In this document: in pieces, positions 1-64,000 of the stretch
How positions within the stretch are numbered: position 1 is the stretch's first letter
Layout of the letters: each line of letters starts with the position of its first letter
Assembly (NCBI RefSeq): GCF_014639535.1
Contig: NZ_BMGA01000003.1
Coordinates: forward strand, 411,864 to 475,863
Direction: 5' to 3'
DNA length: 64,000 nt
Origin: Flavobacterium palustre
GTDB lineage: Bacteria > Bacteroidota > Bacteroidia > Flavobacteriales > Flavobacteriaceae
Made by a program: the position numbers and the translations under genes
Notes under the pieces: model-generated
Databases searched by the model: none
What the model was told of the DNA's origin: nothing
What the model saw: the letters and a program-made list of their open reading frames with translations, nothing else

Positions 1-1596
1 ATTGCATCGGCTCGTAACTCAACTCCTTTCGTAGGATTGATTTCGCCTCCGCCACACCACGATATTTACTCAATTGAGGATTTAGCACAATTAATCTTCG
101 ACTTGAAAAACGCTAACAGAGAAGCTCGTATCAACGTAAAATTAGTTTCTGAAGTTGGTGTGGGAACAATTGCAGCGGGTGTTGCTAAAGCAAAAGCTGA
201 CGTTGTATTAATAGCAGGTTATGATGGTGGAACAGGAGCTTCTCCATTAACATCATTGAAACACGCGGGTCTTCCTTGGGAACTTGGATTGGCTGAAGCA
301 CAACAAACTTTAGTATTAAACAACTTAAGAAGCCGTATTGTTGTAGAATGTGACGGACAATTAAAAACAGGACGTGACGTAGCTATTGCTGCTTTACTTG
401 GTGCTGAAGAATTTGGTTTCGCTACTGCTCCATTGGTTGCTTCTGGTTGTATCATGATGCGTAAATGTCACTTGAATACTTGCCCTGTAGGTATTGCTAC
501 TCAGGATAAAGAATTACGTAAAAACTTCAAAGGAACTCCTGAGCACGTAATTAACTTCTTCTACTATGTTGCAGAAGAGTTAAGAGGTATTATGGCTTCT
601 TTAGGTTTCAGAACTTTAGAAGAAATGATTGGTCAAACACACAAAATCAATTCTAATAAAGCGATAACTCACTATAAAGCAAAAGGTTTAGATCTATCTT
701 CTATCTTACACAGACCGGATTCATACAAATACATGACGGTTCGTAACACTGAGAAACAAGACCACGGATTGGACAACGTAATGGACTTCCAAATCTTAAA
801 AGATTCTCACCGTGCTTTATACAGAAAAGAGAAAATGACTTTAGATTATCCTATTAAAAATACCGACCGTTCAGTGGGAGCTATTGTTAGTAACGAGATT
901 TCTAAAATATATGGTCACTTAGGTCTACCGGAAGACACCTTAAATATCAATTTCACAGGTTCTGCAGGACAAAGTTTAGGAGCATTTAGTGCACACGGAT
1001 TGACTTTTACTGTTGAAGGAAATACAAATGACTATTTAGGAAAAGGATTATCTGGAGCTAAATTAATCATCAAGAAACCAGCTAAAGCAACTTTTGTTGC
1101 CTCTGAAAATATCATTGTAGGTAACGTTTGCTTATTTGGAGCAATCGAAGGAGAAGCATTCATCAACGGTATTGCAGGAGAGCGTTTCGCAGTTCGTAAC
1201 TCAGGTGCTACAGCAGTAGTTGAAGGTGTAGGAGATCACGGTTGCGAGTACATGACTGGAGGACGAGTAGTTGTTTTGGGTAAAACCGGAAGAAACTTCG
1301 CTGCAGGTATGAGTGGTGGTATCGCTTATATCTACGATCCTGAGCACAAATTCAAAAATGGTTTATGTAATACTGAAACCATCGAATTTGAAACAGTTGA
1401 AGGAAATGAAGCTGATGAATTGAAAACTTTAATAGAAAGACACGTTCAGTACACTGATAGTACAAAAGGTATCGAATTATTAAATGATTGGAATACAAGC
1501 TTAGAAAATTTTGTAAAAGTAATGCCTACAGAATACAAAAAAGCATTAAAGCGTTTGGAAACTGAGGTACAAATGGTAGAAGAATTAACAGCATAA
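1..1596 (+). CDS. gltB: Glutamate synthase large (alpha) subunit, 3'-terminal part
   Basis: C-terminal third of the ferredoxin/NADPH-type glutamate synthase large subunit, which converts glutamine plus 2-oxoglutarate to two glutamates. The frame is open from base 1, so the gene enters from the left; the full protein is usually about 1500 residues and only 531 are here. Visible are the end of the FMN-binding barrel ([14 protein letters not shown], then [10 protein letters not shown]), the [3Fe-4S] cysteines in C-x5-C-x4-C spacing ([12 protein letters not shown], codons at 448, 466 and 481), and the C-terminal GXGXG beta-helix with repeated glycine motifs. The 5' glutaminase domain lies outside the window. 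gltD follows after 4 bases, so the two subunits are co-transcribed. Confidence 0.97.
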
Positions 1597-1600
1597 CACA

Positions 1601-3055
1601 ATGGGAAAAGTAACAGGTTTTAAAGAATTCGAAAGACAAGATGAATCATACACAGCAGTACAAGAGCGTGTAGGACATTATAAAGAATTTACAGTTCCTT
1701 TGAGTGAAGCTGAAATTACTAAACAAGGATCTCGTTGTATGGATTGTGGTATTCCATTTTGCCACAGTGGATGTCCATTAGGGAATTTAATCCCTGATTT
1801 CAACCACATGGTACACCAGGGAGAATGGCAAAAAGCCTCTTGGATACTACATTCAACAAATAACTTCCCTGAGTTTACAGGACGTTTATGTCCTGCTCCA
1901 TGTGAAAAAGCATGCGTACTAGGGATTATTGCTGAGCCAATTTCTATTGAAAACATAGAAAAAAATATCGTGGAGCGTGCCTTCCAGGAAGGATGGATTA
2001 AACCACAACCACCAAAAACAAGAACAGGAAAAACTGTTGCTGTTGTTGGTTCAGGACCTGCCGGTTTAGCAGCCGCACAACAATTAAACAGAGCAGGACA
2101 CACTGTTACTGTTTTTGAAAGAGACAATGCAATTGGTGGATTATTACGTTACGGAATTCCTAATTTCAAATTAGAAAAAGAAATTATCGACCGTCGTGTT
2201 GCTATCCTTGAAGCTGAAGGAATTACTTTCAAAGTAAACACTAATGTTGGTGTAAACTATGACATCAACGATTTGAAAGCTTTTGATTCTATCGTGCTTT
2301 GTGGTGGTGCTACTCAAAGAAGAAGCTTACCAACTCCTGGTGCTGATGCCGATGGTGTAGTTCAGGCAATGGATTTCTTAACACAACAAACTAAAGTTGT
2401 TTTTGGAGAAAAAATCGAAAACCAAGTTATGGCTACCGGAAAAGATGTAATCGTTATTGGTGGTGGAGATACAGGTTCTGACTGTGTAGGTACATCAAAC
2501 CGTCACGGTGCAAAATCAGTAACTAACTTTGAGATTATGCCAAAACCACCAGTTGGAAGAAGCGAATCTACTCCATGGCCTTACTGGCCGTTACAGTTAA
2601 AAACTTCTTCTTCTCACAAAGAAGGTGTTGAAAGAAACTGGTTAATCAATACTAAAGAATTCATCAAAGATGCTAATGGTAAATTAACAGCTCTTAAAAC
2701 TGTAAACGTAGAGTGGAAAATGGTTCCGGGACAAGCTCCTCAATTGATCGAAATTGAAGGTTCTGAAAAAATCTGGCCATGTGACTTAGCTTTATTAGCT
2801 TTAGGATTTACAGGTCCTGAGAAAACTTTGGCAGAGCAATTAGGTCTTGAAACTGATTTCAGAAGCAATTATAAAGCTAACAATTACCAAACTAATGTTC
2901 CAAACGTATTTACTGCGGGAGATATGAGAAGAGGACAATCATTAATTGTTTGGGCTATTTCTGAAGGTCGTGAGGCTGCAAGAGAAGTAGATTTATACTT
3001 AATGGGAACTACAAACCTTCCTACTAAAGAAGGTGGAGATTTACCTCCATTGTAA
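1601..3055 (+). CDS. gltD: Glutamate synthase small (beta) subunit
   Basis: FAD/NADPH-binding subunit of cytoplasmic glutamate synthase, 484 residues, which passes electrons from NADPH to the large subunit through Fe-S clusters. The N-terminal part has two cysteine groups for [4Fe-4S] clusters (MDCGIPFCHSGCPLG and GRLCPAPCEKACVLG). The first Rossmann motif VAVVGSGPAGLAAA binds FAD and the second, VIVIGGGDTGSDCVG, binds NADPH. A late GDMRRGQSLIVWAI motif is typical of the family. The ATG lies 4 bases after the gltB stop. A strong hairpin terminator ends the operon. Confidence 0.97.
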   Translation: MGKVTGFKEFERQDESYTAVQERVGHYKEFTVPLSEAEITKQGSRCMDCGIPFCHSGCPLGNLIPDFNHMVHQGEWQKASWILHSTNNFPEFTGRLCPAPCEKACVLGIIAEPISIENIEKNIVERAFQEGWIKPQPPKTRTGKTVAVVGSGPAGLAAAQQLNRAGHTVTVFERDNAIGGLLRYGIPNFKLEKEIIDRRVAILEAEGITFKVNTNVGVNYDINDLKAFDSIVLCGGATQRRSLPTPGADADGVVQAMDFLTQQTKVVFGEKIENQVMATGKDVIVIGGGDTGSDCVGTSNRHGAKSVTNFEIMPKPPVGRSESTPWPYWPLQLKTSSSHKEGVERNWLINTKEFIKDANGKLTALKTVNVEWKMVPGQAPQLIEIEGSEKIWPCDLALLALGFTGPEKTLAEQLGLETDFRSNYKANNYQTNVPNVFTAGDMRRGQSLIVWAISEGREAAREVDLYLMGTTNLPTKEGGDLPPL

Positions 3056-3074
3056 TCTTAAATAAACTTTTTTT

Positions 3075-3108
3075 AAAAGACCTTGATTCATTTCAAGGTC
3101 TTTTTTTT
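3075..3108 (+). terminator. Intrinsic terminator of gltBD
   Basis: GACCTTGA (3079-3086) pairs with TCAAGGTC (3093-3100) around a 6-base loop. The stem is extended by AAAA/TTTT and followed by eight T. It lies 20 bases after the gltD stop. Confidence 0.9.
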
Positions 3109-3213
3109 GGTTTTTATAATCCTATCCATCATATGTTTTAAAAATATAAACTACAACGCTGTATGTTTATTTTAAAACAATTTGTTACAATTTGTTAGAA
3201 ATATTTTTATCTA

Positions 3214-3244
3214 TTGTAGTATCGATAAAAGAATAATAAATTTG
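3214..3244 (+). promoter_or_regulatory. Bacteroidota-type promoter of lysA
   Basis: TTG at 3214-3216, a 20-base spacer and TAAATTTG at 3237-3244 match the Bacteroidota sigma-A consensus TTG-N17-23-TAnnTTTG. The -7 element ends 16 bases before the lysA ATG. Confidence 0.7.
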
Positions 3245-3260
3245 TGTAAAAATAATAGCA

Positions 3261-4484
3261 ATGCAATCAAAAGACTTACTTCAATTAGCTGAACAATTTG
3301 GCAGTCCATTATATGTATATGATGCCGAGAAAATAAAATCACAATACCAGAGATTAACTAAAGCTTTTTCTAAAGTAGAAAAATTGCGTATCAATTATGC
3401 GATGAAAGCATTGTCTAACGTTGCCATTCTTCAATTATTGAGAGATTTGGGATCTTGTTTGGATGCTGTTTCTATCCAGGAAGTACAATTAGGACTTCAT
3501 GCAGGATATTCTCCGGATCAGATATTTTTCACTCCAAATGGTGTTTCTCTTGAAGAAATTGAGGAAGTACACTCACTAGGAGTTCAAATCAATATTGATA
3601 ATTTATCTATTTTGGAGCAATTTGGTGCAAAACACCCACACGTTCCGGTATGTATTCGTATCAACCCTCACGTTATGGCTGGTGGAAACGAAAACATTTC
3701 AGTAGGTCATATTGATAGTAAATTTGGTATTTCAGTTCACCAGTTGCCGCATTTAGTACGTATTGTTGAAAATACAAACATGAACATTGCCGGTATTCAT
3801 ATGCACACAGGTTCTGATATTTTAGATATCGAAGTATTCCTGTATGCTGCTGAAATCTTATTTGATGCTGCCAAAAATTTCAAAAACTTAGAATTCCTTG
3901 ATTTTGGAAGTGGTTTTAAAGTACCTTACAAAAAAGACGATATTGAAACAGATATTGAAGAATTAGGTAAAAAACTATCTAAAAGATTCAATGCTTTCTG
4001 CGATGAATACGGAAAAGAATTAACATTGATTTTCGAACCGGGTAAATTTTTAGTAAGTGAAGCAGGTTTCTTCTTAGCAAAAGTAAACGTAGTAAAACAA
4101 ACTACTTCTACTGTTTTTGCAGGAATTGATTCTGGATTCAATCACTTAATTCGCCCAATGTTTTACGGTTCTTCTCACCATATCGAAAACATCTCTAACC
4201 CTAAAGGGAAAGAGCGTTTTTACTCAGTAGTAGGATACATTTGCGAAACGGATACTTTTGCAAGTAACCGCAGAATTCAGGAAATTGCCGAAGGTGACAT
4301 CCTTTGCTTCAGAAATGCTGGTGCTTATTGCTACTCAATGTCTTCCAACTATAATTCAAGATACAAACCAGCAGAAGTATTATGGATAAATGGTGAAGGG
4401 CATTTAATTAGAGCTCACGAGACATTTGAAGATTTATTAAAAAATCAAATTCCATTACCTGCAACTGTAGCAATGGCTAAATAA
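3261..4484 (+). CDS. lysA: Diaminopimelate decarboxylase
   Basis: PLP enzyme of the last lysine step, decarboxylating meso-diaminopimelate to L-lysine in the cytoplasm; 407 residues, the usual size. The N-terminal alanine-racemase-like barrel carries the PLP lysine in NYAMKALSN. The glycine-rich phosphate-binding stretch is DFGSGFKVP, the substrate-contact motif is EPGKFLVSEAG, and the C-terminal beta domain holds CETDTFA and the active-site tyrosine region NAGAYCYSMSSNYN. It is a single-gene unit with its own promoter and a following terminator, with no other lysine genes nearby. Confidence 0.95.
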   Translation: MQSKDLLQLAEQFGSPLYVYDAEKIKSQYQRLTKAFSKVEKLRINYAMKALSNVAILQLLRDLGSCLDAVSIQEVQLGLHAGYSPDQIFFTPNGVSLEEIEEVHSLGVQINIDNLSILEQFGAKHPHVPVCIRINPHVMAGGNENISVGHIDSKFGISVHQLPHLVRIVENTNMNIAGIHMHTGSDILDIEVFLYAAEILFDAAKNFKNLEFLDFGSGFKVPYKKDDIETDIEELGKKLSKRFNAFCDEYGKELTLIFEPGKFLVSEAGFFLAKVNVVKQTTSTVFAGIDSGFNHLIRPMFYGSSHHIENISNPKGKERFYSVVGYICETDTFASNRRIQEIAEGDILCFRNAGAYCYSMSSNYNSRYKPAEVLWINGEGHLIRAHETFEDLLKNQIPLPATVAMAK

Positions 4485-4494
4485 TCAAATCAAT

Positions 4495-4527
4495 AAAAAA
4501 GGGACTTTTCAAAGTCCCTTTTTTTTA
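4495..4527. terminator. Bidirectional terminator between lysA and pafA
   Basis: GGGACTT (4501-4507) pairs with AAGTCCC (4512-4518), flanked by A-run and T-run on either side, so it can stop transcripts from both convergent genes. Confidence 0.85.
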
Positions 4528-4533
4528 TATCCT

Positions 4534-6141
4534 TTAGTTTCCTAAAACTTCTGTTAAAACATTTGCTTCAGTTCCATTAGGAAAAGAGACCTTAATTTTT
4601 TGAGCTACTGTTGGCGCAATTTGAGTAATCACTTTTTTATCAAACGATTCTCCTTTTTTAATATTCCATCCATAAAACAGCAAAGGTACGTGAGTATCGT
4701 AACTATAAGGTGTACCGTGTGAAGTTCCAGTCCCTCCATAGCCACCCGGTTTATCCAGAATTACTAAATCTCCGTTTTGTTTCGGATCAAACCCCTTTGA
4801 AATAAAGCTTAGATAGTAATCTGTCCCAGATGCAGCAAGTATTTCTTCTTCAGAATAAACTCTTTTTATATGCGCAAATGTCATTAAATAATCTTTGAAC
4901 AAAATTTTAACTTTAACTAAATCAACTCCTTTTTCTTTAATTATTTTTTTATCAAAAAATAGATTATCATTCGAATAATTTAACACTACATCAACACCAA
5001 AAGTAGTTTTAGAATAATCCCGAAGTTTATCTACTAACTCCTTCTGACCAATACCACCAAAATTATATTTATTATCTTTTAGAAAATTAGCATTCTCCCC
5101 TGCAGCATGATCGGAAGTCAAAAACAATAAATAATTCCCCTTACCTACTTTTTTATCCAAATAAGTCAAAAAATCAGCAATAGTTTGGTCTAAACGCAAA
5201 TAAGTATCCTGAATTTCTCTCGATCGTGGTCCTGTTAAATGTCCCACATAATCCGTTGAAGAAAAACTAACTGCTAAAAAATCGGTATCATTATCTGCTC
5301 CTAAATTTTCATTCGCAATAGCTTCTTTTGCAAAATCAGCTAAAAAGTCATTCCCAAAAGGAGTAGATTTAATCACTTTAGCTCCATTTTTAGCATACAT
5401 TTCTTTTAAAGGATAGGGAAAAACAGGCTTTTTACTGCCGTACAAAAGTCCTTCATACGGATTATCATCTGCCAAACTTTTATCATACACCGATTCTGCT
5501 TTAAGCAAAGTCCAATCTTTATTTAAATAAGCTTCGTAATTTTTCTTAGCATTAAATTCGGACACCCAATTTGGTAATTGTTTTCCATAAAAAGTACTCG
5601 AAATAAAATTCCCCGAATCACTCATCCAAAATGCCCAATTAGCAAAATGCCCTGCCGGGAGTATAGCTCCACGATCTTTAACACTAATTCCAATCACTTT
5701 TCCTTTAAAATTAGTTGACATACGCAACTCATCAGTAATTGTTGTACTTTCCAAATTTGTCGGAGACATCTTTCCCTCTCCTGAATCACCAGTTCCTAAA
5801 ATAGAAACCGAAGCATCGTCAGTACAATATCTTGATTTACCGATAGACTTATCAAACCAGCTATTCCCCACAATTCCATGAACCGCCGGAGTAGTTCCTG
5901 TATAAATGGAAGCGTGTCCCGGACCGGTATAAGTAGGCATATAATTATAGTGAGTGTTATGAAAAACATAACCCTCATTCATTAATCTGCGAAAACCATT
6001 AGCCGAAAAATCATCCGAAAAACGATAGAGATATTCAGTCTTCATTTGGTCAACCACAATCCCGACAACCAATTTGGGTCTTTGTTGTGCGTTTCCATTA
6101 AAAATTGCAATTGTAGTAAATAGTAAAAATATTTTTTTCAT
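4534..6141 (-). CDS. pafA: PafA-type alkaline phosphatase, secreted
   Basis: Phosphomonoesterase of the alkaline phosphatase superfamily exported to the periplasm, 535 residues from the chosen start. The ATG at 6141 is preferred over an upstream in-frame start at 6231 because it begins a clean signal peptide (MKKIFLLFTTIAIFNGNAQ) and a -7 element sits between the two. Counting from it, the likely nucleophile is Thr72 (YTGPGH), with Asn93 (VGNSWF), Lys155 and Arg157 (SVKDRG). These have exactly the spacing of T79, N100, K162 and R164 in Elizabethkingia PafA. Metal ligands appear as Asp31 (VVDQM), an SDH motif and SHGTPYSYDTH. PafA enzymes are known to be made irrespective of phosphate supply. 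Confidence 0.92.
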   Translation of the reverse strand: MKKIFLLFTTIAIFNGNAQQRPKLVVGIVVDQMKTEYLYRFSDDFSANGFRRLMNEGYVFHNTHYNYMPTYTGPGHASIYTGTTPAVHGIVGNSWFDKSIGKSRYCTDDASVSILGTGDSGEGKMSPTNLESTTITDELRMSTNFKGKVIGISVKDRGAILPAGHFANWAFWMSDSGNFISSTFYGKQLPNWVSEFNAKKNYEAYLNKDWTLLKAESVYDKSLADDNPYEGLLYGSKKPVFPYPLKEMYAKNGAKVIKSTPFGNDFLADFAKEAIANENLGADNDTDFLAVSFSSTDYVGHLTGPRSREIQDTYLRLDQTIADFLTYLDKKVGKGNYLLFLTSDHAAGENANFLKDNKYNFGGIGQKELVDKLRDYSKTTFGVDVVLNYSNDNLFFDKKIIKEKGVDLVKVKILFKDYLMTFAHIKRVYSEEEILAASGTDYYLSFISKGFDPKQNGDLVILDKPGGYGGTGTSHGTPYSYDTHVPLLFYGWNIKKGESFDKKVITQIAPTVAQKIKVSFPNGTEANVLTEVLGN

Positions 6142-6161
6142 GATATAATTATGTATAAAAA

Positions 6162-6169
6162 CAAAAATA
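6162..6169 (-). promoter_or_regulatory. Candidate -7 element for pafA
   Basis: CAAAAATA on the plus strand reads TATTTTTG on the minus strand, matching TAnnTTTG. It lies 20 bases before the ATG at 6141. No convincing TTG at -33 was seen. Confidence 0.5.
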
Positions 6170-6313
6170 CAAATTAAAGTGAGAGCTGCTATTATGAAAT
6201 AGTTATCTGTAAAAATCCAACTAAAATCCAAACAAGCCTGCCTAAATCAAACTATAAAGTTATTTTTGTAATTCCAAAACATCAAAAAAAATCGTTTTTC
6301 GAGACAAAACACA

Positions 6314-7738
6314 ATGAAATCTACAGCTATCTCCTTTAGTACTTTTTTATCTAAAAAAAACTTAGTATGTATTTTACTCGGCTTATTTTTAACTGCAAAT
6401 TCATGGGCTACAACAGGAAAATGGATCAGTAAAACAACAGGAAGGGCTATTGAATACAATGCTACCGAATCAAAAAAACCTGTTAAAGATTATGCTGGAA
6501 ATTATCTGACTGTGGTCTATTTAAAAAACTTATCTATTAAAAAAATAGGAAGAAACAGCATTAAAAAAGATGTCAATTGGCTACTATCGCAAGGTTATCG
6601 GGTTGTCGAACTCGATTATGCTAAAAACAGCAATGCCAAAGCAATAAAAATAAATGAAGATATCATTGCCATTAACGACTCAATTGCTGCCGGAAGTTTT
6701 TGTGGTTACAAAAATTGCTCTCTATACAAATCCTATGTATTGTTTGAAGGCTATCGCATAGCCAGAGATGTCAGCTATTTTATTGATGACCCAAAAGTGT
6801 ACAACACACCCGAACAATATAAAGTTGGCGATTCTTTGCACATGGATATTATTTATCCGGCGAATCCAAAAGTCAAAGTTCCTGTCATTTTATCTTTTTC
6901 ATACAGCAATAGTTATGCGTTTTATGACAGCAACAAAGGAATGTTAACCGATGCCTACAAAGACCAAAGACTAAATTTAGCCTATTCATTTGCTGGTTTT
7001 AATGATTCTTTTCTCGAAGGAGCACCTGCCAGTGGAATAGCCTGGGCAATTGCCGACCATCCAAAATACTGTCCATGGGGAAAAGGAAAAACTGTTAACG
7101 GTCCAAATGACGCCTACAAATCATTTCAAACCAACCCTGATGCCGCTCAAAAAGTAAAATCAGCTATTCGAACATTGCGTTTTTTTAGCAAGCAAAGGGG
7201 ACTTTCGGATAAAATTGGGATTTTTGGATTCTCCAGAGGTTCCACAGCTGGCTCTATGGCTATTGGTGATAGAAAAGTAGAAGAGCTGGAAAATGCAGGT
7301 TTTCATATTGGAATTTCTGATGTTGTTCAGGCTGCAACGCTGGGACCGGGTGTTTTTGATTATACCCTTATATACAACACTCCTGATGATGGCGATAAAA
7401 ATTTAGAACAAAGATGTCCATGGGTTTGGGGACCATTAGACGAAAACAGAAAATTATGGGAATCTATGGGAGGTTCTTTTTTAGTCGAAAAAACAGCAGC
7501 TCCTACCCTATTCTTTTACAATACTGACGACGATCACTATTACGAAGATCAAATTAAACATTTTAAAAACAAATTAGATCTTTTAGGAGTTCCAACATTT
7601 TCCCTTATTAATTATGGAAAAGGACATGCTATTCCACAAACTGCTAACGATTTAAATACGCTGTATAATTTTTTTAAAAACTATCTCAATCCTCCAAAAG
7701 TAGATAAGTTCAAAAACAATTTAGCAAACAATAAATAA
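6314..7738 (+). CDS. Secreted alpha/beta hydrolase
   Basis: 474-residue protein with an N-terminal export signal (hydrophobic core CILLGLFLTANSWA). The nucleophile elbow is GFSRG with Ser307. The acid is probably in the TDDDHYYED stretch and the histidine in YGKGHAIP near the C terminus, in correct alpha/beta-hydrolase order. Several Trp/Cys motifs (YCPWGKG, QRCPWVWG) are unusual. Substrate cannot be read from sequence; esterase or peptidase are both possible. It is divergent from pafA and precedes a TonB-dependent receptor that has its own promoter, so a shared role is only suggested. Confidence 0.75.
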   Translation: MKSTAISFSTFLSKKNLVCILLGLFLTANSWATTGKWISKTTGRAIEYNATESKKPVKDYAGNYLTVVYLKNLSIKKIGRNSIKKDVNWLLSQGYRVVELDYAKNSNAKAIKINEDIIAINDSIAAGSFCGYKNCSLYKSYVLFEGYRIARDVSYFIDDPKVYNTPEQYKVGDSLHMDIIYPANPKVKVPVILSFSYSNSYAFYDSNKGMLTDAYKDQRLNLAYSFAGFNDSFLEGAPASGIAWAIADHPKYCPWGKGKTVNGPNDAYKSFQTNPDAAQKVKSAIRTLRFFSKQRGLSDKIGIFGFSRGSTAGSMAIGDRKVEELENAGFHIGISDVVQAATLGPGVFDYTLIYNTPDDGDKNLEQRCPWVWGPLDENRKLWESMGGSFLVEKTAAPTLFFYNTDDDHYYEDQIKHFKNKLDLLGVPTFSLINYGKGHAIPQTANDLNTLYNFFKNYLNPPKVDKFKNNLANNK

Positions 7739-7932
7739 CACTCTCACTTTACTACTTATTAGAACAGAAAAGCTACCACAAAACACACAACAATCTAAAA
7801 AACAACACATTAAAACAAAAACCCTGTTCTTTTTATATTTTTATCACCTATTATAAAAGAATTAAGCGAATAAATTTCAAACAACTTACAACTATTCTGT
7901 TAATATTTGTTTTTATTTATTCTAAATAATAC

Positions 7933-7963
7933 TTTGTAAAACCAAATTCAGATTGTACTTTTG
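7933..7963 (+). promoter_or_regulatory. Promoter of the TonB-dependent receptor
   Basis: TTTG at 7933-7936, a 19-base spacer and TACTTTTG at 7956-7963 match the Bacteroidota consensus, 36 bases before the ATG. The rest of the 260-base gap shows no gene, and no clear Fur box was seen. Confidence 0.7.
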
Positions 7964-7998
7964 CGGCATTATTTTAAATAAATCCAAATAAGTTCAAA

Positions 7999-10296
7999 AT
8001 GAAACGAGTTTTACTGCCCTTAACAGCAATACTATTTTCTCTAAGCACTCAGGCTCAAGAAGTAGCTTCTGCAACAGATCATAACAGTCCAAAAGAATTT
8101 CACAATTCCCCATTCGATACTATCAAAAATAAAAAAGGACAAATCTTAAAAGAAATTGTTGTTACTGGAAATAAACCTCAAAAACCGGTTTCAGCTGCAA
8201 GATCCGGTATAAAACCGATGGATTTACCACAAAGTATTCAGGTGATTGATGGTCAGGTAATCGAACAACAACAAGCTATCCGTTTAAGCGATGTAATCAA
8301 AAACGCCAATGGTGTTTATGTAAGTTCTGCTCGTGGTGGTGCTCAGGAATCATTTTATTCAAGAGGATACGATATTTCTAATTCGACTGCAAGTAACATG
8401 TTTAAAAACGGATTCCGTTTCAATGCTGGTTCTATTCCGGAAGTTGCTTCCTTAGAAAAAGTTGAATTTTTAAAAGGAGGTTCTGCCTTATTATATGGAA
8501 ACGTAGCTCCGGGAGGAATTTTAAATTTGGTTACAAAAACTCCAAAATTTGAAAAAGGAGGCGAAATCTCTATGCAGGCTGGAAGTTATGACTACTACAA
8601 GCCAACAGTTGACTTCTATGGTCCTTTAAACAAATCAATCGCTTACAGATTCGTTGGATCTTATGAAAACTCTAAAAGTTTTAGAGATGAAGTAAAAAAT
8701 GAACGTTTTTATTTTAACCCTTCGTTTTTATTCAATATAACTGAAAAAACAAATATTACAGTACAAGGAGATTATTTAACTGCTGACTGGATACCTGATT
8801 TTGGTACCGGGATTATTGGTAAAGAAATTTTAAACTTACCTCGCAATGCTTATTATGGTGCACTTTGGTCTAACGGAAACACTAAATCAGCTAGTGCTTC
8901 GGTATTATTCAATCATAACTTTAATGAGAACTGGAAATTAAGCTTTAACTCTTCTTTCCAAAATTATGACAGACGTCAAACTTCAACTTCACAAATGTCT
9001 AATTTAGATACTTATGCCACACGTGGAGATTGGAAAAGAGGTTTAACCCGTAACAAAAACCAAGAAAAACTCTTTGGTGATCAATTGAGTTTACAAGGAA
9101 ACTTTAAAACAGGAAACATCAAACATCAAATTTTTACCGGAGCTGATTGGGAAAACTCATTAGTAAAAAGTTATACTTTCGTGTTTTTTGACAATGCCGG
9201 CAACATAAAAACTACTGAAGACAAGACAGTAAATCTTTTCAATTACGATAAAAGTAGCGAAAGTAGAGTAGTACCTTTTGCTTCCAGAAATTCTCAAATT
9301 TTAAGTACTGATGCCAAACGTTTTGGAACTTTTTTCCAGGATTTAATCTCAATTAACGATTATGTCAAAGTTTTAGCCGGTATCCGTTGGTCTTGGCAAG
9401 AATCACAAGTAACTACTTACAAAGAAACCGTTGTAAACAAAGTTCAAACTGTTGCTCCTGAAAACACCACTCCTACAGTTGCTGCAAAACGTTTAGATAA
9501 TGCTTTCTCACCTAAAGCCGGATTAATTATTCAACCAACTAAAGAAATTACTTTATTTGGTAGTTATACAAATTCATTTACTCCTAATACAGGAAATACT
9601 TACGACAGCAAACCTCTTAAACCTTCTATCATAGACCAATACGAAACGGGAATTAAGACAGAATTATTCAAAGGAGCTTTAACCACTAATCTTACTGTTT
9701 ACAGAATCAAAAACAACAACTTAGTTCAAACAGCAGCTTTTATGCAAGACGGTGTAACTCCTAACAATAATCCTGATATAAAAGTAATGAGTGGAGAAAC
9801 AAAAAGTGATGGAATTGAAGTTGACATTACTGCAAGACCTATTGAAGGATTAAGCATTATGGCTGGATACAGCTACAATGACATGAGATACACCAAAACT
9901 TCAGGTCTGAACGGAAGTTTTATTGAAGGTGACCGTGTAGCAAGAACACCTCAAAACACAGCTAACTTAAGCTTTTTCTTCACTGTGCCAACAGGAACTT
10001 TAAAAGGTCTTTCTATAGGAGCTATCGGCAACTACATCGGTGACAGAATTGGAGGATGGAATGACCAATATAATAACGACCTAACTAAATATCCTGATGG
10101 AATATGGCACAGAGAGATTCCTGTAAAAGGTTATACTACAATTGATGCTTCAGTAGGATACGAATGGAAAAAAATCTCTCTTTTATGTAAATTATCTAAC
10201 ATTACAAATGAGTTAAACTACACTGTTCACGAAAACTATAGTGTAAACCCAATTGCACCTCGTCAAATAATGGCAAGTTTAAAATACAAACTATAA
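7999..10296 (+). CDS. TonB-dependent siderophore receptor
   Basis: 765-residue outer-membrane active transporter. It has a signal peptide (MKRVLLPLTAILFSLSTQAQ), a TonB box-like start LKEIVVTG at about residue 50, and a plug domain with MDLPQSIQVIDGQVI, SRGYDIS and VEFLKGGSALLYGNVAPGG, all typical of the siderophore receptor group (FhuA/FhuE/FpvA type). A 22-stranded barrel follows, ending RQIMASLKYKL. There is no N-terminal signalling extension, so it is not a FecA-type transducer. Siderophore identity is unknown. It is a single-gene unit with promoter and terminator, placed between two hydrolase genes. Confidence 0.9.
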   Translation: MKRVLLPLTAILFSLSTQAQEVASATDHNSPKEFHNSPFDTIKNKKGQILKEIVVTGNKPQKPVSAARSGIKPMDLPQSIQVIDGQVIEQQQAIRLSDVIKNANGVYVSSARGGAQESFYSRGYDISNSTASNMFKNGFRFNAGSIPEVASLEKVEFLKGGSALLYGNVAPGGILNLVTKTPKFEKGGEISMQAGSYDYYKPTVDFYGPLNKSIAYRFVGSYENSKSFRDEVKNERFYFNPSFLFNITEKTNITVQGDYLTADWIPDFGTGIIGKEILNLPRNAYYGALWSNGNTKSASASVLFNHNFNENWKLSFNSSFQNYDRRQTSTSQMSNLDTYATRGDWKRGLTRNKNQEKLFGDQLSLQGNFKTGNIKHQIFTGADWENSLVKSYTFVFFDNAGNIKTTEDKTVNLFNYDKSSESRVVPFASRNSQILSTDAKRFGTFFQDLISINDYVKVLAGIRWSWQESQVTTYKETVVNKVQTVAPENTTPTVAAKRLDNAFSPKAGLIIQPTKEITLFGSYTNSFTPNTGNTYDSKPLKPSIIDQYETGIKTELFKGALTTNLTVYRIKNNNLVQTAAFMQDGVTPNNNPDIKVMSGETKSDGIEVDITARPIEGLSIMAGYSYNDMRYTKTSGLNGSFIEGDRVARTPQNTANLSFFFTVPTGTLKGLSIGAIGNYIGDRIGGWNDQYNNDLTKYPDGIWHREIPVKGYTTIDASVGYEWKKISLLCKLSNITNELNYTVHENYSVNPIAPRQIMASLKYKL

Positions 10297-10316
10297 ACCT
10301 TTCCGGTTATTTTTCT

Positions 10317-10346
10317 AAAAGCTCCTGTTTTTCAGGAGCTTTTTTT
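10317..10346 (+). terminator. Terminator after the TonB-dependent receptor
   Basis: AAAAGCTCCTG (10317-10327) pairs with CAGGAGCTTTT (10333-10343) and runs into further T residues. Confidence 0.88.
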
Positions 10347-10409
10347 GTTTTTAAAACTATCAAAAAAATAATTACATTTAAGCTATTTTGATAACCAACT
10401 ATTCCCAAT

Positions 10410-11297
10410 ATGAAAAAAATAACCAAAGAAGATATCAGTCAGGAAATATTTGACCTCTATGATGATTACGCTCATAATAAAATCAAAAGAAGACAATTTA
10501 TAGAAAAGCTTTCTGTTTTTGCTGTAGGCACACTAAGCCTGCCCTCTTTACTAAGTTTCATAACTCCCGATTACGCAAATACAACACTCGTAACAGCTGA
10601 TGATCCAAGAATAGAATCCAATTATATCACTTATGATTCTCCAAAAGGAGGTGGCAAAATAAAAGGCTTACTTTCCAAACCGAGCAAAAGCAACAAAAAA
10701 CTACCCGGAGTAATCGTTGCACATGAAAACCGTGGTTTAAATCCGTACATAGAAGATGTAGGACGCAGAACTGCCATAGAGGGTTTTATCAGTTTAGCTC
10801 CCGATGCTTTAACTCCGTTAGGCGGCTATCCAGGAAATGATGATGAAGGCAGGGAAATGCAGAAAAAAAGAGACCGCTACGAAATACTGGAAGACTTCAT
10901 AGCTGCTTACTATTATTTAAAAAACCATCCTAATTGCAACGGACACATTGGTGTTGTAGGCTTTTGTTTCGGAGGCTGGATTGCTAATATGATGGCGGTA
11001 AAAATTCCAACGCTTAATGCTGCTGTTCCTTTTTACGGAGGACAACCCACAGCTGAAGAAGCAGAACAGATTACAACGCCTTTATTATTACAATATGCAG
11101 GTTTAGACACCAGGGTAAACGATGGATGGCCTGCTTTTGAAGCCATTTTAAACAAAAACAAAATCCTCAATACAGCCCATATTTATCCAAATGTCAATCA
11201 TGGATTTCATAATAACACTACACCTCGATATGATGAAAAAGCCGCTACTTTGGCCTGGACAAGAACAATTGATTTTTTCAAAGAAAAACTAAAATAA
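10410..11297 (+). CDS. Dienelactone hydrolase family protein with Tat signal
   Basis: 295-residue alpha/beta hydrolase. The N terminus has a twin-arginine signal, KRRQFIEKLSVFAVG at residues 30-44, after a cytoplasmic-looking lead of about 29 residues. The catalytic Cys186 lies in GFCFGG, the acid in AGLDTRVND and the histidine in NVNHGFHN, the Cys-Asp-His set of dienelactone hydrolases; AHENRGL carries the conserved glutamate. Because it is predicted to be exported, its substrate is probably extracellular, and it may not hydrolyse dienelactone at all. It follows the siderophore receptor but is separated from it by a terminator. Confidence 0.85.
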   Translation: MKKITKEDISQEIFDLYDDYAHNKIKRRQFIEKLSVFAVGTLSLPSLLSFITPDYANTTLVTADDPRIESNYITYDSPKGGGKIKGLLSKPSKSNKKLPGVIVAHENRGLNPYIEDVGRRTAIEGFISLAPDALTPLGGYPGNDDEGREMQKKRDRYEILEDFIAAYYYLKNHPNCNGHIGVVGFCFGGWIANMMAVKIPTLNAAVPFYGGQPTAEEAEQITTPLLLQYAGLDTRVNDGWPAFEAILNKNKILNTAHIYPNVNHGFHNNTTPRYDEKAATLAWTRTIDFFKEKLK

Positions 11298-11363
11298 ATC
11301 ACTAAAAAATCAAAGTATATAAATTCAGTTTTGTAAACTCAAGGTTGCTACTTTAAAAACTTT

Positions 11364-11429
11364 GCCACAGATTCCACGGATTTTCACAGATTAAAAGTGA
11401 TAATCCTTTAAATCTTTAAAATCTGTGGC
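11364..11429. repeat. CACAGATT inverted-repeat element
   Basis: GCCACAGATT (11364-11373) and AATCTGTGGC (11420-11429) are perfect inverted arms, with another CACAGATTAAAA inside and TTTCATCTGTG/TTTCACAGAA echoes up to 11500. It occupies most of the 263-base gap before rsmB and has no open frame of note. Confidence 0.6.
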
Positions 11430-11535
11430 TGAAAATTTTTGAAGCTTTTTTATATTTATCTGCTAAAATCGGTTTCATCTGTGTGCCAATTTCACAGAAT
11501 TGAAATTTTAATTAAACTTTCAAATCAATTAATAG

Positions 11536-11543
11536 TACCTTTG
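11536..11543 (+). promoter_or_regulatory. Candidate -7 element of rsmB
   Basis: TACCTTTG matches TAnnTTTG, 17 bases before the ATG. No -33 TTG at the expected distance. Confidence 0.5.
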
Positions 11544-11560
11544 CACTTCAAATAATTAAA

Positions 11561-12775
11561 ATGAGATTACACAGAAACTTAGTATACACTACCATCGATT
11601 CTCTAAATGCGATATTTAACGAAGGAGAATATGCAGATAAAGTAGTAGCAAGAGCATTAAAAAAAGACAAGCGTTGGGGAAGTTCCGACAGGAAATTTGT
11701 TGCTGAAACCATCTACGAAATTGTTCGTTGGAAACGATTATATGCTGAAATTGGCGAAGTAAAAGAACCTTTTGACAGAGATAATCTTTGGAGAATGTTT
11801 GCTGTATGGGCCGTTTTAAGAGGTTACCCAATTCCTGACTGGCGTCAATTAGAGGGAACTCCTGAGCGAAAAATCAAAGGGCGTTTTGACGAACTATCAA
11901 AAAACAGAGCCATTAAAGAATCTATTCCTGATTGGATGGACGAATTAGGCGTAAAAGAATTAGGGGAGAAAGTTTGGGCTAAAGAAATTGCAGCTCAAAA
12001 TCAACAGGCTAAAGTGATTCTTAGAACCAACACTCTAAAAACTACAAGAGAAAAACTAAGAGCCATTTTGATGGATTTAGATATCGAAACCGAATACCTT
12101 CAGGATCAGTCTGATGCTCTTGTCTTAAAAGAACGCGCTAATGTTTTCATGACCGATGCTTTCAAACAGGGTTTATTTGAAGTTCAGGATGCCAGTTCAC
12201 AATTAGTAGCTCCTTTTCTGGATGTAAAACCGGGAATGCGCGTAGTAGATACTTGTGCGGGTGCGGGTGGAAAAACCTTGCATATTGCTTCTTTGATGGA
12301 AAATAAGGGGCAATTGATTGCTATGGATTTATACGAAAGCAAACTGAAGCAATTAAAGTTAAGAGCAAAAAGAAACAGCGCTTTCAATATCGAATACCGC
12401 ATCATTGATACCACTAAAGTAATCAAGAAATTACACGAAAAAGCCGATCGTGTATTGATTGATGCACCTTGTAGCGGTTTAGGAGTTTTGAAAAGAAATC
12501 CGGATGCTAAATGGAAACTGAAACCTGAATTCATTGATAATATTCGAAAAGTACAATCGGAAGTTTTAGAAAGCTATTCTAAAATTGTAAAACCGGGCGG
12601 AAAGCTGGTTTATGCTACCTGTTCTATTCTTCCATCGGAAAACCAGGAACAAATAGAACGTTTTTTAACTACCGATATTGGAAAACAATTCACTTTTATC
12701 CAAGACCATAAAATTCTGGCTTCAGAATCCGGTTTTGACGGATTTTATATGGCGCTTTTAGAGAGAAAAGCTTAG
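11561..12775 (+). CDS. rsmB: rRNA cytosine-C5 methyltransferase, RsmB/NOP2 family
   Basis: SAM-dependent enzyme that methylates a cytosine of 16S rRNA (m5C), cytoplasmic, 404 residues. The N-terminal half resembles the NusB-like helical domain of RsmB (KRWGSSDRKFVAETIYEIV). The SAM-binding motif is VVDTCAGAGGKTLHIA. Motif IV is DAPCSGLGVLKRNPDAKW, with the release cysteine, and motif VI is VYATCSILPSENQEQI, with the catalytic cysteine. The exact target base is not provable from sequence. The gene is followed by a GGCAGAA tandem repeat and a bidirectional terminator. Confidence 0.88.
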   Translation: MRLHRNLVYTTIDSLNAIFNEGEYADKVVARALKKDKRWGSSDRKFVAETIYEIVRWKRLYAEIGEVKEPFDRDNLWRMFAVWAVLRGYPIPDWRQLEGTPERKIKGRFDELSKNRAIKESIPDWMDELGVKELGEKVWAKEIAAQNQQAKVILRTNTLKTTREKLRAILMDLDIETEYLQDQSDALVLKERANVFMTDAFKQGLFEVQDASSQLVAPFLDVKPGMRVVDTCAGAGGKTLHIASLMENKGQLIAMDLYESKLKQLKLRAKRNSAFNIEYRIIDTTKVIKKLHEKADRVLIDAPCSGLGVLKRNPDAKWKLKPEFIDNIRKVQSEVLESYSKIVKPGGKLVYATCSILPSENQEQIERFLTTDIGKQFTFIQDHKILASESGFDGFYMALLERKA

Positions 12776-12783
12776 TTTCAGTC

Positions 12784-12818
12784 GGCAGAAGGCAGAAGGC
12801 AGAAGGCAGAAGGCAGAC
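12784..12818. repeat. GGCAGAA tandem repeat
   Basis: Four perfect head-to-tail copies of the heptamer GGCAGAA plus a partial fifth, starting 9 bases after the rsmB stop. Related wording (TCTGCCTTCT) reappears at about 12900, near the rho stop. Confidence 0.85.
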
Positions 12819-12823
12819 CATAA

Positions 12824-12859
12824 AAAAAAGCGATTTTCATTTTGAAAATCGCTTTTTTT
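12824..12859. terminator. Bidirectional terminator between rsmB and rho
   Basis: GCGATTTTCA (12830-12839) pairs with TGAAAATCGC (12843-12852) around TTT, flanked by A-run and T-run, so it works for both convergent genes. Confidence 0.92.
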
Positions 12860-12914
12860 ATGTGTAATCAAGATTGCAGTCTGAAATCTGCAATCTAAAT
12901 TCTGCCTTCTAAAA

Positions 12915-14738
12915 TTAGTCGTTCATCGAAATCAAAAATTCCTCATTATTTCTGGTTTTCTTAAATCGGTCATTGATGAATTCCATCGCTTCTATTGGAT
13001 TCATATCCGAAAGGTATTTTCTCATTATCCACATTCTTTGTAATGTATCTTTATCAAGAAGTAAATCATCTCTTCTGGTACTTGACGAAGTCAAATCAAT
13101 AGCAGGGAAGATTCGTTTATTAGCAATTTTTCTATCCAATTGCAATTCCATATTACCTGTTCCTTTAAATTCTTCGAAAATAACCTCGTCCATTTTCGAA
13201 CCGGTTTCTGTCAATGCGGTAGCTATAATACTCAACGAACCACCTTTTTCTACATTACGTGCAGCACCAAAGAAACGTTTTGGTTTTTGAAGCGCATTCG
13301 CATCTACACCCCCACTCAATACTTTACCTGAAGCCGGTTGAACCGTATTGTAAGCTCTGGCTAAACGTGTAATAGAATCTAACAAAATCACCACATCATG
13401 ACCACATTCTACCAAACGTTTTGATTTTTCAAGAACAATATTAGCAATTTTAACGTGTTCCTGAGGCTCTCTGTCAAATGTTGATGCAATTACCTCACCA
13501 CGCACCGAACGTTGCATATCAGTCACCTCTTCCGGGCGCTCATCAATCAATAAAACAATAAGATATACTTCAGGATGATTTGCAGCAATAGCATTGGCTA
13601 TTTCTTTCAACAACATGGTTTTACCCGTTTTAGGCTGGGCTACAATCATACCTCGTTGTCCTTTTCCTATTGGAGAAAACAAATCGATAATTCGGGTTGA
13701 AATACTGCTGTCTCTTTCGGCTAATTTGAATTTTTCTGAAGGGAATATCGGAGTTAAATGCTCGAATGAAATTCGGTCTCTAACCACCTGAGGATCGTGT
13801 CCGTTAATTTTAAGAACACGTACTAATGGAAAAAACTTTTCTCCTTCTTTTGGAGGTCTTACCACTCCTTTTACCGTATCTCCGGTTTTTAAACCAAATA
13901 ATCTGATTTGAGATGTCGATAAATAAATATCATCCGGCGAAGCCAAATAATTATAATCTGAAGAACGTAAAAAACCGTAACCATCCGGCATCATTTCAAG
14001 AACACCTTCACTTTCTATGATTCCATCAAATTCAAAATCGGAGTCTCTAAAATTATTATTCTTTTTATTTTTAAAATTAGGATTCTGATTTTGATTCGGG
14101 TTCGAATTCTGGTTTTGGTTTGAATTCGAATTTTGGTTAGGATTCTGCTTATTTTGCTGATTGGGGTTTATTTTCTTTGGAGCAGCCGGAGTAATTACTT
14201 CAGAAGCTGCTTCCACAGGATTCAATTCTGATGAATTTGCTTCTGTTTGAATTCCTTCAGCAGCAACAGCATTTTCATTAACCGTTTCCTTATTTTCTTT
14301 GTTCTTTTTTTGAGCAATTTTCTTTTCGTAAGTGGCTTTGTTAAATTTTACCGCCTTCGTTTTTTCAACAACAACTTCTTGTTCTACCTTTTCTTTTCCT
14401 TCCTTTATTTCAGGCTCAGCAATGGCTCCAACCGGAAAATCAAGTTCATTGGTCGTTTTTTCAGATGATTGTACTTGATCTTTTGACGCTGCTTCGGCAA
14501 CTATCTTAGAAACAGCCTGCTTTTTAGCGGGAGTAATACGCTCTCTCTTCGGTTTATCTTCTGTTTTAGGACTAACTTTTTCCTCAACGTCTTTTGTTTC
14601 CAAAGATTTTTGAAAGTCCAAAATACTGCTGATAAGCGCATCTTTTTTTACACCGTTGAATTTTATCGTTTTAGCAGCTTTAGCTATTTGTTGAAGCTCA
14701 GAAAGCTTCATTTCTTTTAATGCCGAAATATCAAACAT
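12915..14738 (-). CDS. rho: Transcription termination factor Rho with N/Q-rich insert
   Basis: Hexameric RNA-dependent ATPase that ends transcription, 607 residues against about 420 in E. coli. Residues 1-45 form the Rho N-terminal helical domain ([13 protein letters not shown]). Residues 46-235 are a charged, low-complexity insert with an Asn/Gln-rich tract at 191-229. The cold-shock-like RNA-binding domain begins near 240 ([19 protein letters not shown]). Walker A is [13 protein letters not shown] and Walker B is [16 protein letters not shown]. Long inserts are typical of Bacteroidota Rho. The intergenic leader holds a 7-bp inverted repeat (GTATTAT/ATAATAC at 14834-14853) that could serve control of rho, which is speculative. 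Confidence 0.96.
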
Positions 14739-14897
14739 GAATGTTCTATGAATTTAATTAAATTGGGGAATCTTTGGAAAAGATTTAGGTGTATTTTTTT
14801 ATTTTGAATCAACCGCAGTATGAAGTGCTTACGGTATTATGTTGCAATAATACGAATAAAATTTAATCATACAATAGTATTTTAAAAAAAGAAAATA

Positions 14898-14905
14898 TAT
14901 TTTTG
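14898..14905 (+). promoter_or_regulatory. Candidate -7 element of the DUF4293 gene
   Basis: TATTTTTG matches TAnnTTTG, 19 bases before the ATG at 14925. It rules against the TTG at 14916 as the start. Confidence 0.5.
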
Positions 14906-14924
14906 TGGAGCAATTTTGATAGAA

Positions 14925-15338
14925 ATGATACAACGAATTCAAACCATATATTTACTTTTAGCTTTTGTAATCACAGGAGTTTTGCCTTTTATTTTCCCAT
15001 TGTGGACTATGAGCAACGGTAAATCTTTCTTTTTTATGCAAAGCCAGATTTATGCCATTCTGTTTGGACTAAGTACCACACTTTCAATATTAAGTATTTT
15101 ATCCTATAAGAAAAGACAAAATCAATTTGTTATCAACAGATTGAATATGATATTAAATTTGATTTTATTAGGATTGTTTTTATATCGTTCACTAAATTTA
15201 TCTGGAGAAACTCCTGTAGTTTCTGAGAAAGGTATTGGGATGTTTCTGCCTATTATTGCTATCGTAGCATTAGTTTTAGCTAATAAAGCGATCAAAAAGG
15301 ACGAAGATCTTGTAAAATCTGTAGATCGATTGAGGTAA
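14925..15338 (+). CDS. DUF4293 family membrane protein
   Basis: 137-residue inner-membrane protein of unknown function, widespread in Flavobacteriia. It starts with the characteristic MIQRIQTIYLLLAF and has four hydrophobic segments, approximately residues 7-28, 43-62, 74-94 and 103-120, ending in a charged tail. The ATG at 14925 is chosen because the family begins at MIQRIQ and a -7 element lies just upstream. It is divergent from rho, a common arrangement in this group as far as I recall, and followed by a terminator. Confidence 0.82.
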   Translation: MIQRIQTIYLLLAFVITGVLPFIFPLWTMSNGKSFFFMQSQIYAILFGLSTTLSILSILSYKKRQNQFVINRLNMILNLILLGLFLYRSLNLSGETPVVSEKGIGMFLPIIAIVALVLANKAIKKDEDLVKSVDRLR

Positions 15339-15370
15339 ACCTATAAATTTTAATTTATTAGTGCGAAGAA

Positions 15371-15398
15371 AACCCGAATTTTACATTCGGGTTTTTTT
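15371..15398 (+). terminator. Terminator after the DUF4293 gene
   Basis: AACCCGAAT (15371-15379) pairs with ATTCGGGTT (15385-15393), followed by a T-run. Confidence 0.9.
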
Positions 15399-15415
15399 GT
15401 AGTCCTTTTTTTCAA

Positions 15416-15423
15416 TACATTTG
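15416..15423 (+). promoter_or_regulatory. -7 element of the NarL-type response regulator
   Basis: TACATTTG matches TAnnTTTG. A TTG at 15397-15399, inside the preceding terminator's T-run, gives a 16-base spacer, slightly short of the consensus. Confidence 0.5.
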
Positions 15424-15441
15424 ATTTATTAGAAAACACCT

Positions 15442-16104
15442 ATGGAAACTCCAATACGAATTCATTTAGCCGACGATCATCAGGTATTAATCAATGGTAT
15501 GCGTACTTTATTAAACGCTGTCCCTTTCTTTAATGTCGTTGGTTCTTCCTTAAGAGGAACTGTTCTTTTCGAAGAAGTTACAAACAATTCTACCGATATT
15601 TTAGTTCTAGACATCAGTATGCCCGAAAAAGACGGCATCGAAGTTCTTAAGGAATTTGCTAAAAAAGGCTTCCCGTGCAAAGTAATTGTGCTTTCGGCTT
15701 ACGATGATGTCAAAATCGTTAAGGAAGTTATGAAATTAGGCGCCAGCGGTTACCTAACCAAGCAATGTGCCTGCGAAAACATTGTTGAAGCCATACAAAC
15801 CGTTAATAAAAACGAAGAATATTTTTGTGATCAGGTGCGGGAAAAAATATTTTCTTCGGCAACAAAAAACAATGAAAAACTAAATAAAACCAAACTTGAA
15901 CTTGATTTTCAATTAAGCAATCGGGAAATAGAAATCATTACTTTAATAGCCTTAGAATACAGCGGTAAAGAAATCTCAGACCAATTATTCATTAGTACTA
16001 ATACCGTAGAGACCCACCGAAAAAACATCATGAAAAAACTGAAGGTGAAAAATATGGTTGGTTTGGTTAAATTTGCTTTAAAACACAACCTAATCAATCC
16101 TTAA
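15442..16104 (+). CDS. NarL/LuxR-family response regulator
   Basis: 220-residue cytoplasmic DNA-binding regulator. The receiver domain (about 1-120) has the acidic pair in LADDHQ, the phosphorylatable Asp in LVLDISMPEKDG and the lysine in SGYLTKQ. The C-terminal LuxR helix-turn-helix is LSNREIEIITLIALEYSGKE through NTVETHRKNIMKKL. The gene for its probable kinase follows after 16 bases. Target genes cannot be read from sequence. Confidence 0.93.
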   Translation: METPIRIHLADDHQVLINGMRTLLNAVPFFNVVGSSLRGTVLFEEVTNNSTDILVLDISMPEKDGIEVLKEFAKKGFPCKVIVLSAYDDVKIVKEVMKLGASGYLTKQCACENIVEAIQTVNKNEEYFCDQVREKIFSSATKNNEKLNKTKLELDFQLSNREIEIITLIALEYSGKEISDQLFISTNTVETHRKNIMKKLKVKNMVGLVKFALKHNLINP

Positions 16105-16120
16105 GTTTACTTTTTCAGTC

Positions 16121-17812
16121 ATGCCTCACCAACGCATTTACAGCTTGTTTTTACTACTTTGCTTAAGTACAATGAGCCTGTTTTCCCAAACAGAAAATCT
16201 GCAAAAGCAAACTAAATCTTTGACTCAAAAAGCAACAGAATTAATGCGGAACGAGAATTACGAAAAATCGCTAATCCTTTCCAGACAAGCATTGAGCCAA
16301 GCCATCGCTTTAAAAAACAATGAACTCATTGCTACATCTTACAACACAATCGCTGCAAACTTTGATCAATTAGCCGAATATGAAAAAGCTTTATTTTATT
16401 ATAAAAAGGCACTTATTTACGCTGATAAGACCAACAACAATCATCTGAAAAACTGGATTAACAACAATCTGGGAAACATTTATTGTTTTGATAAAAAAGA
16501 ATACAGTAAAGGAATTTATTATTATAAAAAATCACTGGAATACAGCACAAAAATTGCCGATTCATCCGAAATTCTTTTTACTAAACTGAATATTAGCTGG
16601 GCTTATTTTGATATTGGAAAATACAACAAAGTACTCCCTTACCTGGAATACATCAACAAATACCATAAAAAACATGGAGACGAGTCAACTATTGTAGCAA
16701 TAAATATGCTCAATGGCATGTACCATTCTTATGCTAATAATTCTCAAAAAGCCTATTTTTATTTTGAAAAAGCAATCGAATCAGGAAAAAAAGGCAGGGA
16801 AAAATCGGATTTATCATTTGCGCATCAGGAATATTCTAAATTTTTATTCAAGATGAAAAAATTCAAAAAAGCCTATGAAAATCTTAATGCCTACAATGAA
16901 CTCACTGCCAAACTTAATGATGAAGAAAAATTAAGAAAAATTAATGTTGCCGGTATCAATCTTGAAATTGATGAATACAAAAGAGAAATTGACAACATTA
17001 AAACCGAATACAAAACCAACCACCAAATCTTATTAGAAAGACAATCTAAAAACAAATTAATCAGCATCATCATCATTACAGCATTGCTGCTTTTTATTGT
17101 TTTTTCCTATATGTATTTTCAAAACAAACAACTCAAACAGACGAACAAACTTAAAGATATTGAAAGTAAAATTCAGGAAAATATTATTACTGCTTCGATT
17201 AACGGACAAGAAATGGAGCGCAAAAAAATCGCTTCCTTTTTACATGATAATATTAGTGCCTTACTCTCTTCAGCGGCTATGCACCTGACTATTTTTTCCA
17301 CAAAAAATCAAAATAATAGCGAAGAAATCACAAAAACCAAAGCCATTCTTATCCAAACTCATTACAAAGTAAGAGATTTATCGCACAGTCTCTTACCTAC
17401 GCTGTTAGCCCGTTTTGGTTTATTTTATGCGCTAAATGATTTATGCGAAATGAATTCCAATTCAACAATTCATTTTCATTACTCCAGTGATGTTTCGGAT
17501 GCAACGCGCTATAACGAAGACTACGAAATGAAAATGTATTTCATTATCAGTGAATTACTAAACAACATTACCAACCACAGTAAAGCCAATAAAGCAAAAC
17601 TGCATTTAAAAGAAATAAACAAAGAACTGCACATTTTAGTAAAAGACAACGGCGTAGGATTTGAAATCAACCAATTCCAAACCATAGAAGGATTTGGGTT
17701 AAACCAAATCAAAGCCCGAATTAACACCATGAAAGGTAAGTTTAATATTATTTCCAGACCAAATCAGGGAACTACCATTGAAATTATAGCACCTATTGAT
17801 TACGAAAGTTAA
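16121..17812 (+). CDS. TPR-containing sensor histidine kinase (HisKA_3 type)
   Basis: 563-residue inner-membrane kinase, partner of the preceding regulator. A signal peptide (SLFLLLCLSTMSLFSQ) leads to a periplasmic array of tetratricopeptide repeats (for example SYNTIAANFDQLAEYEKALF at about residue 65). One membrane helix follows (LISIIIITALLLFIVFSYMY, near 310), then a coiled linker, the phospho-acceptor histidine in MERKKIASFLHDNISALL and a HATPase domain (SELLNNITNHSKA, VKDNGVGF, GFGLNQIKAR). This TPR-NarL kinase design is common in Bacteroidota. The signal sensed is unknown. Its stop abuts the stop of the convergent gene with no gap. Confidence 0.92.
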   Translation: MPHQRIYSLFLLLCLSTMSLFSQTENLQKQTKSLTQKATELMRNENYEKSLILSRQALSQAIALKNNELIATSYNTIAANFDQLAEYEKALFYYKKALIYADKTNNNHLKNWINNNLGNIYCFDKKEYSKGIYYYKKSLEYSTKIADSSEILFTKLNISWAYFDIGKYNKVLPYLEYINKYHKKHGDESTIVAINMLNGMYHSYANNSQKAYFYFEKAIESGKKGREKSDLSFAHQEYSKFLFKMKKFKKAYENLNAYNELTAKLNDEEKLRKINVAGINLEIDEYKREIDNIKTEYKTNHQILLERQSKNKLISIIIITALLLFIVFSYMYFQNKQLKQTNKLKDIESKIQENIITASINGQEMERKKIASFLHDNISALLSSAAMHLTIFSTKNQNNSEEITKTKAILIQTHYKVRDLSHSLLPTLLARFGLFYALNDLCEMNSNSTIHFHYSSDVSDATRYNEDYEMKMYFIISELLNNITNHSKANKAKLHLKEINKELHILVKDNGVGFEINQFQTIEGFGLNQIKARINTMKGKFNIISRPNQGTTIEIIAPIDYES

Positions 17813-18310
17813 TCAGACTCTTTTTTCAATCTCTATAATTTCCAAATCTTTAATTTTATCGCCTTCAATCACAAATCGCAACATAGTGCGAACCTGATGA
17901 AAACCACTTTTACCACAAGCCCCCGGATTCATGTGCAAAAGATTGTGTTTTTTATCAAACATCACTTTTAAAATATGCGAATGTCCGCAAATGAACAATT
18001 GCGGCGGATTAGCTGTCATTTCGGCTTTCAGAGCAGGATTGTATTTTCCGGGGTAACCGCCAATGTGGGTTATCCAAACCGAAACTCCCTCACACATAAA
18101 ACGATTGTGTAAAGGAAATTCCAAACGCGCCTGAGCATCATCGATATTGCCGTAAACAGCCCGCAGCGGCTTGATTTTTTTAATAGTATCTGTCACTACT
18201 AAATCACCAATATCGCCTGCGTGCCAAACCTCATCAGCCTGTTTTACATATTTTAAAATTGCATCGTCAATATGACTGTGCGTATCCGAAAGTAAAAGGA
18301 TTTTTTTCAT
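17813..18310 (-). CDS. YfcE/MJ0936-family metallophosphoesterase
   Basis: 165-residue cytoplasmic phosphodiesterase of the calcineurin-like superfamily. The metal motifs are in order: DTHSH (residues 9-13), GDIGD, GNID (GNxD type), and GHSH followed by LHMNPGACG. YfcE-type proteins hydrolyse model phosphodiesters and the cellular substrate is unclear. It is a stand-alone gene with a TAACTTTG -7 element upstream. Confidence 0.88.
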   Translation of the reverse strand: MKKILLLSDTHSHIDDAILKYVKQADEVWHAGDIGDLVVTDTIKKIKPLRAVYGNIDDAQARLEFPLHNRFMCEGVSVWITHIGGYPGKYNPALKAEMTANPPQLFICGHSHILKVMFDKKHNLLHMNPGACGKSGFHQVRTMLRFVIEGDKIKDLEIIEIEKRV

Positions 18311-18341
18311 TGCTGCGAAAAGTAGTTCAAGAATTAGACAA

Positions 18342-18349
18342 CAAAGTTA
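18342..18349 (-). promoter_or_regulatory. Candidate -7 element of the metallophosphoesterase gene
   Basis: CAAAGTTA reads TAACTTTG on the minus strand, matching TAnnTTTG, 31 bases before the ATG at 18310. Confidence 0.5.
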
Positions 18350-18465
18350 TCATATTACAATGGAGATTAAGCTTCTTAGTTTTAGGATTTTTTAAACAAC
18401 AACTAAGATAAAACTTTGTAAATTTGTCCATATTAATTTTTCAATGAACATTCGCAGCTTTGCTG

Positions 18466-18489
18466 ACTGAACACTGATTACTGAACACT
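18466..18489. repeat. ACTGAACACT direct repeat before truA
   Basis: ACTGAACACT occurs at 18466-18475 and 18480-18489, a 14-base period. The TTG start of truA follows 4 bases later. The same wording (ACTGAACACTGC) recurs near 22098, around the trmL stop. Confidence 0.65.
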
Positions 18490-18493
18490 AGCC

Positions 18494-19228
18494 TTGAGAT
18501 ATTTTATAAAATTAGCTTACAACGGAACTCCTTATCATGGTTGGCAAATTCAGCCTAATGCACCTTCAGTACAACAAACACTCAACAAGGCTTTTTCGGT
18601 TTTATTAAATGCTGAAATCAACTTAATGGGCGCAGGACGCACAGATACCGGTGTTCATGCCAGAGAAATGTATGCTCATTTTGATTTTGAAACTGCTTTT
18701 GATATTCCAAAATTAGTTTACAAACTCAATTCCTATCTTCCTAAAGATATTGTTATTTATGGAATTTTTCCCGTTGCCGACGATGCGCACACACGTTTTG
18801 ATGCCACTAAGCGAACTTATGAATACCATATCAATAGTTACAAAGATGCTTTTTTACAGGAGCAAAGTTGGTATTTCAGTCAAAATCTAGATGTGGATTT
18901 AATGGATGAAGCCGCAAAACTATTATTCAACCACACTGATTTTCAATGTTTCTCTAAGGTAAATACTGATGTGAATACATTTGATTGTACTATTTTTGAA
19001 GCACATTGGAAAAAAGAAGGAAACAAATTGATTTTTACCATTTCGGCCAATCGTTTTTTGAGAAATATGGTACGCTCCATTGTAGGAACATTGATTAATA
19101 TTGGTTTACACAAAATAACTTTAGCCGATTTTAATGCTATTATCGAAAGCAAAAGCAGAGAAAAAGCCGGTTTTTCGGTACCAGCTCACGGATTGTATTT
19201 AACTAAAATTGAATATCCTTATTTATAA
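18494..19228 (+). CDS. truA: tRNA pseudouridine(38-40) synthase TruA
   Basis: 244-residue cytoplasmic enzyme converting uridines 38-40 of the tRNA anticodon arm to pseudouridine. The catalytic Asp is in GAGRTDTGVHA, and the N terminus MRYFIKLAYNGTPYHGWQ is typical, so the TTG at 18494 is taken as start; no ATG fits. The C-terminal motif FLRNMVRSIVGTLI is also conserved. The TTG follows directly after a short repeat, and a TAAATTTG at 18419-18426 could be its -7 element, leaving a leader that contains the repeat. Confidence 0.93.
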   Translation: MRYFIKLAYNGTPYHGWQIQPNAPSVQQTLNKAFSVLLNAEINLMGAGRTDTGVHAREMYAHFDFETAFDIPKLVYKLNSYLPKDIVIYGIFPVADDAHTRFDATKRTYEYHINSYKDAFLQEQSWYFSQNLDVDLMDEAAKLLFNHTDFQCFSKVNTDVNTFDCTIFEAHWKKEGNKLIFTISANRFLRNMVRSIVGTLINIGLHKITLADFNAIIESKSREKAGFSVPAHGLYLTKIEYPYL

Positions 19229-19308
19229 AGGATTGATTTTTGACATTGCAATTGTTATTGACATTTTTTTAAAAAATTGAAATTACAGGATAAAGCTCCT
19301 AAAAATAT

Positions 19309-21063
19309 ATGAAAGCAAAAGCATTTGACACCCGATTATTCAAACGAATATTACAATATACAAAACCCTATCAATGGCGTTTTAACGGTGTGATAATTTA
19401 CGCCATTTCCTTGTCGATTTTTGCGGCATTACGTCCCTATTTATTAAAAAGAACCGTGGATGATTATATCCAGACCGAAGATGCTCAGGGACTTTTGTTT
19501 TACATCAGTTTAATGGGAATTGTACTTTTGTTAGAGGTTTTTTCCCAATTTTACTTTGTGTATTGGGCCAACTGGCTGGGACAGGATATCGTAAAAGACA
19601 TTCGAATTAAATTATTCAAACACATTCTAAGCTTCCGAATGAAATATTTCGACCTGGTTCCGGTTGGGCAACTCGTAACCCGTTCGGTTTCTGACATTGA
19701 ATCTATTGCCCGTATTTTCAGCCAGGGTCTGTTCATGATTATCAGTGACCTGATGAAAATGGTCGTGGTGCTTATCTTTATGTTTTACATGAACTGGAAA
19801 CTAACCTGGATTGTGATTATTGCGATGCCAATTTTAGTTTTTATTACCCGAATTTTCCAACGCAAAATGCAGATTGCCTTTGAAGAAGTGCGTACGCAAA
19901 TTGCCAACATGAACACCTTTGTACAGGAACGTGTTACCGGAATGAAAATTGTACAATTGTTTAACCGGGAAGAAATTGAATCGGAAAAATTCAAAGACAT
20001 TAACGAAAAACATCAAAACGCCTGGATAAAAACCATTCTTTACAACTCCATCTTCTTCCCTATTGCCGATATTATTTCGTCGTTAACACTGGGATTTATT
20101 GTGTTGTATGGTGGAATTAAAATTTTAAACGGAGACAATTTCACCACATTTGGAGATTTGTTTTCCTACACTATGTTCATTGGAATGCTGTTCAATCCTT
20201 TGCGTCAAATAGCCGATAAATTCAACGAGATGCAACTGGGAATGATTGCCGCCAACCGTGTTTTTGAAATCATTGACACCCAAGATCAAATTCAGGACAA
20301 TGGAACAATAGAAGCTCCGGTATTTAATGGAAATATCACTTTCAAAGACGTTCGTTTTAGTTATATTGAGAATGAAGAAGTCATCAAAGGTATTGATTTG
20401 GATGTCAATTCGGGCGAAACCATAGCCATTGTAGGTTCAACCGGAGCTGGAAAATCTACAATTATCAACTTATTGAATCGTTTTTACGAAATAAAAAGCG
20501 GCACCATTTGCATTGACAACGAAAATATCGAAAATTATACTTTGAGTTCGCTTCGAAAACAAATTGCAATTGTTTTACAGGATGTTTTCTTATTTGCTGA
20601 TACTATTTACAATAATATTACGCTCAATAATCCTGAAATTACCAGAGAGAAAGTTTATGCAGCCGCCAAAGAAATAGGCGTTCACAACTTTATTATGAGT
20701 CTTCCTGACAATTATGATTTTGACGTGAAAGAACGCGGTGTGATGTTATCTTCCGGTCAACGCCAACTGATTGCTTTTTTAAGAGCTTATGTGAGTAATC
20801 CAAGTATTTTAATTTTGGACGAAGCCACCTCATCTATTGATACCTATTCCGAAGAATTGATTCAGCGCGCTACCGAAACCATTACCAAAGGAAGAACTTC
20901 CATTGTTATTGCGCACCGCCTGGCTACTATTGTCAATGCTGATAAAATTGTGGTTATGGACAAAGGTTTAATCGTAGAAGAAGGAACGCATCAGGAACTC
21001 ATCAATAAAGAATCCGGATACTATAAAAACTTATACGATTCTCAATTTTCATTAGCTGAATAA
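19309..21063 (+). CDS. ABC exporter, fused membrane and ATPase domains
   Basis: 584-residue half-transporter of the MsbA/multidrug type that works as a homodimer in the inner membrane. The N-terminal six-helix domain is about residues 25-310. The ATPase has Walker A VGSTGAGKST, signature LSSGQRQLIAF (Ser for the usual Gly), Walker B LILDEATSSID and the switch histidine in VIAHRLAT. Substrate is not predictable; lipids or drugs are usual. The next ABC gene begins 6 bases after the stop, suggesting co-transcription even though the two belong to different ABC types. Confidence 0.9.
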   Translation: MKAKAFDTRLFKRILQYTKPYQWRFNGVIIYAISLSIFAALRPYLLKRTVDDYIQTEDAQGLLFYISLMGIVLLLEVFSQFYFVYWANWLGQDIVKDIRIKLFKHILSFRMKYFDLVPVGQLVTRSVSDIESIARIFSQGLFMIISDLMKMVVVLIFMFYMNWKLTWIVIIAMPILVFITRIFQRKMQIAFEEVRTQIANMNTFVQERVTGMKIVQLFNREEIESEKFKDINEKHQNAWIKTILYNSIFFPIADIISSLTLGFIVLYGGIKILNGDNFTTFGDLFSYTMFIGMLFNPLRQIADKFNEMQLGMIAANRVFEIIDTQDQIQDNGTIEAPVFNGNITFKDVRFSYIENEEVIKGIDLDVNSGETIAIVGSTGAGKSTIINLLNRFYEIKSGTICIDNENIENYTLSSLRKQIAIVLQDVFLFADTIYNNITLNNPEITREKVYAAAKEIGVHNFIMSLPDNYDFDVKERGVMLSSGQRQLIAFLRAYVSNPSILILDEATSSIDTYSEELIQRATETITKGRTSIVIAHRLATIVNADKIVVMDKGLIVEEGTHQELINKESGYYKNLYDSQFSLAE

Positions 21064-21069
21064 TTCCAA

Positions 21070-21855
21070 ATGAACCATCCTGATATCATATTACAAGCCA
21101 ACCAAATCAGCATTGGTTATACCCACAAGAAAGAACAAAATATTGTGGCTTCCAATATTGAGCTGCAATTGAAAAAAGGGAAACTCATTGCCTTAATTGG
21201 TGCCAACGGTATCGGAAAGTCAACCCTATTGCGCACCATTACCGGAATACAAAAAACAATTTCCGGAACTGTTTTATTAAATGGAAAAAATATCCACGAG
21301 ATGAATGCTTTGGCTTTAGCCAAAAATTTAAGTGTAGTTTTAACCGAAAAATTACCGCCAAGCAATCTAACCGTTTTCGAATTAGTCGCTCTGGGCAGAC
21401 AGCCTTATACCAACTGGATTGGTACATTATCTGACGAAGATATTGAAAAAGTAAATCAGGCTTTGGTGCTTACGCAAATTGAACATTTGGCTGACAAAAA
21501 GCATTTTGAAATCAGCGACGGACAATTACAAAAAGTATTAGTAGCAAGAGCTTTGGCACAGGACACTTCGTTAATTATTCTGGATGAACCTACCACACAC
21601 CTTGATTTATTGCATAAAGTGGCTTTGTTTAAACTCCTGAAAAAACTCACTCAGGAAACCCAAAAGTGCATTCTTTTTTCGACTCATGATATTGATATGG
21701 CAATCCAATTGAGTGACGAAATGATAATTATGACTCCTGAAATGATAATTCAGGATCAACCTTGTAATTTAATTTCAAAAGGAAGTTTCAATACTTTATT
21801 CAAAGACGAACATATTGTTTTTGACGAAACAAAAGGGAAGTTTGTGATTTCTTAG
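21070..21855 (+). CDS. ABC importer ATPase, FepC/BtuD-like
   Basis: 261-residue ATPase of the type II import family for iron siderophores, heme or vitamin B12. Walker A is GANGIGKSTLL, the signature is ISDGQLQKVLVARAL, Walker B is LIILDEPTTHLDL and the switch is STHDIDMA. No FecCD-type permease lies beside it. A substrate-binding protein of the right family occurs at 48.8-49.7 kb, far away. The stop is followed by dispersed repeats. Confidence 0.85.
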   Translation: MNHPDIILQANQISIGYTHKKEQNIVASNIELQLKKGKLIALIGANGIGKSTLLRTITGIQKTISGTVLLNGKNIHEMNALALAKNLSVVLTEKLPPSNLTVFELVALGRQPYTNWIGTLSDEDIEKVNQALVLTQIEHLADKKHFEISDGQLQKVLVARALAQDTSLIILDEPTTHLDLLHKVALFKLLKKLTQETQKCILFSTHDIDMAIQLSDEMIIMTPEMIIQDQPCNLISKGSFNTLFKDEHIVFDETKGKFVIS

Positions 21856-21860
21856 CTCTT

Positions 21861-21899
21861 AACCACAAAGTACACAAAGACTTTCGCAAAGCTCACTAA
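21861..21899. repeat. CACAAAG repeat, copy 1
   Basis: A 40-base unit beginning AACCACAAAG and continuing with CACAAAGA, TTTCGCAAAG and TCACTAA. Copies lie at 22007-22044 and 23241-23280. Confidence 0.8.
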
Positions 21900-21971
21900 A
21901 TAATTATGAAAAATCAGGTTAGCAATTAGTGCCAATTTCAACCTCAAAGATTGTAAAAAAATAATTCGTGT

Positions 21972-21987
21972 CCCGATAGCTATCGGG
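21972..21987. repeat. CCCGATAGCTATCGGG palindrome, copy 1
   Basis: Perfect 16-bp palindrome embedded in TCGTGTCCC...GGGATTG. An identical copy with the same flank lies at 23402-23417. Confidence 0.85.
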
Positions 21988-22006
21988 ATTGCAGTATTTT
22001 TTTTTT

Positions 22007-22044
22007 ACCGCAAAGAGCACAAAGCTTTCGCAAAGTTCACTAAG
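22007..22044. repeat. CACAAAG repeat, copy 2
   Basis: ACCGCAAAGAGCACAAAG followed by CTTTCGCAAAG and TTCACTAAG. It aligns with copy 1 with one base missing. Confidence 0.8.
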
Positions 22045-22050
22045 AAATCT

Positions 22051-22135
22051 AAATTCGGCCAACTGCTACTGCCTTCTGAAATCTGCTAACTGAATACTGA
22101 ACACTGCTTTCTAAATTCTGCCAACCGCTAACTGC
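22051..22135. repeat. CTG-rich dispersed repeat across the trmL stop
   Basis: A run of related words such as CTGCCTTCTGAAATCTGC, CTGAATACTGAACACTGC and AAATTCTGCCAACC. It resembles sequences at 12868-12910 and 18461-18492. It covers the last codons and stop of trmL. Confidence 0.6.
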
Positions 22136-22575
22136 CTCTTTGCTTCACCCACTACAAAAGCAACTGAATTAGCAATATTAAAACTTCTAATTTTATTTGA
22201 CATCGGTATTGTCAATTGATTCTTTTTTTCGAACAAAGCCATAAATTCGGGACTCAAACCCACACTTTCTTTACCAAAAACCAACCAGTCTCCATCCTGA
22301 AATTCGTTCTCCAAATACGATTTTTCGGCATGAGAACTCATCAAAAAAACTCGTGATGTATCAGGAATCTGTTCCAACCATTCCGCTACATTTTGATATT
22401 CGGTAACGTTAAGATGCACCCAATAATCCAAACCGGAACGTTTTAAATTCTTATCATTAATAACAAATCCAAACGGATGAATCAAATGCAAACGGCTTTC
22501 GGTTCCAACGCACAAACGGCCAATATTTCCGGTGTTATTAGGGATTTCAGGTTCTACTAAAACGATATTTAACAT
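22111..22575 (-). CDS. trmL: tRNA (cytidine/uridine(34)-2'-O)-methyltransferase TrmL
   Basis: 154-residue SPOUT (knotted) methyltransferase that modifies the wobble ribose of certain tRNA-Leu. Recognised by EPEIPNNTGNIGRLC at residues 8-22, the central FGKESVGLSPEFM and the knot motif IPMSNKIRSFNIANSVAFVV. The final residues (AVGRI) are encoded by the dispersed CTG-rich repeat, so the native C terminus may have been altered slightly. It begins 9 bases downstream of rluE and is surely co-transcribed with it. Confidence 0.93.
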   Translation of the reverse strand: MLNIVLVEPEIPNNTGNIGRLCVGTESRLHLIHPFGFVINDKNLKRSGLDYWVHLNVTEYQNVAEWLEQIPDTSRVFLMSSHAEKSYLENEFQDGDWLVFGKESVGLSPEFMALFEKKNQLTIPMSNKIRSFNIANSVAFVVGEAKRQLAVGRI

Positions 22576-22584
22576 TCTTATTTT

Positions 22585-23166
22585 TTATAATTGATTATTG
22601 ATATTAAAATCTTCGACTTCCTTTACTTCTCCAGCCTGTAAATTATCTAAATGAACATTTCCCACACGAACACGCACCAGACGCAAAGTAGGAAACCCGA
22701 CAGCTGCAGTCATTTTTCGTACCTGACGAAATTTCCCCTCATTGACTGTTATCGAAGCCCAGGAAGTAGGTCCATGACGTTCATCTCTTATTTTTCTTCC
22801 TCTGATTCCAAATTCGGGAATTTCATGAATCAATCGTGCCTCACAAGGTTTCGTTTTATATTTTCCGCCTTTAAAACCTATTGTAACTCCCTTTTTCAGT
22901 TCTTCTATGGCTTCCTGCGTAATAATACCATCTACCTGAACATAATATTCTTTGTCCACTTTTTTGGAACGAACAAGTTCACTCATCTTTCCATCAGTAG
23001 TAAGCAATAGTAATCCCTCGGAATCTTCATCTAAACGACCGATTGCCATAGTACCTTCAGGAAAATGATACAATTCGCCTAAAAGCCTCTTTTTACGCTT
23101 CAATTCGTATATAAACTGACTCAGATAACCATAAGGCTTGTGAAGAATAAAATGCTGATGCGGCAT
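22585..23166 (-). CDS. rluE: 23S rRNA pseudouridine synthase, RluE-like
   Basis: 193-residue enzyme of the RsuA family, probably forming pseudouridine 2457 of 23S rRNA. The catalytic aspartate is in AIGRLDEDSEGLLLLTTDG, and FRQVRKMTAAVGFPTLRLVR is the conserved C-terminal motif. There is no N-terminal S4 domain, as expected for RluE. The ATG at 23166 gives the typical start MPHQHFILHKPYGYLSQF; an upstream in-frame start at 23199 would precede the -7 element and is rejected. It heads an operon with trmL. Confidence 0.88.
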   Translation of the reverse strand: MPHQHFILHKPYGYLSQFIYELKRKKRLLGELYHFPEGTMAIGRLDEDSEGLLLLTTDGKMSELVRSKKVDKEYYVQVDGIITQEAIEELKKGVTIGFKGGKYKTKPCEARLIHEIPEFGIRGRKIRDERHGPTSWASITVNEGKFRQVRKMTAAVGFPTLRLVRVRVGNVHLDNLQAGEVKEVEDFNINNQL

Positions 23167-23186
23167 AACTGAAAGTGAAATTTGCG

Positions 23187-23194
23187 CAAAAATA
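23187..23194 (-). promoter_or_regulatory. Candidate -7 element of rluE-trmL
   Basis: CAAAAATA reads TATTTTTG on the minus strand, 20 bases before the ATG at 23166. Confidence 0.5.
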
Positions 23195-23240
23195 CACAAA
23201 TAGCAGCAGTCTTACAGCTTTTCGATTCGAATAAAAGTTT

Positions 23241-23280
23241 AACCACAAAGGGCACAAAGATTTCCGCAAACGTCACTAAG
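23241..23280. repeat. CACAAAG repeat, copy 3
   Basis: Aligns without gaps to copy 1 over 40 bases: AACCACAAAG, GGCACAAAGA, TTTCCGCAAA, CGTCACTAAG. It is followed by a GCGATAGCGAACAGGCGAAG element at about 23325 that also echoes 35790-35810. Confidence 0.8.
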
Positions 23281-23401
23281 TTTTTTTTATAACACGACGA
23301 TTATAAAAATAATTTGCGACCCGAGCGATAGCGAACAGGCGAAGCAATTTGCGGTTATTTCTTAATAACAAAGACCTCAAAGATTTAAAAAATAATCGTG
23401 T

Positions 23402-23417
23402 CCCGATAGCTATCGGG
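23402..23417. repeat. CCCGATAGCTATCGGG palindrome, copy 2
   Basis: Identical to the palindrome at 21972-21987, with the same left flank (AATAATCGTGT versus AATAATTCGTGT) and right flank (ATTG). Confidence 0.85.
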
Positions 23418-23456
23418 ATTGTGGCTAAAAAGTCTGCTAATTCGTGGCTAAAAAAA

Positions 23457-24857
23457 CTAAAAAGAAACATTCACCCCAAAATTCAAAATCAGCTGAAACT
23501 GATTGAAATTTTGATTTTGAGCAGGCTGAGTGTAATAATTCATTCCGGGTTCTACAAAAACTTTTGTTTTTTTAAACAATTCATATTGCAATGTACTGCT
23601 CAGAACTGTTCCAAAAATAACTTCATTAATATCCTGATTTTCCCCTATCGAATTGTTATCTAACAAGACTTTATTCGAAATTGCTCTCCCCACAAAACCT
23701 CCGGTATTCATGTTTATACGTGTTTTCCCTTTGTTTAAAACAGCATAGGAAATCTCCATTGGAATTTCCAAATATTCCAGTTGTTGAGATAAATTTCCGG
23801 TTTCATAAAAACTGGTACTGCTAAAAACATTTTTAGAATTATCGGCTGTCTTTGGAATAAACAAATAATTGGTATTGTTCACAATTGTACCTTTTGGCTG
23901 CGGCGCATTCAAAGGTTCTTTAGCTATACTAACCAAACTTTTAGCCGAATTAACATAAGAAACATTTGCCAGCTGTTGTCCCAATTCACTCACTTTTAAA
24001 CCGGTGCTTACCGTCCAGCGGCGATTGAGTTTATAATTTGTTTTCACTCCGTAGCTGTGTCCTCTTTGAGATTCAATTGTATTTCCCAAGGATTTTTGAT
24101 TCTTTATATTTTGCGAATTGTTGATTCCTGCAAAAAGCTGCAACGACCATCTGTCTTTTTCTGACACTGTTTTTTCTTTCTTTTGCAGTTCTTTTTCTAT
24201 CACTGCCAGTGCATTTTCTTTCTCCTCAATTATCTTTGGTGTTTCTTTTATTTTATCATCAACAACTGATTTTTCAACTGTCACTTTATTTTGTTCCGCA
24301 ATAGAATTTGACTGATTTCTAACTGCGTTTTCTGTGCTTTTTATTTCTTGCGATGGTGTTAAATGCTCATTTTTATTGACTAAAACAGTTGTGCTTTTGT
24401 TAGTAATTACCGCTACAGCCTCTTTGTTTGGATTTGATTTTTTTTGTTTATCCGAATTAAAAAAAATCGGTTCTGTGCTTGTTGTTTGCTCTTGTTTTTC
24501 GGTTGTAACAGTTGCATTTGAATTTGAAAAAGACTTATTAAAATTATTCTTTTCTGTTTCTGTTTTATTTTCAACACTTACTTTCTCCTCTGCTTCCATT
24601 GTTCCTGATTCATTAACTACCCCTTCTTTTGAGTCGGTAGGTATTCTTGTTGGATTGGTATCCGGAAGAGAATAAAAAGTAGCCAAGAGCCCTAATCCAA
24701 CTACTAAAGTTGCCGCTACAGACCACCAAAAAGGAAATCTCCTTTTGGTTTTCGAATGATCTAATTTTTCCTCAATCCCCTGCCACAAATCATCCGGAGG
24801 AGTTTTAGAAAAATCTTCTAACGAAGAAAATAATTTCTCTATATCATCTTTTTTCAT
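23457..24857 (-). CDS. Putative dual-membrane anti-sigma factor with C-terminal beta-barrel
   Basis: 466 residues, next to an ECF sigma gene. Residues 1-40 form a cytoplasmic segment with the PPDDLWQGIEEKL motif. One membrane helix follows (about 43-63). Residues 65-235 are a disordered Lys/Glu/Asn/Thr-rich linker. Residues 236-466 alternate polar and hydrophobic residues like an outer-membrane barrel (WSLQLFAGINNS, LEIPMEISYAVL, TKVFVEPGMNYY) and end in Phe (NFGVNVSF), a usual barrel-assembly signal. This layout matches the dual membrane-spanning anti-sigma factors (Dma) described in Bacteroides thetaiotaomicron. It could instead be an inner-membrane anti-sigma factor with a periplasmic beta domain. 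The ATG lies 11 bases downstream of the sigma gene. Confidence 0.75.
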   Translation of the reverse strand: MKKDDIEKLFSSLEDFSKTPPDDLWQGIEEKLDHSKTKRRFPFWWSVAATLVVGLGLLATFYSLPDTNPTRIPTDSKEGVVNESGTMEAEEKVSVENKTETEKNNFNKSFSNSNATVTTEKQEQTTSTEPIFFNSDKQKKSNPNKEAVAVITNKSTTVLVNKNEHLTPSQEIKSTENAVRNQSNSIAEQNKVTVEKSVVDDKIKETPKIIEEKENALAVIEKELQKKEKTVSEKDRWSLQLFAGINNSQNIKNQKSLGNTIESQRGHSYGVKTNYKLNRRWTVSTGLKVSELGQQLANVSYVNSAKSLVSIAKEPLNAPQPKGTIVNNTNYLFIPKTADNSKNVFSSTSFYETGNLSQQLEYLEIPMEISYAVLNKGKTRINMNTGGFVGRAISNKVLLDNNSIGENQDINEVIFGTVLSSTLQYELFKKTKVFVEPGMNYYTQPAQNQNFNQFQLILNFGVNVSF

Positions 24858-24868
24858 AACTGCTGTTT

Positions 24869-25420
24869 TTAAGCATCGTTTGAGGCCATTAATGCCAATA
24901 TTTTCTTTTGTAAATTACTTTTTGCCCTGTTCAAATTAGATTTTGAAGTTCCTTCCGAAATATTCAACAAATCGGCTATTTCTTTATGTTTCATCTTTTC
25001 GAAAAAATAAAGGTTAAAAACCAGTCGGTATTGATCGGGTAAATGCTGAATGAATTCTAATAATTTCTCCTGGGGTATTGAGAAAGCATCTATTTCCTGT
25101 TCCTCATCTGCAAAATCTTCCTGATGCAGCACATCCAGAAAAGGCATTTCTCTCTTTCTTTTATTTAATGTTTCTATTAATTTATTGATAAAAATGCGCT
25201 TCAACCAACCTTCGAAACTCCCTTCAAACCGATACTGACTCATTTTTTGAAAAGCAATTACAAATGCTTCCTGAAAAACATCTTTGGCATCATCTTCATT
25301 CTTCATGTATTTAATGCACAAACCATACAATACAGGAGCAAACAACTGATAAATTTTCTGTTGTCCTCCTCTATCATTTTCGATACACTGCCTAATATAA
25401 TGCTCTATTGGTTCTTCCAA
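24869..25420 (-). CDS. ECF-type RNA polymerase sigma-70 factor
   Basis: 183-residue sigma factor with only regions 2 and 4. Region 2 includes NEDDAKDVFQEAFVIAFQKM and the melting motif FEGSFEGWLKRIFIN. Region 4 includes LPDQYRLVFNLYFFEKMKHK and IADLLNISEGTSKSNLNRAK. The adjacent gene is its likely membrane anti-sigma factor. Bacteroidota ECF factors of this type often serve envelope stress control; targets are unknown here. Confidence 0.92.
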   Translation of the reverse strand: MEEPIEHYIRQCIENDRGGQQKIYQLFAPVLYGLCIKYMKNEDDAKDVFQEAFVIAFQKMSQYRFEGSFEGWLKRIFINKLIETLNKRKREMPFLDVLHQEDFADEEQEIDAFSIPQEKLLEFIQHLPDQYRLVFNLYFFEKMKHKEIADLLNISEGTSKSNLNRAKSNLQKKILALMASNDA

Positions 25421-25476
25421 AAATTAACTCTTAAAACAGTTTAACATTCACAAATTTAAACATTCACAACTTAAAA

Positions 25477-25887
25477 TTACTTTGCATAAGTTAAAACATA
25501 GCCATCAACAAAATTATCCTGAATGCTCAAATACTGTTTGTCTATATACTGAATTACATAACTCATCTCACTAAAAGTCAGCAAATAATGTTCTTTATCA
25601 TCTATAAAGCTATTCCCTCTTTTTATTGTATAGGTATAGCTTCCCGTTTCAATACCATTAGTAAAAACAGTCACTTTTTTATTGGCTGCAAAAACTAATT
25701 TTTTATGCACTCCGGTAGATTTGGGCGTTATTATTTCGCTTCCGCCTATTCCTCCTTTAGATTCCTTCCAGTACCAGGTTCCTACAACAGCATTAATATC
25801 CTGAGTATTCTTTCCGTCATTTGTCAAAGTACAGAAAGAAAACAAGAATATTAAACCAATCCAATACAGCTGTTGAACTTTTCCCAT
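25477..25887 (-). CDS. Lipocalin-like secreted protein
   Basis: 136 residues with a short export signal (YWIGLIFLFSFCTLTND). The cysteine is not in a canonical lipobox, so a lipid anchor is uncertain. The remainder contains VVGTWYWKES and a series of short beta strands, resembling lipocalin-like domains of Bacteroidota (DUF4488/DUF5004-like). It lies 56 bases upstream of the sigma factor on the same strand and may be co-transcribed. No function can be assigned. Confidence 0.6.
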   Translation of the reverse strand: MGKVQQLYWIGLIFLFSFCTLTNDGKNTQDINAVVGTWYWKESKGGIGGSEIITPKSTGVHKKLVFAANKKVTVFTNGIETGSYTYTIKRGNSFIDDKEHYLLTFSEMSYVIQYIDKQYLSIQDNFVDGYVLTYAK

Positions 25888-26002
25888 ACCGCTACTTTAC
25901 TTGCTATATACTAGACAAGCTATTCTAAAAATGGTTGCGTAAAAAATTTTAAAAAAAGTAATCCGATTCGAATAAAAAATGCTTAAAATCGGCATTAATC
26001 TT

Positions 26003-26010
26003 TATTTTTG
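26003..26010 (+). promoter_or_regulatory. Candidate -7 element of rmuC
   Basis: TATTTTTG matches TAnnTTTG, 25 bases before the ATG. Confidence 0.45.
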
Positions 26011-26035
26011 CCTACTTTACTTATAAATCCCAGTT

Positions 26036-27403
26036 ATGTCAAATCTGTTTCCTCTTTTATTATCGTTTATTGTAGCTCTTGCCATTGGTATTTTTATTGG
26101 AAAAATTATTTTTTCGGCTCGTTTTCAGTCTGAAAAAACCAGTTTAGAAGAAAAATTAATTGCACTTACTTCGCAAATCAATCAGTTAAAAGAGCAATTT
26201 TCGAATGAGAAAATACAATTCGAAAAACAACTTGAAAACAGCCACTTGGAAAAAGAAACCATCCGAACCGAAAAAGACAGTCTGGCAATCCAACTTTCGA
26301 AAAAAGAAGCTGATTTTGATAATCTTTGGGAACGAAATAAAGAGCAAAAAGACGAAGTAGAGAAATTACAGGAAAAATTCACCAAAGAATTCGAAAATCT
26401 GGCCAATAAAATTTTAGACGAAAAATCGAATAAATTCACCGAACAGAACAAAGAAAACATGAAAAATATCCTGACTCCTTTGCAGGATAAAATTCAATTA
26501 TTCGAGAAAAAAGTTGAAGATACCCACAAAGAAAGTATCGATTATCATGCGGCTTTACGCCAACAAATTCTGGGCTTACGCGAAATGAATATTCAAATGA
26601 GCAAAGAAACCCTGAACCTGACCAAAGCCTTAAAAGGCGACAGTAAAATGCAGGGCAACTGGGGCGAACTGGTTTTAGAACGAGTTTTAGAAAAATCAGG
26701 TCTGGAAAAAGGCCGCGAATACGAAGTGCAACAAAGTTTTGCTACCGAAGAAGGCAATCGGGTGATGCCTGATGTGGTAATCAATTTACCCGACGGAAAA
26801 AAGATGATTGTGGACTCTAAAGTTTCTTTGACCGCTTATGAAAAATACATTAATGAGGAAGATGAGGAAATCAAAACTTCGTATTTAAAAGAACATACTA
26901 ATTCCATTAAACGTCACGTAGAGCAATTAGGCAACAAAAATTATCAGGATTTGTATCAAATAGAAAGCCCTGACTTTGTATTGCTTTTTATCCCAATCGA
27001 ACCGGCATTTGCCATTGCTTTAAACGAAGACACTTCTTTGTATAATAAAGCATTTGAAAAAAACATTGTGATTGTTACTCCTGCAACATTATTAGCTACT
27101 TTACGTACTATTGACAGCATGTGGACCAATCAAAAACAGCAGGAAAACGCCTTGGAAATAGCCCGTCAGGCGGGAGCATTGTATGATAAGTTTGAAGGTT
27201 TTGTTGCCGATTTAATTAAAATTGGAAAAAAAATAGACGAAACCAAAATTGAGTACAGCGGTGCCATGAACAAGCTGGTAGAAGGAAGCGGAAACCTGAT
27301 TACAAGAGTTGAAAAACTCAAAAAAATGGGTGCCAAAGCTAAAAAAGCACTTCCGGAAAGCATAATTGTAAGAGCCAAAAAAGACGATCAGCTGATGGAA
27401 TAA
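26036..27403 (+). CDS. rmuC: DNA recombination protein RmuC
   Basis: 455 residues: one N-terminal membrane helix (residues 5-24), a long coiled coil (about 30-130, rich in Glu/Lys/Leu/Gln) and the RmuC nuclease-like domain. That domain shows KMQGNWGELVLERVLEKSGL, MPDVVINLPDGKKMIVDSKVSLTAY and VTPATLLATLRTIDSMW. RmuC limits inversions at short inverted repeats and resembles restriction-like nucleases (D...DSK motif seen here). Stand-alone gene. Confidence 0.94.
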   Translation: MSNLFPLLLSFIVALAIGIFIGKIIFSARFQSEKTSLEEKLIALTSQINQLKEQFSNEKIQFEKQLENSHLEKETIRTEKDSLAIQLSKKEADFDNLWERNKEQKDEVEKLQEKFTKEFENLANKILDEKSNKFTEQNKENMKNILTPLQDKIQLFEKKVEDTHKESIDYHAALRQQILGLREMNIQMSKETLNLTKALKGDSKMQGNWGELVLERVLEKSGLEKGREYEVQQSFATEEGNRVMPDVVINLPDGKKMIVDSKVSLTAYEKYINEEDEEIKTSYLKEHTNSIKRHVEQLGNKNYQDLYQIESPDFVLLFIPIEPAFAIALNEDTSLYNKAFEKNIVIVTPATLLATLRTIDSMWTNQKQQENALEIARQAGALYDKFEGFVADLIKIGKKIDETKIEYSGAMNKLVEGSGNLITRVEKLKKMGAKAKKALPESIIVRAKKDDQLME

Positions 27404-27514
27404 AATTATTAGACAAAAAGCATTAAAAATCGTCATGCAACGCTATCTTAGTCCTTCATTTATTAGGATTTTTTGACTTTTTTCTCTAACTTTAAGTAGA
27501 AAAATGAAGCTGCC

Positions 27515-28057
27515 ATGAAAAGTTTTCTACTCGCATTTTTATTTCTTTTCAGTACTTCCATAGATGCTCAAAATAAGAAAACAGCAACTAATGGCGTTAT
27601 TACTTTTGAAGCATCAGTTCCTTTCTATGAAGCGGTTGAAGCCATAAACAATAAGACTGTTGCGACTTTAAACACTAAAAACAACAGCATTCATTTTGTT
27701 GTATTCATCAAAGATTTCCAATTTGAAAGAAGTTTGATGCAGGATCATTTTAATGCTAATTATATGGAAAGCAAAAAATATCCCAAAGCCTTTTTTAAAG
27801 GCGGGATTGAGAAATTTTCCAGTAATAAAATCAGTACTACTCCCAGCCGTTATTACATTAAAGGAAAAATCAATATTCACGGAGTAACAAAAAACATTAG
27901 AGTATTGGCATTACTACACAAAACAGCTACTAATTCAATTGTAATTCAATCCCATTTCTCATTAAATACAGAGGATTTTAAAATTGAAATTCCTTTTATT
28001 GTACGCAGTAAAATTTCTAAAACAGTCAATGTGGCACTGAACACCGAGTTAAAGTAA
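27515..28057 (+). CDS. YceI-family secreted protein
   Basis: 180 residues with a signal peptide (SFLLAFLFLFSTSIDAQ). The body fits the YceI lipid-binding barrel: VITFEASVPF, MQDHFNANYMESKKYPKAFF, YYIKGKINIHGVTKNI. YceI proteins bind isoprenoid-like lipids in a periplasmic barrel; the ligand here is unknown. Its stop is 2 bases from the stop of the convergent epimerase-like gene. Confidence 0.85.
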   Translation: MKSFLLAFLFLFSTSIDAQNKKTATNGVITFEASVPFYEAVEAINNKTVATLNTKNNSIHFVVFIKDFQFERSLMQDHFNANYMESKKYPKAFFKGGIEKFSSNKISTTPSRYYIKGKINIHGVTKNIRVLALLHKTATNSIVIQSHFSLNTEDFKIEIPFIVRSKISKTVNVALNTELK

Positions 28058-28059
28058 TT

Positions 28060-28974
28060 TTATAATAACAAACTCGTTTTTATTGCGGTTTCTAAATTTT
28101 CATATTGAAATTGAAAACCCAACTGTTTTAGCTTTTCATTCGAAACTCTTCTGCCTGTTAGAATTAATTTAGACATTTCACCGAGCGCTATTTTTATCAG
28201 GAACGAAGGAATATTAGGTAACCAAATACTATATCCATAGATTTTTGCCAATATTTTAGAAAATGACTCATTGGTTGTATTATCAGTAATGGCAGCATTG
28301 TAAGCTCCGGACATCATCGGATTTTTTATCGCTTCCAGATAAATTTGACATAAATCATCAACATAAATCCATGGCATATATTGTTTTCCGGAACCTAAAA
28401 CCGAACCTAATCTCAATTTAAAAACAGGAGCTATTTTTTTTAAAAAGCCATCTTCTTTTCCAATTACTAAACCAGTACGGATTTTAACCGTACGAATTCC
28501 CAGTTTTTCAAATTGACTGGCTGCTGCTTCCCATTTTTGACAGGTCAGTCCTAAAAAATCATTTGCAGGCTGCATGCCTTCATTGCAAATTGCCCGACCG
28601 TTCATGGCACCATAAATCCCTACAGCCGAAGCCGAAACAAACGCTTCTATACTCTTATTCCATTTTAATAATGAATCATAAATTAATTGTGCTGAGCGTT
28701 CTCTACTGGATAAAATTGCAGCTTTTCGGCCTTTTGCCCAGCGCTTTTCTCCAATATTAGCTCCAGCCAAATGAATCACAAAATCTGCCTTTCGAATGGC
28801 TTCTTCTTCAATAAACTGTTTTTCTACATCCCAGGTGTAATAAAAAACATTTGCCGTATTGGTTCTTTTGTTCCTGCTCAAAACTGAAACTGAAAAACCA
28901 TCAGCAACTAACAAATTAGTCAAATGCTTGCCCACAAATCCGGTTCCACCCGTTATCAAAACATTTTTTCTCAT
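28060..28974 (-). CDS. TIGR01777-family NAD(P)-dependent epimerase-like protein
   Basis: 304-residue extended short-chain dehydrogenase. NAD-binding motif VLITGGTGFVGKHLTNLL, then LAGANIGEKRW, SASAVGIYG, GKQYMPWIYVDD and a C-terminal DUF1731-like tail (SNEKLKQLGFQFQYENLE). Substrate unknown. The ATG at 28974 is preferred to the TTG three codons upstream. It is divergent from the photobiology operon, and a putative CarH-type operator lies between them, so it is probably part of the same light regulon. Confidence 0.87.
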   Translation of the reverse strand: MRKNVLITGGTGFVGKHLTNLLVADGFSVSVLSRNKRTNTANVFYYTWDVEKQFIEEEAIRKADFVIHLAGANIGEKRWAKGRKAAILSSRERSAQLIYDSLLKWNKSIEAFVSASAVGIYGAMNGRAICNEGMQPANDFLGLTCQKWEAAASQFEKLGIRTVKIRTGLVIGKEDGFLKKIAPVFKLRLGSVLGSGKQYMPWIYVDDLCQIYLEAIKNPMMSGAYNAAITDNTTNESFSKILAKIYGYSIWLPNIPSFLIKIALGEMSKLILTGRRVSNEKLKQLGFQFQYENLETAIKTSLLL

Positions 28975-28997
28975 TACAATCAATTTTTCTTAGTAAT

Positions 28998-29005
28998 CAA
29001 ATATA
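28998..29005 (-). promoter_or_regulatory. Candidate -7 element of the TIGR01777 gene
   Basis: CAAATATA reads TATATTTG on the minus strand, identical to the -7 elements of crtI and the merR gene. It lies 23 bases before the ATG at 28974. Confidence 0.55.
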
Positions 29006-29013
29006 CAAATATT

Positions 29014-29045
29014 TTGTTTAACATTAACACAAAATAGTTAAACAA
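29014..29045. promoter_or_regulatory. Putative CarH-type operator 1 (divergent promoters)
   Basis: Inverted arms TTGTTTAAC (29014-29022) and GTTAAACAA (29037-29045) with a 14-base spacer. The same arms and spacing occur before crtI and across the merR start. It lies between -7 elements pointing left (28998-29005) and right (TATCTTTA, 29051-29058), where a bound repressor could block both promoters. Confidence 0.7.
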
Positions 29046-29079
29046 TTTACTATCTTTATACAAAATAAAAAGAAAGAAC

Positions 29080-29742
29080 ATGGCAACTAAGAAAATTAAA
29101 ATAACAAAAGAAACTATTGTATCCATGTACATGGAATTTACTTTAGAAAACAATGAAAAACCTAAATCAGTCTATCAATTCGCTAAACTAAATGGTTTTA
29201 CAGAAACGGAATTCTATAACTTTTTTGGAAATCTGGAAAGTATCGAAAAAGAAATCTACACGCTGTTTTTAGAAAAAACCATTGAGTTAATAAACAAAGA
29301 CAGCCATTACGAATCGTATGACATGAAAAGTAAATTATTGAGTTTCTACTTTACTTTTTTTGAATTATTGGCTGCCAATCGCAGTTATGTGACTTTAAGC
29401 TTAAAAGAAGATAAAAATCAATTAAAAAACCTGATGCAGCTTTCCAGTTTAAGACAGCATTTTAAAAAATTCATTGAAGAAATCACAACTGATGAAGTCC
29501 GAATTCAACAAGAAAAAATCCAGAAATATCAAGACAAAGCAATTCAGGAAACTGCGTGGGTTCAATTCTTGTTTACACTGAAATTCTGGCTGGAAGACGG
29601 CTCACCAAATTTTGAAAAGACAGATATTTTTATCGAAAAATCAGTCAAACTAAGTTTTGAATTAATGAACACGGCTCCTATCAACAGTTTAATCGATTTT
29701 GGGAAATTTATTTTTAAAGAAAAAATGCAAACTAACTCATGA
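29080..29742 (+). CDS. TetR-like regulator
   Basis: 220 residues. The N-terminal 50 residues resemble a TetR helix-turn-helix (KPKSVYQFAKLNGFTETEFYNFFGNLESIEKEI), although the recognition region is less canonical. The rest is all-helical, like a TetR ligand domain. It overlaps the AarF-like gene by 4 bases (ATGA), so translation is coupled. As first gene of the operon it may sense a ligand related to the kinase or its membrane substrates, which is inference. Confidence 0.75.
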   Translation: MATKKIKITKETIVSMYMEFTLENNEKPKSVYQFAKLNGFTETEFYNFFGNLESIEKEIYTLFLEKTIELINKDSHYESYDMKSKLLSFYFTFFELLAANRSYVTLSLKEDKNQLKNLMQLSSLRQHFKKFIEEITTDEVRIQQEKIQKYQDKAIQETAWVQFLFTLKFWLEDGSPNFEKTDIFIEKSVKLSFELMNTAPINSLIDFGKFIFKEKMQTNS

Positions 29743-31040
29743 AAACAATCGATTATATTCCAACATCCAAAATTGAACGAGCCACAAAACTGGTGCAAAC
29801 CGGAGCCAAAGTGGGTGTAAACTACCTGAAATATTATGGCGAAAAAATAGTGAATTCCGACTTAAGTCGTGATAAACTCAATGAAAACAACGCCGAAGAT
29901 ATTTATGACGGACTAAAAAGTTTGAAAGGAAGTGCTCTAAAAGTGGCGCAAATGCTAAGTATGGATAAGAATTTCTTACCACAGGCTTATGTGGAGAAAT
30001 TTTCATTGTCTCAATTTTCAGTTCCTCCGCTTTCGGCACCATTAGTATTAAAGACTTTCAAAAATAATTTTGGAAAAACGCCTTATGAAATATTTGACGA
30101 ATTCAACCCAAATTCGGTGAATGCGGCTAGCATTGGTCAGGTGCATTTGGCGGTAAAAAACGGCAAAAAACTGGCGGTAAAAATTCAATATCCGGGTGTT
30201 TCTAACAGCATTTCATCTGACTTGGCTTTGGTGAAACCCATTGCCATTCGAATGTTTAATCTTCAAGGCAAAGATTCTGATAAATATTTCAAAGAAGTGG
30301 AAGACAAACTGATTGAGGAAACCAATTATTTATTGGAACTCAAACAAAGCCAAGAAGTGGTTAATGCGTGTAAAAAAATTGACAATCTGGTTTTTCCGGA
30401 ATATTATCCTGAATATTCTTCTGAGAAAATCATTACGATGGATTGGATGACAGGAGTTCATTTATCCGAATTTAAAAATTCAGATAATGAAATAGCTAAT
30501 AAAATTGGTCAGGCGTTATGGGATTTTTATATGTACCAAATTCATATTTTGAAAAAAGTCCATGCCGATCCGCATCCCGGGAATTTCTTAATCGATGACA
30601 AAAACCAATTGGTTGCATTGGATTTTGGTTGTATGAAACAAATCCCGAATGATTTTTACATTCCTTATTTTGAATTAATCAACAAAGAAGTCATTGACAA
30701 CAAGAAACTTTTTAGAGAAAAATTATTCGAATTGGAAATCCTCAGAACTGACGACAGCAAAGAAGAAATTGCCTATTTCACACAAATGTTCTATGATTTA
30801 TTATCGCTGTTTACCAAACCGTTTCAAACGGATACTTTCGATTTCTCTGATGAAGTATTCTTTGAGAATATTGCCCAGTTAGGCGAACGCTTTTCAAAAG
30901 ATACGAATCTGAAAAAAATGAATGGAAACCGTGGTTCCAAACATTTTATTTACATGAACCGAACCTTTTTTGGATTGTACAATTTGATGTTTGACTTGAA
31001 AGCCAAAATTGTCGTGAACGCTTTTGAAAAATACAACTAG
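29739..31040 (+). CDS. AarF/ABC1/UbiB-family atypical kinase
   Basis: 433 residues. Family motifs are visible: the KxGQ-like segment LKGSALKVAQMLSMD (here KVAQ), NAASIGQVHLA, the nucleotide lysine in KLAVKIQYPGV, the catalytic loop HADPHPGNFLID and the metal Asp in LVALDFGCMKQ. Such proteins act as ATPases supporting isoprenoid-quinone handling in membranes; the precise role here is unknown. It overlaps both neighbours (ATGA upstream, TAGTG downstream), placing it in the light-regulated operon. Confidence 0.9.
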   Translation: MKTIDYIPTSKIERATKLVQTGAKVGVNYLKYYGEKIVNSDLSRDKLNENNAEDIYDGLKSLKGSALKVAQMLSMDKNFLPQAYVEKFSLSQFSVPPLSAPLVLKTFKNNFGKTPYEIFDEFNPNSVNAASIGQVHLAVKNGKKLAVKIQYPGVSNSISSDLALVKPIAIRMFNLQGKDSDKYFKEVEDKLIEETNYLLELKQSQEVVNACKKIDNLVFPEYYPEYSSEKIITMDWMTGVHLSEFKNSDNEIANKIGQALWDFYMYQIHILKKVHADPHPGNFLIDDKNQLVALDFGCMKQIPNDFYIPYFELINKEVIDNKKLFREKLFELEILRTDDSKEEIAYFTQMFYDLLSLFTKPFQTDTFDFSDEVFFENIAQLGERFSKDTNLKKMNGNRGSKHFIYMNRTFFGLYNLMFDLKAKIVVNAFEKYN

Positions 31041-31168
31041 TGAAAAAAGAAAACCTTCCGTCTAAAATTTGTCCGGTATGTCAGCGGGCTTTTAATTGGC
31101 GTAAAAGATGGGAAAAAGTTTGGGATGAAGTCAAATACTGTAGCGAAAAATGCAAAAGAAACAAATAA
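31040..31168 (+). CDS. DUF2256 zinc-finger-like small protein
   Basis: 42 residues from a GTG start that overlaps the preceding TAG by one base. It has CPVC at residues 11-14 and CSEKC at 34-38, a four-cysteine pattern suited to zinc, around NWRKRWEKVWDEVKY, the hallmark of DUF2256. This family is commonly found beside cryptochrome/photolyase genes. Its 3' end overlaps the next gene by 19 bases, implying coupled translation and a close functional link. The biochemical role is unknown. Confidence 0.85.
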   Translation: MKKENLPSKICPVCQRAFNWRKRWEKVWDEVKYCSEKCKRNK

Positions 31169-32628
31169 ATGTGGTTTGGTTTAAAAGAGACCTTCGATTA
31201 CAGGATAACGAAGCGATTTTTAATGCTGTAAAAACAGCTACACCTACTTTGTTGCTTTACGTATTTGAAAAATCTTTAGAAAATGATCCGCATTACAGCC
31301 AGAGACACTGGAATTTTATCAAACAATCACTGGTTGATATCAACAAACAACTAAAAAAATTAAATACTCATGTTTTAGCGGTATCTTCAGAAGTTGCTCA
31401 TGTATTCAACACACTTCAGGAAATTTATAAAATTGATAGTGTTTTTTCACATCAGGAAACTGGTTTAAAAATTACTTATGAAAGAGACAAAACCTTTAAA
31501 CGCTTTTGTAAAAACAACCAAATCAATTGGGTAGAAAATATCAATAACGGCATTTTCAGAGGATTAAAAAACAGAACGGATTGGATTTCTAAATGGGAAA
31601 AATACATGAACGAACCCCAATTTATTTTTGATGCTAAAGCCGAAAATTTTCTTCCTTCAGAAGCAATTGTCGAACTCGAAAAAATAGTAGAAAAAACCGC
31701 TTTAGAAACTATTCCCGATGCTGTTTTTCAAAAAGGAGGCAGCACGATGGGTCATAAATATTTGGAAAACTTTCTTGACGAACGCTATCACAATTACAGT
31801 TCGCATATTTCAAGTCCTGTATTAGCCCGAAGAAGTTGCAGCAGATTATCGCCTTATATCGCCTGGGGAAATCTGTCTTCAAGACAGGTTTTACAAAAAG
31901 CGGCTACATTTAGACTCACTTGCAGCCATAAAAAACAAATCGATTCTTTTGTATCCCGACTCACATGGCAGGCTCATTTCATACAAAAATTTGAAATGGA
32001 AGAAATCATGGAATTTGAAAGCATCAATAAAGGTTTTCATTCGTTAAAAAAGAAAATCAACCCGACTTATATTGAAGCGTGGAAAAAGGGACAAACAGGA
32101 TTTCCATTAATCGACGCCTGCATGCGTTGCCTGAATGAAACCGGTTATCTGAACTTTAGAATGCGCGCCATGTTAGTGTCGTTTTTTACACACAATTTAT
32201 GGCAGCCCTGGCAGGAAGCTACACAACATTTATCACAAATGTTTTTGGATTTTGAACCCGGAATTCATTTTCCGCAATTGCAAATGCAGGCCGGCGAAAC
32301 CGAAATCAATATGCTACGCATTTACAACCCGATAAAAAACAGCCATGAGCACGATCCTAATGGTGAATTTATTAAAAAATGGGTTCCTGAATTACGTCAT
32401 CTGCCCATAGCATTTGTACACGAACCCTATAAAATGACGTATTTAGACCAAAAATTTAACGATTTTGAAATAGGAATTCATTATCCAAAACCCATTGTCA
32501 ATTTAGAACGAACAAGAAAATTTGCCAGTGATTTTTTGTGGAAAATGAAAAAAAATCCACTGGTAAAAGAAGAAAGTTTCCGCATCCTGAAATTACACAC
32601 CATGGCCGGTATTGGCGACAGCGAATAA
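31150..32628 (+). CDS. Cryptochrome/photolyase-family protein, divergent
   Basis: 492-residue flavoprotein with an N-terminal photolyase Rossmann domain (VVWFKRDLRLQDNEAI) and a C-terminal FAD domain (RLSPYIAWGNLSSRQV, FPLIDACMRCLNETGYLNFR, MRAMLVSFFTHNLWQPWQEA). Where classical photolyases carry NxGWQWAAGTG with two Trp of the electron-transfer chain, this protein reads GIHFPQLQMQAGETEIN, so that Trp pair is missing. It may be a photoreceptor or a repair enzyme with another electron path. The start ATG lies inside the DUF2256 gene. Confidence 0.85.
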   Translation: MQKKQINVVWFKRDLRLQDNEAIFNAVKTATPTLLLYVFEKSLENDPHYSQRHWNFIKQSLVDINKQLKKLNTHVLAVSSEVAHVFNTLQEIYKIDSVFSHQETGLKITYERDKTFKRFCKNNQINWVENINNGIFRGLKNRTDWISKWEKYMNEPQFIFDAKAENFLPSEAIVELEKIVEKTALETIPDAVFQKGGSTMGHKYLENFLDERYHNYSSHISSPVLARRSCSRLSPYIAWGNLSSRQVLQKAATFRLTCSHKKQIDSFVSRLTWQAHFIQKFEMEEIMEFESINKGFHSLKKKINPTYIEAWKKGQTGFPLIDACMRCLNETGYLNFRMRAMLVSFFTHNLWQPWQEATQHLSQMFLDFEPGIHFPQLQMQAGETEINMLRIYNPIKNSHEHDPNGEFIKKWVPELRHLPIAFVHEPYKMTYLDQKFNDFEIGIHYPKPIVNLERTRKFASDFLWKMKKNPLVKEESFRILKLHTMAGIGDSE

Positions 32629-32631
32629 AAA

Positions 32632-32680
32632 TTCAATGTCAATATCAATTTCAATGTCAAAAAAACATCAATTTCAATTT
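32632..32680. repeat. TCAATnTCAAT short-period repeat
   Basis: TTCAATGTCAATATCAATTT is followed by CAATGTCAA and CATCAATTTCAA, an irregular array with a period of about 6 bases in the 66-base gap before the DUF2805 gene. Confidence 0.6.
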
Positions 32681-32694
32681 TTAAATAAAATAAC

Positions 32695-32979
32695 GTGACT
32701 ATAAAAAAAGAACTCACCGATTTAGACAAAGACCGCATCATCGAAATGGCGTGGGAAGACCGAACAACTTTTGAGGCAATTCAGTTGCAATTTGGATTAA
32801 AAGAACAAGAAGTCATCGACCTCATGCGTGCTGAGATGAAACCTTCTAGCTTTAGAATGTGGCGCGAAAGAGTACAAGGCAGAAAAACCAAACACGCCAA
32901 ATTGAGAATTTTTAATGAAGGACGTTTTAAATGCAGCAGACAAAGACAAATTAACAACAACAAAATCTCGAAAAGATAA
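32695..32979 (+). CDS. DUF2805 (TIGR03643) small protein
   Basis: 94 residues from a GTG start. LTDLDKDRIIEMAWEDRTTF and VIDLMRAEMKPSSFRMWRER are the family hallmarks, with a very basic C-terminal tail. The first part looks like a helix-turn-helix (FEAIQLQFGLKEQEVIDLM) but DNA binding is unproven. DUF2805 genes typically occur with cryptochrome and DUF2256 genes, as here. Unknown function. Confidence 0.85.
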   Translation: MTIKKELTDLDKDRIIEMAWEDRTTFEAIQLQFGLKEQEVIDLMRAEMKPSSFRMWRERVQGRKTKHAKLRIFNEGRFKCSRQRQINNNKISKR

Positions 32980-33003
32980 TTCAAACAAAAATAGTTTTCA
33001 AAC

Positions 33004-33687
33004 ATGAAAAACATCGTCATCATCGGAGGCAGTAAAGGAATTGGAAATGCTATTTTATTGCAACAATTAGAAACTAATTGTGTTTATAACATCAGTAGAA
33101 ATCCTCCTGAAATTTCTCATCCTAATCTTAAACATTACAGCATAGATGTTTTACAAGATACATTGCCGGAAATTGAATCAATAGATACTTTAATTTATTG
33201 CCCTGGCTCGATTAATTTAAAACCTATCACAAATTTAAGCATTGACGATTTTAGAAATGATTTTGAAATCAATGTGATTGGAGCGGTTAAATGTATTCAG
33301 CAATACCTGCCTCAGTTGAAAAAAGGAATTCATCCATCGGTACTTTTATTTAGTACGGTGGCGGCCAAATTAGGGATGCCTTTTCATGCCAGCATTGCAG
33401 TATCAAAATCAGGAATTGAAGGACTGGTAAAATCCCTGGGGGCCGAATTAGCTTCGTCAGTCAGAATTAACGCTATTGCGCCTACAATTACCGAAACATC
33501 GCTTTCGGCAAACATTTTACGAAATGATCGAATGAAAGAAAACATGGTAGAACGCCACCCCATGAAAGGCTATTTAAAAGCGAATGAAGTAGCAGAAATG
33601 GCTGATTTTTTAATTTCAGAAAAGGCAAAATCCATCTCAGGACAAATTTTTGAAATGGATTACGGAATAGTAACTTTTAAAATTTAA
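33004..33687 (+). CDS. Short-chain dehydrogenase/reductase
   Basis: 227 residues, classical SDR. The cofactor motif is IIGGSKGIGNAIL, followed by YCPGSINL, the catalytic Ser in LLFSTVAAKLG and a C-terminal EMDYG tail. The catalytic Tyr-x3-Lys appears as HASIAVSKSG, so the usual Tyr is replaced by isoleucine or alanine at that position, as seen in some SDRs near photolyases; activity is therefore uncertain. It lies 24 bases after the DUF2805 gene and 12 bases before folE. Confidence 0.82.
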   Translation: MKNIVIIGGSKGIGNAILLQQLETNCVYNISRNPPEISHPNLKHYSIDVLQDTLPEIESIDTLIYCPGSINLKPITNLSIDDFRNDFEINVIGAVKCIQQYLPQLKKGIHPSVLLFSTVAAKLGMPFHASIAVSKSGIEGLVKSLGAELASSVRINAIAPTITETSLSANILRNDRMKENMVERHPMKGYLKANEVAEMADFLISEKAKSISGQIFEMDYGIVTFKI

Positions 33688-33699
33688 ATACTAAACAAC

Positions 33700-34311
33700 A
33701 TGATAAAAGAAATGAAAAGTTACGAGAAAATCGAACAATACGATACTGAAATAACAGAATCATTAGCCGACAATTATAGAACCATCATCGATAATTTAGG
33801 TGAAGATGTAACCAGAGAAGGTCTTGAAAAAACACCGGAGCGCGTAGCCAAAGCCATGCAATATTTAACGCACGGTTACGGATTAGATCCATTGGAAATA
33901 CTAAAATCGGCTTTATTTACCGAAGATCACCAACAGATGATTGTGGTAAAAGACATCGAGGTTTATTCGATGTGTGAACACCACATGTTACCCTTTTTTG
34001 GAAAAGCTCATGTGGCTTATATCCCTAATGGAAAAATTGTAGGTTTAAGCAAAATCCCCCGAATAGTTGACGCTTATGCACGAAGAATGCAAGTACAGGA
34101 ACGCTTGACCGATCAAATTAAAAACTGTATTCAGGAAGCCCTGAATCCGCTTGGAGTGGCTGTTGTAATTGAAGCGCAACACATGTGCATGCAAATGCGA
34201 GGAATTCAAAAACAAAATTCTGTTACAACGACTTCTTCCTTTACGGGAGCGTTTGAAAAAGACAAAACCAGAAAAGAATTTATCAGTTTAGTTGCTAATA
34301 AATTAAGCTAA
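33700..34311 (+). CDS. folE: GTP cyclohydrolase I
   Basis: 203-residue enzyme making dihydroneopterin triphosphate from GTP. The Zn ligands are in [15 protein letters not shown] and MCMQMRG, and the active-site motif is [29 protein letters not shown] closes the domain. In a photolyase operon it plausibly raises supply of a folate or pterin antenna chromophore. It may be a second folE beside a housekeeping one elsewhere, which cannot be checked here. Confidence 0.95.
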
Positions 34312-34327
34312 TTTTAAATTAAAAACC

Positions 34328-35746
34328 ATGAAAATTCTCTTAACAGGTGCTACAGGTTATATCGGCAAGCGACTTTTACCTATTTTGGTGGAGAAAGGTC
34401 ATGATGTGGTATGCTGTGTGAGAGATAAAAACAGGTTTTACTGTCCGGATGAATTACAACACAAAGTAGAAATAATCGAAGTCGATTTTCTAAAAAAAGA
34501 AAGTTTATTACAAATTCCGGACAACATTGATGCAGCCTATTATCTAATACATTCTATGTCGAGTTCTTCGGATAATTATGATGAATTGGAACAAATTTCG
34601 GCTCATCATTTTGTAGAAAGAATCAATCAAACCAATGCCAAACAAGTGATTTACCTCACCGGAATTGTAAACGACAACAGTCTTTCTAAACATCTGTCTT
34701 CCCGAAAAAATGTAGAAACTATTTTAGGCACAGGAACTTTTGCTTTAACAGCCTTAAGAGCCGGAATTATTGTAGGTTCCGGCAGTGCCTCTTTTGAAAT
34801 CATCCGGGATTTAGTTATCAAACTTCCTGTTATGATTACACCCAAATGGCTCAATACCAAATGCCAGCCTATTGCCATAACAGATGTCTTGGAATTCCTA
34901 ATCAAATCTCTTTTAAATCCGCTTACTTATAATCAGAGTTTTGATATTGGCGGACCGGACATTTTAACATATAAAGAAATGTTACTGGGTTTTGCCAAAG
35001 CCAAAAACCTAAAAAGATGGATTTTTACAATTCCGGTGATGACTCCTAAATTATCATCCTATTGGTTGTATTTTGTGACCTCAACTTCCTATAAACTCGC
35101 TACTGCATTAGTGAGCAGTATGAAAGTGGAAGTAATTTGCAAAGATTCCGGAATCAATGAATTACTAAATATTCATCCCATGTCTTATGAAGAAGCTTTG
35201 TCTCGAGCATTGATAAAAGTCAATGAAGACAAGGTGGCATCGAGCTGGAAAGATTCCTTAGTTAGCGGACGTTTTAAAAATAATATTTCGAAATTTATGA
35301 AAGTCCCTAAAAAGGATTGTTTCATCGACAGACGAAAAATGGAAATAATAAACCGTGATTATACCATTGATCGCATTTGGTCCATTGGAGGAGAAACGGG
35401 TTGGTACTATGGCGATTGGCTTTGGAATATCCGGGGCTTTATCGATAAATTATTTGGTGGCGTAGGATTAAGAAGAGGCCGAACTAACAAACACAGTATT
35501 CACGCTGGAGATGTATTGGATTTTTGGCGGGTTTTGTACGCCAATAAAGAAGAAGGTAAATTAATTTTATTTGCCGAAATGAAACTCCCGGGAGAAGCCT
35601 GGCTCGAATTCAAAATCATTGGAAATACATTGTATCAATCTGCGACATTCAGACCAAGAGGAATTTGGGGAAAATTATACTGGTACTCTGTTTTACCGTT
35701 TCATGGGTTTATTTTTAATGGAATGTTACGAAGATTGATAAAATAA
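34328..35746 (+). CDS. NAD(P)-binding protein with C-terminal DUF2867 domain
   Basis: 472 residues. The N-terminal half is an atypical SDR (ILLTGATGYIGKRLLPILVE, LIHSMSSSSDNYDELE, LRAGIIVGSGSASFEIIRDL). The C-terminal third matches DUF2867 (WSIGGETGWYYGDWLWNIRG, LRRGRTNKHSIHAGDVLDFW, RPRGIWGKLYWYSVLPFHGF). Function unknown; proteins of this architecture recur in cryptochrome gene clusters. It is the last gene of the operon and is followed by a repeat-filled gap. Confidence 0.83.
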   Translation: MKILLTGATGYIGKRLLPILVEKGHDVVCCVRDKNRFYCPDELQHKVEIIEVDFLKKESLLQIPDNIDAAYYLIHSMSSSSDNYDELEQISAHHFVERINQTNAKQVIYLTGIVNDNSLSKHLSSRKNVETILGTGTFALTALRAGIIVGSGSASFEIIRDLVIKLPVMITPKWLNTKCQPIAITDVLEFLIKSLLNPLTYNQSFDIGGPDILTYKEMLLGFAKAKNLKRWIFTIPVMTPKLSSYWLYFVTSTSYKLATALVSSMKVEVICKDSGINELLNIHPMSYEEALSRALIKVNEDKVASSWKDSLVSGRFKNNISKFMKVPKKDCFIDRRKMEIINRDYTIDRIWSIGGETGWYYGDWLWNIRGFIDKLFGGVGLRRGRTNKHSIHAGDVLDFWRVLYANKEEGKLILFAEMKLPGEAWLEFKIIGNTLYQSATFRPRGIWGKLYWYSVLPFHGFIFNGMLRRLIK

Positions 35747-35754
35747 CCCCATTT

Positions 35755-36005
35755 TTGTCATTCCGACGAAGGAGGACTCGAGGGTTTACCCGAACAGGCG
35801 AAGCAATCTCAATTACGGTTTTATTAAAAATAGAACATTCGGTTTTATTAATTTTCTTTTTTGCTTGATCAAAAAAGAAACAAAAAAATCAAGTCTTACG
35901 CTTCCTCGTCGATCAAATTAGTTTTCGAATGCTAAAAGAAAAGAACTCGCTACGCTCAAACAGCTTTTCTTTTTGCGCATTCTTCAAACATTTGACACTC
36001 GACTG
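35755..36005. repeat. Composite intergenic repeat with long hairpins
   Basis: This 364-base gap has no gene. It starts with GTCATTCCGACGAAGGAGG and GAACAGGCGAAGCAATCT, words also found in part at 23325. Next is TTTCTTTTTTG (35853-35863) paired perfectly with CAAAAAAGAAA (35870-35880). Then GAATGC (35927-35932) and AAAAGAAAAG (35934-35943) pair with CTTTTCTTTT (35964-35973) and GCATTC (35977-35982), a second long hairpin. From memory, similar elements are scattered through other Flavobacteriaceae genomes. Confidence 0.65.
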
Positions 36006-36110
36006 CGAAAGCTAAGGACAATTCAAACTCATAAAAAACAATCATTTCATTTTTAACAATATAAGTCAAAATCTTAATAAACTTAATTTCTTAATGGTTT
36101 AAAAAAATAT

Positions 36111-37406
36111 TTATTTCAAAATTCCGGCTTTATAGGTTGCAATCGCTCTGTCTCTTGCCATAGCGTGATCGACCATGGGCTGTCCGTAACCCAAATCAAA
36201 TTCAGGAATCCATTTGCGAATGTAAATTCCTTTTTCGTCAAATTTTTTCAACTGAATATCCGGATTAAAAACCCTGAAATAGGGTGCGGCATCACAGCCC
36301 GTTCCTGCTGCCCATTGCCAGTTACCCACATTGGCAGATAAATCATAATCCAGTAATTTTTCGGCAAAATAAGCTTCTCCCCATTGCCATTGAATCAGTA
36401 AATGTTTGCACAAAAAACTAGCCACGACCATTCGTACCCGATTGTGCATATATCCGGTTTCGTTCAGCTGACGCATACCCGCATCGACCATCGGATAACC
36501 GGTGTTTCCGGTACACCAGCGTTTAAAATCTTCTTCGTTATTGCGCCACTGAATGCCATCATAATCCGATTTGAAATTTTGGGTCATCACTTTAGGGAAA
36601 CTAAATAAAATTTGCATAAAGAATTCTCTCCAAATCAGTTCGCTCAAGAAAACTGCGTTTTTACGGGCTGCCCAATTCACTAATTTTCTAATGCTTACAG
36701 TTCCAAAACGCAAATGAGGAGACAAATACGAAGTGCTGTCTACAGCCGGAAAATCACGGGTTTCGTGATAATGAGCAATTTGTGTCAGGTTATGAGGTTT
36801 GACTTTTATAGCACTTTCTTCAAATCCAATTTGTTTCAAAGTCGGGAAAGAAAAATCGCTTTTATAAAAATTCGAAAACAATTCTGAAGTCTCATATTCC
36901 CTAACAGGCTTAAGTTGATTGAATTTTTCGAGCCATTTATTTTTATACGGTGTGTAAACCGTATAAGGCAAACCATCGGCTTTTGTGATTTCTTTTTCTT
37001 CAAAAATCACCTGGTCTTTAAAGGAATACGTAATGCTTTCATTGCTTTCTAATAATTGACAAATGGCTTCGTCGCGCTGAATTGCAAAAGGTTCGTAATC
37101 TTTATTGAAAAAAACTTCTTTGACATCAAATTCCTGAATTAAGTTTTTCCAAACTTCTGGCGTTTTTCCTTTTTTAACTAATATTGAACTGCCTGTTTCG
37201 TTTAATTGAATATTTATTTTCGCTAAAGATTCGTGAATAAAAGCAACTCTTGCATCGTCTTTAGGCAAACTATCCAGAATGGCTTCATCAAAAATAAACA
37301 ATGGAATTACAGGGTTAGATGATTTTAAAGCATAAAACAATCCAATATTGTCTTCAAGTCTTAAATCACGTCGAAACCAAAAAAAAGAAACTGCATTTTT
37401 AGCCAT
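36111..37406 (-). CDS. phrB: Deoxyribodipyrimidine (CPD) photolyase, class I
   Basis: 431-residue light-driven DNA repair enzyme that splits cyclobutane pyrimidine dimers with FAD. The N terminus SFFWFRRDLRLEDNIGLFYA and C-terminal FAD motifs are intact: FLSELIWREFFMQI, GYPMVDAGMRQLNETGYMHN, RMVVASFLCKHLLIQW and GNWQWAAGTGCDAAPYFR, with the Trp residues of the electron-transfer chain. Its start overlaps the stop of the SRPBCC gene by one base (TAATG). It is clearly distinct from the divergent homologue at 31150-32628. Confidence 0.94.
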   Translation of the reverse strand: MAKNAVSFFWFRRDLRLEDNIGLFYALKSSNPVIPLFIFDEAILDSLPKDDARVAFIHESLAKINIQLNETGSSILVKKGKTPEVWKNLIQEFDVKEVFFNKDYEPFAIQRDEAICQLLESNESITYSFKDQVIFEEKEITKADGLPYTVYTPYKNKWLEKFNQLKPVREYETSELFSNFYKSDFSFPTLKQIGFEESAIKVKPHNLTQIAHYHETRDFPAVDSTSYLSPHLRFGTVSIRKLVNWAARKNAVFLSELIWREFFMQILFSFPKVMTQNFKSDYDGIQWRNNEEDFKRWCTGNTGYPMVDAGMRQLNETGYMHNRVRMVVASFLCKHLLIQWQWGEAYFAEKLLDYDLSANVGNWQWAAGTGCDAAPYFRVFNPDIQLKKFDEKGIYIRKWIPEFDLGYGQPMVDHAMARDRAIATYKAGILK

Positions 37407-37867
37407 TACTTTGAATTAAAAATTTCATTTACTTTCTGTTCACGGTATTCAAATATCTCCTTGAGTTTGTTTTTAACCACCAAAGTATTCATGATTCGAC
37501 CAAGAAAACCAAATGGAATAGCATAATGAACTAAATCAGTCATTTTCACGCCGTTTTCTGTTGGCTCAAAAAAATGTTTGTGATGCCACAAAGCATAAGG
37601 TCCAAAACGTTGTTCGTCTATAAAATAACTGTGGTCTTTAACAATGGTAATTTCAGTAACCCAGGGTAATTTGATTCCCAAAAGTGGCGAAACTTTGTAC
37701 TGAATAATTTGACCGGCATACATGTTTTTCCCATCAAAATCAGTAATTTGAAATCCCATCGTTTTGGGAGTTATTTTTTGCAAATTACGCGGACTGGAAA
37801 AAAACGCCCAACATTCTTCAATCGAAGCATTGACATGTTGAACGGCTTGTTTGGAATATACTTTCAT
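37406..37867 (-). CDS. SRPBCC-family ligand-binding protein
   Basis: 153 residues with the START/Bet v1-like cavity fold: IEECWAFFSSPRNLQKITPK, GPYALWHHKHFFEP, MTDLVHYAIPFG. These proteins bind hydrophobic ligands; in carotenoid clusters they may bind pigments or intermediates, which is inference. The ATG at 37867 (MKVYSKQAVQHVNAS) is used because the longer frame starting at 37984 would add a non-conserved segment that reads through two hairpins. Coupled to the photolyase gene. Confidence 0.8.
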   Translation of the reverse strand: MKVYSKQAVQHVNASIEECWAFFSSPRNLQKITPKTMGFQITDFDGKNMYAGQIIQYKVSPLLGIKLPWVTEITIVKDHSYFIDEQRFGPYALWHHKHFFEPTENGVKMTDLVHYAIPFGFLGRIMNTLVVKNKLKEIFEYREQKVNEIFNSK

Positions 37868-37920
37868 AAGTTTGCTTTTTAGACAAAGTAGGGTTTGCGA
37901 TAGGGATAGCAGTGAAAATC

Positions 37921-37949
37921 CTTTATGTTTTTTCTTTAAAAACATAAAG
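37921..37949. repeat. Perfect 12-bp hairpin between SRPBCC gene and crtZ
   Basis: CTTTATGTTTTT (37921-37932) and AAAAACATAAAG (37938-37949) with a 5-base loop. Confidence 0.75.
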
Positions 37950-37967
37950 ATTGTAACGAATAGCCCG

Positions 37968-38006
37968 ACCTCTTTAAAAAACATTTTTCTTGTTTTTTAA
38001 AGAGGT
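37968..38006. repeat. Perfect 15-bp hairpin downstream of crtZ
   Basis: ACCTCTTTAAAAAAC (37968-37982) and GTTTTTTAAAGAGGT (37992-38006) with a 9-base loop, 15 bases after the crtZ stop. No U-tract follows the stem on the minus strand, so it is not a standard terminator; it may act in mRNA processing or be a repeat remnant. Confidence 0.75.
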
Positions 38007-38021
38007 GACGCCCAAATTATT

Positions 38022-38462
38022 TTAGATTTTATAATATTTAAAAGGAACAAAAAGCATCCCAAAACATTCACCATCTTCTTTTCCCAGGTGTTTATGATGC
38101 ACTTTATGTGCTTTTCGTAAACCTATCAGGTATTTATTTTTGGTATTCTTGAACCACTTGAAACGCTGGTGTATCAAGACATCGTGAATCATGAAATAAC
38201 AAAATCCATAAATGGTGATTCCTAATCCGATGAAAAACAAATAATTGATTCCGCCCTCAACGCCATAATAAAAAAGTACGATGCTGGGAACTGCAAAAAT
38301 GACAAAAAAGATGTCGTTGCGTTCAAAAACGTGTTCGTATTTGGGTTGGTGATGGTCGGCATGGAAGTACCACATGAGTCCGTGCATCACGTATTTATGA
38401 GTGAGCCAGGTGACACCTTCCATCAAAAGAAATACACCCAATGTAATTAAAAATGAAATCAT
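38022..38462 (-). CDS. crtZ: Beta-carotene hydroxylase
   Basis: 146-residue membrane di-iron hydroxylase that adds hydroxyls to the beta-ionone rings, giving zeaxanthin. All histidine clusters are present: THKYVMHG, HADHHQP, MIHDVLIHQRF and RKAHKVHHKHLG. Membrane segments lie at about 3-20, 52-70 and 74-92. It is 24 bases downstream of crtB. No lycopene cyclase gene is adjacent or elsewhere in the window, although its substrate requires one. Confidence 0.92.
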   Translation of the reverse strand: MISFLITLGVFLLMEGVTWLTHKYVMHGLMWYFHADHHQPKYEHVFERNDIFFVIFAVPSIVLFYYGVEGGINYLFFIGLGITIYGFCYFMIHDVLIHQRFKWFKNTKNKYLIGLRKAHKVHHKHLGKEDGECFGMLFVPFKYYKI

Positions 38463-38486
38463 TTTTTAATGTTTAAAATCATTTGT

Positions 38487-39329
38487 TTATTCAACCAATC
38501 GTAATTTATAAGTAACGAAAGATTGTGCTAAAAGCGTGGCTTTGGTATAATTAGAAACTCTAATTCTGGCATTTCCAATTTCTTTGCAAGGTGTGTTTTC
38601 GAGTTTTTTTAATAACTTTTTATAATACACATAAGCGGTGTAAACGCCAAATTTAGCTTCGATTGGTAATTTTACAATTCCATCATAAGCCACTTTAAAA
38701 TCTTCTTTGATTTCGTTAATGATGGCTTTTTTAGCTTTTTCATCAAAAGAATTCAAATCGACTCCCGGGAAATAATTGCGGTTTAAAATCAAGTTATCGT
38801 CTTTTAAATCACGAAGGAAATTCACTTTCTGAAATGCAGACCCCAATCGCATGGCCTGATCTTTTAACTCCTCGTATTTGTGTTCTTTTCCGGATACAAA
38901 AACTTTCAAACACATCAAACCCACCACATCGGCAGAACCGTAAATGTATTCTTCGTATTCGGCTTTCGAATTGTAATCTAATTTGATTAAATCCATTTTC
39001 ATACTCTTCAAAAAAGCCTGAATCAAATCGTCTGAAATATTATACTGCTTAACTGTTTGCTGAAACGAATTCAAAATAGGATTCAGACTAATTCCGGAAT
39101 TATAAGCTTTATAATACTCGTTTTCGAAATCGTTGATTAAATTTTCTTTGTCAAAACCATGAAAAGAATCGACAATTTCGTCTGCAAAACGTACAAATCC
39201 GTAAATGCTGTAAATGGCATCCCTGATGCTTGGCGAAAGCATATATACCGCCAATGAAAACGAAGTACTGTAGTTTTTAGTCACTAACCTACTGCATTTA
39301 AAAGAAACATCGTCAAATAATTGCTTCAT
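38487..39329 (-). CDS. crtB: Phytoene synthase
   Basis: 280-residue prenyltransferase condensing two geranylgeranyl diphosphates to phytoene. The first aspartate motif is RFADEIVDSFH; the second lies in GSAFQKVNFLRDLKDD, and NYSTSFSLAVYML is the conserved N-terminal motif. It begins 2 bases after the crtI stop. Confidence 0.95.
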   Translation of the reverse strand: MKQLFDDVSFKCSRLVTKNYSTSFSLAVYMLSPSIRDAIYSIYGFVRFADEIVDSFHGFDKENLINDFENEYYKAYNSGISLNPILNSFQQTVKQYNISDDLIQAFLKSMKMDLIKLDYNSKAEYEEYIYGSADVVGLMCLKVFVSGKEHKYEELKDQAMRLGSAFQKVNFLRDLKDDNLILNRNYFPGVDLNSFDEKAKKAIINEIKEDFKVAYDGIVKLPIEAKFGVYTAYVYYKKLLKKLENTPCKEIGNARIRVSNYTKATLLAQSFVTYKLRLVE

Positions 39330-39331
39330 AG

Positions 39332-40804
39332 TTATTGTTTTAGAAATTGTTTATCTATCAAATCAGACACTAATTTTCCCGAAATTAATGCCGGTGGAAC
39401 CCCGGGTCCCGGAACGGTTAATTGACCCGTAAAATATAAATTACGAACTTTTTTACTTTTTAGTTTTGGCCTTAAAAAAGCCGTTTGCAATAAGGTATTT
39501 GCCATTCCGTAAGCGTTTCCTTTATAGGAATTGTACTGTTCGACAAAGTCGTTTTTGCAAAAGGATTCTTTAAATATAATATTTTCTTTGATGCTTTGCT
39601 GCGTTAACTTTTCAAAACGATCAATAATTTTATCAAAATATAGTTCTCTTAATTCTTCTGAATCATTGATTCCCGGCGCTAACGGCACTAAGAAAAAACC
39701 CGATTCCATTCCCTCCGGCGCAGCCGTTTTATCAGTCAACGACGGAAAATTGGCGTAAAACAAAGGTTCTGCAGGCCATTTTGGTTCGTCATAAATGTCT
39801 TTTGCGTGTTGGTTAAAATCGGTATCAAAAAACAAGGCATGATGCGAAATGTTTTCAATTTTTTTATTAAAACCTACATAAAACAACAAAGACGAAGGCG
39901 CAAAAACACGAGATTCCCAATATTGTTCGGAATACATTCTATGTTCTGCATCCAATAAAGTTTCGGTATGATGGTAATCAGCGCCACTTAAAACCAAATC
40001 CGATTCTATTCTCTCACCATTAATAACAATTGCTTTGGCAGTTTTATTTTCGACAATTATTTTTTCAATATTTGAATTTACAAAAAACTGCACTCCTAAT
40101 TCGCGAGCCAAACTTTCCATTGCACGAACCACATCAAACATTCCTGTTTTTGGATGCCAGGTTCCCAGTCCAAAGTCGGCATAATTCATAAAACTATAGA
40201 ACGAAGGCGTATCAGAAGGTTTGGCTCCAAGGAACAAAACCGGAAATTCTAAAATTTGAATTAATCGTTCATCTTTAAATTTCCTGCGCACATCTCGACT
40301 AATGTTGCTAAAAAACTGTCCAATTTTCTTAGTCGTTTCTACTGTCACTAATTCCAAAGGGGAAACTCCAGGGCGATACACTAAATCCTTAATCGCAATA
40401 TCGTAATTGCTTTGGGCTTCGGACATAAACTCCCTAAGAATTTTACCACTTCCTTTCTCAATAGTTTCAAATGTGGAAACAATTTCATCCAGATTATCAG
40501 CAATGGCAATGAATTCGTTCACTCCAAAATACACCCGATAAGCCGGAGACAATTTTATCAACTCATAATAATCGGAAGTTTTCTTTCCAAAATCGGCAAA
40601 AAAACGCTCAAACACATCAGGCATCCAATACCAGCTCGGTCCCATATCAAATGTAAAACCGTCTTTTTTTAACTGTCTCGCTCTGCCGCCTATTGTTTTA
40701 TTTTTTTCAAAAACTAAAACCTCGTGACCACTTTTTGCTAAATAGCAAGCCGCAGATAAGGCAGAGAATCCAGAACCTATTATTGTTATTTTTTTTCTTT
40801 TCAT
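39332..40804 (-). CDS. crtI: Phytoene desaturase
   Basis: 490-residue FAD enzyme converting phytoene to lycopene. N-terminal dinucleotide motif ITIIGSGFSALSAACYLAKS, then GGRARQLKKDGFTFDMGPSW, and the C-terminal bacterial desaturase motif NLYFTGQLTVPGPGVPPALI. It is the first gene of crtI-crtB-crtZ. The whole 34-base gap between the merR stop and this ATG is filled by a putative operator and two possible -7 elements. Confidence 0.96.
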   Translation of the reverse strand: MKRKKITIIGSGFSALSAACYLAKSGHEVLVFEKNKTIGGRARQLKKDGFTFDMGPSWYWMPDVFERFFADFGKKTSDYYELIKLSPAYRVYFGVNEFIAIADNLDEIVSTFETIEKGSGKILREFMSEAQSNYDIAIKDLVYRPGVSPLELVTVETTKKIGQFFSNISRDVRRKFKDERLIQILEFPVLFLGAKPSDTPSFYSFMNYADFGLGTWHPKTGMFDVVRAMESLARELGVQFFVNSNIEKIIVENKTAKAIVINGERIESDLVLSGADYHHTETLLDAEHRMYSEQYWESRVFAPSSLLFYVGFNKKIENISHHALFFDTDFNQHAKDIYDEPKWPAEPLFYANFPSLTDKTAAPEGMESGFFLVPLAPGINDSEELRELYFDKIIDRFEKLTQQSIKENIIFKESFCKNDFVEQYNSYKGNAYGMANTLLQTAFLRPKLKSKKVRNLYFTGQLTVPGPGVPPALISGKLVSDLIDKQFLKQ

Positions 40805-40836
40805 TTGTTTAACAAATATACAAAAATATTAAACAA
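40805..40836. promoter_or_regulatory. Putative CarH-type operator 2 (crtI)
   Basis: Arms TTGTTTAAC (40805-40813) and ATTAAACAA (40828-40836), 14-base spacer, the same geometry as operators 1 and 3. It abuts the crtI ATG and covers its candidate -7 elements, so binding should block crtIBZ transcription. Confidence 0.75.
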
Positions 40837-40844
40837 AATTACAA
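40813..40844 (-). promoter_or_regulatory. Candidate promoter of crtIBZ
   Basis: On the minus strand TTG (40842-40844), a 21-base spacer and TATATTTG (40813-40820). A start point about 7 bases downstream would fall almost on the ATG. An overlapping TATTTTTG (40821-40828) would give a short leader but lacks a spaced -33 TTG. Confidence 0.5.
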
Positions 40845-41735
40845 TTGCGATGTTAATTCTGCCATACTACTAAAAACAGAAATTTTCTTCAATACTATTT
40901 CTGAAGTAATACAGGAAGCCAATCGGCCTGTAAACCATAATTCGGTAGTTTCATCTGATAACACATCTACCATTTCCTGAACATACTCATTTACTTCGTC
41001 TCTGTCCGGCTTGACAGTCAAACAGGAAACATAGACAATGGAATCAAAATGTTTTTTCAGATCTTTTAAATTATGAATTGGCATGCTCTCGCCCAGATAA
41101 ATACTTCTGTAACCACTTAAAAGTATTTCGTAATGCAAATACATCAATCCCAATTCATGAATTTCATTCAACGGTAATGACAACACAAAAACCTTATCTT
41201 GTTTAACAGGATCTAAAAACTGTAGTTTTTCGGAATTTAAGATGATTTTCTGCCTTATTAAATAGCTAATAAAATGTTCGTGAGCCGGCGAAATTGTATC
41301 GGTTTGCCACAACAAACCAATCTCATCCAAAAGAGGAATAAATACCTGATGAAAAATTTCTTTAAACGACTTTTCTTCTGACAACCAATTGTAAGTATTT
41401 AAAAAAAGCTGTTGATCAAAATTCATCATTGCCATTTTAAAAGCGTTAATGGCGTGGTTTTTTGCGTTTTTAGAAGAAACAATTTGCTTAACCAATTCCT
41501 GAATTTCACGCTCTGAATAATTGGAAATTTTAGATATTTTATAACCATATTCATGTAAAAAAGTAATATTCAACAGTTTTTGCAAACTGACTAAATCATA
41601 CAATCTAATATTGGTATCGGTACGCATGGGCTCCAGAACCTGATACCTTTTTTCCCAAATACGAATAGTATGCGCCTTAATCCCCGAAAGATTTTCGAGG
41701 TCTTTTATACTAAAAACATTTTTTATATTGTTCAT
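40839..41735 (-). CDS. MerR-family B12-dependent photoreceptor regulator (CarH/LitR type)
   Basis: 298 residues. Residues 1-75 are a MerR winged helix (SIKDLENLSGIKAHTIRIWE). Residues 95-175 form the four-helix bundle with W143-x9-E153-H154 (WQTDTISPAHEH), the CarH Wx9EH motif. Residues 178-298 are a cobalamin-binding Rossmann domain with E191-x-H193-x-x-G196 (EIHELG) supplying the cobalt ligand. In CarH, adenosylcobalamin holds a DNA-bound tetramer in the dark and light breaks it. The residue after Trp143 is Gln, whereas Thermus CarH has His132. It sits beside carotenoid and photolyase genes. Confidence 0.9.
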   Translation of the reverse strand: MNNIKNVFSIKDLENLSGIKAHTIRIWEKRYQVLEPMRTDTNIRLYDLVSLQKLLNITFLHEYGYKISKISNYSEREIQELVKQIVSSKNAKNHAINAFKMAMMNFDQQLFLNTYNWLSEEKSFKEIFHQVFIPLLDEIGLLWQTDTISPAHEHFISYLIRQKIILNSEKLQFLDPVKQDKVFVLSLPLNEIHELGLMYLHYEILLSGYRSIYLGESMPIHNLKDLKKHFDSIVYVSCLTVKPDRDEVNEYVQEMVDVLSDETTELWFTGRLASCITSEIVLKKISVFSSMAELTSQL

Positions 41736-41759
41736 CTATTTACGAATATAGTTAAACAA
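41728..41759. promoter_or_regulatory. Putative CarH-type operator 3 (merR autoregulation)
   Basis: Arms TTGTTCATC (41728-41736, 7 of 9 matching) and GTTAAACAA (41751-41759) with the same 14-base spacer. The weaker arm includes the merR start codon (41733-41735) and the stronger arm overlaps its -7 element. Confidence 0.65.
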
Positions 41760-41789
41760 ATATACGCTTTTATTATAATAAAAAAACAA
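41757..41789 (-). promoter_or_regulatory. Promoter of the merR gene
   Basis: On the minus strand TTG (41787-41789), a 22-base spacer and TATATTTG (41757-41764). The -7 lies 21 bases before the ATG and overlaps operator 3. Confidence 0.65.
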
Positions 41790-41804
41790 TAAAGCAAAAA
41801 CATA

Positions 41805-42764
41805 TTATATTACATATTCTTCGTAATGATTCAGTTTATCCAAATCCAAAATGGTTTTAGTGTTATCAGCACTTCTTTGATACATCGGCATAAACTTTGC
41901 ACCGTAAATCACTTCATCAAAAGTATAAGAAGTTCGTGTTGCCACCGTATTACTGAACATATCATCAAATGTTTTAATATATACAAAAATTTCCCCTACT
42001 ATAGTTTCAAAATCTTCTTTTACAAACTGATACAAAGGGCTATTCTCTGTTATAGGATGCACCAATGTCCAACTCAAGGTGAGAGCATTTATTCTTTCGA
42101 GTTCTAAATCCAGAGAATAAAACTTATTTACTTTTACCCCATTTTCCTCAATACTCATCCCCAGAGTCATTTTGGCTTCTGCATCGGTGAAATTGGTATT
42201 TTTAAAAGGAGTCATTCTAATCATTAATCCCGTACCTTCTTCATAAGGCGAAATCAATGCGTTATGAGAAAATTTTAAAAAAGCAGTGGGTTTACTGAAT
42301 CGTCCAAAAAACAATCCCGTGGCAATTGCAAAACTCAACAATCCAATTAAAGCTTCGGCTGCTGCCAATAAACTGGTAAAAAAACCAACGGGACTTATAT
42401 GACCATACCCCACTGTAGTAAAGGTTTGGGCACTAAAAAAATAAGCCTGACCAAATTTTGCCCAATTACTATCCGTCACCGGAATACCATCGAGATGTTC
42501 TATTCCAATTCCGAAATACACCGTCGCAAAAAGCAAATTTATTCCCATATAGAAAATAAGAATGACCAACATGAATTTCCAGGCAGGCATATCAATCATG
42601 GTATGATACCAACTAATGCGATGCAAAAAGTGCATTCCTCTTTTTTCAATATTAGCCGTTCCGTCTTTATTTACAAAACGTCCGCCATAACTATTTGCGT
42701 TGGTTCCAAATCCCGTATTTCTATCCAATACGGCTTGTAAATTGATTTTATTTAAAAAAGCCAT
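41805..42764 (-). CDS. Inward-rectifier-type (KirBac) potassium channel
   Basis: 319-residue inner-membrane channel, probably tetrameric. Slide helix MIDMPAWKFM, outer helix about 63-82, pore with selectivity filter TVGYG at residues 117-121, inner helix about 130-152, then a cytoplasmic immunoglobulin-like domain (ALISPYEEGTGLMIRMTPFK, LELERINALTLSWTLVHPI) typical of Kir proteins. It lies upstream of merR on the same strand with 69 bases between, so read-through is possible. A link to light control is only positional. Confidence 0.92.
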   Translation of the reverse strand: MAFLNKINLQAVLDRNTGFGTNANSYGGRFVNKDGTANIEKRGMHFLHRISWYHTMIDMPAWKFMLVILIFYMGINLLFATVYFGIGIEHLDGIPVTDSNWAKFGQAYFFSAQTFTTVGYGHISPVGFFTSLLAAAEALIGLLSFAIATGLFFGRFSKPTAFLKFSHNALISPYEEGTGLMIRMTPFKNTNFTDAEAKMTLGMSIEENGVKVNKFYSLDLELERINALTLSWTLVHPITENSPLYQFVKEDFETIVGEIFVYIKTFDDMFSNTVATRTSYTFDEVIYGAKFMPMYQRSADNTKTILDLDKLNHYEEYVI

Positions 42765-42855
42765 CTAATACCCCGATTAATTTTCTACGTAAATTTAGTT
42801 AAAAACACAGAAGCGATTTAAACTTTTTACTAAACATATTCTATACAAATCTAAA

Positions 42856-42955
42856 CGCCCCATAGGGACGAACTGTTTATAGAAAAACAAATTTTTACAA
42901 AAAAAGCTCCGTTAGGAGCGAACTGTAAAATTAACAGACCGCTCCTAACGGAGCT
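42856..42955. repeat. Inverted repeat element with GGAGCGAACTGT words
   Basis: AGCTCCGTTAGGAGCG (42905-42920) is perfectly complementary to CGCTCCTAACGGAGCT (42940-42955). A related half unit (GCCCCATAGGGACGAACTGT) precedes it at about 42856. The remainder of the 323-base gap up to 43087 shows no gene. The element may end transcripts of either neighbour but has no long T-run. Confidence 0.75.
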
Positions 42956-43087
42956 ACATTCAATAAACACATAAATTTCTATGAACAGGATACTCCTCTG
43001 AAGCATTATCATAAAAGATCAAATGAGTTCATAATCAAAAAAGACTCAAAAAATCTCTGGCTTAAAAAATTTACAATCTAACAGACA

Positions 43088-46000
43088 TTACATATTCCGT
43101 CTGTACTGACCTCCTACCTCAAACAAAGCCGAGGTAATTTGTCCTAAAGAACATATTTTAGTCGCCTCCATCAAATAGCCAAATAAATTTTCATTGTTGA
43201 CAGCCGCTTGTTTTATGGCTTGCAATTGCTCTTTTACTTTATCCTGATTTCGTTGCTGTGAATTATTCAACACCTTGATCTGGTACTGCTTTTCTTCCTC
43301 AGTTGCCCGAATGACTTCGGCGGGAATTATCGTTGGTGAGCCTTTTGAATTTAAAAAAGTATTTACCCCAATTATTGGTAAGTTTCCGGTATGTTTTAAA
43401 TTTTCATAATACAAACTTTCTTCCTGAATTTTAGATCGCTGATACATGGTTTCCATTGCTCCCAAAACTCCTCCCCGCTCAGAAATTTTATCAAATTCCT
43501 CTAAAACGGCTGCCTCAACTAAATCAGTCAGTTCTTCGATAAGAAAAGAGCCTTGCATCGGATTTTCGTTTTTTGTCAAACCCAATTCTTTATTGATAAT
43601 AAGTTGGATTGCCATTGCCCTGCGCACCGATTCTTCGGTAGGCGTAGTTATTGCTTCGTCATAAGCATTGGTATGCAACGAATTACAATTATCATAAATA
43701 GCATACAAAGCCTGTAAAGTGGTTCGAATATCATTAAAATCAACTTCCTGAGCATGAAGGGAACGACCTGAAGTTTGAATATGGTATTTCAACATTTGCA
43801 CCCGTTCATTCGCATGGTATTTATTTTTCATGGCTTTCGCCCAAATTCTACGTGCCACCCTGCCAATTACGGCATATTCAGAATCTAATCCATTCGAAAA
43901 GAAAAAAGATAGATTAGCACCAAAATTGTTAATATCCATTCCGCGATTCAGGAAATATTCTACATAGGTAAATCCATTAGCCAGTGTAAAAGCCAGTTGC
44001 GTAATTGGATTAGCTCCTGCCTCAGCAATATGATAACCCGAAATAGAAACCGAATAAAAGTTTCTGACATTATTCGAAATAAAAAATTCCTGCACATCGC
44101 CCATCAATCGTAAAGCAAATTCGGTTGAAAAAATACAGGTGTTTTGCGCCTGGTCTTCTTTCAAAATATCAGCCTGAACGGTTCCACGCACTTGCGACAA
44201 AGTTCTTGTTTTTATCTCATTATAAACTTCCAGAGACAGAACTTCATCCCCGCTCACTCCTAAAAGCATCAATCCCAATCCGTTATTTCCTTCGGGCAAA
44301 TCTCCCTGATAACGAGGTCTTTCAATTCCTTTTTGTTCAAAAATGTGATTGATTTTTTCTTCTACCTCTTTCTCTAATTGATTGGCTTTGATATAAATTT
44401 CGCATTGCTGATCGATTGCAGCATTCATAAAAAAACCTAATACAATCGGAGCCGGACCATTAATAGTCATGCTTACCGAAGTCATGGGATGGAGCAAATC
44501 AAAACCGGAATATAACTTTTTAGCATCGTCCAAACAGCAAACAGCCACTCCTGCATTGCCTATTTTCCCGTAAATATCAGGACGTATATCGGGATCATTA
44601 CCATACAAAGTCACGCTATCAAAAGCAGTAGATAAACGTTTTGCCGAAAATCCTGAACTCAGATAATGAAAACGCCTGTTGGTTCGCTCCGGTCCTCCTT
44701 CTCCGGCAAACATTCGGGATAGATCTTCACCTTCTCTTTTAAAAGGATATATTCCTGCCGTGAACGGAAATTCACCGGGAACATTTTCCTGTAAAGACCA
44801 ATGAAGAATGGAGCCCCAATCCTCATATTTAGGCAAAGCAATTTTGGGAATTTGAGCATGAGAAAGCGAATCAGTATGGGTTGTTCGGTTTATTTCTTTA
44901 TCCCTAACCTTAAATGTATAAAACGGATTTTTGTATTTATTTACTTTTTCATTCCAACCGAGAATAATTTCCCAATTATGCTGCTCTAAATCTTTTTTTA
45001 ACTTATCAAATTGATTTAGTAAAAGATTGATAAAAATACGCTGGTCATTGTGCTCCACAAGCGCACTTGGAAAAACAGAATCATCATCGATTCCCGTTTC
45101 ATTAATAAGTGGTATTTTACCGCAAACGCTTTCCAAAGTTTTAAATATGCCGTATAATTTTTGAGCAATTTCCTGTTGACTTTTTGCATTTTCATCATAA
45201 TTACGAATCGTTTCGACAATTTCGGAAAGATAACGTGTTCTTTGTGGAGGAATCACGTAAACCTTCTCATTGGTTTCTGATTTCGCTTTGAAAGTGGAAA
45301 ACAAATCAGCATTTGTTTTTTCAACTATAGCATTCATTACCGCCTGATACAATCGATCCATTCCTGAATCGTTAAACTGGGATGCCATTGTACCAAAAAC
45401 AGGAAGATCGTCTAAATTAGTATCCCAAAGATTATGATTGCGTTGAAATTGTTTTTTCACATCCCGCAAGGCATCGGGAGCGCCTCGTTTGTCAAATTTA
45501 TTGATAGCCACGACATTAGCAAAATCAAGCATATCAATTTTTTCCAATTGGGTAGCAGCACCAAATTCCGGCGTCATCACATACAAAGCTACATCGGCAT
45601 AATCCACAATCTCGGTATCTGACTGACCAATCCCCGAAGTTTCAACAATAATAATATCATATTGAGCTGCCTTTAAAACCTGAATAGCATCCTGAATCGA
45701 TTTTGACAAAGCCTTATTGGATTCTCTGGTAGCCAATGAACGCATATACACCTGGGAATTATTAATAGCATTCATTCGAATTCGGTCACCCAATAAAGCA
45801 CCTCCTGTTTTACGTTTTGAGGGATCAACCGAAATTATTCCCACGGTTTTCTCCGGAAAATCAATAAGGAACCGTCTAACAAATTCGTCCATCAAAGAAG
45901 ATTTCCCTGCTCCTCCGGTACCTGTAATTCCCAGAACGGGAACTTTACTATTGGCAGTCATTTGAACAATCGAACCTAAAACAGTTTTCGCTGCATCAGG

Positions 46001-46519
46001 AAAATTTTCGGCTGCCGAAATAATTCTTGCAATCGCTGATGTATTTTTTGTTTTTAGAAGACTTATTTCATCATGTAACTCATTACCAATAGGAAAATCA
46101 GAACGTTGCAATAAATCATTAATCATTCCTTGCAATCCCAATCTTCTGCCATCATCAGGGGAATAAATTGCGGTAATTCCGTAAGCCTGCAATTCTGCAA
46201 TTTCCGAAGGCAAAATAACGCCACCGCCACCACCAAATATTTTGATATGCCCTGCTCTTTTTTGCTGCAGCAAATCATAGATATATTTAAAAAACTCATT
46301 GTGCCCGCCCTGATAAGAAGTAATCGCAATGGCGTTAACATCTTCCTGAATGGCTGTATTGACTATTTCGGCTGCGCTTCTATCGTGTCCCAAATGAATA
46401 ACTTCCACACCACTGGCCTGCATAATTCTGCGCATAATGTTAATTGCCGCATCGTGACCGTCAAACAAAGCAGCTGCGGTTACAATTCTTATTTTATTTT
46501 TAGGATGATACACTTTCAT
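43088..46519 (-). CDS. icmF: Fused isobutyryl-CoA mutase (IcmF)
   Basis: 1143-residue fusion of a B12-binding domain, a MeaB-like G-protein chaperone and an acyl-CoA mutase. Residues 1-135 bind cobalamin (DGHD at 20-23 with the His ligand). Walker [10 protein letters not shown] is at 200-208, followed by [10 protein letters not shown] for guanine specificity. The mutase part shows [20 protein letters not shown] and [16 protein letters not shown], the IcmF signature rather than that of methylmalonyl-CoA mutase. It interconverts isobutyryl- and n-butyryl-CoA using adenosylcobalamin. Single gene. Confidence 0.92.
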
Positions 46520-46614
46520 TTGAATCAGAATTTGAATTTCAATTAATTATGCCTAAAAAACACTTTTATCCGGAACGAATTAAGCCACTTTTTCAAAACA
46601 AAACGATGTTTGTG

Positions 46615-46622
46615 TATCTTTG
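46615..46622 (+). promoter_or_regulatory. Candidate -7 element of the DUF4197 gene
   Basis: TATCTTTG matches TAnnTTTG, 25 bases before the ATG at 46648. Confidence 0.5.
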
Positions 46623-46647
46623 ACCAAAATCTAATACACATAAAGTT

Positions 46648-47355
46648 ATGAAAAAAATCGCTCTGTTTTTTATATGTTTCACTCTAATTAGTTGTGCCGA
46701 AATGCAACAGGTTTTAAGTCAATTACCACAAACCGGAACTACCGGAATGATTGATATTTCAGGCGGATTAAAAGAAGCCCTGAATAATGGTATTACAAAA
46801 CAAGTAAGTAAATTGACAGCCACAGACGGTTTTTATAAAAACGAAGCGGTTAAAATTTTACTCCCTGAAGAGTTGAGAAAAGTTGATTCCGGATTAAGAA
46901 GAATTGGATTAAGTTCGTTAGCTGATGAAGGATTAAAAGTAATGAATCGTGCGGCCGAAGGCGCGGTAAAAGAAGCTACTCCTATTTTTGTAGATGCGGT
47001 AAGAAATATGTCCTTTACTGATGCTAAAGGAATTTTGATGGGAAATGAAAGTTCAGCGACCACTTACTTACAAAACAGCACTTCGACAGCTTTATACGGA
47101 AAATTCAACCCAGTTATCAAAAGTTCGTTTTCAAAAGTGGGTGCTGATAAAGTTTGGCAAAATATCATCACTAAATACAATAGCATTCCATTAGTGAGCA
47201 AGGTAAATCCTGACCTGACTGACTACGTGACGAATCAGGCCATGAAAGGAGTTTTTAAAATGGTCGCGGTTGAAGAAAAAAACATCCGTACGAATATTAG
47301 CGCCAGAACATCGCCATTGTTACAAAGAGTTTTTGCGTTACAAGACAAAAAATAA
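46648..47355 (+). CDS. DUF4197 lipoprotein
   Basis: 235 residues with a lipoprotein signal ending LISCAEMQQ (Cys16). The body is helical with GLKEALNNGITKQVSKLTA, GFYKNEAVKILLPEELRKVD and FNPVIKSSFSKVGADKVWQN, the DUF4197 hallmarks. These periplasmic proteins have no established function. Stand-alone gene between icmF and purU. Confidence 0.88.
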   Translation: MKKIALFFICFTLISCAEMQQVLSQLPQTGTTGMIDISGGLKEALNNGITKQVSKLTATDGFYKNEAVKILLPEELRKVDSGLRRIGLSSLADEGLKVMNRAAEGAVKEATPIFVDAVRNMSFTDAKGILMGNESSATTYLQNSTSTALYGKFNPVIKSSFSKVGADKVWQNIITKYNSIPLVSKVNPDLTDYVTNQAMKGVFKMVAVEEKNIRTNISARTSPLLQRVFALQDKK

Positions 47356-47391
47356 AAGTGTTAAGCACTTAAACAAACAGGTGAAACAGCA

Positions 47392-47422
47392 TTTGTTTTG
47401 TAAAAAAATAAGTTTAGTTTTG
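47392..47422 (+). promoter_or_regulatory. Promoter of purU
   Basis: TTTG (47392-47395), 19-base spacer, TAGTTTTG (47415-47422), a full match to the Bacteroidota consensus, 67 bases before the ATG. Confidence 0.65.
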
Positions 47423-47489
47423 AATCCTTTAGAACTTCAATAAAAATTGATTTCAACAGACTTTCTTGAAATCATGAAATAATTATAAA

Positions 47490-48344
47490 ATGCAAAAAAT
47501 AACGATACTTATCCATTGTGAGGATCAAAAAGGAATTATCGCTTCTGTAACCAATTATATTGCAGGAATCGAGGGAAATATCATTTATCTGGATCAGCAT
47601 GTTGATGCAAATGAAAATGTATTTTTCATGCGCTTAGAATGTGAATTCAGCACCCAAAACTGGGATTTAGAATTAATCAAAAAAGATTTTCAAGCCAATC
47701 TGGCCGATAAATTCAATATGTCCTGGGAAATCTATACTCAGGAATACAAACCCCGAATGGCGCTTTTTATTTCTAAATACGACCATTGTTTGTACGACCT
47801 TTTAGGACGTTACAGTGCCGGGGAATTACCGCTGGAAATTCCGTTAATTATTAGCAACCATGAGGATTTAAAAGGAGTAGCCCAACGTTTCGATATTCCG
47901 TTTCACCATGTTCCTTTTACTAAAAACATCAAGGAAGAAGGCGAAAAACAACAAATAGCCTTATTGAAAGAATACGACATCAATTTTATTGTTTTGGCCC
48001 GATACATGCAAATTATCACGCCAAAACTAATTGAGTTGTATAAAAACAGAATCATCAATATCCACCACTCTTTCTTACCTGCATTCCCGGGAGCAAAACC
48101 GTATCATTCGGCTTTTGCCCGAGGCGTAAAAATTATTGGCGCAACCAGTCATTATGTAACTGAAGAGTTAGATGAAGGACCAATTATTGAACAAGACATC
48201 ACCAGAGTTTCTCATAGTCATTCCATCGAAGATTTCATTGTTAAAGGACGTGACCTGGAGCGCAGCGTATTGGCAAGAGCTGTAAAACTGCATGCTGAAC
48301 GTAAAACTATGGTTTACAACAACAAAACAGTTATTTTCTCTTAA
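47490..48344 (+). CDS. purU: Formyltetrahydrofolate deformylase
   Basis: 284-residue enzyme releasing formate from 10-formyl-tetrahydrofolate, balancing one-carbon pools. The N-terminal ACT domain (TILIHCEDQKGIIASVTNYI) is followed by a formyl-transferase-like domain with IINIHHSFLPAFPGAKPYH and TEELDEGPIIEQD, supplying the Asn, His and Asp catalytic residues. The usual length is about 280. Confidence 0.95.
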   Translation: MQKITILIHCEDQKGIIASVTNYIAGIEGNIIYLDQHVDANENVFFMRLECEFSTQNWDLELIKKDFQANLADKFNMSWEIYTQEYKPRMALFISKYDHCLYDLLGRYSAGELPLEIPLIISNHEDLKGVAQRFDIPFHHVPFTKNIKEEGEKQQIALLKEYDINFIVLARYMQIITPKLIELYKNRIINIHHSFLPAFPGAKPYHSAFARGVKIIGATSHYVTEELDEGPIIEQDITRVSHSHSIEDFIVKGRDLERSVLARAVKLHAERKTMVYNNKTVIFS

Positions 48345-48454
48345 AGGGCTTTCGATTTTGTTAAACAACCGTTTAAATCTTAACGTATAACCAACAAAGT
48401 AATAACATATCCTTAACAGCTTTTCCCGCCGTTATGTGGCATCTTTGCAATGTA

Positions 48455-48536
48455 ATGAACTGGTTATTTATTATATTTGGTTTTGGTTAGTTAAAACAAG
48501 TGCTAGTATTTTTAAATACTGGCACTTCTTTTTTTT
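48455..48536 (+). ncRNA. Candidate short transcript with 11-codon ORF and strong terminator
   Basis: In the 371-base gap after purU. CATCTTTG (48440-48447), one base from the -7 consensus, precedes ATG at 48455, which opens MNWLFIIFGFG and stops at 48490. Eight bases on, AAGTGCTAGTATTT (48498-48511) pairs with AAATACTGGCACTT (48514-48527), including one G-U pair that forms only on the plus strand, followed by a T-tract to 48536. The result would be a free-standing RNA of about 85 bases. It could be an sRNA, or encode a tiny hydrophobic peptide. Confidence 0.45.
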
Positions 48537-48691
48537 AAGAACATAAGATTGGTTCTTTTTCGTAAAAAACAACATTTTACGGCAATATCTTTAGCTTAGC
48601 AAGTTTAGTATTATTCTTAATTTTTGGCCCAAAACTCCTTTAAATTGCTAAACTTAACATAAAAAACTAGGTTTTAAATGTTATGTTAATG

Positions 48692-48699
48692 TAAATTTG
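48692..48699 (+). promoter_or_regulatory. Candidate -7 element of the 46-residue ORF
   Basis: TAAATTTG matches TAnnTTTG, 16 bases before the ATG at 48716. Confidence 0.45.
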
Positions 48700-48715
48700 C
48701 GAAAAATTTACTGTT

Positions 48716-48856
48716 ATGAATGGACTTTTGAAAGAGACGAGTGAAATTGAAAAACTACAGGAAGAATTTAAAATCCTGACTCAAATAAAACAAAAAAAAG
48801 CTGCTACAACTAAAAATGAGCAGGAAGAATTAATTCTGGAAGAATGCGAATTATAA
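48716..48856 (+). CDS. Small charged protein, 46 residues
   Basis: ATG to TAA with a -7 element at the expected distance. The product starts MNGLLKETSEIEKLQEEFKI and continues as a Glu/Lys-rich, probably single-helix or coiled-coil peptide ending LEECEL. No family recognised. Its last 6 bases overlap the end of the convergent substrate-binding-protein gene: the shared TTATAA carries both stop codons. It may equally be a chance frame, but the promoter and composition favour a real gene. Confidence 0.5.
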   Translation: MNGLLKETSEIEKLQEEFKILTQIKQKKAATTKNEQEELILEECEL

Positions 48857-49660
48857 CTTTTGATGTAATTCTTTAAAATAATCAAACGCTTTTAACAACC
48901 GGCTTCCATGCCAGGAAAACATTTCACCATCTACAAAAATACATTTTGTGGGATTAGTGATTTTTTCCATATCTAAAGCATCTTTTTCCTTAAAAGGATA
49001 AGGTTCTGAGGACAAAAAAACATAGTCCAAATCTCCATTGGTATTTAGTTTTTGAAGTTCTATTTCAGGATATCTCTGTTGTTTTGCAAACGCATTTTCA
49101 AAATGATTCAATTGCAATAATTCGTTAATAAAATTACCGGAACCCGCTACCATATATGGATTTTTCCAAATAAAATAAGCTACTTTTTTTACAGGTTTGC
49201 CTTGAATAAAATCTTTAAAATCACTGAAAGCTAACGCCAGTTTTTTGTTCCAATTTTCAGTTTCTGTAACACAATCAAAGAGTTTCCCAAAATCACTTAT
49301 CATTTTAAAATTATCTTCAACTGTAACAATATCAGTTACCCAAACAGGACATATTGTTCGAAGAGTTTCTACTATTTCTAAGGTGTTTTCTTCTTTATTG
49401 CAAATAATAACATCAGGTTCTAAGGCGCGAATCTTATCATAATCCACTTTTTTTGTTCCACCCACAATTGCTTTTTTGAATTTTAAATCCTTTGGATGCA
49501 CGCAGAATTTAGTAATTCCGACAATATTGGATTCTAAACCTAAATCAACCAATAATTCAGTTTGCGAAGGCACTAAAGAAATGATTCTTTGTGGTACTTT
49601 ATCAAAAACATGCAAAGTTCCTATATCGTCGATTAATGAGAAATTCTTCAATTGATTCAA
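48851..49660 (-). CDS. Helical-backbone metal receptor (BtuF-like substrate-binding protein) without signal peptide
   Basis: 269 residues of the periplasmic-binding fold used for B12, heme and siderophores: PQRIISLVPSQTELLVDLG, GITKFCVHP, KIRALEPDVIICNKEENT, VAYFIWKNPYMVAGSGNFIN. The start is a TTG (49660 or, less likely, 49651) because no ATG fits, and neither start gives a signal peptide or lipobox, so the product appears cytoplasmic. No permease or ATPase is adjacent. Such signal-less homologues are known in Bacteroidota without assigned function. Confidence 0.82.
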   Translation of the reverse strand: MNQLKNFSLIDDIGTLHVFDKVPQRIISLVPSQTELLVDLGLESNIVGITKFCVHPKDLKFKKAIVGGTKKVDYDKIRALEPDVIICNKEENTLEIVETLRTICPVWVTDIVTVEDNFKMISDFGKLFDCVTETENWNKKLALAFSDFKDFIQGKPVKKVAYFIWKNPYMVAGSGNFINELLQLNHFENAFAKQQRYPEIELQKLNTNGDLDYVFLSSEPYPFKEKDALDMEKITNPTKCIFVDGEMFSWHGSRLLKAFDYFKELHQKL

Positions 49661-49675
49661 TTTAAAAATTTGAAT

Positions 49676-49712
49676 AAAAAAACCATTAAAAAGCTAGGCT
49701 CTCTAATGGTTT
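49676..49712 (-). terminator. Terminator after pyrF
   Basis: On the minus strand AAACCATTA pairs with TAATGGTTT across a 15-base loop and is followed by a T-run. It lies between pyrF and the substrate-binding gene. Confidence 0.75.
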
Positions 49713-49738
49713 GATATGTTCACAACTTCATTTATATT

Positions 49739-50584
49739 TTAAGACTGTAATATAGCTTCCATTTCCTGTTGGATTTTCAAAGCTTCCGCTCTTGCTTTTT
49801 CAGCAAAATCAGCTTCTTTTGAAGCATAAATAATCCCTCTTGAAGAATTGATTAACAATCCTACATTGGCATTCATTCCGTATTTACAAACTTCAGATAA
49901 ACTTCCTCCCTGAGCGCCCACACCCGGAACTAAAAGGAAACTATCAGGAACAATTTTTCTGATTTCAGTAAAATATTCCGCCTTTGTAGCTCCTACTACA
50001 TACATTAAATTCTCAGAATTCTTCCAGGTTTTAGAAGTTTCTAAAACGCGTTTATACAATTCTTTAGCTCCGCTCCGTTCGGCTTCGCCTCGGGTTCCAT
50101 CCACATCCAGTGTTTGAAAATCAAAAGCACCTTCGTTAGACGTTAATGCTAACATAATAGTATGTTTATCTTCGAAAGCTAAAAATGGCTCTACAGAATC
50201 TTTTCCCATATAAGGTGCAACTGTGATACTATCAAAATTTAAATCTTCAAAAAAAGCCTTGGCATACATTGAAGAAGTATTTCCAATATCGCCACGTTTT
50301 GCATCGGCTATAGTAAAAATTTCCGGATGATTTTCGTTGATATAATTGATGGTTTTTTGCAAAGACATCCATCCTTTAATACCATAAGCTTCAAAAAAAG
50401 CGGTATTGGGTTTATAAGCAACAGCTAAATCGTGAGTAGCATCAATTATTGCTTTATTAAATTCAAAAATAGGATCTTCGAGTTCTAAAAAATGAGCTGG
50501 AATTTTATTCAAATCAACATCTAATCCTACGCATAAGAAAGATTTTTTGAGTTGGATTTGTTCAATTAACTGTTGTGTAGTCAT
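49739..50584 (-). CDS. pyrF: Orotidine 5'-phosphate decarboxylase
   Basis: 281-residue enzyme of UMP synthesis, decarboxylating OMP. The substrate Asp is in [13 protein letters not shown], the catalytic charge network in [13 protein letters not shown], the phosphate loop in VPGVGAQGG and the end of the barrel in [11 protein letters not shown]. Length fits the long (type 2) form. A TAACTTTG -7 element (50605-50612) lies just upstream. Confidence 0.95.
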
Positions 50585-50604
50585 TTATTTTTATTTTCAA
50601 AACG

Positions 50605-50612
50605 CAAAGTTA
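50605..50612 (-). promoter_or_regulatory. Candidate -7 element of pyrF
   Basis: CAAAGTTA reads TAACTTTG on the minus strand, 20 bases before the ATG at 50584. Confidence 0.5.
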
Positions 50613-50690
50613 CAAAGCCAATTGTAATTAATATAAGAATTGTATAAGTTTCTCTGAAAATTCTATAATAGAAGTAAATTACGGCAAAAC

Positions 50691-50698
50691 TAACTTTG
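50691..50698 (+). promoter_or_regulatory. Candidate -7 element of the AraC-type gene
   Basis: TAACTTTG matches TAnnTTTG, 59 bases before the TTG start. Confidence 0.45.
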
Positions 50699-50757
50699 AA
50701 AAACTATAAATTAATAAAGCTATTTATTACTTTTACTAAAACCCTAAAATAATAGCC

Positions 50758-51321
50758 TTGAAATTATTTTTAAAAACGGACAGTCATTTTCTAATTAAGA
50801 AAATCTTAAAAGAGAAATTAGATGTTTTCAACATCAAATACAATCTTATTAATACCAACGAAATTTTATTTTTAGAAACAATTGATACGGAAACCTACGA
50901 AAAAATTGCTACGGTATTAAACGATTACGGATTTGAAATTATCGAAAATCAAAAAAATATCATTGTGCAAAAAATCAAAGAAACCATCATCGAAATGATT
51001 GCCAATGATCAAATTCCATCGGTAAAAAGTTCGGTTTATCTTGCCGAAAAACTCAATCACAGCTATGGGTACCTTTCTAATCTTTTTTCGGAGGTTACTT
51101 ATACTTCTATAGAGAATTTCATTATTCTTCAAAAAATTGAATACGTAAAAAAACTCATTACCCATCATAATTTGACCTTAACCGAGATTGCGTTCAAACT
51201 CAACTATTCGAGTGTGGCGCATTTAAGTTCGCAATTTAAAAATACAACCGGAATCACACCTTCAGCTTTTCAGCGAATACTAAAAAAGCGCAGCGAAATT
51301 AACAATCAAAATATCAACTAA
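50758..51321 (+). CDS. AraC-family regulator
   Basis: 187 residues from a TTG start (no suitable ATG). The first 80 residues are a small domain of unknown kind. The C-terminal half is an AraC double helix-turn-helix: SSVYLAEKLNHSYGYLSNLF, TSIENFIILQKIEYVKKLI, LTEIAFKLNYSSVAHLSSQF, TTGITPSAFQ. It is 12 bases upstream of a receiver gene and a CHASE3 kinase gene, so the three form one signalling unit. Confidence 0.87.
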   Translation: MKLFLKTDSHFLIKKILKEKLDVFNIKYNLINTNEILFLETIDTETYEKIATVLNDYGFEIIENQKNIIVQKIKETIIEMIANDQIPSVKSSVYLAEKLNHSYGYLSNLFSEVTYTSIENFIILQKIEYVKKLITHHNLTLTEIAFKLNYSSVAHLSSQFKNTTGITPSAFQRILKKRSEINNQNIN

Positions 51322-51333
51322 ACCCCAAGAAAC

Positions 51334-51780
51334 ATGCAAAAAGATTTCATCTTAATTACTCTTGCCGATGATGACGAAGACGACCGATTGTTTTTTACAG
51401 ATGCTTTTGAAGAATTAAAAATCAATACGGTAGTCAATACGGTAAATGACGGCGTGGCATTGATGAATTTCCTTAATGCTCCTGGAACCGTTTTACCTAA
51501 TATTATTTTCTTAGACTTAAATATGCCTTTAAAATCAGGGATTGAATGTTTGAAAGAAATTAAAGCCAATCCTAAATTTAAAGACATTGTAATTGCTATT
51601 TATTCGACTTCATCCTCAGAGGAAGACATTGAAAACACCTTTGTCTTAGGAGCGAATATTTATATAAAAAAACCGAGTCATTTTGGAAAACTGAAAGAGG
51701 TTTTATCAGAAGTGGTGACTTTAAACTGGCAATACATCACCTCGGGATTAAACAAAGATAATTTTTTATTACGGATGTAA
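51334..51780 (+). CDS. Single-domain response regulator (Rcp1-like receiver)
   Basis: 148 residues, receiver only, no output domain. Acidic cluster LADDDEDDRLFFTDAFEEL, phosphorylatable Asp in IIFLDLNMPLKSGIECLKEI, conserved Ser/Lys in YSTSSSEEDI and IYIKKPSHF. This long-insert receiver type usually pairs with PAS/CHASE3 or phytochrome kinases. It lies 3 bases before the kinase gene. Confidence 0.92.
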   Translation: MQKDFILITLADDDEDDRLFFTDAFEELKINTVVNTVNDGVALMNFLNAPGTVLPNIIFLDLNMPLKSGIECLKEIKANPKFKDIVIAIYSTSSSEEDIENTFVLGANIYIKKPSHFGKLKEVLSEVVTLNWQYITSGLNKDNFLLRM

Positions 51781-51783
51781 ATT

Positions 51784-53550
51784 ATGTTTAAATCTAAGTT
51801 ATTCGATTCAATAGGCTTTATAAGATCTGTATTTTTAATCGCCTTTTTTATCTTAATTTTTTTAGCGTCTATCACCTACAGACACATTAAGGAATTGGAT
51901 AAAATAAGTGATTCGATTATGAATACCTATGCCATTTCTATTGAATTAGGTCAACTGATATCCTATATAAAAGATGCCGAAACAGGGCATCGCGGTTATG
52001 TAATTACCAATGATTCTACTTATTTAGAGCCTTTTATCAATGCCCGAAAAAATGTAAATCTGACTTTTCAGTCCTTAAACAACACCATAAAATCAGATAC
52101 TGTTAAGCAGCAGCAACTCATTCGAATTTATGAATTAGTTGACAAACGGTTTTCGTATTTCAAAAACAATTTTGCCAACAAAGACGAATTTAATACCGAT
52201 TTTAAAAACGGTAAAATGGTCATGGATTCCTTAAGAAGCGAGATTGAAATTATGCTCAGTACCGAAAATAAATTATTAACCACTAAAGACAAACTCTATA
52301 AATACAATAATTCCAACACACCTTTAATTGTATTTTCTACTTTCCTGATTTCAATTCTGATTTTAGGTTTGGGTTACATGCGAATTATTAAAAACTATAA
52401 AGACTTAGTTACTCAAAATATTAGATTGAAAATATTTGATGAATCGAGTAAACAGTCCGAAATACTAGGGAAATACGGCAGCTGGCTACTGAATATTGAA
52501 GACAAAAGCTTTAATTTTTCGGACAATACATTTCGTTTACTAGGCTGTAAACCACAATCTTTTCAGGCTAATTTAGAAAATTTACTAAATTTCATTCACC
52601 CTGATGATCAGGAGATTTTTACTGCTGCTTTTCAAAATATTGAAGAATCGGCCATGTTGCCACTTATTCATTATCGAATACTGAAAAAAGACACCTTGGA
52701 AATTCGTCATTTTAGAACTACGGCTAAAATTTTCATCGATCGATTGGGAAATAAAAACATGATTGGCACCACTCAGGACATTACCGAAGATTACAACAAA
52801 ACACAATTAATCGAACTGAGAAATAAGGAATTAGTACAAAACAATAAAGAGTTAATGGAATTCAATCATGTAGCCAGTCATGATTTACAGGAACCACTTC
52901 GAAAAATTCAAACTTTTATCTCCCGAATTGAAGACCGGGAAAAAGAACAATTGTCAGAAACAGCAAAAAGCTATTTCGAAAAAATTCAGGAAGCTTCTAA
53001 CAGAATGCGTATTTTAATTGATGATTTATTGCAATATTCCAGAACCAATCGTTCAGAAAAAAGATTTGAAGAAGTCGATTTGAATCAGGTTGTATCAAAT
53101 GCAATAAGCGAACTTTCGGAAAATATAAGCGAGAAAAAAGCGCTCATCCATTTCGAAAAACTACATCATGTTCAGGGTATTCAATTCCAACTGGAACAGC
53201 TCTTTATTAATATCATAAGCAATTCATTAAAATACTCCAAAACCGATGAAGCTGCCGTTGTAGATATAAATTCTAAAAAAGTAAAAGCTTATAAAGTTCC
53301 AAAATTAAAAGACGATTCGAAAAAGGAATATCTAAAAATCACTTTTAAAGACAACGGACTGGGATTTGAACAGGAATATGCCGAAAAAATATTTCTGTTA
53401 TTCAACAGATTGCACGGCAAAAAAGAATATCCCGGAACCGGAGTTGGTCTTGCCATTTGTAAAAAAATAGTGGAAAACCACAAAGGATACATTTTTGCAA
53501 AAGGAAAAGTCAACGAAGGAGCTGAATTTGAAATTTATTTACCCATTTAA
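51784..53550 (+). CDS. CHASE3-PAS sensor histidine kinase
   Basis: 588-residue inner-membrane kinase. First membrane helix about residues 14-33, CHASE3 sensor domain with IKDAETGHRGYVITNDSTYL, second helix about 180-200, a PAS domain (LNFIHPDDQEIFTAAFQNI), the phospho-acceptor His in FNHVASHDLQEPLRKIQTFI, then a HATPase (IISNSLKYSK, FKDNGLGFEQEYAEKIF, GTGVGLAICKKIVENHKG). Partner of the preceding receiver. Signal unknown. Confidence 0.93.
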   Translation: MFKSKLFDSIGFIRSVFLIAFFILIFLASITYRHIKELDKISDSIMNTYAISIELGQLISYIKDAETGHRGYVITNDSTYLEPFINARKNVNLTFQSLNNTIKSDTVKQQQLIRIYELVDKRFSYFKNNFANKDEFNTDFKNGKMVMDSLRSEIEIMLSTENKLLTTKDKLYKYNNSNTPLIVFSTFLISILILGLGYMRIIKNYKDLVTQNIRLKIFDESSKQSEILGKYGSWLLNIEDKSFNFSDNTFRLLGCKPQSFQANLENLLNFIHPDDQEIFTAAFQNIEESAMLPLIHYRILKKDTLEIRHFRTTAKIFIDRLGNKNMIGTTQDITEDYNKTQLIELRNKELVQNNKELMEFNHVASHDLQEPLRKIQTFISRIEDREKEQLSETAKSYFEKIQEASNRMRILIDDLLQYSRTNRSEKRFEEVDLNQVVSNAISELSENISEKKALIHFEKLHHVQGIQFQLEQLFINIISNSLKYSKTDEAAVVDINSKKVKAYKVPKLKDDSKKEYLKITFKDNGLGFEQEYAEKIFLLFNRLHGKKEYPGTGVGLAICKKIVENHKGYIFAKGKVNEGAEFEIYLPI

Positions 53551-53634
53551 GCAATCCGAATTCTATAACATTATTAAAAAATCATATAACTACAATAGAT
53601 GTCATTTTATTTAATTTCGCATAAAAACAAGCTA

Positions 53635-54165
53635 ATGAGCACTCTAAAAAGTAATAAAACTATTTTATTCTTTATACTTTTTTCCATCAGTTGTTTGATT
53701 GTAACCTCTTGTGAGAAAAAAAATAAAGTTGAAAAGAGTGTAACCAATACCAAAATAGAAGCACAGGTTTTGATTGAAATAGCCGAATCGAATCTTAAAA
53801 TTGTGGCAATTACACAAAAAGCTCAGGAAAGAGAAACAGAAAACAGCAGTAATACTATTTTTAAACAAGTTGAAAACGATCATATTTTATTGAAAAACAA
53901 AATAAAAAAAATTGCAAAAGACAATTTTATCATCATCCCCAACACCTTATATGACACTAAACCTCTGAAAGATTTTATCAGTGAAGCCAACACCTATTTG
54001 TACTTAAAAAAAACCGCGGATTTACTTCTTGCTGAATTAGAACATTACCAAAAAATTGCTTCCTCTACTCAAAACAAAGCATTAAAAACAACAGCCTCAG
54101 AAAGTATTGTAAGTATTAAAAATAATATCGCTATTGTTCAAAAAGAACAAAAACTATATCAGTAA
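53635..54165 (+). CDS. Helical lipoprotein, DUF4142-like
   Basis: 176 residues. The ATG at 53635 starts a lipoprotein signal (ILFFILFSISCLIVTSCEKK); an earlier in-frame ATG at 53599 is less likely because it would put 12 polar residues before the signal. The mature part is helical with AQVLIEIAESNLKIVAITQK, resembling DUF4142 proteins, but the match is weak. Downstream of the kinase gene by 84 bases and followed by a terminator. Confidence 0.6.
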   Translation: MSTLKSNKTILFFILFSISCLIVTSCEKKNKVEKSVTNTKIEAQVLIEIAESNLKIVAITQKAQERETENSSNTIFKQVENDHILLKNKIKKIAKDNFIIIPNTLYDTKPLKDFISEANTYLYLKKTADLLLAELEHYQKIASSTQNKALKTTASESIVSIKNNIAIVQKEQKLYQ

Positions 54166-54200
54166 TAAAGTTTTTCTACAATAAGCTACAATTATCTAAA

Positions 54201-54227
54201 AACACCTTTTTCGAGGTGTTTTTTTTA
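54201..54227 (+). terminator. Terminator after the lipoprotein gene
   Basis: AACACCT (54201-54207) pairs with AGGTGTT (54214-54220), followed by a T-run. Confidence 0.88.
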
Positions 54228-54361
54228 TGTCTGAACTAAAATGGAAATTGTATAAAAGTCTCAAAATATCCTATAACATATTTATTGTTAAGATATTGCA
54301 ACTTTGTAATGTAGCCTAGGAACTACTCTCAAATCTATTTATAACTCAAAAAAATAAAATC

Positions 54362-54991
54362 ATGAAAAGATTATTTTTAACAGCAATGATTTGCTTTTCA
54401 TTTGTAAATTTCACTCAAGCACAATCACTGAGTCCGTCAATGGGAATTAAAGGAGGCGTTAATTTCACCAATCTTTACACCGAAGACGTTGATGATAACA
54501 ATGTACTAACGAGTTTCAACGCAGGTTTGTATGCTAATTTACCTATATCATCAGCAGCATCTATTCAACCTGAGCTTAATTATTCCCGAAAAGGATCTGA
54601 ACTGACTTATGACAATGCCTTTGCGACAGGAACTACAAGGCTAAAACTAAATTACTTAGAAATGCCTGTATTGTTAAAATTAAATGTTACACCCAACTTT
54701 AATATTCATTTTGGACCTTATGCAGCCTATTTAATAGACGGAAAAGCAACAAATGAAAGCGATGGTGGTGTTTTTAATTTTGAAGAAAACATCAGTAATG
54801 ACGATTTAAACAAATGGGATTATGGTTTAGCAGCCGGAGTTGGATTTGATTTTGCTTCAACTTCATTAGGGATTCGATACAATTACGGATTACAAACTAT
54901 TGGAAAAGAACGCAATTTTGGCGGCAACACCTATACTTTTCCCGACTCAAAAAACAGTGCTTTGAGTTTATACATAGGCTTCAAACTCTAA
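54362..54991 (+). CDS. Outer-membrane beta-barrel protein (PorT/OMP_b-brl type)
   Basis: 209 residues with a signal peptide (TAMICFSFVNFTQAQ). The mature part shows alternating strands typical of the porin-like barrel of Bacteroidota: MGIKGGVNFTNLYTEDVDDN, IQPELNYSRKG, LEMPVLLKLNVTPNFNIHFG, and ends LYIGFKL. First of four small envelope genes. Function unknown. Confidence 0.85.
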   Translation: MKRLFLTAMICFSFVNFTQAQSLSPSMGIKGGVNFTNLYTEDVDDNNVLTSFNAGLYANLPISSAASIQPELNYSRKGSELTYDNAFATGTTRLKLNYLEMPVLLKLNVTPNFNIHFGPYAAYLIDGKATNESDGGVFNFEENISNDDLNKWDYGLAAGVGFDFASTSLGIRYNYGLQTIGKERNFGGNTYTFPDSKNSALSLYIGFKL

Positions 54992-55017
54992 GAAAAGTTT
55001 AATTTAAAAACACAATT

Positions 55018-55170
55018 ATGGGAAATATACTTTATCTGACTGCTGTATTGCTAGTCGTTTTTTGGGCATTAGGCTTCTTTGTATATAGCATCGGAAGTTT
55101 AATTCACCTGCTGTTAGTTATTGCAATTATTGCAGTATTGATGCGAATTATTAGCGGAAAACAACTTTAA
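55018..55170 (+). CDS. Small membrane protein, lmo0937/DUF5670 type
   Basis: 50 residues with two hydrophobic helices, MGNILYLTAVLLVVFWALGF and SIGSLIHLLLVIAIIAVLMR, ending ISGKQL. This length and pattern match the lmo0937 family of stress-associated membrane proteins. It begins 26 bases after the preceding barrel gene and 25 before the YtxH gene, on the same strand. Confidence 0.82.
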   Translation: MGNILYLTAVLLVVFWALGFFVYSIGSLIHLLLVIAIIAVLMRIISGKQL

Positions 55171-55195
55171 ATAATAACCCTTAAATACTATAATT

Positions 55196-55462
55196 ATGAA
55201 AGCAAATAAAGTAATGTTAGGAGTAATCGGCGGATTAGCAACCGGAGCCATTTTAGGGATTCTATTTGCACCGCAAAGCGGAAAAAAAACCAGAAGAAAA
55301 ATCAGAGAAAAAACACGAGAACTCAAAGACAACATGAAAGAGGACTTTGATAAAATGATTCAGAAAATTGATGCCAAATACCAATCTGTTTCAGATGATG
55401 CACACCAATTTCTTCATAACGGAAAAGCAAAAATCGAAAACGAAATAAACAAGAAAAACTAA
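55196..55462 (+). CDS. YtxH-domain protein
   Basis: 88 residues. The N-terminal glycine-rich membrane helix VMLGVIGGLATGAILGILFA is followed by PQSGKKTRRKIREKTRELKD, the YtxH hallmark, and a charged helical tail. YtxH proteins belong to general stress regulons. It sits in a cluster of small envelope proteins. Confidence 0.88.
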   Translation: MKANKVMLGVIGGLATGAILGILFAPQSGKKTRRKIREKTRELKDNMKEDFDKMIQKIDAKYQSVSDDAHQFLHNGKAKIENEINKKN

Positions 55463-55508
55463 ATCCTTATTTCAATTTTACAGAAAAGTAACCCCAAATA
55501 CAATAATC

Positions 55509-56045
55509 ATGACAAAATCAGTAAAAACTTTAGCAATCCTGGCTTTGTTTACCATCGGTATAACAAATGCTACGGCTCAAGATATCCCAAATGACAGCTA
55601 TGAGCAAAAATTCAAACTGGGAATTGGTGCATCCGTTGGCTATCCATTTGAAGATCCTTATAATCTCAATGTAGGTGGCGATGTTCGTTTACAATATGAT
55701 TTATCGAAAAGATATTCGCTTACAGCCACTACCGGATTCAACAATCTTTTTGTAACGGGAGAAGACAACGATTTAGGATATATCCCTGCAAAACTGGGTT
55801 TTAAAGCCTTTGTTCTAAAAGACCGATTCTATTTAATGGGAGAAGCAGGAGCAGCATTTGCAGTAACCAATAATTATAACGACAAATCCTTGTTGTTAAG
55901 TCCAAGTATTGGATATGCTACAAAATATATCGATATAAGTGTTCGTTACGAATATTTACCTGATTTTCCTGCATTAAGAAATAACAATCCTGATAATGGC
56001 TTAGGTCAGGTTGCTTTACGCCTTGCTTATGGTTTTAAACTTTAA
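55509..56045 (+). CDS. Small outer-membrane beta-barrel protein
   Basis: 178 residues with a signal peptide (LAILALFTIGITNATAQ). The barrel-like strands (KLGIGASVGYPFEDPYNLNV, VRLQYDLSKRYSLTATTGF) end in LRLAYGFKL, the same ending style as the barrel gene at 54362. Likely a distant paralogue. Function unknown. A terminator follows. Confidence 0.82.
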   Translation: MTKSVKTLAILALFTIGITNATAQDIPNDSYEQKFKLGIGASVGYPFEDPYNLNVGGDVRLQYDLSKRYSLTATTGFNNLFVTGEDNDLGYIPAKLGFKAFVLKDRFYLMGEAGAAFAVTNNYNDKSLLLSPSIGYATKYIDISVRYEYLPDFPALRNNNPDNGLGQVALRLAYGFKL

Positions 56046-56094
56046 AAAATAGGCTGTATAAATCAAACCTTAGTTTCTATCATACAAAATGACT

Positions 56095-56137
56095 AAAAAA
56101 GCTTCCTGATTTCAACTGAAAAAGGAAGCTTTTTTTA
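56095..56137 (+). terminator. Terminator after the small barrel gene
   Basis: AAAAAAGCTTCCT (56095-56107) pairs with AGGAAGCTTTTTT (56123-56135) across a 15-base loop. Confidence 0.85.
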
Positions 56138-56156
56138 TTATTATAAAGTATAAAAT

Positions 56157-56190
56157 AAAAAAAATGAGGCTCGAAAGCCTCATTTTTCAC
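56157..56190. terminator. Terminator of the OmpA-family gene
   Basis: AAAATGAGGCT (56161-56171) pairs with AGCCTCATTTT (56176-56186) around CGAA, with A/T runs on both sides. It serves the minus-strand gene and could back up the plus-strand terminator. Confidence 0.9.
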
Positions 56191-56206
56191 ATCTCAATTA
56201 ACTAAA

Positions 56207-58273
56207 TTATTTAACTAAAATAATTTCTACTCTACGGTTTTCAGCTCTACCTGCTACTGTTTTATTAGAAGCAATTGGCTTAGTTACTCCATAACCTTCA
56301 GATGAAAGTCTGTTAGCATCAATACCTTTAGCAATTAAATAATCTTTAACTGCAGCAGCTCTGTCTTTAGACAACTGAAGATTTTTAGCCACATTTCCTG
56401 TACTATCAGTATGTCCTTCTAGTTTAAAATTAGCGTTGCTGTACTCGTTCATTACTTTTACAATTTCCTCTAATTTATCGTTAGATTCAGCTTTAATAGT
56501 AGCTTTTGAAGAATCAAACAAAATAGATTTAGAGAAATCATTTAGTTTTTTAATTACCTCGGTAGTTACTTCCGGACAACCATTGTTAGCAGCAGTTCCT
56601 TTTACTTTAGGACATTTGTCGTCTTTGTCTAAAACGCCATCACCGTCAGTATCCGGCCAAGGGCAACCTGCATTCTCTTTTGGACCGGCAACAGTAGGAC
56701 ATTTATCATCTTTGTCTAAAACACCGTCTTTATCCTTGTCTTCCCATGGACAACCATTATTAGCAGCTGGACCGGCAACATCCGGACATTTATCGTCTTT
56801 GTCTAAAATACCATCATTATCTCTGTCTCCCCATGGACATCCTTTGTTTTCAACAGGACCTGCTACAGTAGGACATTCATCATCTTTATCCAATATACCG
56901 TCTCCGTCCTGATCTTTAGCTTTTTTCTGATATACAGGAATTTTTATTCCTAAATGAATATCAGCAGATTTTGAACTTTTTGAAATAGCATTAGAAACTA
57001 TAGAACCCGATCCAATAAAGAATACTCCTGTTCTTAAACCAAAACCTACCTGAGCTTGTTTGCTGTAATCCATATACGAAATTGGCACATAAGCACTAAA
57101 CCATTTTGATTCGTAACGAGGAGTTACACTCACACGGTTAGCAATACTGTTTTGGTTTAATTTAGTTTTACTTACTACACCAAAATCAGCATTGGCATTC
57201 AAATAAAATTCCCTATGGATATTCCAATCTACATCGGCATGAATTGCCGTTGGCAAATTAGATTTTATTGTACCGTTAACAGTAGTACCTGGACCAAATT
57301 CACCTTCCATAAAATCATCAAAGCTATCATAACCATCAAAATCATCCTGAGAAAATACTCCTGCTAAATTATAACTATTACGAACTCCATCTGCATATTT
57401 CATAGAACCTATATCTGTAACCGATACACCAAAACGCAACTTATATTTATTTACTTCTTTCAAATCATTTATATCGGCTCTGTCTGCAGTATATTCAGGT
57501 CTCCACTCATAAACCAAACCTAAATCAACACCAAAACCTCTTGATTCTGAATTAATCTCAACATCTGAACTAAGTGAAAAATCCTGGCTTGAACCATATA
57601 TTGCATTTCCTGTTGTTGTATAAGTATCTAAAAGTGGATTTCCAAAATCATCATATTTTACAGATATATTTGTTCCTTGAAAATGATAATTAGCCACTCC
57701 TTGCAAATACTTAGCTGTAATACCTCCTTTTAAGAAATGCTGTCCTCTTTGATATAAAACAGCAGCATAAGAAAGTCCTAATTCTCCCCAAGAATTACCT
57801 ACTGCATTTGGACTTCCTAAAGTAGCCGTAGGAAAAGTAGAAGAGTTATCTTTAGTAATATCATTAATCACTTGCCCATTCACATCAACAACATTCATAA
57901 AAGCTCTGGCTCTTGTAAATATTGCTAAAGAATGCTTAGGAGCAATGTTAAACATAACCGATGGCCCTAGAACATCTGTATTAAAGGCCGCATTATTAGC
58001 ATTACTAAAACTCTTTTTAGCCTCTAAATCAAAATCGTAACCGTCTTTGAAAACGTCAAAAATCTTTACCCCATACAAGTCATTCGTAACAGAAGAACTA
58101 ATAGAAAACAAATTAATATCTGTTTTAAAACGAGAATCAACAATTGACGCAGGATTATACAATACACCTTGAACTCCAGCGTAATTATCGTGAACATAAC
58201 CTAAATAAGACTGGGCATTTGCTGTGCAAAAACCTGCAAAAGCAAAAATCGAAAGAAAAATTCTCTTTTTCAT
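56207..58273 (-). CDS. OmpA-family protein with DUF5723 barrel and thrombospondin type 3 repeats
   Basis: 688-residue outer-membrane protein. Signal peptide [17 protein letters not shown], an N-terminal barrel of the DUF5723 type ([20 protein letters not shown]), four calcium-binding thrombospondin type 3 repeats of about 34 residues ([52 protein letters not shown]), and a C-terminal OmpA domain with the peptidoglycan-binding [14 protein letters not shown] and RRVEIILVK. It links outer membrane and cell wall. Abundant homologues are common in Flavobacterium. Confidence 0.93.
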
Positions 58274-58406
58274 ACTTAATATTTTTAGTTAGTAAATTGG
58301 GGGCATAAAAAAACACCTAATTTGATAACGCAAATTAAGTGCTTTTTCTTATTAATATCATTAAAAAAATTACATTTTCCTTAACAAATAATATTTAATT
58401 AACCTA

Positions 58407-59483
58407 TTAGAAAACTTCACTGGCTTCTTTCAACTTTTCAGTGTTGTTAACTAGCTGTAACTCATCAACAATCTTTTGAATATCACCATTCATGATGTTT
58501 CCTAAATCATATAAAGTCAAACCAATTCTATGATCGGTTACACGACCCTGTGCATAATTATAAGTTCTGATTTTTGCCGAACGGTCTCCTGAACTTACCT
58601 GAGAAGTTCTTTTAGATGCGTCTTCTTCCTGCTTTTTAGCCAATTCCATTTCGTATAAACGAGAACGCAATACCCCTAAAGCCTTATCTTTATTTTTATG
58701 TTGGGATTTCTGATCCTGACATTGAGCCACTAATCCGGTAGGAATGTGTGTTAAACGAACCGCCGATTTCGTAGTATTTACCGATTGTCCTCCCGGTCCT
58801 GACGAACAAAAGAAATCCACACGCACATCATTCATATCAATTTGAACATCAAATTCTTCTGCTTCCGGTAATACCATTACAGTAGCTGCCGATGTATGCA
58901 CACGTCCCTGAGTTTCTGTTTGAGGAACACGTTGCACACGGTGAACTCCGGCTTCAAATTTCAAAGTTCCGTAAACATCTTCTCCGGTAACTTCAAAAAT
59001 AATCTCTTTAAATCCTCCTGAAGTTCCTTCGTTCATATCCACAACCGAAGTTCTCCAACCACGGCTTTCACAATATTTAGTGTACATTCTGAATAAATCT
59101 CCTGCAAAAATACTCGCTTCGTCTCCACCCGTTCCGGCACGAACTTCCACCATAACATTCTTCGCATCCTCAGGATCTTTAGGAATCAACATAAATTTGA
59201 TTTCTTCCTCCAGAATTGGTAATCTTTCTTTAGCTTCATCCAGTTGCATCTTTGCCATTTCGACCATATCTGCATCACTTCCATCAGCAATTATCTCGTT
59301 TGCTTCATCAATATTTGCCATCAAAAGAACATATTCATCTCTTTTTTCAGCCAAAGCCTTTAGATCTTTATACTCTTTATTCAACTGCACATAACGTTTT
59401 TGATCGGCAATAACATCCGGTTGGATAATTAAATCCGAAATCTCGTCAAAACGTTGTTTCACTATTTGAAGTCTGTCTAACAT
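58407..59483 (-). CDS. prfA: Peptide chain release factor 1
   Basis: 358 residues, releasing peptides at UAA and UAG. The GGQ motif is in [22 protein letters not shown]1 rather than RF2 is indicated by PxT in [20 protein letters not shown] and by [17 protein letters not shown]. The ATG at 59483 ([12 protein letters not shown]) is chosen; an upstream in-frame start at 59531 lies before a -7 element (CAAAAATA, 59509-59516) and is rejected. Confidence 0.96.
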
Positions 59484-59508
59484 AGTTATAGTCCTTATAA
59501 TTGGAGTG

Positions 59509-59516
59509 CAAAAATA
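59509..59516 (-). promoter_or_regulatory. Candidate -7 element of prfA
   Basis: TATTTTTG on the minus strand, 25 bases before the ATG, followed by GCACTCCAA. The same TTTTGCACTCCAA context occurs at the MFS gene promoter. Confidence 0.55.
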
Positions 59517-59561
59517 CAAAAAAGATTGCACAATTTTGTTTCAGTATTTCAGATTTTTTCA

Positions 59562-59577
59562 GGAGCTTTTTAGCTCC
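59562..59577 (-). terminator. Short hairpin after the MFS gene
   Basis: GGAGCT (59562-59567) and AGCTCC (59572-59577) with a 4-base loop; on the minus strand the stem is followed by TGAAAAAA rather than T, so termination is doubtful. Confidence 0.4.
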
Positions 59578-59628
59578 GCTGAATCTTCGATTTCCTGCTG
59601 TAAGCTCAAGGAATTCATTCTGGCTAAA

Positions 59629-60789
59629 TCAATTCTCCTCCGAAATTTTAGTTACCATAAAAATCATTACACTTCCCAAAATTGCCATGATTAGAAAAGC
59701 CCATTTCATACTCAGGGCTTCCGAAATAAAACCAACCATTGGCGGAACCATTAAAAAACCAAGATATCCAATAGTAGATATCGAAGTCAACGCCGAACCA
59801 CTACTCAAACTTTTTGATCTTCCGGCTATACTAAATACTAATGGAACGGTACAGGAAACCCCAACACCTATCAATACAAAACCTATAATCGTTGGAATAA
59901 TAAAGGGCAAAAGAAAACAAATTAAAAATCCAACACTAATCATGATAGCACTGTAAAACAAAATACTTTTGATCCCAAAACGCATCACCACATAATCTCC
60001 TAAAAAACGTCCAAGAGTAACCGCAGTCATAAAAAACACAAAAGCTGCTGTTGTTATTTTTTGCGAAGCCTGCAGTACATTCTGAAAATAAATCCCACTC
60101 CAGTCGTACATGGTATTTTCACAAGCCATCGACACAAAACAAATAATAGCAAATTTCAAAAGATTTTTATCAGGCATCGAAAAGAACTTACTTTGCTCCT
60201 TTGATGGTTCACTTTCTATTGTTAAAGGATAAAAACAGCTTACCACTGCCAGCATCGCCACACCAATACCCAACAAATGGAAGGATGGATCAATATGTTG
60301 TGTTACCATAACATAGCCTAAACCTGCACCTGCAAAACCAGCCAAACTCCAAATCGCATGAAATGTGGTCATGATCGATTTAGGGTACAAACGTTGTACT
60401 TCTAATGCCTGAGCGTTCATCGATAAGTTCAAAATATTCCGTGAGCCTCCAAAAATTAAAAGAATAAGAACCAACTGCCATACATAAGCTGCAAAACCTG
60501 GTAAAGCCAGAACTATGTTAAACAAAATCGCTCCTGACAACATACAATAACGACTGCTAAAAAGATTTAAAATTCTTCTCGTAAACGGCATCGTCAACAT
60601 TAATCCAATTGGGAAAGCGAATAATACAGCTCCAAATTCAGCTTCCGATAAATGCAATTGAGCTTTTATCGCAGGAATTCGGGATGCCCATGACGAATAT
60701 CCAAAACCGGAAATGAAAAAAAATACAGTAGTTGCCAGTCGGTAACCTTTAGGTGATTGGCGTAAATTATTAAAATAGTCTAAAATCAT
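59629..60789 (-). CDS. Major facilitator superfamily transporter
   Basis: 386-residue inner-membrane transporter with about 12 hydrophobic segments. Early motif FGYSSWASRIPAIKAQLHLS and LLTMPFTRRIL are typical of the YbjJ/FucP-like MFS group. No substrate can be read. The minus-strand -7 element TAATTTTG (60817-60824) precedes the ATG. Confidence 0.9.
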   Translation of the reverse strand: MILDYFNNLRQSPKGYRLATTVFFFISGFGYSSWASRIPAIKAQLHLSEAEFGAVLFAFPIGLMLTMPFTRRILNLFSSRYCMLSGAILFNIVLALPGFAAYVWQLVLILLIFGGSRNILNLSMNAQALEVQRLYPKSIMTTFHAIWSLAGFAGAGLGYVMVTQHIDPSFHLLGIGVAMLAVVSCFYPLTIESEPSKEQSKFFSMPDKNLLKFAIICFVSMACENTMYDWSGIYFQNVLQASQKITTAAFVFFMTAVTLGRFLGDYVVMRFGIKSILFYSAIMISVGFLICFLLPFIIPTIIGFVLIGVGVSCTVPLVFSIAGRSKSLSSGSALTSISTIGYLGFLMVPPMVGFISEALSMKWAFLIMAILGSVMIFMVTKISEEN

Positions 60790-60816
60790 TAATTTGTGTC
60801 CCTTTCATTTGGAGTG

Positions 60817-60824
60817 CAAAATTA
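60817..60824 (-). promoter_or_regulatory. Candidate -7 element of the MFS gene
   Basis: CAAAATTA reads TAATTTTG on the minus strand, 27 bases before the ATG. Confidence 0.5.
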
Positions 60825-60895
60825 AACCTTTTAAACGGGTAAAGAATGTTAAAAATGCCTAAATAACATTCTTAAAAAACTATTGGTATTTTTAC

Positions 60896-60903
60896 TAATT
60901 TTG
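60896..60903 (+). promoter_or_regulatory. Candidate -7 element of the DUF6265 gene
   Basis: TAATTTTG matches TAnnTTTG. It ends 35 bases before the ATG at 60939 and only 2 bases before the longer frame's start, excluding the latter. Confidence 0.55.
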
Positions 60904-60938
60904 TTTTGAATTCGACACAAAATCAATTCATTTTAATT

Positions 60939-61418
60939 ATGCAAAAAACAGCCTCATTACTATTCCTGCTTTTGATTGCTTCGGCTTGTCAGAAAAACAA
61001 TAATTCCGAAAAAGACCTGATAAAAAAAGCCGATTGGCTTATTGGAAATTGGGAAACCAAAAACAATATTGGTACACTTTCTGAAAATTGGGAAAAAGTA
61101 AACGATAGTACTTTCAAAGCCCAATCCCTTTTTATAAAAGACAAAGATACCATTCATAACGAAAGTATCATTTTACAACAAAAAGGAGAAACTTTAAGTT
61201 ACACCACAACCATAAAAGGCCAAAACAACAATAAACCCATTCGTTTTGAACTGAATACAGAAATTGAAAACGAACTTCTTTTTCAAAATCTAAAAAACGA
61301 TTATCCTCAAAAAATCAGTTATAAAAAAACATCCAAAAATAGTTTAATCACTCAAATCTCAGGAATCCAGTCAGGTAAAACAAGTACTGAAAAATACAAT
61401 ATGGTTAAAACGAAATAA
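60939..61418 (+). CDS. DUF6265 lipoprotein
   Basis: 159 residues starting at MQKTASLLFLLLIASACQKN, a lipoprotein signal with Cys17. The mature part contains WLIGNWETKNNIGTLSENWE and repeated short strands, matching the DUF6265 lipocalin-like family. Unknown function, probably periplasmic face of a membrane. Followed by a terminator. Confidence 0.8.
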   Translation: MQKTASLLFLLLIASACQKNNNSEKDLIKKADWLIGNWETKNNIGTLSENWEKVNDSTFKAQSLFIKDKDTIHNESIILQQKGETLSYTTTIKGQNNNKPIRFELNTEIENELLFQNLKNDYPQKISYKKTSKNSLITQISGIQSGKTSTEKYNMVKTK

Positions 61419-61443
61419 TTACAACATACATCTGTTTACTAAG

Positions 61444-61475
61444 AAGCCGTCCCTATTTTAACAGGACGGCTTTTT
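61444..61475. terminator. Terminator between the DUF6265 gene and the EamA gene
   Basis: AAGCCGTCC (61444-61452) pairs with GGACGGCTT (61464-61472), followed by T on the plus strand. Confidence 0.88.
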
Positions 61476-61478
61476 CAT

Positions 61479-62362
61479 TTATACTACAATAAGTTTTTTC
61501 GCTTTTCTAACGGAAAAGTACGACTGCAAAACAACAGAAATCATTATAAAAAATAATCCGACATAAAACGAAGAATTCACTTCTTTGCTTTCGCCAAAAA
61601 ACAAAAATGCCATAATGATAGCGTAAATCGGTTCAAGATTAAAACTTAAATTAACAGTAAAAGCAGGTATCTTTTTTAACACTTCGGCAAACGAAACATA
61701 CAAACCGACAGTGCAAAAAAGAGATAACAAAACAAGATAAAAACTATCTTTCAAATTAGGTACAAGACTTTCCACCGGAAAGAAATAAAGATAAACAGGG
61801 AGTAAAAATCCCCAACCAATCATCCCGCCAATCATCTGATAATAATTAATAATTTTACTATTGTAAGTTCTTACCAATCGTTCATTGAAAATCGTATAAA
61901 GTGCCGCAAAAGCTGATGAAACAACACCTAACACAATTCCTAACTGATAAGAAGTATCAAAATGGAAAATCAAACTTATTCCAAGTAAAGTAAAAGTACT
62001 CAATAGTAATTCAGAAAATTTAAACTTCTTTTTATTAATCAATGGTTCGAAAACCGCGGTGAAAAAACTGGTCAGACAATAACAAACAACACCTATAGAA
62101 ATATTCGAATACTTAATACTTGCATAAAAGAAAAGCCAATGTGTAGTAATAAGCATTTCAACTTTAGCAATTGCTAACTTTTCCTTAAAAGTAGTTTTAT
62201 CAACTATTTTAAAAATTTTAGAATCAAAAATAAAATAACAGAAGAAAAGAATACTCTGTACCAAACTAACAATCCCTCATTAAGAGAAATAAGTTTTCCG
62301 AAGACCCCAGTAAAACCGGCAAGTATTACAGCAAAGTGTAATAATAAATATAATTTTTTCAT
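61479..62362 (-). pseudogene. EamA/DMT-family transporter, frameshifted
   Basis: Drug/metabolite transporter of the inner membrane. The main open frame (61479-62264) lacks the first two helices. They are encoded upstream in another frame from ATG at 62362: MKKLYLLLHFAVILAGFTGV, then KLISLNEGLLVWYRVFFSSV and ILFLILKFLK, then TAG. Adding one A in the run at 62207-62210 joins this to IVDKTTFKEKLAIAKVEMLI and gives about 294 residues, the normal EamA length. The rest (LGIVLGVVSSAFAALYTIFN, LSFNLEPIYAIIMAFLFFGE) is intact. It is either a recent one-base deletion or a sequencing error in a homopolymer. Confidence 0.85.
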
Positions 62363-62668
62363 AAAAGAATTATCTGTCTTTTAATATTAATATTTAATTG
62401 AGATTTTTAAGTATAACATACCAGCCGATAAAATATCGATGCTATACTTCTTTGAAATTTCTAAGAAATATTAAAATCCTGGAGGAGGAAGACAACTCTT
62501 TCTGTTCATATCAGTTATAATTAATAAGCTTGCAAAGCTAACAAAATATCTCTATAGACATATCCTAATTAACATTATGTAAACAGATTATAAAAAATTA
62601 AAAATAACACATTTCATTTTACACTACAAATCGAGTATATTTACTAATAAACCATACTTCAAAAAATA
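62363..62668. other. Intergenic region with a compound hairpin, no convincing gene
   Basis: 306 bases. AAGTATAACAT (62409-62419) can pair with ATGCTATACTT (62439-62449) with one mismatch, enclosing CGATA/TATCG. No -7 consensus was seen near the GH43 start. A 12-codon minus-strand frame (62471-62509) is too short to call. Confidence 0.5.
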
Positions 62669-63640
62669 ATGAATAAAACAAAAACATTTTCAATTTTAGC
62701 ACCATTGCTTTTTTCTGTACTAGCTTCCAATACTGGGAAAGCACAAAACCCTCTTAACTTTGGAAGTAATATACTTACTGCCGATCCTTCAGCTCACGTT
62801 TGGAAAGATGGAAAAATGTATGTTTACACCTCACATGACCTGGAATGTCAAACGGATTTTCTCATGAAAGACTGGCATGCATTTTCTTCGAGCGATTTAG
62901 TTAATTGGACAGACCATGGCGCTATCTTTTCTGTAAAAGACTTAACTTGGGCAGATAATTTTGCCTGGGCACCCGATTGCGCTTATAAAAATGGCAAATA
63001 TTACTTCTGCTTTCCGGTAGGAACAGGCTTTAAAGACAGAGTAAATCCTAAAAACAGTACCAAATGGATGGGAATTGGTATAGCTGTTAGCGACTCCCCA
63101 ACCGGACCATTCAAAGATGCCATTGGTAAACCTTTGTGGAAAACGCCCTATGCTAATGACCCATGTCTTTTCATTGATGATGATGGTAAGGGCTATATTT
63201 ATTTTAATGGTGGCGATGACTATTTAGTCGCAGAAATGGCTGACGATTTATTTAGTGTAAAAGGAGAAATGTACAAAATGGATATGGGCGGCTATAAACC
63301 TAAAAGAGAAGGACCTTGGGTTTTTAAAAGAAACGGAATTTATTATTATACTATGCCCGAAGACAACAGAATTCTAACTTATTATACTGCTAAATCTCCA
63401 AAAGGTCCTTGGAAATATCAGGGAGTTATTATGAACGAAGAAGGCGCAAGCAACAATCATCATTCTATTGTGGAATTTAAAGGAAAATGGGTTTTATTTT
63501 ATCATAGATGGTTAGATAATCCTTCTTCTTGTAATGAAAAACAACGCAAAACCTGCGCTGAAAACCTTTATTTTAACGAAGATGGTACTATACAAAAGAT
63601 AAACAGAACCGCTATTGGAGTTGGGGACACTTTTAAATAG
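62669..63640 (+). CDS. Glycoside hydrolase family 43 protein, secreted
   Basis: 323 residues with a signal peptide (ILAPLLFSVLASNTGKAQ). Five-bladed beta-propeller of GH43 type: catalytic base Asp in LTADPSAHVWKDGKMY, pKa modulator Asp in YANDPCLFIDDDGKGYIYFN, acid Glu in KREGPWVFKRNGIYYYTM. GH43 enzymes cut arabinose- or xylose-containing polysaccharides. The single-domain form suggests an arabinofuranosidase or xylosidase. It is not in a polysaccharide utilisation locus: there is no SusC/SusD pair here. Confidence 0.9.
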   Translation: MNKTKTFSILAPLLFSVLASNTGKAQNPLNFGSNILTADPSAHVWKDGKMYVYTSHDLECQTDFLMKDWHAFSSSDLVNWTDHGAIFSVKDLTWADNFAWAPDCAYKNGKYYFCFPVGTGFKDRVNPKNSTKWMGIGIAVSDSPTGPFKDAIGKPLWKTPYANDPCLFIDDDGKGYIYFNGGDDYLVAEMADDLFSVKGEMYKMDMGGYKPKREGPWVFKRNGIYYYTMPEDNRILTYYTAKSPKGPWKYQGVIMNEEGASNNHHSIVEFKGKWVLFYHRWLDNPSSCNEKQRKTCAENLYFNEDGTIQKINRTAIGVGDTFK

Positions 63641-63696
63641 TTCACAAAAATCCGTTAATTTAGAACGAATCTTTTATTTTAACTTCACAACAAAAC

Positions 63697-63853
63697 AAAA
63701 AAACCGTTCTACCGAACAGTTTTTTTAAAGAAAGACGACAAACCGAGGCCTTAGCCGAACACGTCGCAACTACAAAACAAAAAACCCTATCCAATTGAAT
63801 AGGGTTTTCAAAGAAAGGCGACGAACCGAGGCTTTAGCCGAACATGTCGTTCC
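63697..63853 (-). terminator. Two repeated terminator modules downstream of the rRNA operon
   Basis: Reading leftwards after the 5S gene there are two copies of a 44-base block (63810-63853 and 63727-63770) that contains CCGAGG, TTAGCCGAAC and GTCG and ends in CGACnAACC/AAAGAAAG like the 5S 3' tail. Each is followed by a hairpin and T-run on the minus strand: AAAACCCTAT/ATAGGGTTTT (63781-63808) and AACTGTTC/GAACGGTT (about 63700-63722, one G-U pair valid only on the minus strand). Confidence 0.75.
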
Positions 63854-63864
63854 AATAAAAAAAG

Positions 63865-63892
63865 AAAGCCTGTCTTTTTTAAGACAGGCTTT
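63865..63892 (-). terminator. Main terminator of the rRNA operon
   Basis: AAAGCCTGTCTT (63865-63876) pairs with AAGACAGGCTTT (63881-63892). On the minus strand it is followed by a T-rich run. It lies just after the 5S 3' end. Confidence 0.9.
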
Positions 63893-63900
63893 ACTAAAGA

Positions 63901-64000
63901 AAGGCGACGACATACTCTCCCACAAAACTGCAGTACCATCTGCGCAGGCGGGCTTAACTACTCTGTTCGGGATGGGAAGAGGTGAGCCCCGCCGCAATAA
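63901..64000 (-). rRNA. rrf: 5S ribosomal RNA, 3' part
   Basis: Reverse complement contains the conserved 5S core CTTCCCATCCCGAACAGAG, TAGTTAAGCCCGCC, GCAGATGGTACTGC and GGGAGAGTA. The 3' end is placed near 63901, where GTCGTCGCC meets TTTC. The 5' end lies beyond the right edge, where the 23S and 16S genes of the operon are expected. Confidence 0.95.

Follow-up and report, generated by a model that had tools for sequence, protein, structure and literature searches.

The carotenoid and photolyase locus of Flavobacterium palustre contains an operator, TTGTTTAA-N16-TTAAACAA, whose presence across Flavobacteriaceae genomes depends on that of merR, a gene of the same locus encoding a CarH-like regulator. 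Exact operator copies occur only twice in the 3.97-Mb genome, both within positions 28060..42764 of the window (the whole 64,000-nucleotide stretch analysed). Sequence comparison gives good support for both locus arms and merR forming one regulon, because these two copies and an imperfect third join the arms and because, family-wide, genomes with merR tend to be those with the operator. We infer that this regulon is a light response.

Gene content of the locus

The gene inventory of 28060..42764 in the initial annotation was confirmed gene by gene, with naming corrections and one added regulator (Table 1). The two short-chain dehydrogenases (SDRs), folE, DUF2256, DUF2805 and AarF-like genes on its list were all recovered; the TetR_C_23 gene had been omitted. 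Of its crtIBZ trio, crtB was recognised by Pfam, crtI was assigned on general models and gene order, and crtZ had no library match. Neither the crtZ-like nor the START/SRPBCC-like protein gave any match in Pfam, NCBIfam or PHROGs, and both names are presumptive, going by recognisable histidine boxes and by gene order. The photolyase encoded on the minus strand was upheld, its closest solved structures being bacterial photolyases; its "CPD" label was a guess. The nearest solved chains to the plus-strand cryptochrome/photolyase-family protein were cryptochromes and RE11660p, which we take to be the Drosophila 6-4 photolyase.

Table 1. Genes, operators and RNA element of the locus, in window positions.
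Feature	Position	Strand	Basis or location
TIGR01777-family SDR-like oxidoreductase	28060..28974	-	NCBIfam 7.9e-85, 285 bits vs cut-off 207
Operator 1, exact TTGTTTAA-N16-TTAAACAA	29014..29045		TIGR01777/tetR divergent promoter
TetR_C_23 regulator	29080..29742	+	Pfam 3.2e-48; first in plus-strand operon
AarF/ABC1-type kinase-like protein	29739..31040	+	Pfam 4.9e-53
DUF2256, small Cys-rich protein	31040..31168	+	PF10013 1.3e-21
Cryptochrome/photolyase-family protein	31150..32628	+	profile matches, nearest solved chains
DUF2805/TIGR03643 protein	32695..32979	+	profile matches
Short-chain dehydrogenase (SDR)	33004..33687	+	profile match
folE, GTP cyclohydrolase I	33700..34311	+	1.5e-76
SDR-like domain + DUF2867	34328..35746	+	profile match; last in plus-strand operon
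DNA photolyase	36111..37406	-	profile matches
Small START/SRPBCC-like protein	37406..37867	-	presumptive name
Flavo-1 RNA element	37877..37974	+	Rfam 65.4 bits; crtZ-SRPBCC gap, opposite strand
crtZ-like carotene hydroxylase (presumed)	38022..38462	-	histidine boxes, gene order
crtB, phytoene synthase	38487..39329	-	Pfam 1.7e-42
crtI-like phytoene desaturase, amine-oxidase fold	39332..40804	-	general FAD/amine-oxidase models, gene order
Operator 2, exact TTGTTTAA-N16-TTAAACAA	40805..40836		between merR stop and crtI ATG; contains TATATTTG, a TAnnTTTG -7 box (40813-40820, minus-strand reading)
MerR/CarH-like regulator, MerR + B12-binding_2	40839..41735	-	profiles, alignment, structure model
Operator 3, imperfect, 2 mismatches	41728..41759		over merR start
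Inward-rectifier K channel, KirBac type	41805..42764	-	KirBac3.1 2e-42

The crtI-like gene is predicted to head the carotenoid-photolyase operon, and each arm is presumably co-transcribed as an operon. The TIGR01777 gene is divergent from tetR and shares operator 1 with it, at 39 bp 5' of the TIGR01777 ATG. Among 40 neighbourhoods from the same genus, 25 preserve the order photolyase-SRPBCC-crtZ-crtB-crtI-merR and 39 preserve crtZ-crtB-crtI-merR; judged from such comparisons, the gene order of the locus is more than chance. The Flavo-1 element, found at the equivalent position in 3/7 relatives scanned, is at most a candidate member of the regulon.

The operator and its dependence on merR

The two half-sites of the operator, 24 bp apart, are inverted relative to each other, and the half-site contains TAAACA, a form of TnnACA; the right half of operator 3, ATGAACAA, retains TnnACA. 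The network extends past these 14 kb: a distant fasciclin gene of the same genome is preceded, 29 bp 5' of its start, by an operator with one mismatch. Scans at three mismatches were uninformative, both in the genome (235 sites versus 304 for the control) and in the window (5 sites versus 4.4 expected).

The initial annotation had treated the entire 14 kb as a single regulon. This is supported for both arms and merR, which have the operator in common; the AarF-like (via tetR-aarF), TIGR01777 and DUF2867 proteins that it had included are likewise drawn in by the operator. It is not supported for the Kir channel gene, positioned upstream of the merR promoter: no operator precedes Kir in the window at up to three mismatches, and among upstream regions of Kir genes in relatives the operator was found in 0/12 at up to two mismatches and 2/12 at three, where the background is 9/446. 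Kir was thus rejected as a regulon member. That the whole of 28060-42764, Kir included, is one light-controlled unit with a purely local response is very unlikely; gene order speaks for it, as Kir adjoins merR here and matches in 13/40 neighbourhoods, but against it stand the Kir upstream regions and the targets lying far outside the cluster.

The exact operator was detected in 171 of 239 family genomes: 166/190 with a strong merR ortholog, 4/20 with a weak one and 1/29 with none. The weak/strong border (E 1e-50) was set after inspecting the values, and the class without merR is independent of it; 9 of these 29 merR-less genomes were identified as gaps in the match list. The association was highly significant for strong orthologs versus none (Fisher's test, p = 6e-20), a value that overstates independence, the genomes being related. 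An exact site was lacking in 24 of the 190 strong-ortholog genomes. In the same-genus sample, the site was present in 48/52 merR-positive versus 3/9 merR-negative genomes (G020, G003 and G022, the G020 site facing no outward gene). The association is correlational, and the crt genes and merR were probably gained and lost together.

An alternative owner of the operator would be the TetR_C_23 regulator, with the MerR protein as bystander or further target. Clean operator copies do occur in tetR promoters, linked and unlinked, and tetR-aarF is a very stable gene pair. However, tetR-negative genomes had the operator in 33/36 cases with a strong merR ortholog versus 1/34, and among strong-merR genomes its presence was independent of tetR (33/36 without versus 133/154 with tetR, p = 0.58). 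Only one of the four genomes with tetR and without merR has a site, and the tetR promoters of these four match at best with 6, 5, 5 and 2 mismatches, the last belonging to the genome with the site (G273). We therefore disfavour TetR as the owner, a reading we regard as highly improbable; the TetR protein may instead be a downstream regulator.

It is scarcely credible that the repeat amounts to no more than a promoter-like signal or a low-complexity A+T stretch. TTTG belongs to the flavobacterial promoter consensus TTGNTANNTTTG (PMC3587595), and A+T in the window is ~65%. However, the spacer is strict, with 16 bp in 63 of the 79 sites having spacers of 14-18 (29 genomes), and exact sites numbered 377 family-wide versus 11 for the reversed pattern, a 34-fold lower count. 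Together with the near absence from merR-less family genomes, these controls led us to reject the operator as a mere promoter box.

The positions of the sites agree with a promoter-bound operator owned by MerR. Of 89 distinct sites, none was inside a predicted gene and 88 faced an outward gene within 400 bp, as called by a simple ORF caller with ATG starts only. In 80 sampled loci of 581 confirmed, the merR-crtI gap held the operator at no more than one mismatch in 46, compared to 0/1600 shuffles and 0/400 coding windows. A start-anchored TGTnnA-N18-TnnACA pair was found at merR in 69/80 loci, its right half being partly fixed by coding sequence. These gap and start-anchored counts replace those of the scan of relatives' upstream regions, which undercounts crtI and merR because the operator abuts or overlaps their starts; one upstream-region set admitted only regions whose alignment began within 6 residues of the start.

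In relatives, the operator precedes genes for cryptochrome, photolyase, fasciclin and rhodopsin/blh, and also folE, msrA-folE and others. One target survey covered 40 sites hand-picked from the 377, with most of those plainly beside merR left out. Where the locus genes are unlinked, many of them are still preceded by the operator: it is immediately 5' of a DUF2867 gene in two loci (L306, L328), and SRPBCC-like relatives elsewhere head operator-bearing operons containing photolyase. Among rhodopsin promoters of merR-positive genomes, 14/42 had no site even at two mismatches, in a count covering 46 of 49 genomes (G149, G200 and G232 left out). The upstream-region scan comprised 22 rhodopsin copies, including three from one genome (G014) and a contig-end fragment (G035). 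In G043, where merR was undetected, a 1-mismatch site lies before the rhodopsin gene.

The regulator compared with known B12 photoreceptors

The 298-aa regulator matched the MerR_1 domain (1e-12), and its best PDB sequence matches were CarH chains (5c8d, 2.2e-14; 3whp, 1.8e-14). The NCBIfam CarH model matched at 7.7e-22, but with 77.9 bits versus a cut-off of 400. In the AlphaFold2 model (pLDDT 90.8), the predicted fold is that of CarH including the Rossmann domain: the best 12 Foldseek PDB matches were full-length CarH chains, isolated cobalamin domains ranked next (TMt ~0.7-0.83), and the strands and helices that come after the helix bundle (residues 178-297) superpose on the cobalamin domains of CarH. 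The Pfam B12-binding Rossmann model PF02310 gave no match in the regulator at 1e-3.

Both ligand motifs named in the initial annotation are present, Wx9EH as W143, E153 and H154 and ExHxxG as E191, H193 and G196, and these six residues were conserved in 51/51 aligned sequences, the window protein included. The recognition helix RIWEKRY, close to the CarH motif RxWERRY (PMC9304148), was kept in 50/50 readable rows. The regulator is thus CarH-like by alignment and model, but its B12 motif is otherwise degenerate: SxT/V reads SxL or SxM in 39/51 sequences, GG has T/I/M/L/F/V for its first G in 51/51 and keeps the second in 50/51, and the window protein has x40 where the classic motif has x41 before SxT/V (x22-27 to GG).

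With CarH and class I LitR of Thermus, Bacillus megaterium and Myxococcus, the regulator shares the MerR winged helix, the cobalamin-type domain with both ligand motifs, the recognition helix, the TnnACA half-site core (PMC8156234, PMC9304148) and a carotenoid operon as target. In contrast to them, its SxT/V and GG are degenerate and the residue after the Wx9EH Trp is a nearly invariant Gln, whereas in Thermus CarH a His at this position forms the bis-His light state (PMC8156234). The DNA geometry also differs: in the CarH operators that have been characterised, 11-bp direct repeats nnnnTnnACAn stand in tandem (PMC8156234, PMC9304148), whereas here the pair is inverted with N16. A symmetric profile of 69 sites gave no consensus for tandem 11-bp repeats within the operator, the relevant position (mirrored position 14) having C in ~6%. 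The regulon differs as well, extending across the family and taking in genes for rhodopsin, photolyases and fasciclins along with folE.

The class II LitR proteins of Pseudomonas (PplR/PmlR) resemble the present system in having a light regulon with photolyase, cryptochrome-like protein, folE and SDR (PMC9758184). Carotenoid and rhodopsin genes are not named for these regulons in the available text of that source. Following this precedent, MerR might own the operator without B12-based light sensing, taking its signal from a LOV-type or other partner or from redox or singlet oxygen, with the cobalamin domain as a relic. The degenerate part of the B12 motif would fit, as would the similar Pseudomonas gene set (phrB, cryB, folE) with its link to short LOV proteins and a regulator thought not to bind B12 (PMC9758184). 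We nevertheless consider this unlikely: both axial-ligand motifs are kept throughout, and class II proteins have the helix bundle only, acting with short LOV proteins (PMC9758184), whereas the regulator has a full two-part domain, confidently modelled. It has not undergone the loss of the Rossmann B12 domain that marks class II, since the 178-297 region is present and the axial His kept.

Myxococcus CarA, a B12-independent paralogue, also combines MerR and B12-type domains, and palindromes have been suggested as its sites (PMC9304148). It is without the Trp of Wx9EH (PMC9304148), which is kept here in every sequence aligned. MliR of Bizionia, a short MerR-like protein, was rejected as the same regulator, being without an effector domain (PMC9478572). 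In Chryseobacterium lacus, also of the Flavobacteriales, crtI, crtB and crtZ are light-induced, and its authors, who detected none of the car or lit operon genes, suggested that some unknown regulator is at work (PMC7064467).

Proposed mechanism and its implications

We consider it probable that a divergent CarH-type MerR represses its targets in the dark through inverted TnnACA pairs when bound to adenosylcobalamin (AdoCbl), and that light releases it. In the dark, AdoCbl would lie between the Wx9EH-bearing four-helix cap and the Rossmann domain with its ExHxxG His, and the loaded regulator would bind half-site pairs overlapping promoters. Light would break the Co-C bond, freeing the regulator and switching on the regulon. 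Here this would comprise the TIGR01777 gene, the tetR-aarF-DUF2256-cry-DUF2805-SDR-folE-DUF2867 operon, merR, crtI-crtB-crtZ-SRPBCC-photolyase and the distant fasciclin gene; in relatives it may add rhodopsin/blh, msrA-folE and others. Sequence comparison shows the operator with its spacing, positions and dependence on the regulator, along with ligand residues and fold prediction; AdoCbl binding, light release and repression rather than activation are inferred.

A wider proposal, on which we are evenly divided, is that Flavobacteriaceae possess a separate class of B12-type photoreceptor reading TnnACA pairs that are inverted and always 16 bp apart. It would be the family's master light regulator and would exert direct control over rhodopsin phototrophy and the making of retinal, as well as over pigments, photolyases, the supply of pterin and secreted fasciclins. 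If true, light use in Flavobacteriaceae would hinge on vitamin B12 supply.

Light-induced transcription was reportedly described in a rhodopsin-bearing marine flavobacterium (Kimura 2011, by its title), and the LitR homologue surveys of Takano and co-workers may include flavobacterial proteins. In our limited literature search, mostly of listings, neither a regulator for the rhodopsin of flavobacteria nor an operator of this kind was found. The present system offers a testable answer to how flavobacteria may switch on light genes, the rhodopsin pump included, and a relative of CarH whose DNA sites are arranged differently. One operator, searchable in any genome, yields concrete predictions on genes, promoters, protein and vitamin B12 dependence, and it ties unexplained families (DUF2256, DUF2805, DUF2867, TIGR01777, fasciclin lipoproteins and the AarF-like kinase) to one regulator. 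F. palustre itself likely uses AdoCbl, since a fused methylmalonyl-CoA-mutase-type gene is present at 43088-46519 of the window.

Gene order of the locus and its conservation

The locus, whose nearest named relatives are Flavobacterium species, lies in a genome of 3.97 Mb. The genes named in the initial annotation were all found where it had placed them, but a regulator with a TetR_C_23 domain had been overlooked. A TIGR01777 gene is oriented leftward, and an apparent eight-gene operon, tetR-aarF-DUF2256-cry-DUF2805-SDR-folE-DUF2867, with genes overlapping or less than 70 bp apart, runs rightward. Convergent to it run merR and then crtI-crtB-crtZ-SRPBCC-photolyase, with a potassium channel (Kir) gene upstream of merR. 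The crtZ-SRPBCC gap also holds a Flavo-1 RNA, which runs opposite to the carotenoid operon and is found at the same position in three of seven relatives scanned (loci L055, L056 and L059).

Positions of features in the window
Feature	Position	Strand	Remarks
Operator 1	29014-29045		perfect copy
TetR_C_23 regulator	29080-29742		Pfam 3.2e-48
Flavo-1 RNA	37877-37974	+	RF01705
Operator 2	40805-40836		perfect copy
merR	40839-41735	-	CarH-like regulator
merR-start operator copy	41728-41759		imperfect
Kir channel gene	41805-42764	-
Fused mutase gene	43088-46519		MM_CoA_mutase, MeaB and B12-binding domains; neighbours the locus
5S rRNA	63899-64000	-	at window edge

The order photolyase-SRPBCC-crtZ-crtB-crtI-merR is kept in 25 of 40 same-genus neighbourhoods, many of them adjoined by TIGR01777 / tetR-aarF-(DUF2256-cry)-DUF2805-SDR-(folE)-DUF2867. 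Another 14 contain crtZ-crtB-crtI-merR only, with tetR-aarF and the cry/photolyase genes located elsewhere; this split into linked and unlinked arrangements offers a natural way to test whether the genes are co-regulated. The remaining neighbourhood (L054), built around a merR relative at 44%, has DUF2867, DUF2805 and DUF2256 nearby and lacks crt genes. At the E-value limits applied, merR was detected in 52, cry in 30 and tetR in 47 of 61 same-genus genomes.

The kinase-like aarF forms a two-gene unit with tetR in 14 of 14 loci of one unlinked set (L101-L114). Five loci (L119, L120, L127, L130, L131) carry a third photolyase-like gene (24-26% match) between DUF2256 and cry. merR loci 62-66% identical to the one in the window also occur in records titled as Bifidobacterium, Rhizobium and Klebsiella MAGs (L356, L371, L374), which are probably mislabelled bins.

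The operator and its probable binding protein

The motif TTTGTTTA was present in 40 of 46 regions upstream of merR versus 28 of 446 background regions. Promoters of tetR, linked and unlinked, resolved it into the inverted repeat TTGTTTAA-N16-TTAAACAA. When spacers of 14 to 18 were allowed, 79 sites were found in 29 genomes, 63 with a spacer of exactly 16; the reversed N16 pattern, used as a control, gave 3 sites. The genome contains exactly two perfect copies, both within the stretch (28060-42764) that the initial annotation had read as a single light regulon. A search of the window at three mismatches found 5 sites against 4.4 expected, about the chance level; therefore, only the perfect copies are credited, together with the copy at the merR start, because the latter is conserved. 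A site with at most two mismatches was observed at -120 to +40 of merR in 52 of 80 loci (3 of 1600 shuffles), and in 31 of the 52 its right half is the merR start region, ATGAACAA. The start-anchored pair TGTnnA-N18-TnnACA occurs at merR in 69 of 80 loci. Both in the window and in other loci, the start region can be used as the right half of the gene's own operator, a role that may explain the nearly invariant Asn2.

Both halves of the operator contain TAAACA, and the merR-start copy retains TGAACA; the core of CarH operators is TnnACA in the published accounts consulted in part (PMC8156234, PMC9304148). In a family survey of 239 genomes from 202 genera, 377 exact sites were found versus 11 for the reversed pattern. 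The operator was present in 166 of 190 genomes with a strong merR ortholog, 4 of 20 with a weak one and 1 of 29 with none. Among tetR-less genomes, it occurred in 33 of 36 with strong merR versus 1 of 34 of the others. Given strong merR, tetR had no effect on operator presence (133/154 with tetR versus 33/36 without, p = 0.58), which makes TetR the less likely binder. Because the operator tracks merR and not tetR across the family, these distributions point to MerR as the likely binder.

The same-genus sample was less clean, with the operator in 48 of 52 merR-positive and 3 of 9 merR-negative genomes (G003, G020 and G022); the G020 site faces no outward gene. G022 retains the cluster tetR-aarF-DUF2256-photolyase-like-DUF2805-SDR (L115), with no operator at tetR and one exact site elsewhere in the genome.

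Similarity of the MerR protein to CarH

By sequence, the closest solved relatives of the MerR protein are CarH chains. Its AlphaFold2 model (pLDDT 90.8, 31-sequence alignment) matched full-length CarH chains in the 12 top Foldseek hits against the PDB, followed by isolated cobalamin domains at TMt of roughly 0.7-0.83. The defining residues of Wx9EH (W, E, H) and ExHxxG (E, H, G) are conserved in 51 of 51 aligned sequences, and the position following the Trp is a nearly invariant Gln. The B12 signature, as given in the parts of PMC8156234 and PMC9304148 consulted, also includes SxT/V and GG. In the alignment, SxT/V is replaced by SxL or SxM in 39 of 51 sequences, and the first G of GG is substituted in all 51. 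The protein looks able to work like CarH, though one strict part of the signature fails; because of this combination, it is called a divergent CarH-type protein.

By analogy with CarH, the protein would repress its targets in the dark with AdoCbl and would be released from the operator by light. AdoCbl use in this organism is likely, because the fused mutase gene adjoins. At the carotenoid promoter, the operator contains a -7-like box, TATATTTG, and abuts the crtI start codon, a placement that suits a repressor. The geometry differs from that of known CarH operators, described in the same sources as tandem 11-bp direct repeats (PMC8156234, PMC9304148): no 11-bp direct repeat was found in the spacer of 69 non-redundant sites.

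Predicted target genes and comparison with known systems

No predicted gene encloses any of the 89 distinct exact sites in the fetched same-genus loci. For 88 of them an outward-facing gene lies no more than 400 bp away; one has none. A further 40 author-selected sites from other genera, for which the first three outward genes were considered, also all lie outside genes.

Genes faced by exact operator sites
Target	Same genus (89 sites)	Other genera (40 sites)
crtI	20	2
tetR	12 (8 shared with TIGR01777)
DUF2805	11 (cry downstream in many)
cry	2
SRPBCC-led operons also holding SDR, photolyase, cry	3
SRPBCC-photolyase		2
SDR	4	2
folE-like	3
folE or msrA-folE		3
merR	2
Fasciclin-like		14
DUF2867		2
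DUF4397		2
DUF2452		1
Others	31, including fasciclin, flavin-reductase, rhodopsin, blh	12 unassigned, including GHMP-kinase-domain (L319), fatty-acid-desaturase-family (L317), Porph_ging-domain (L321) proteins

Comparative sequence evidence for the predicted regulon is strong. The single-regulon reading was right in kind, but inclusion of the Kir channel is unsupported and its reach was too narrow, as a one-mismatch operator lies 29 bp upstream of a fasciclin-domain gene elsewhere in this genome. The predicted carotenoid control resembles that by CarH, and similar gene content (photolyase, cryB, folE) is described for class II LitR regulons of Pseudomonas in the portion of PMC9758184 consulted. 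Here, both gene sets would fall under one CarH-type protein with a different operator geometry, and rhodopsin/blh and fasciclin genes are added to the predicted targets. According to the sections consulted, two fasciclin-domain genes of Mycobacterium kansasii are light-induced and its carotenoid regulator is of the MarR type (PMC9861118); in Chryseobacterium lacus crt genes are light-induced, and the authors, having found no car or lit operon, propose a new regulator (PMC7064467).

Bacterial rhodopsin (PF01036) was found in 20 of 61 same-genus genomes and is absent from the genome studied here. The operator occurs within 160 bp upstream of 16 of 22 same-genus rhodopsin copies at ≤1 mismatch and of 19 at ≤2. 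One genome, G043 (assembly 93% complete), has a rhodopsin operator and no detected merR, a result against strict merR dependence. Outside the genus, the examination covered 46 of the 49 genomes with a rhodopsin. Among 42 merR-positive promoters, 13 carried an exact operator, 21 one with ≤1 mismatch and 28 one with ≤2 (shuffled-letter control, 0/920 at ≤1 and 4/920 at ≤2). The four merR-negative genomes had none at ≤2 mismatches, G273 having one with 3. Since 14 of the 42 merR-positive promoters lack an operator even at ≤2 mismatches, control of rhodopsin looks common, not universal.

Across the operator from rhodopsin, a divergent beta-carotene dioxygenase (blh) family gene was observed in the four loci inspected (L190, L196, L221, L225; PF15461 checked on L225). 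Some rhodopsin/blh divergent promoters contain two operators about 43 bp apart, perhaps one for each direction, as in L196 (3464-3538, both exact) and L227 (second imperfect, by eye).
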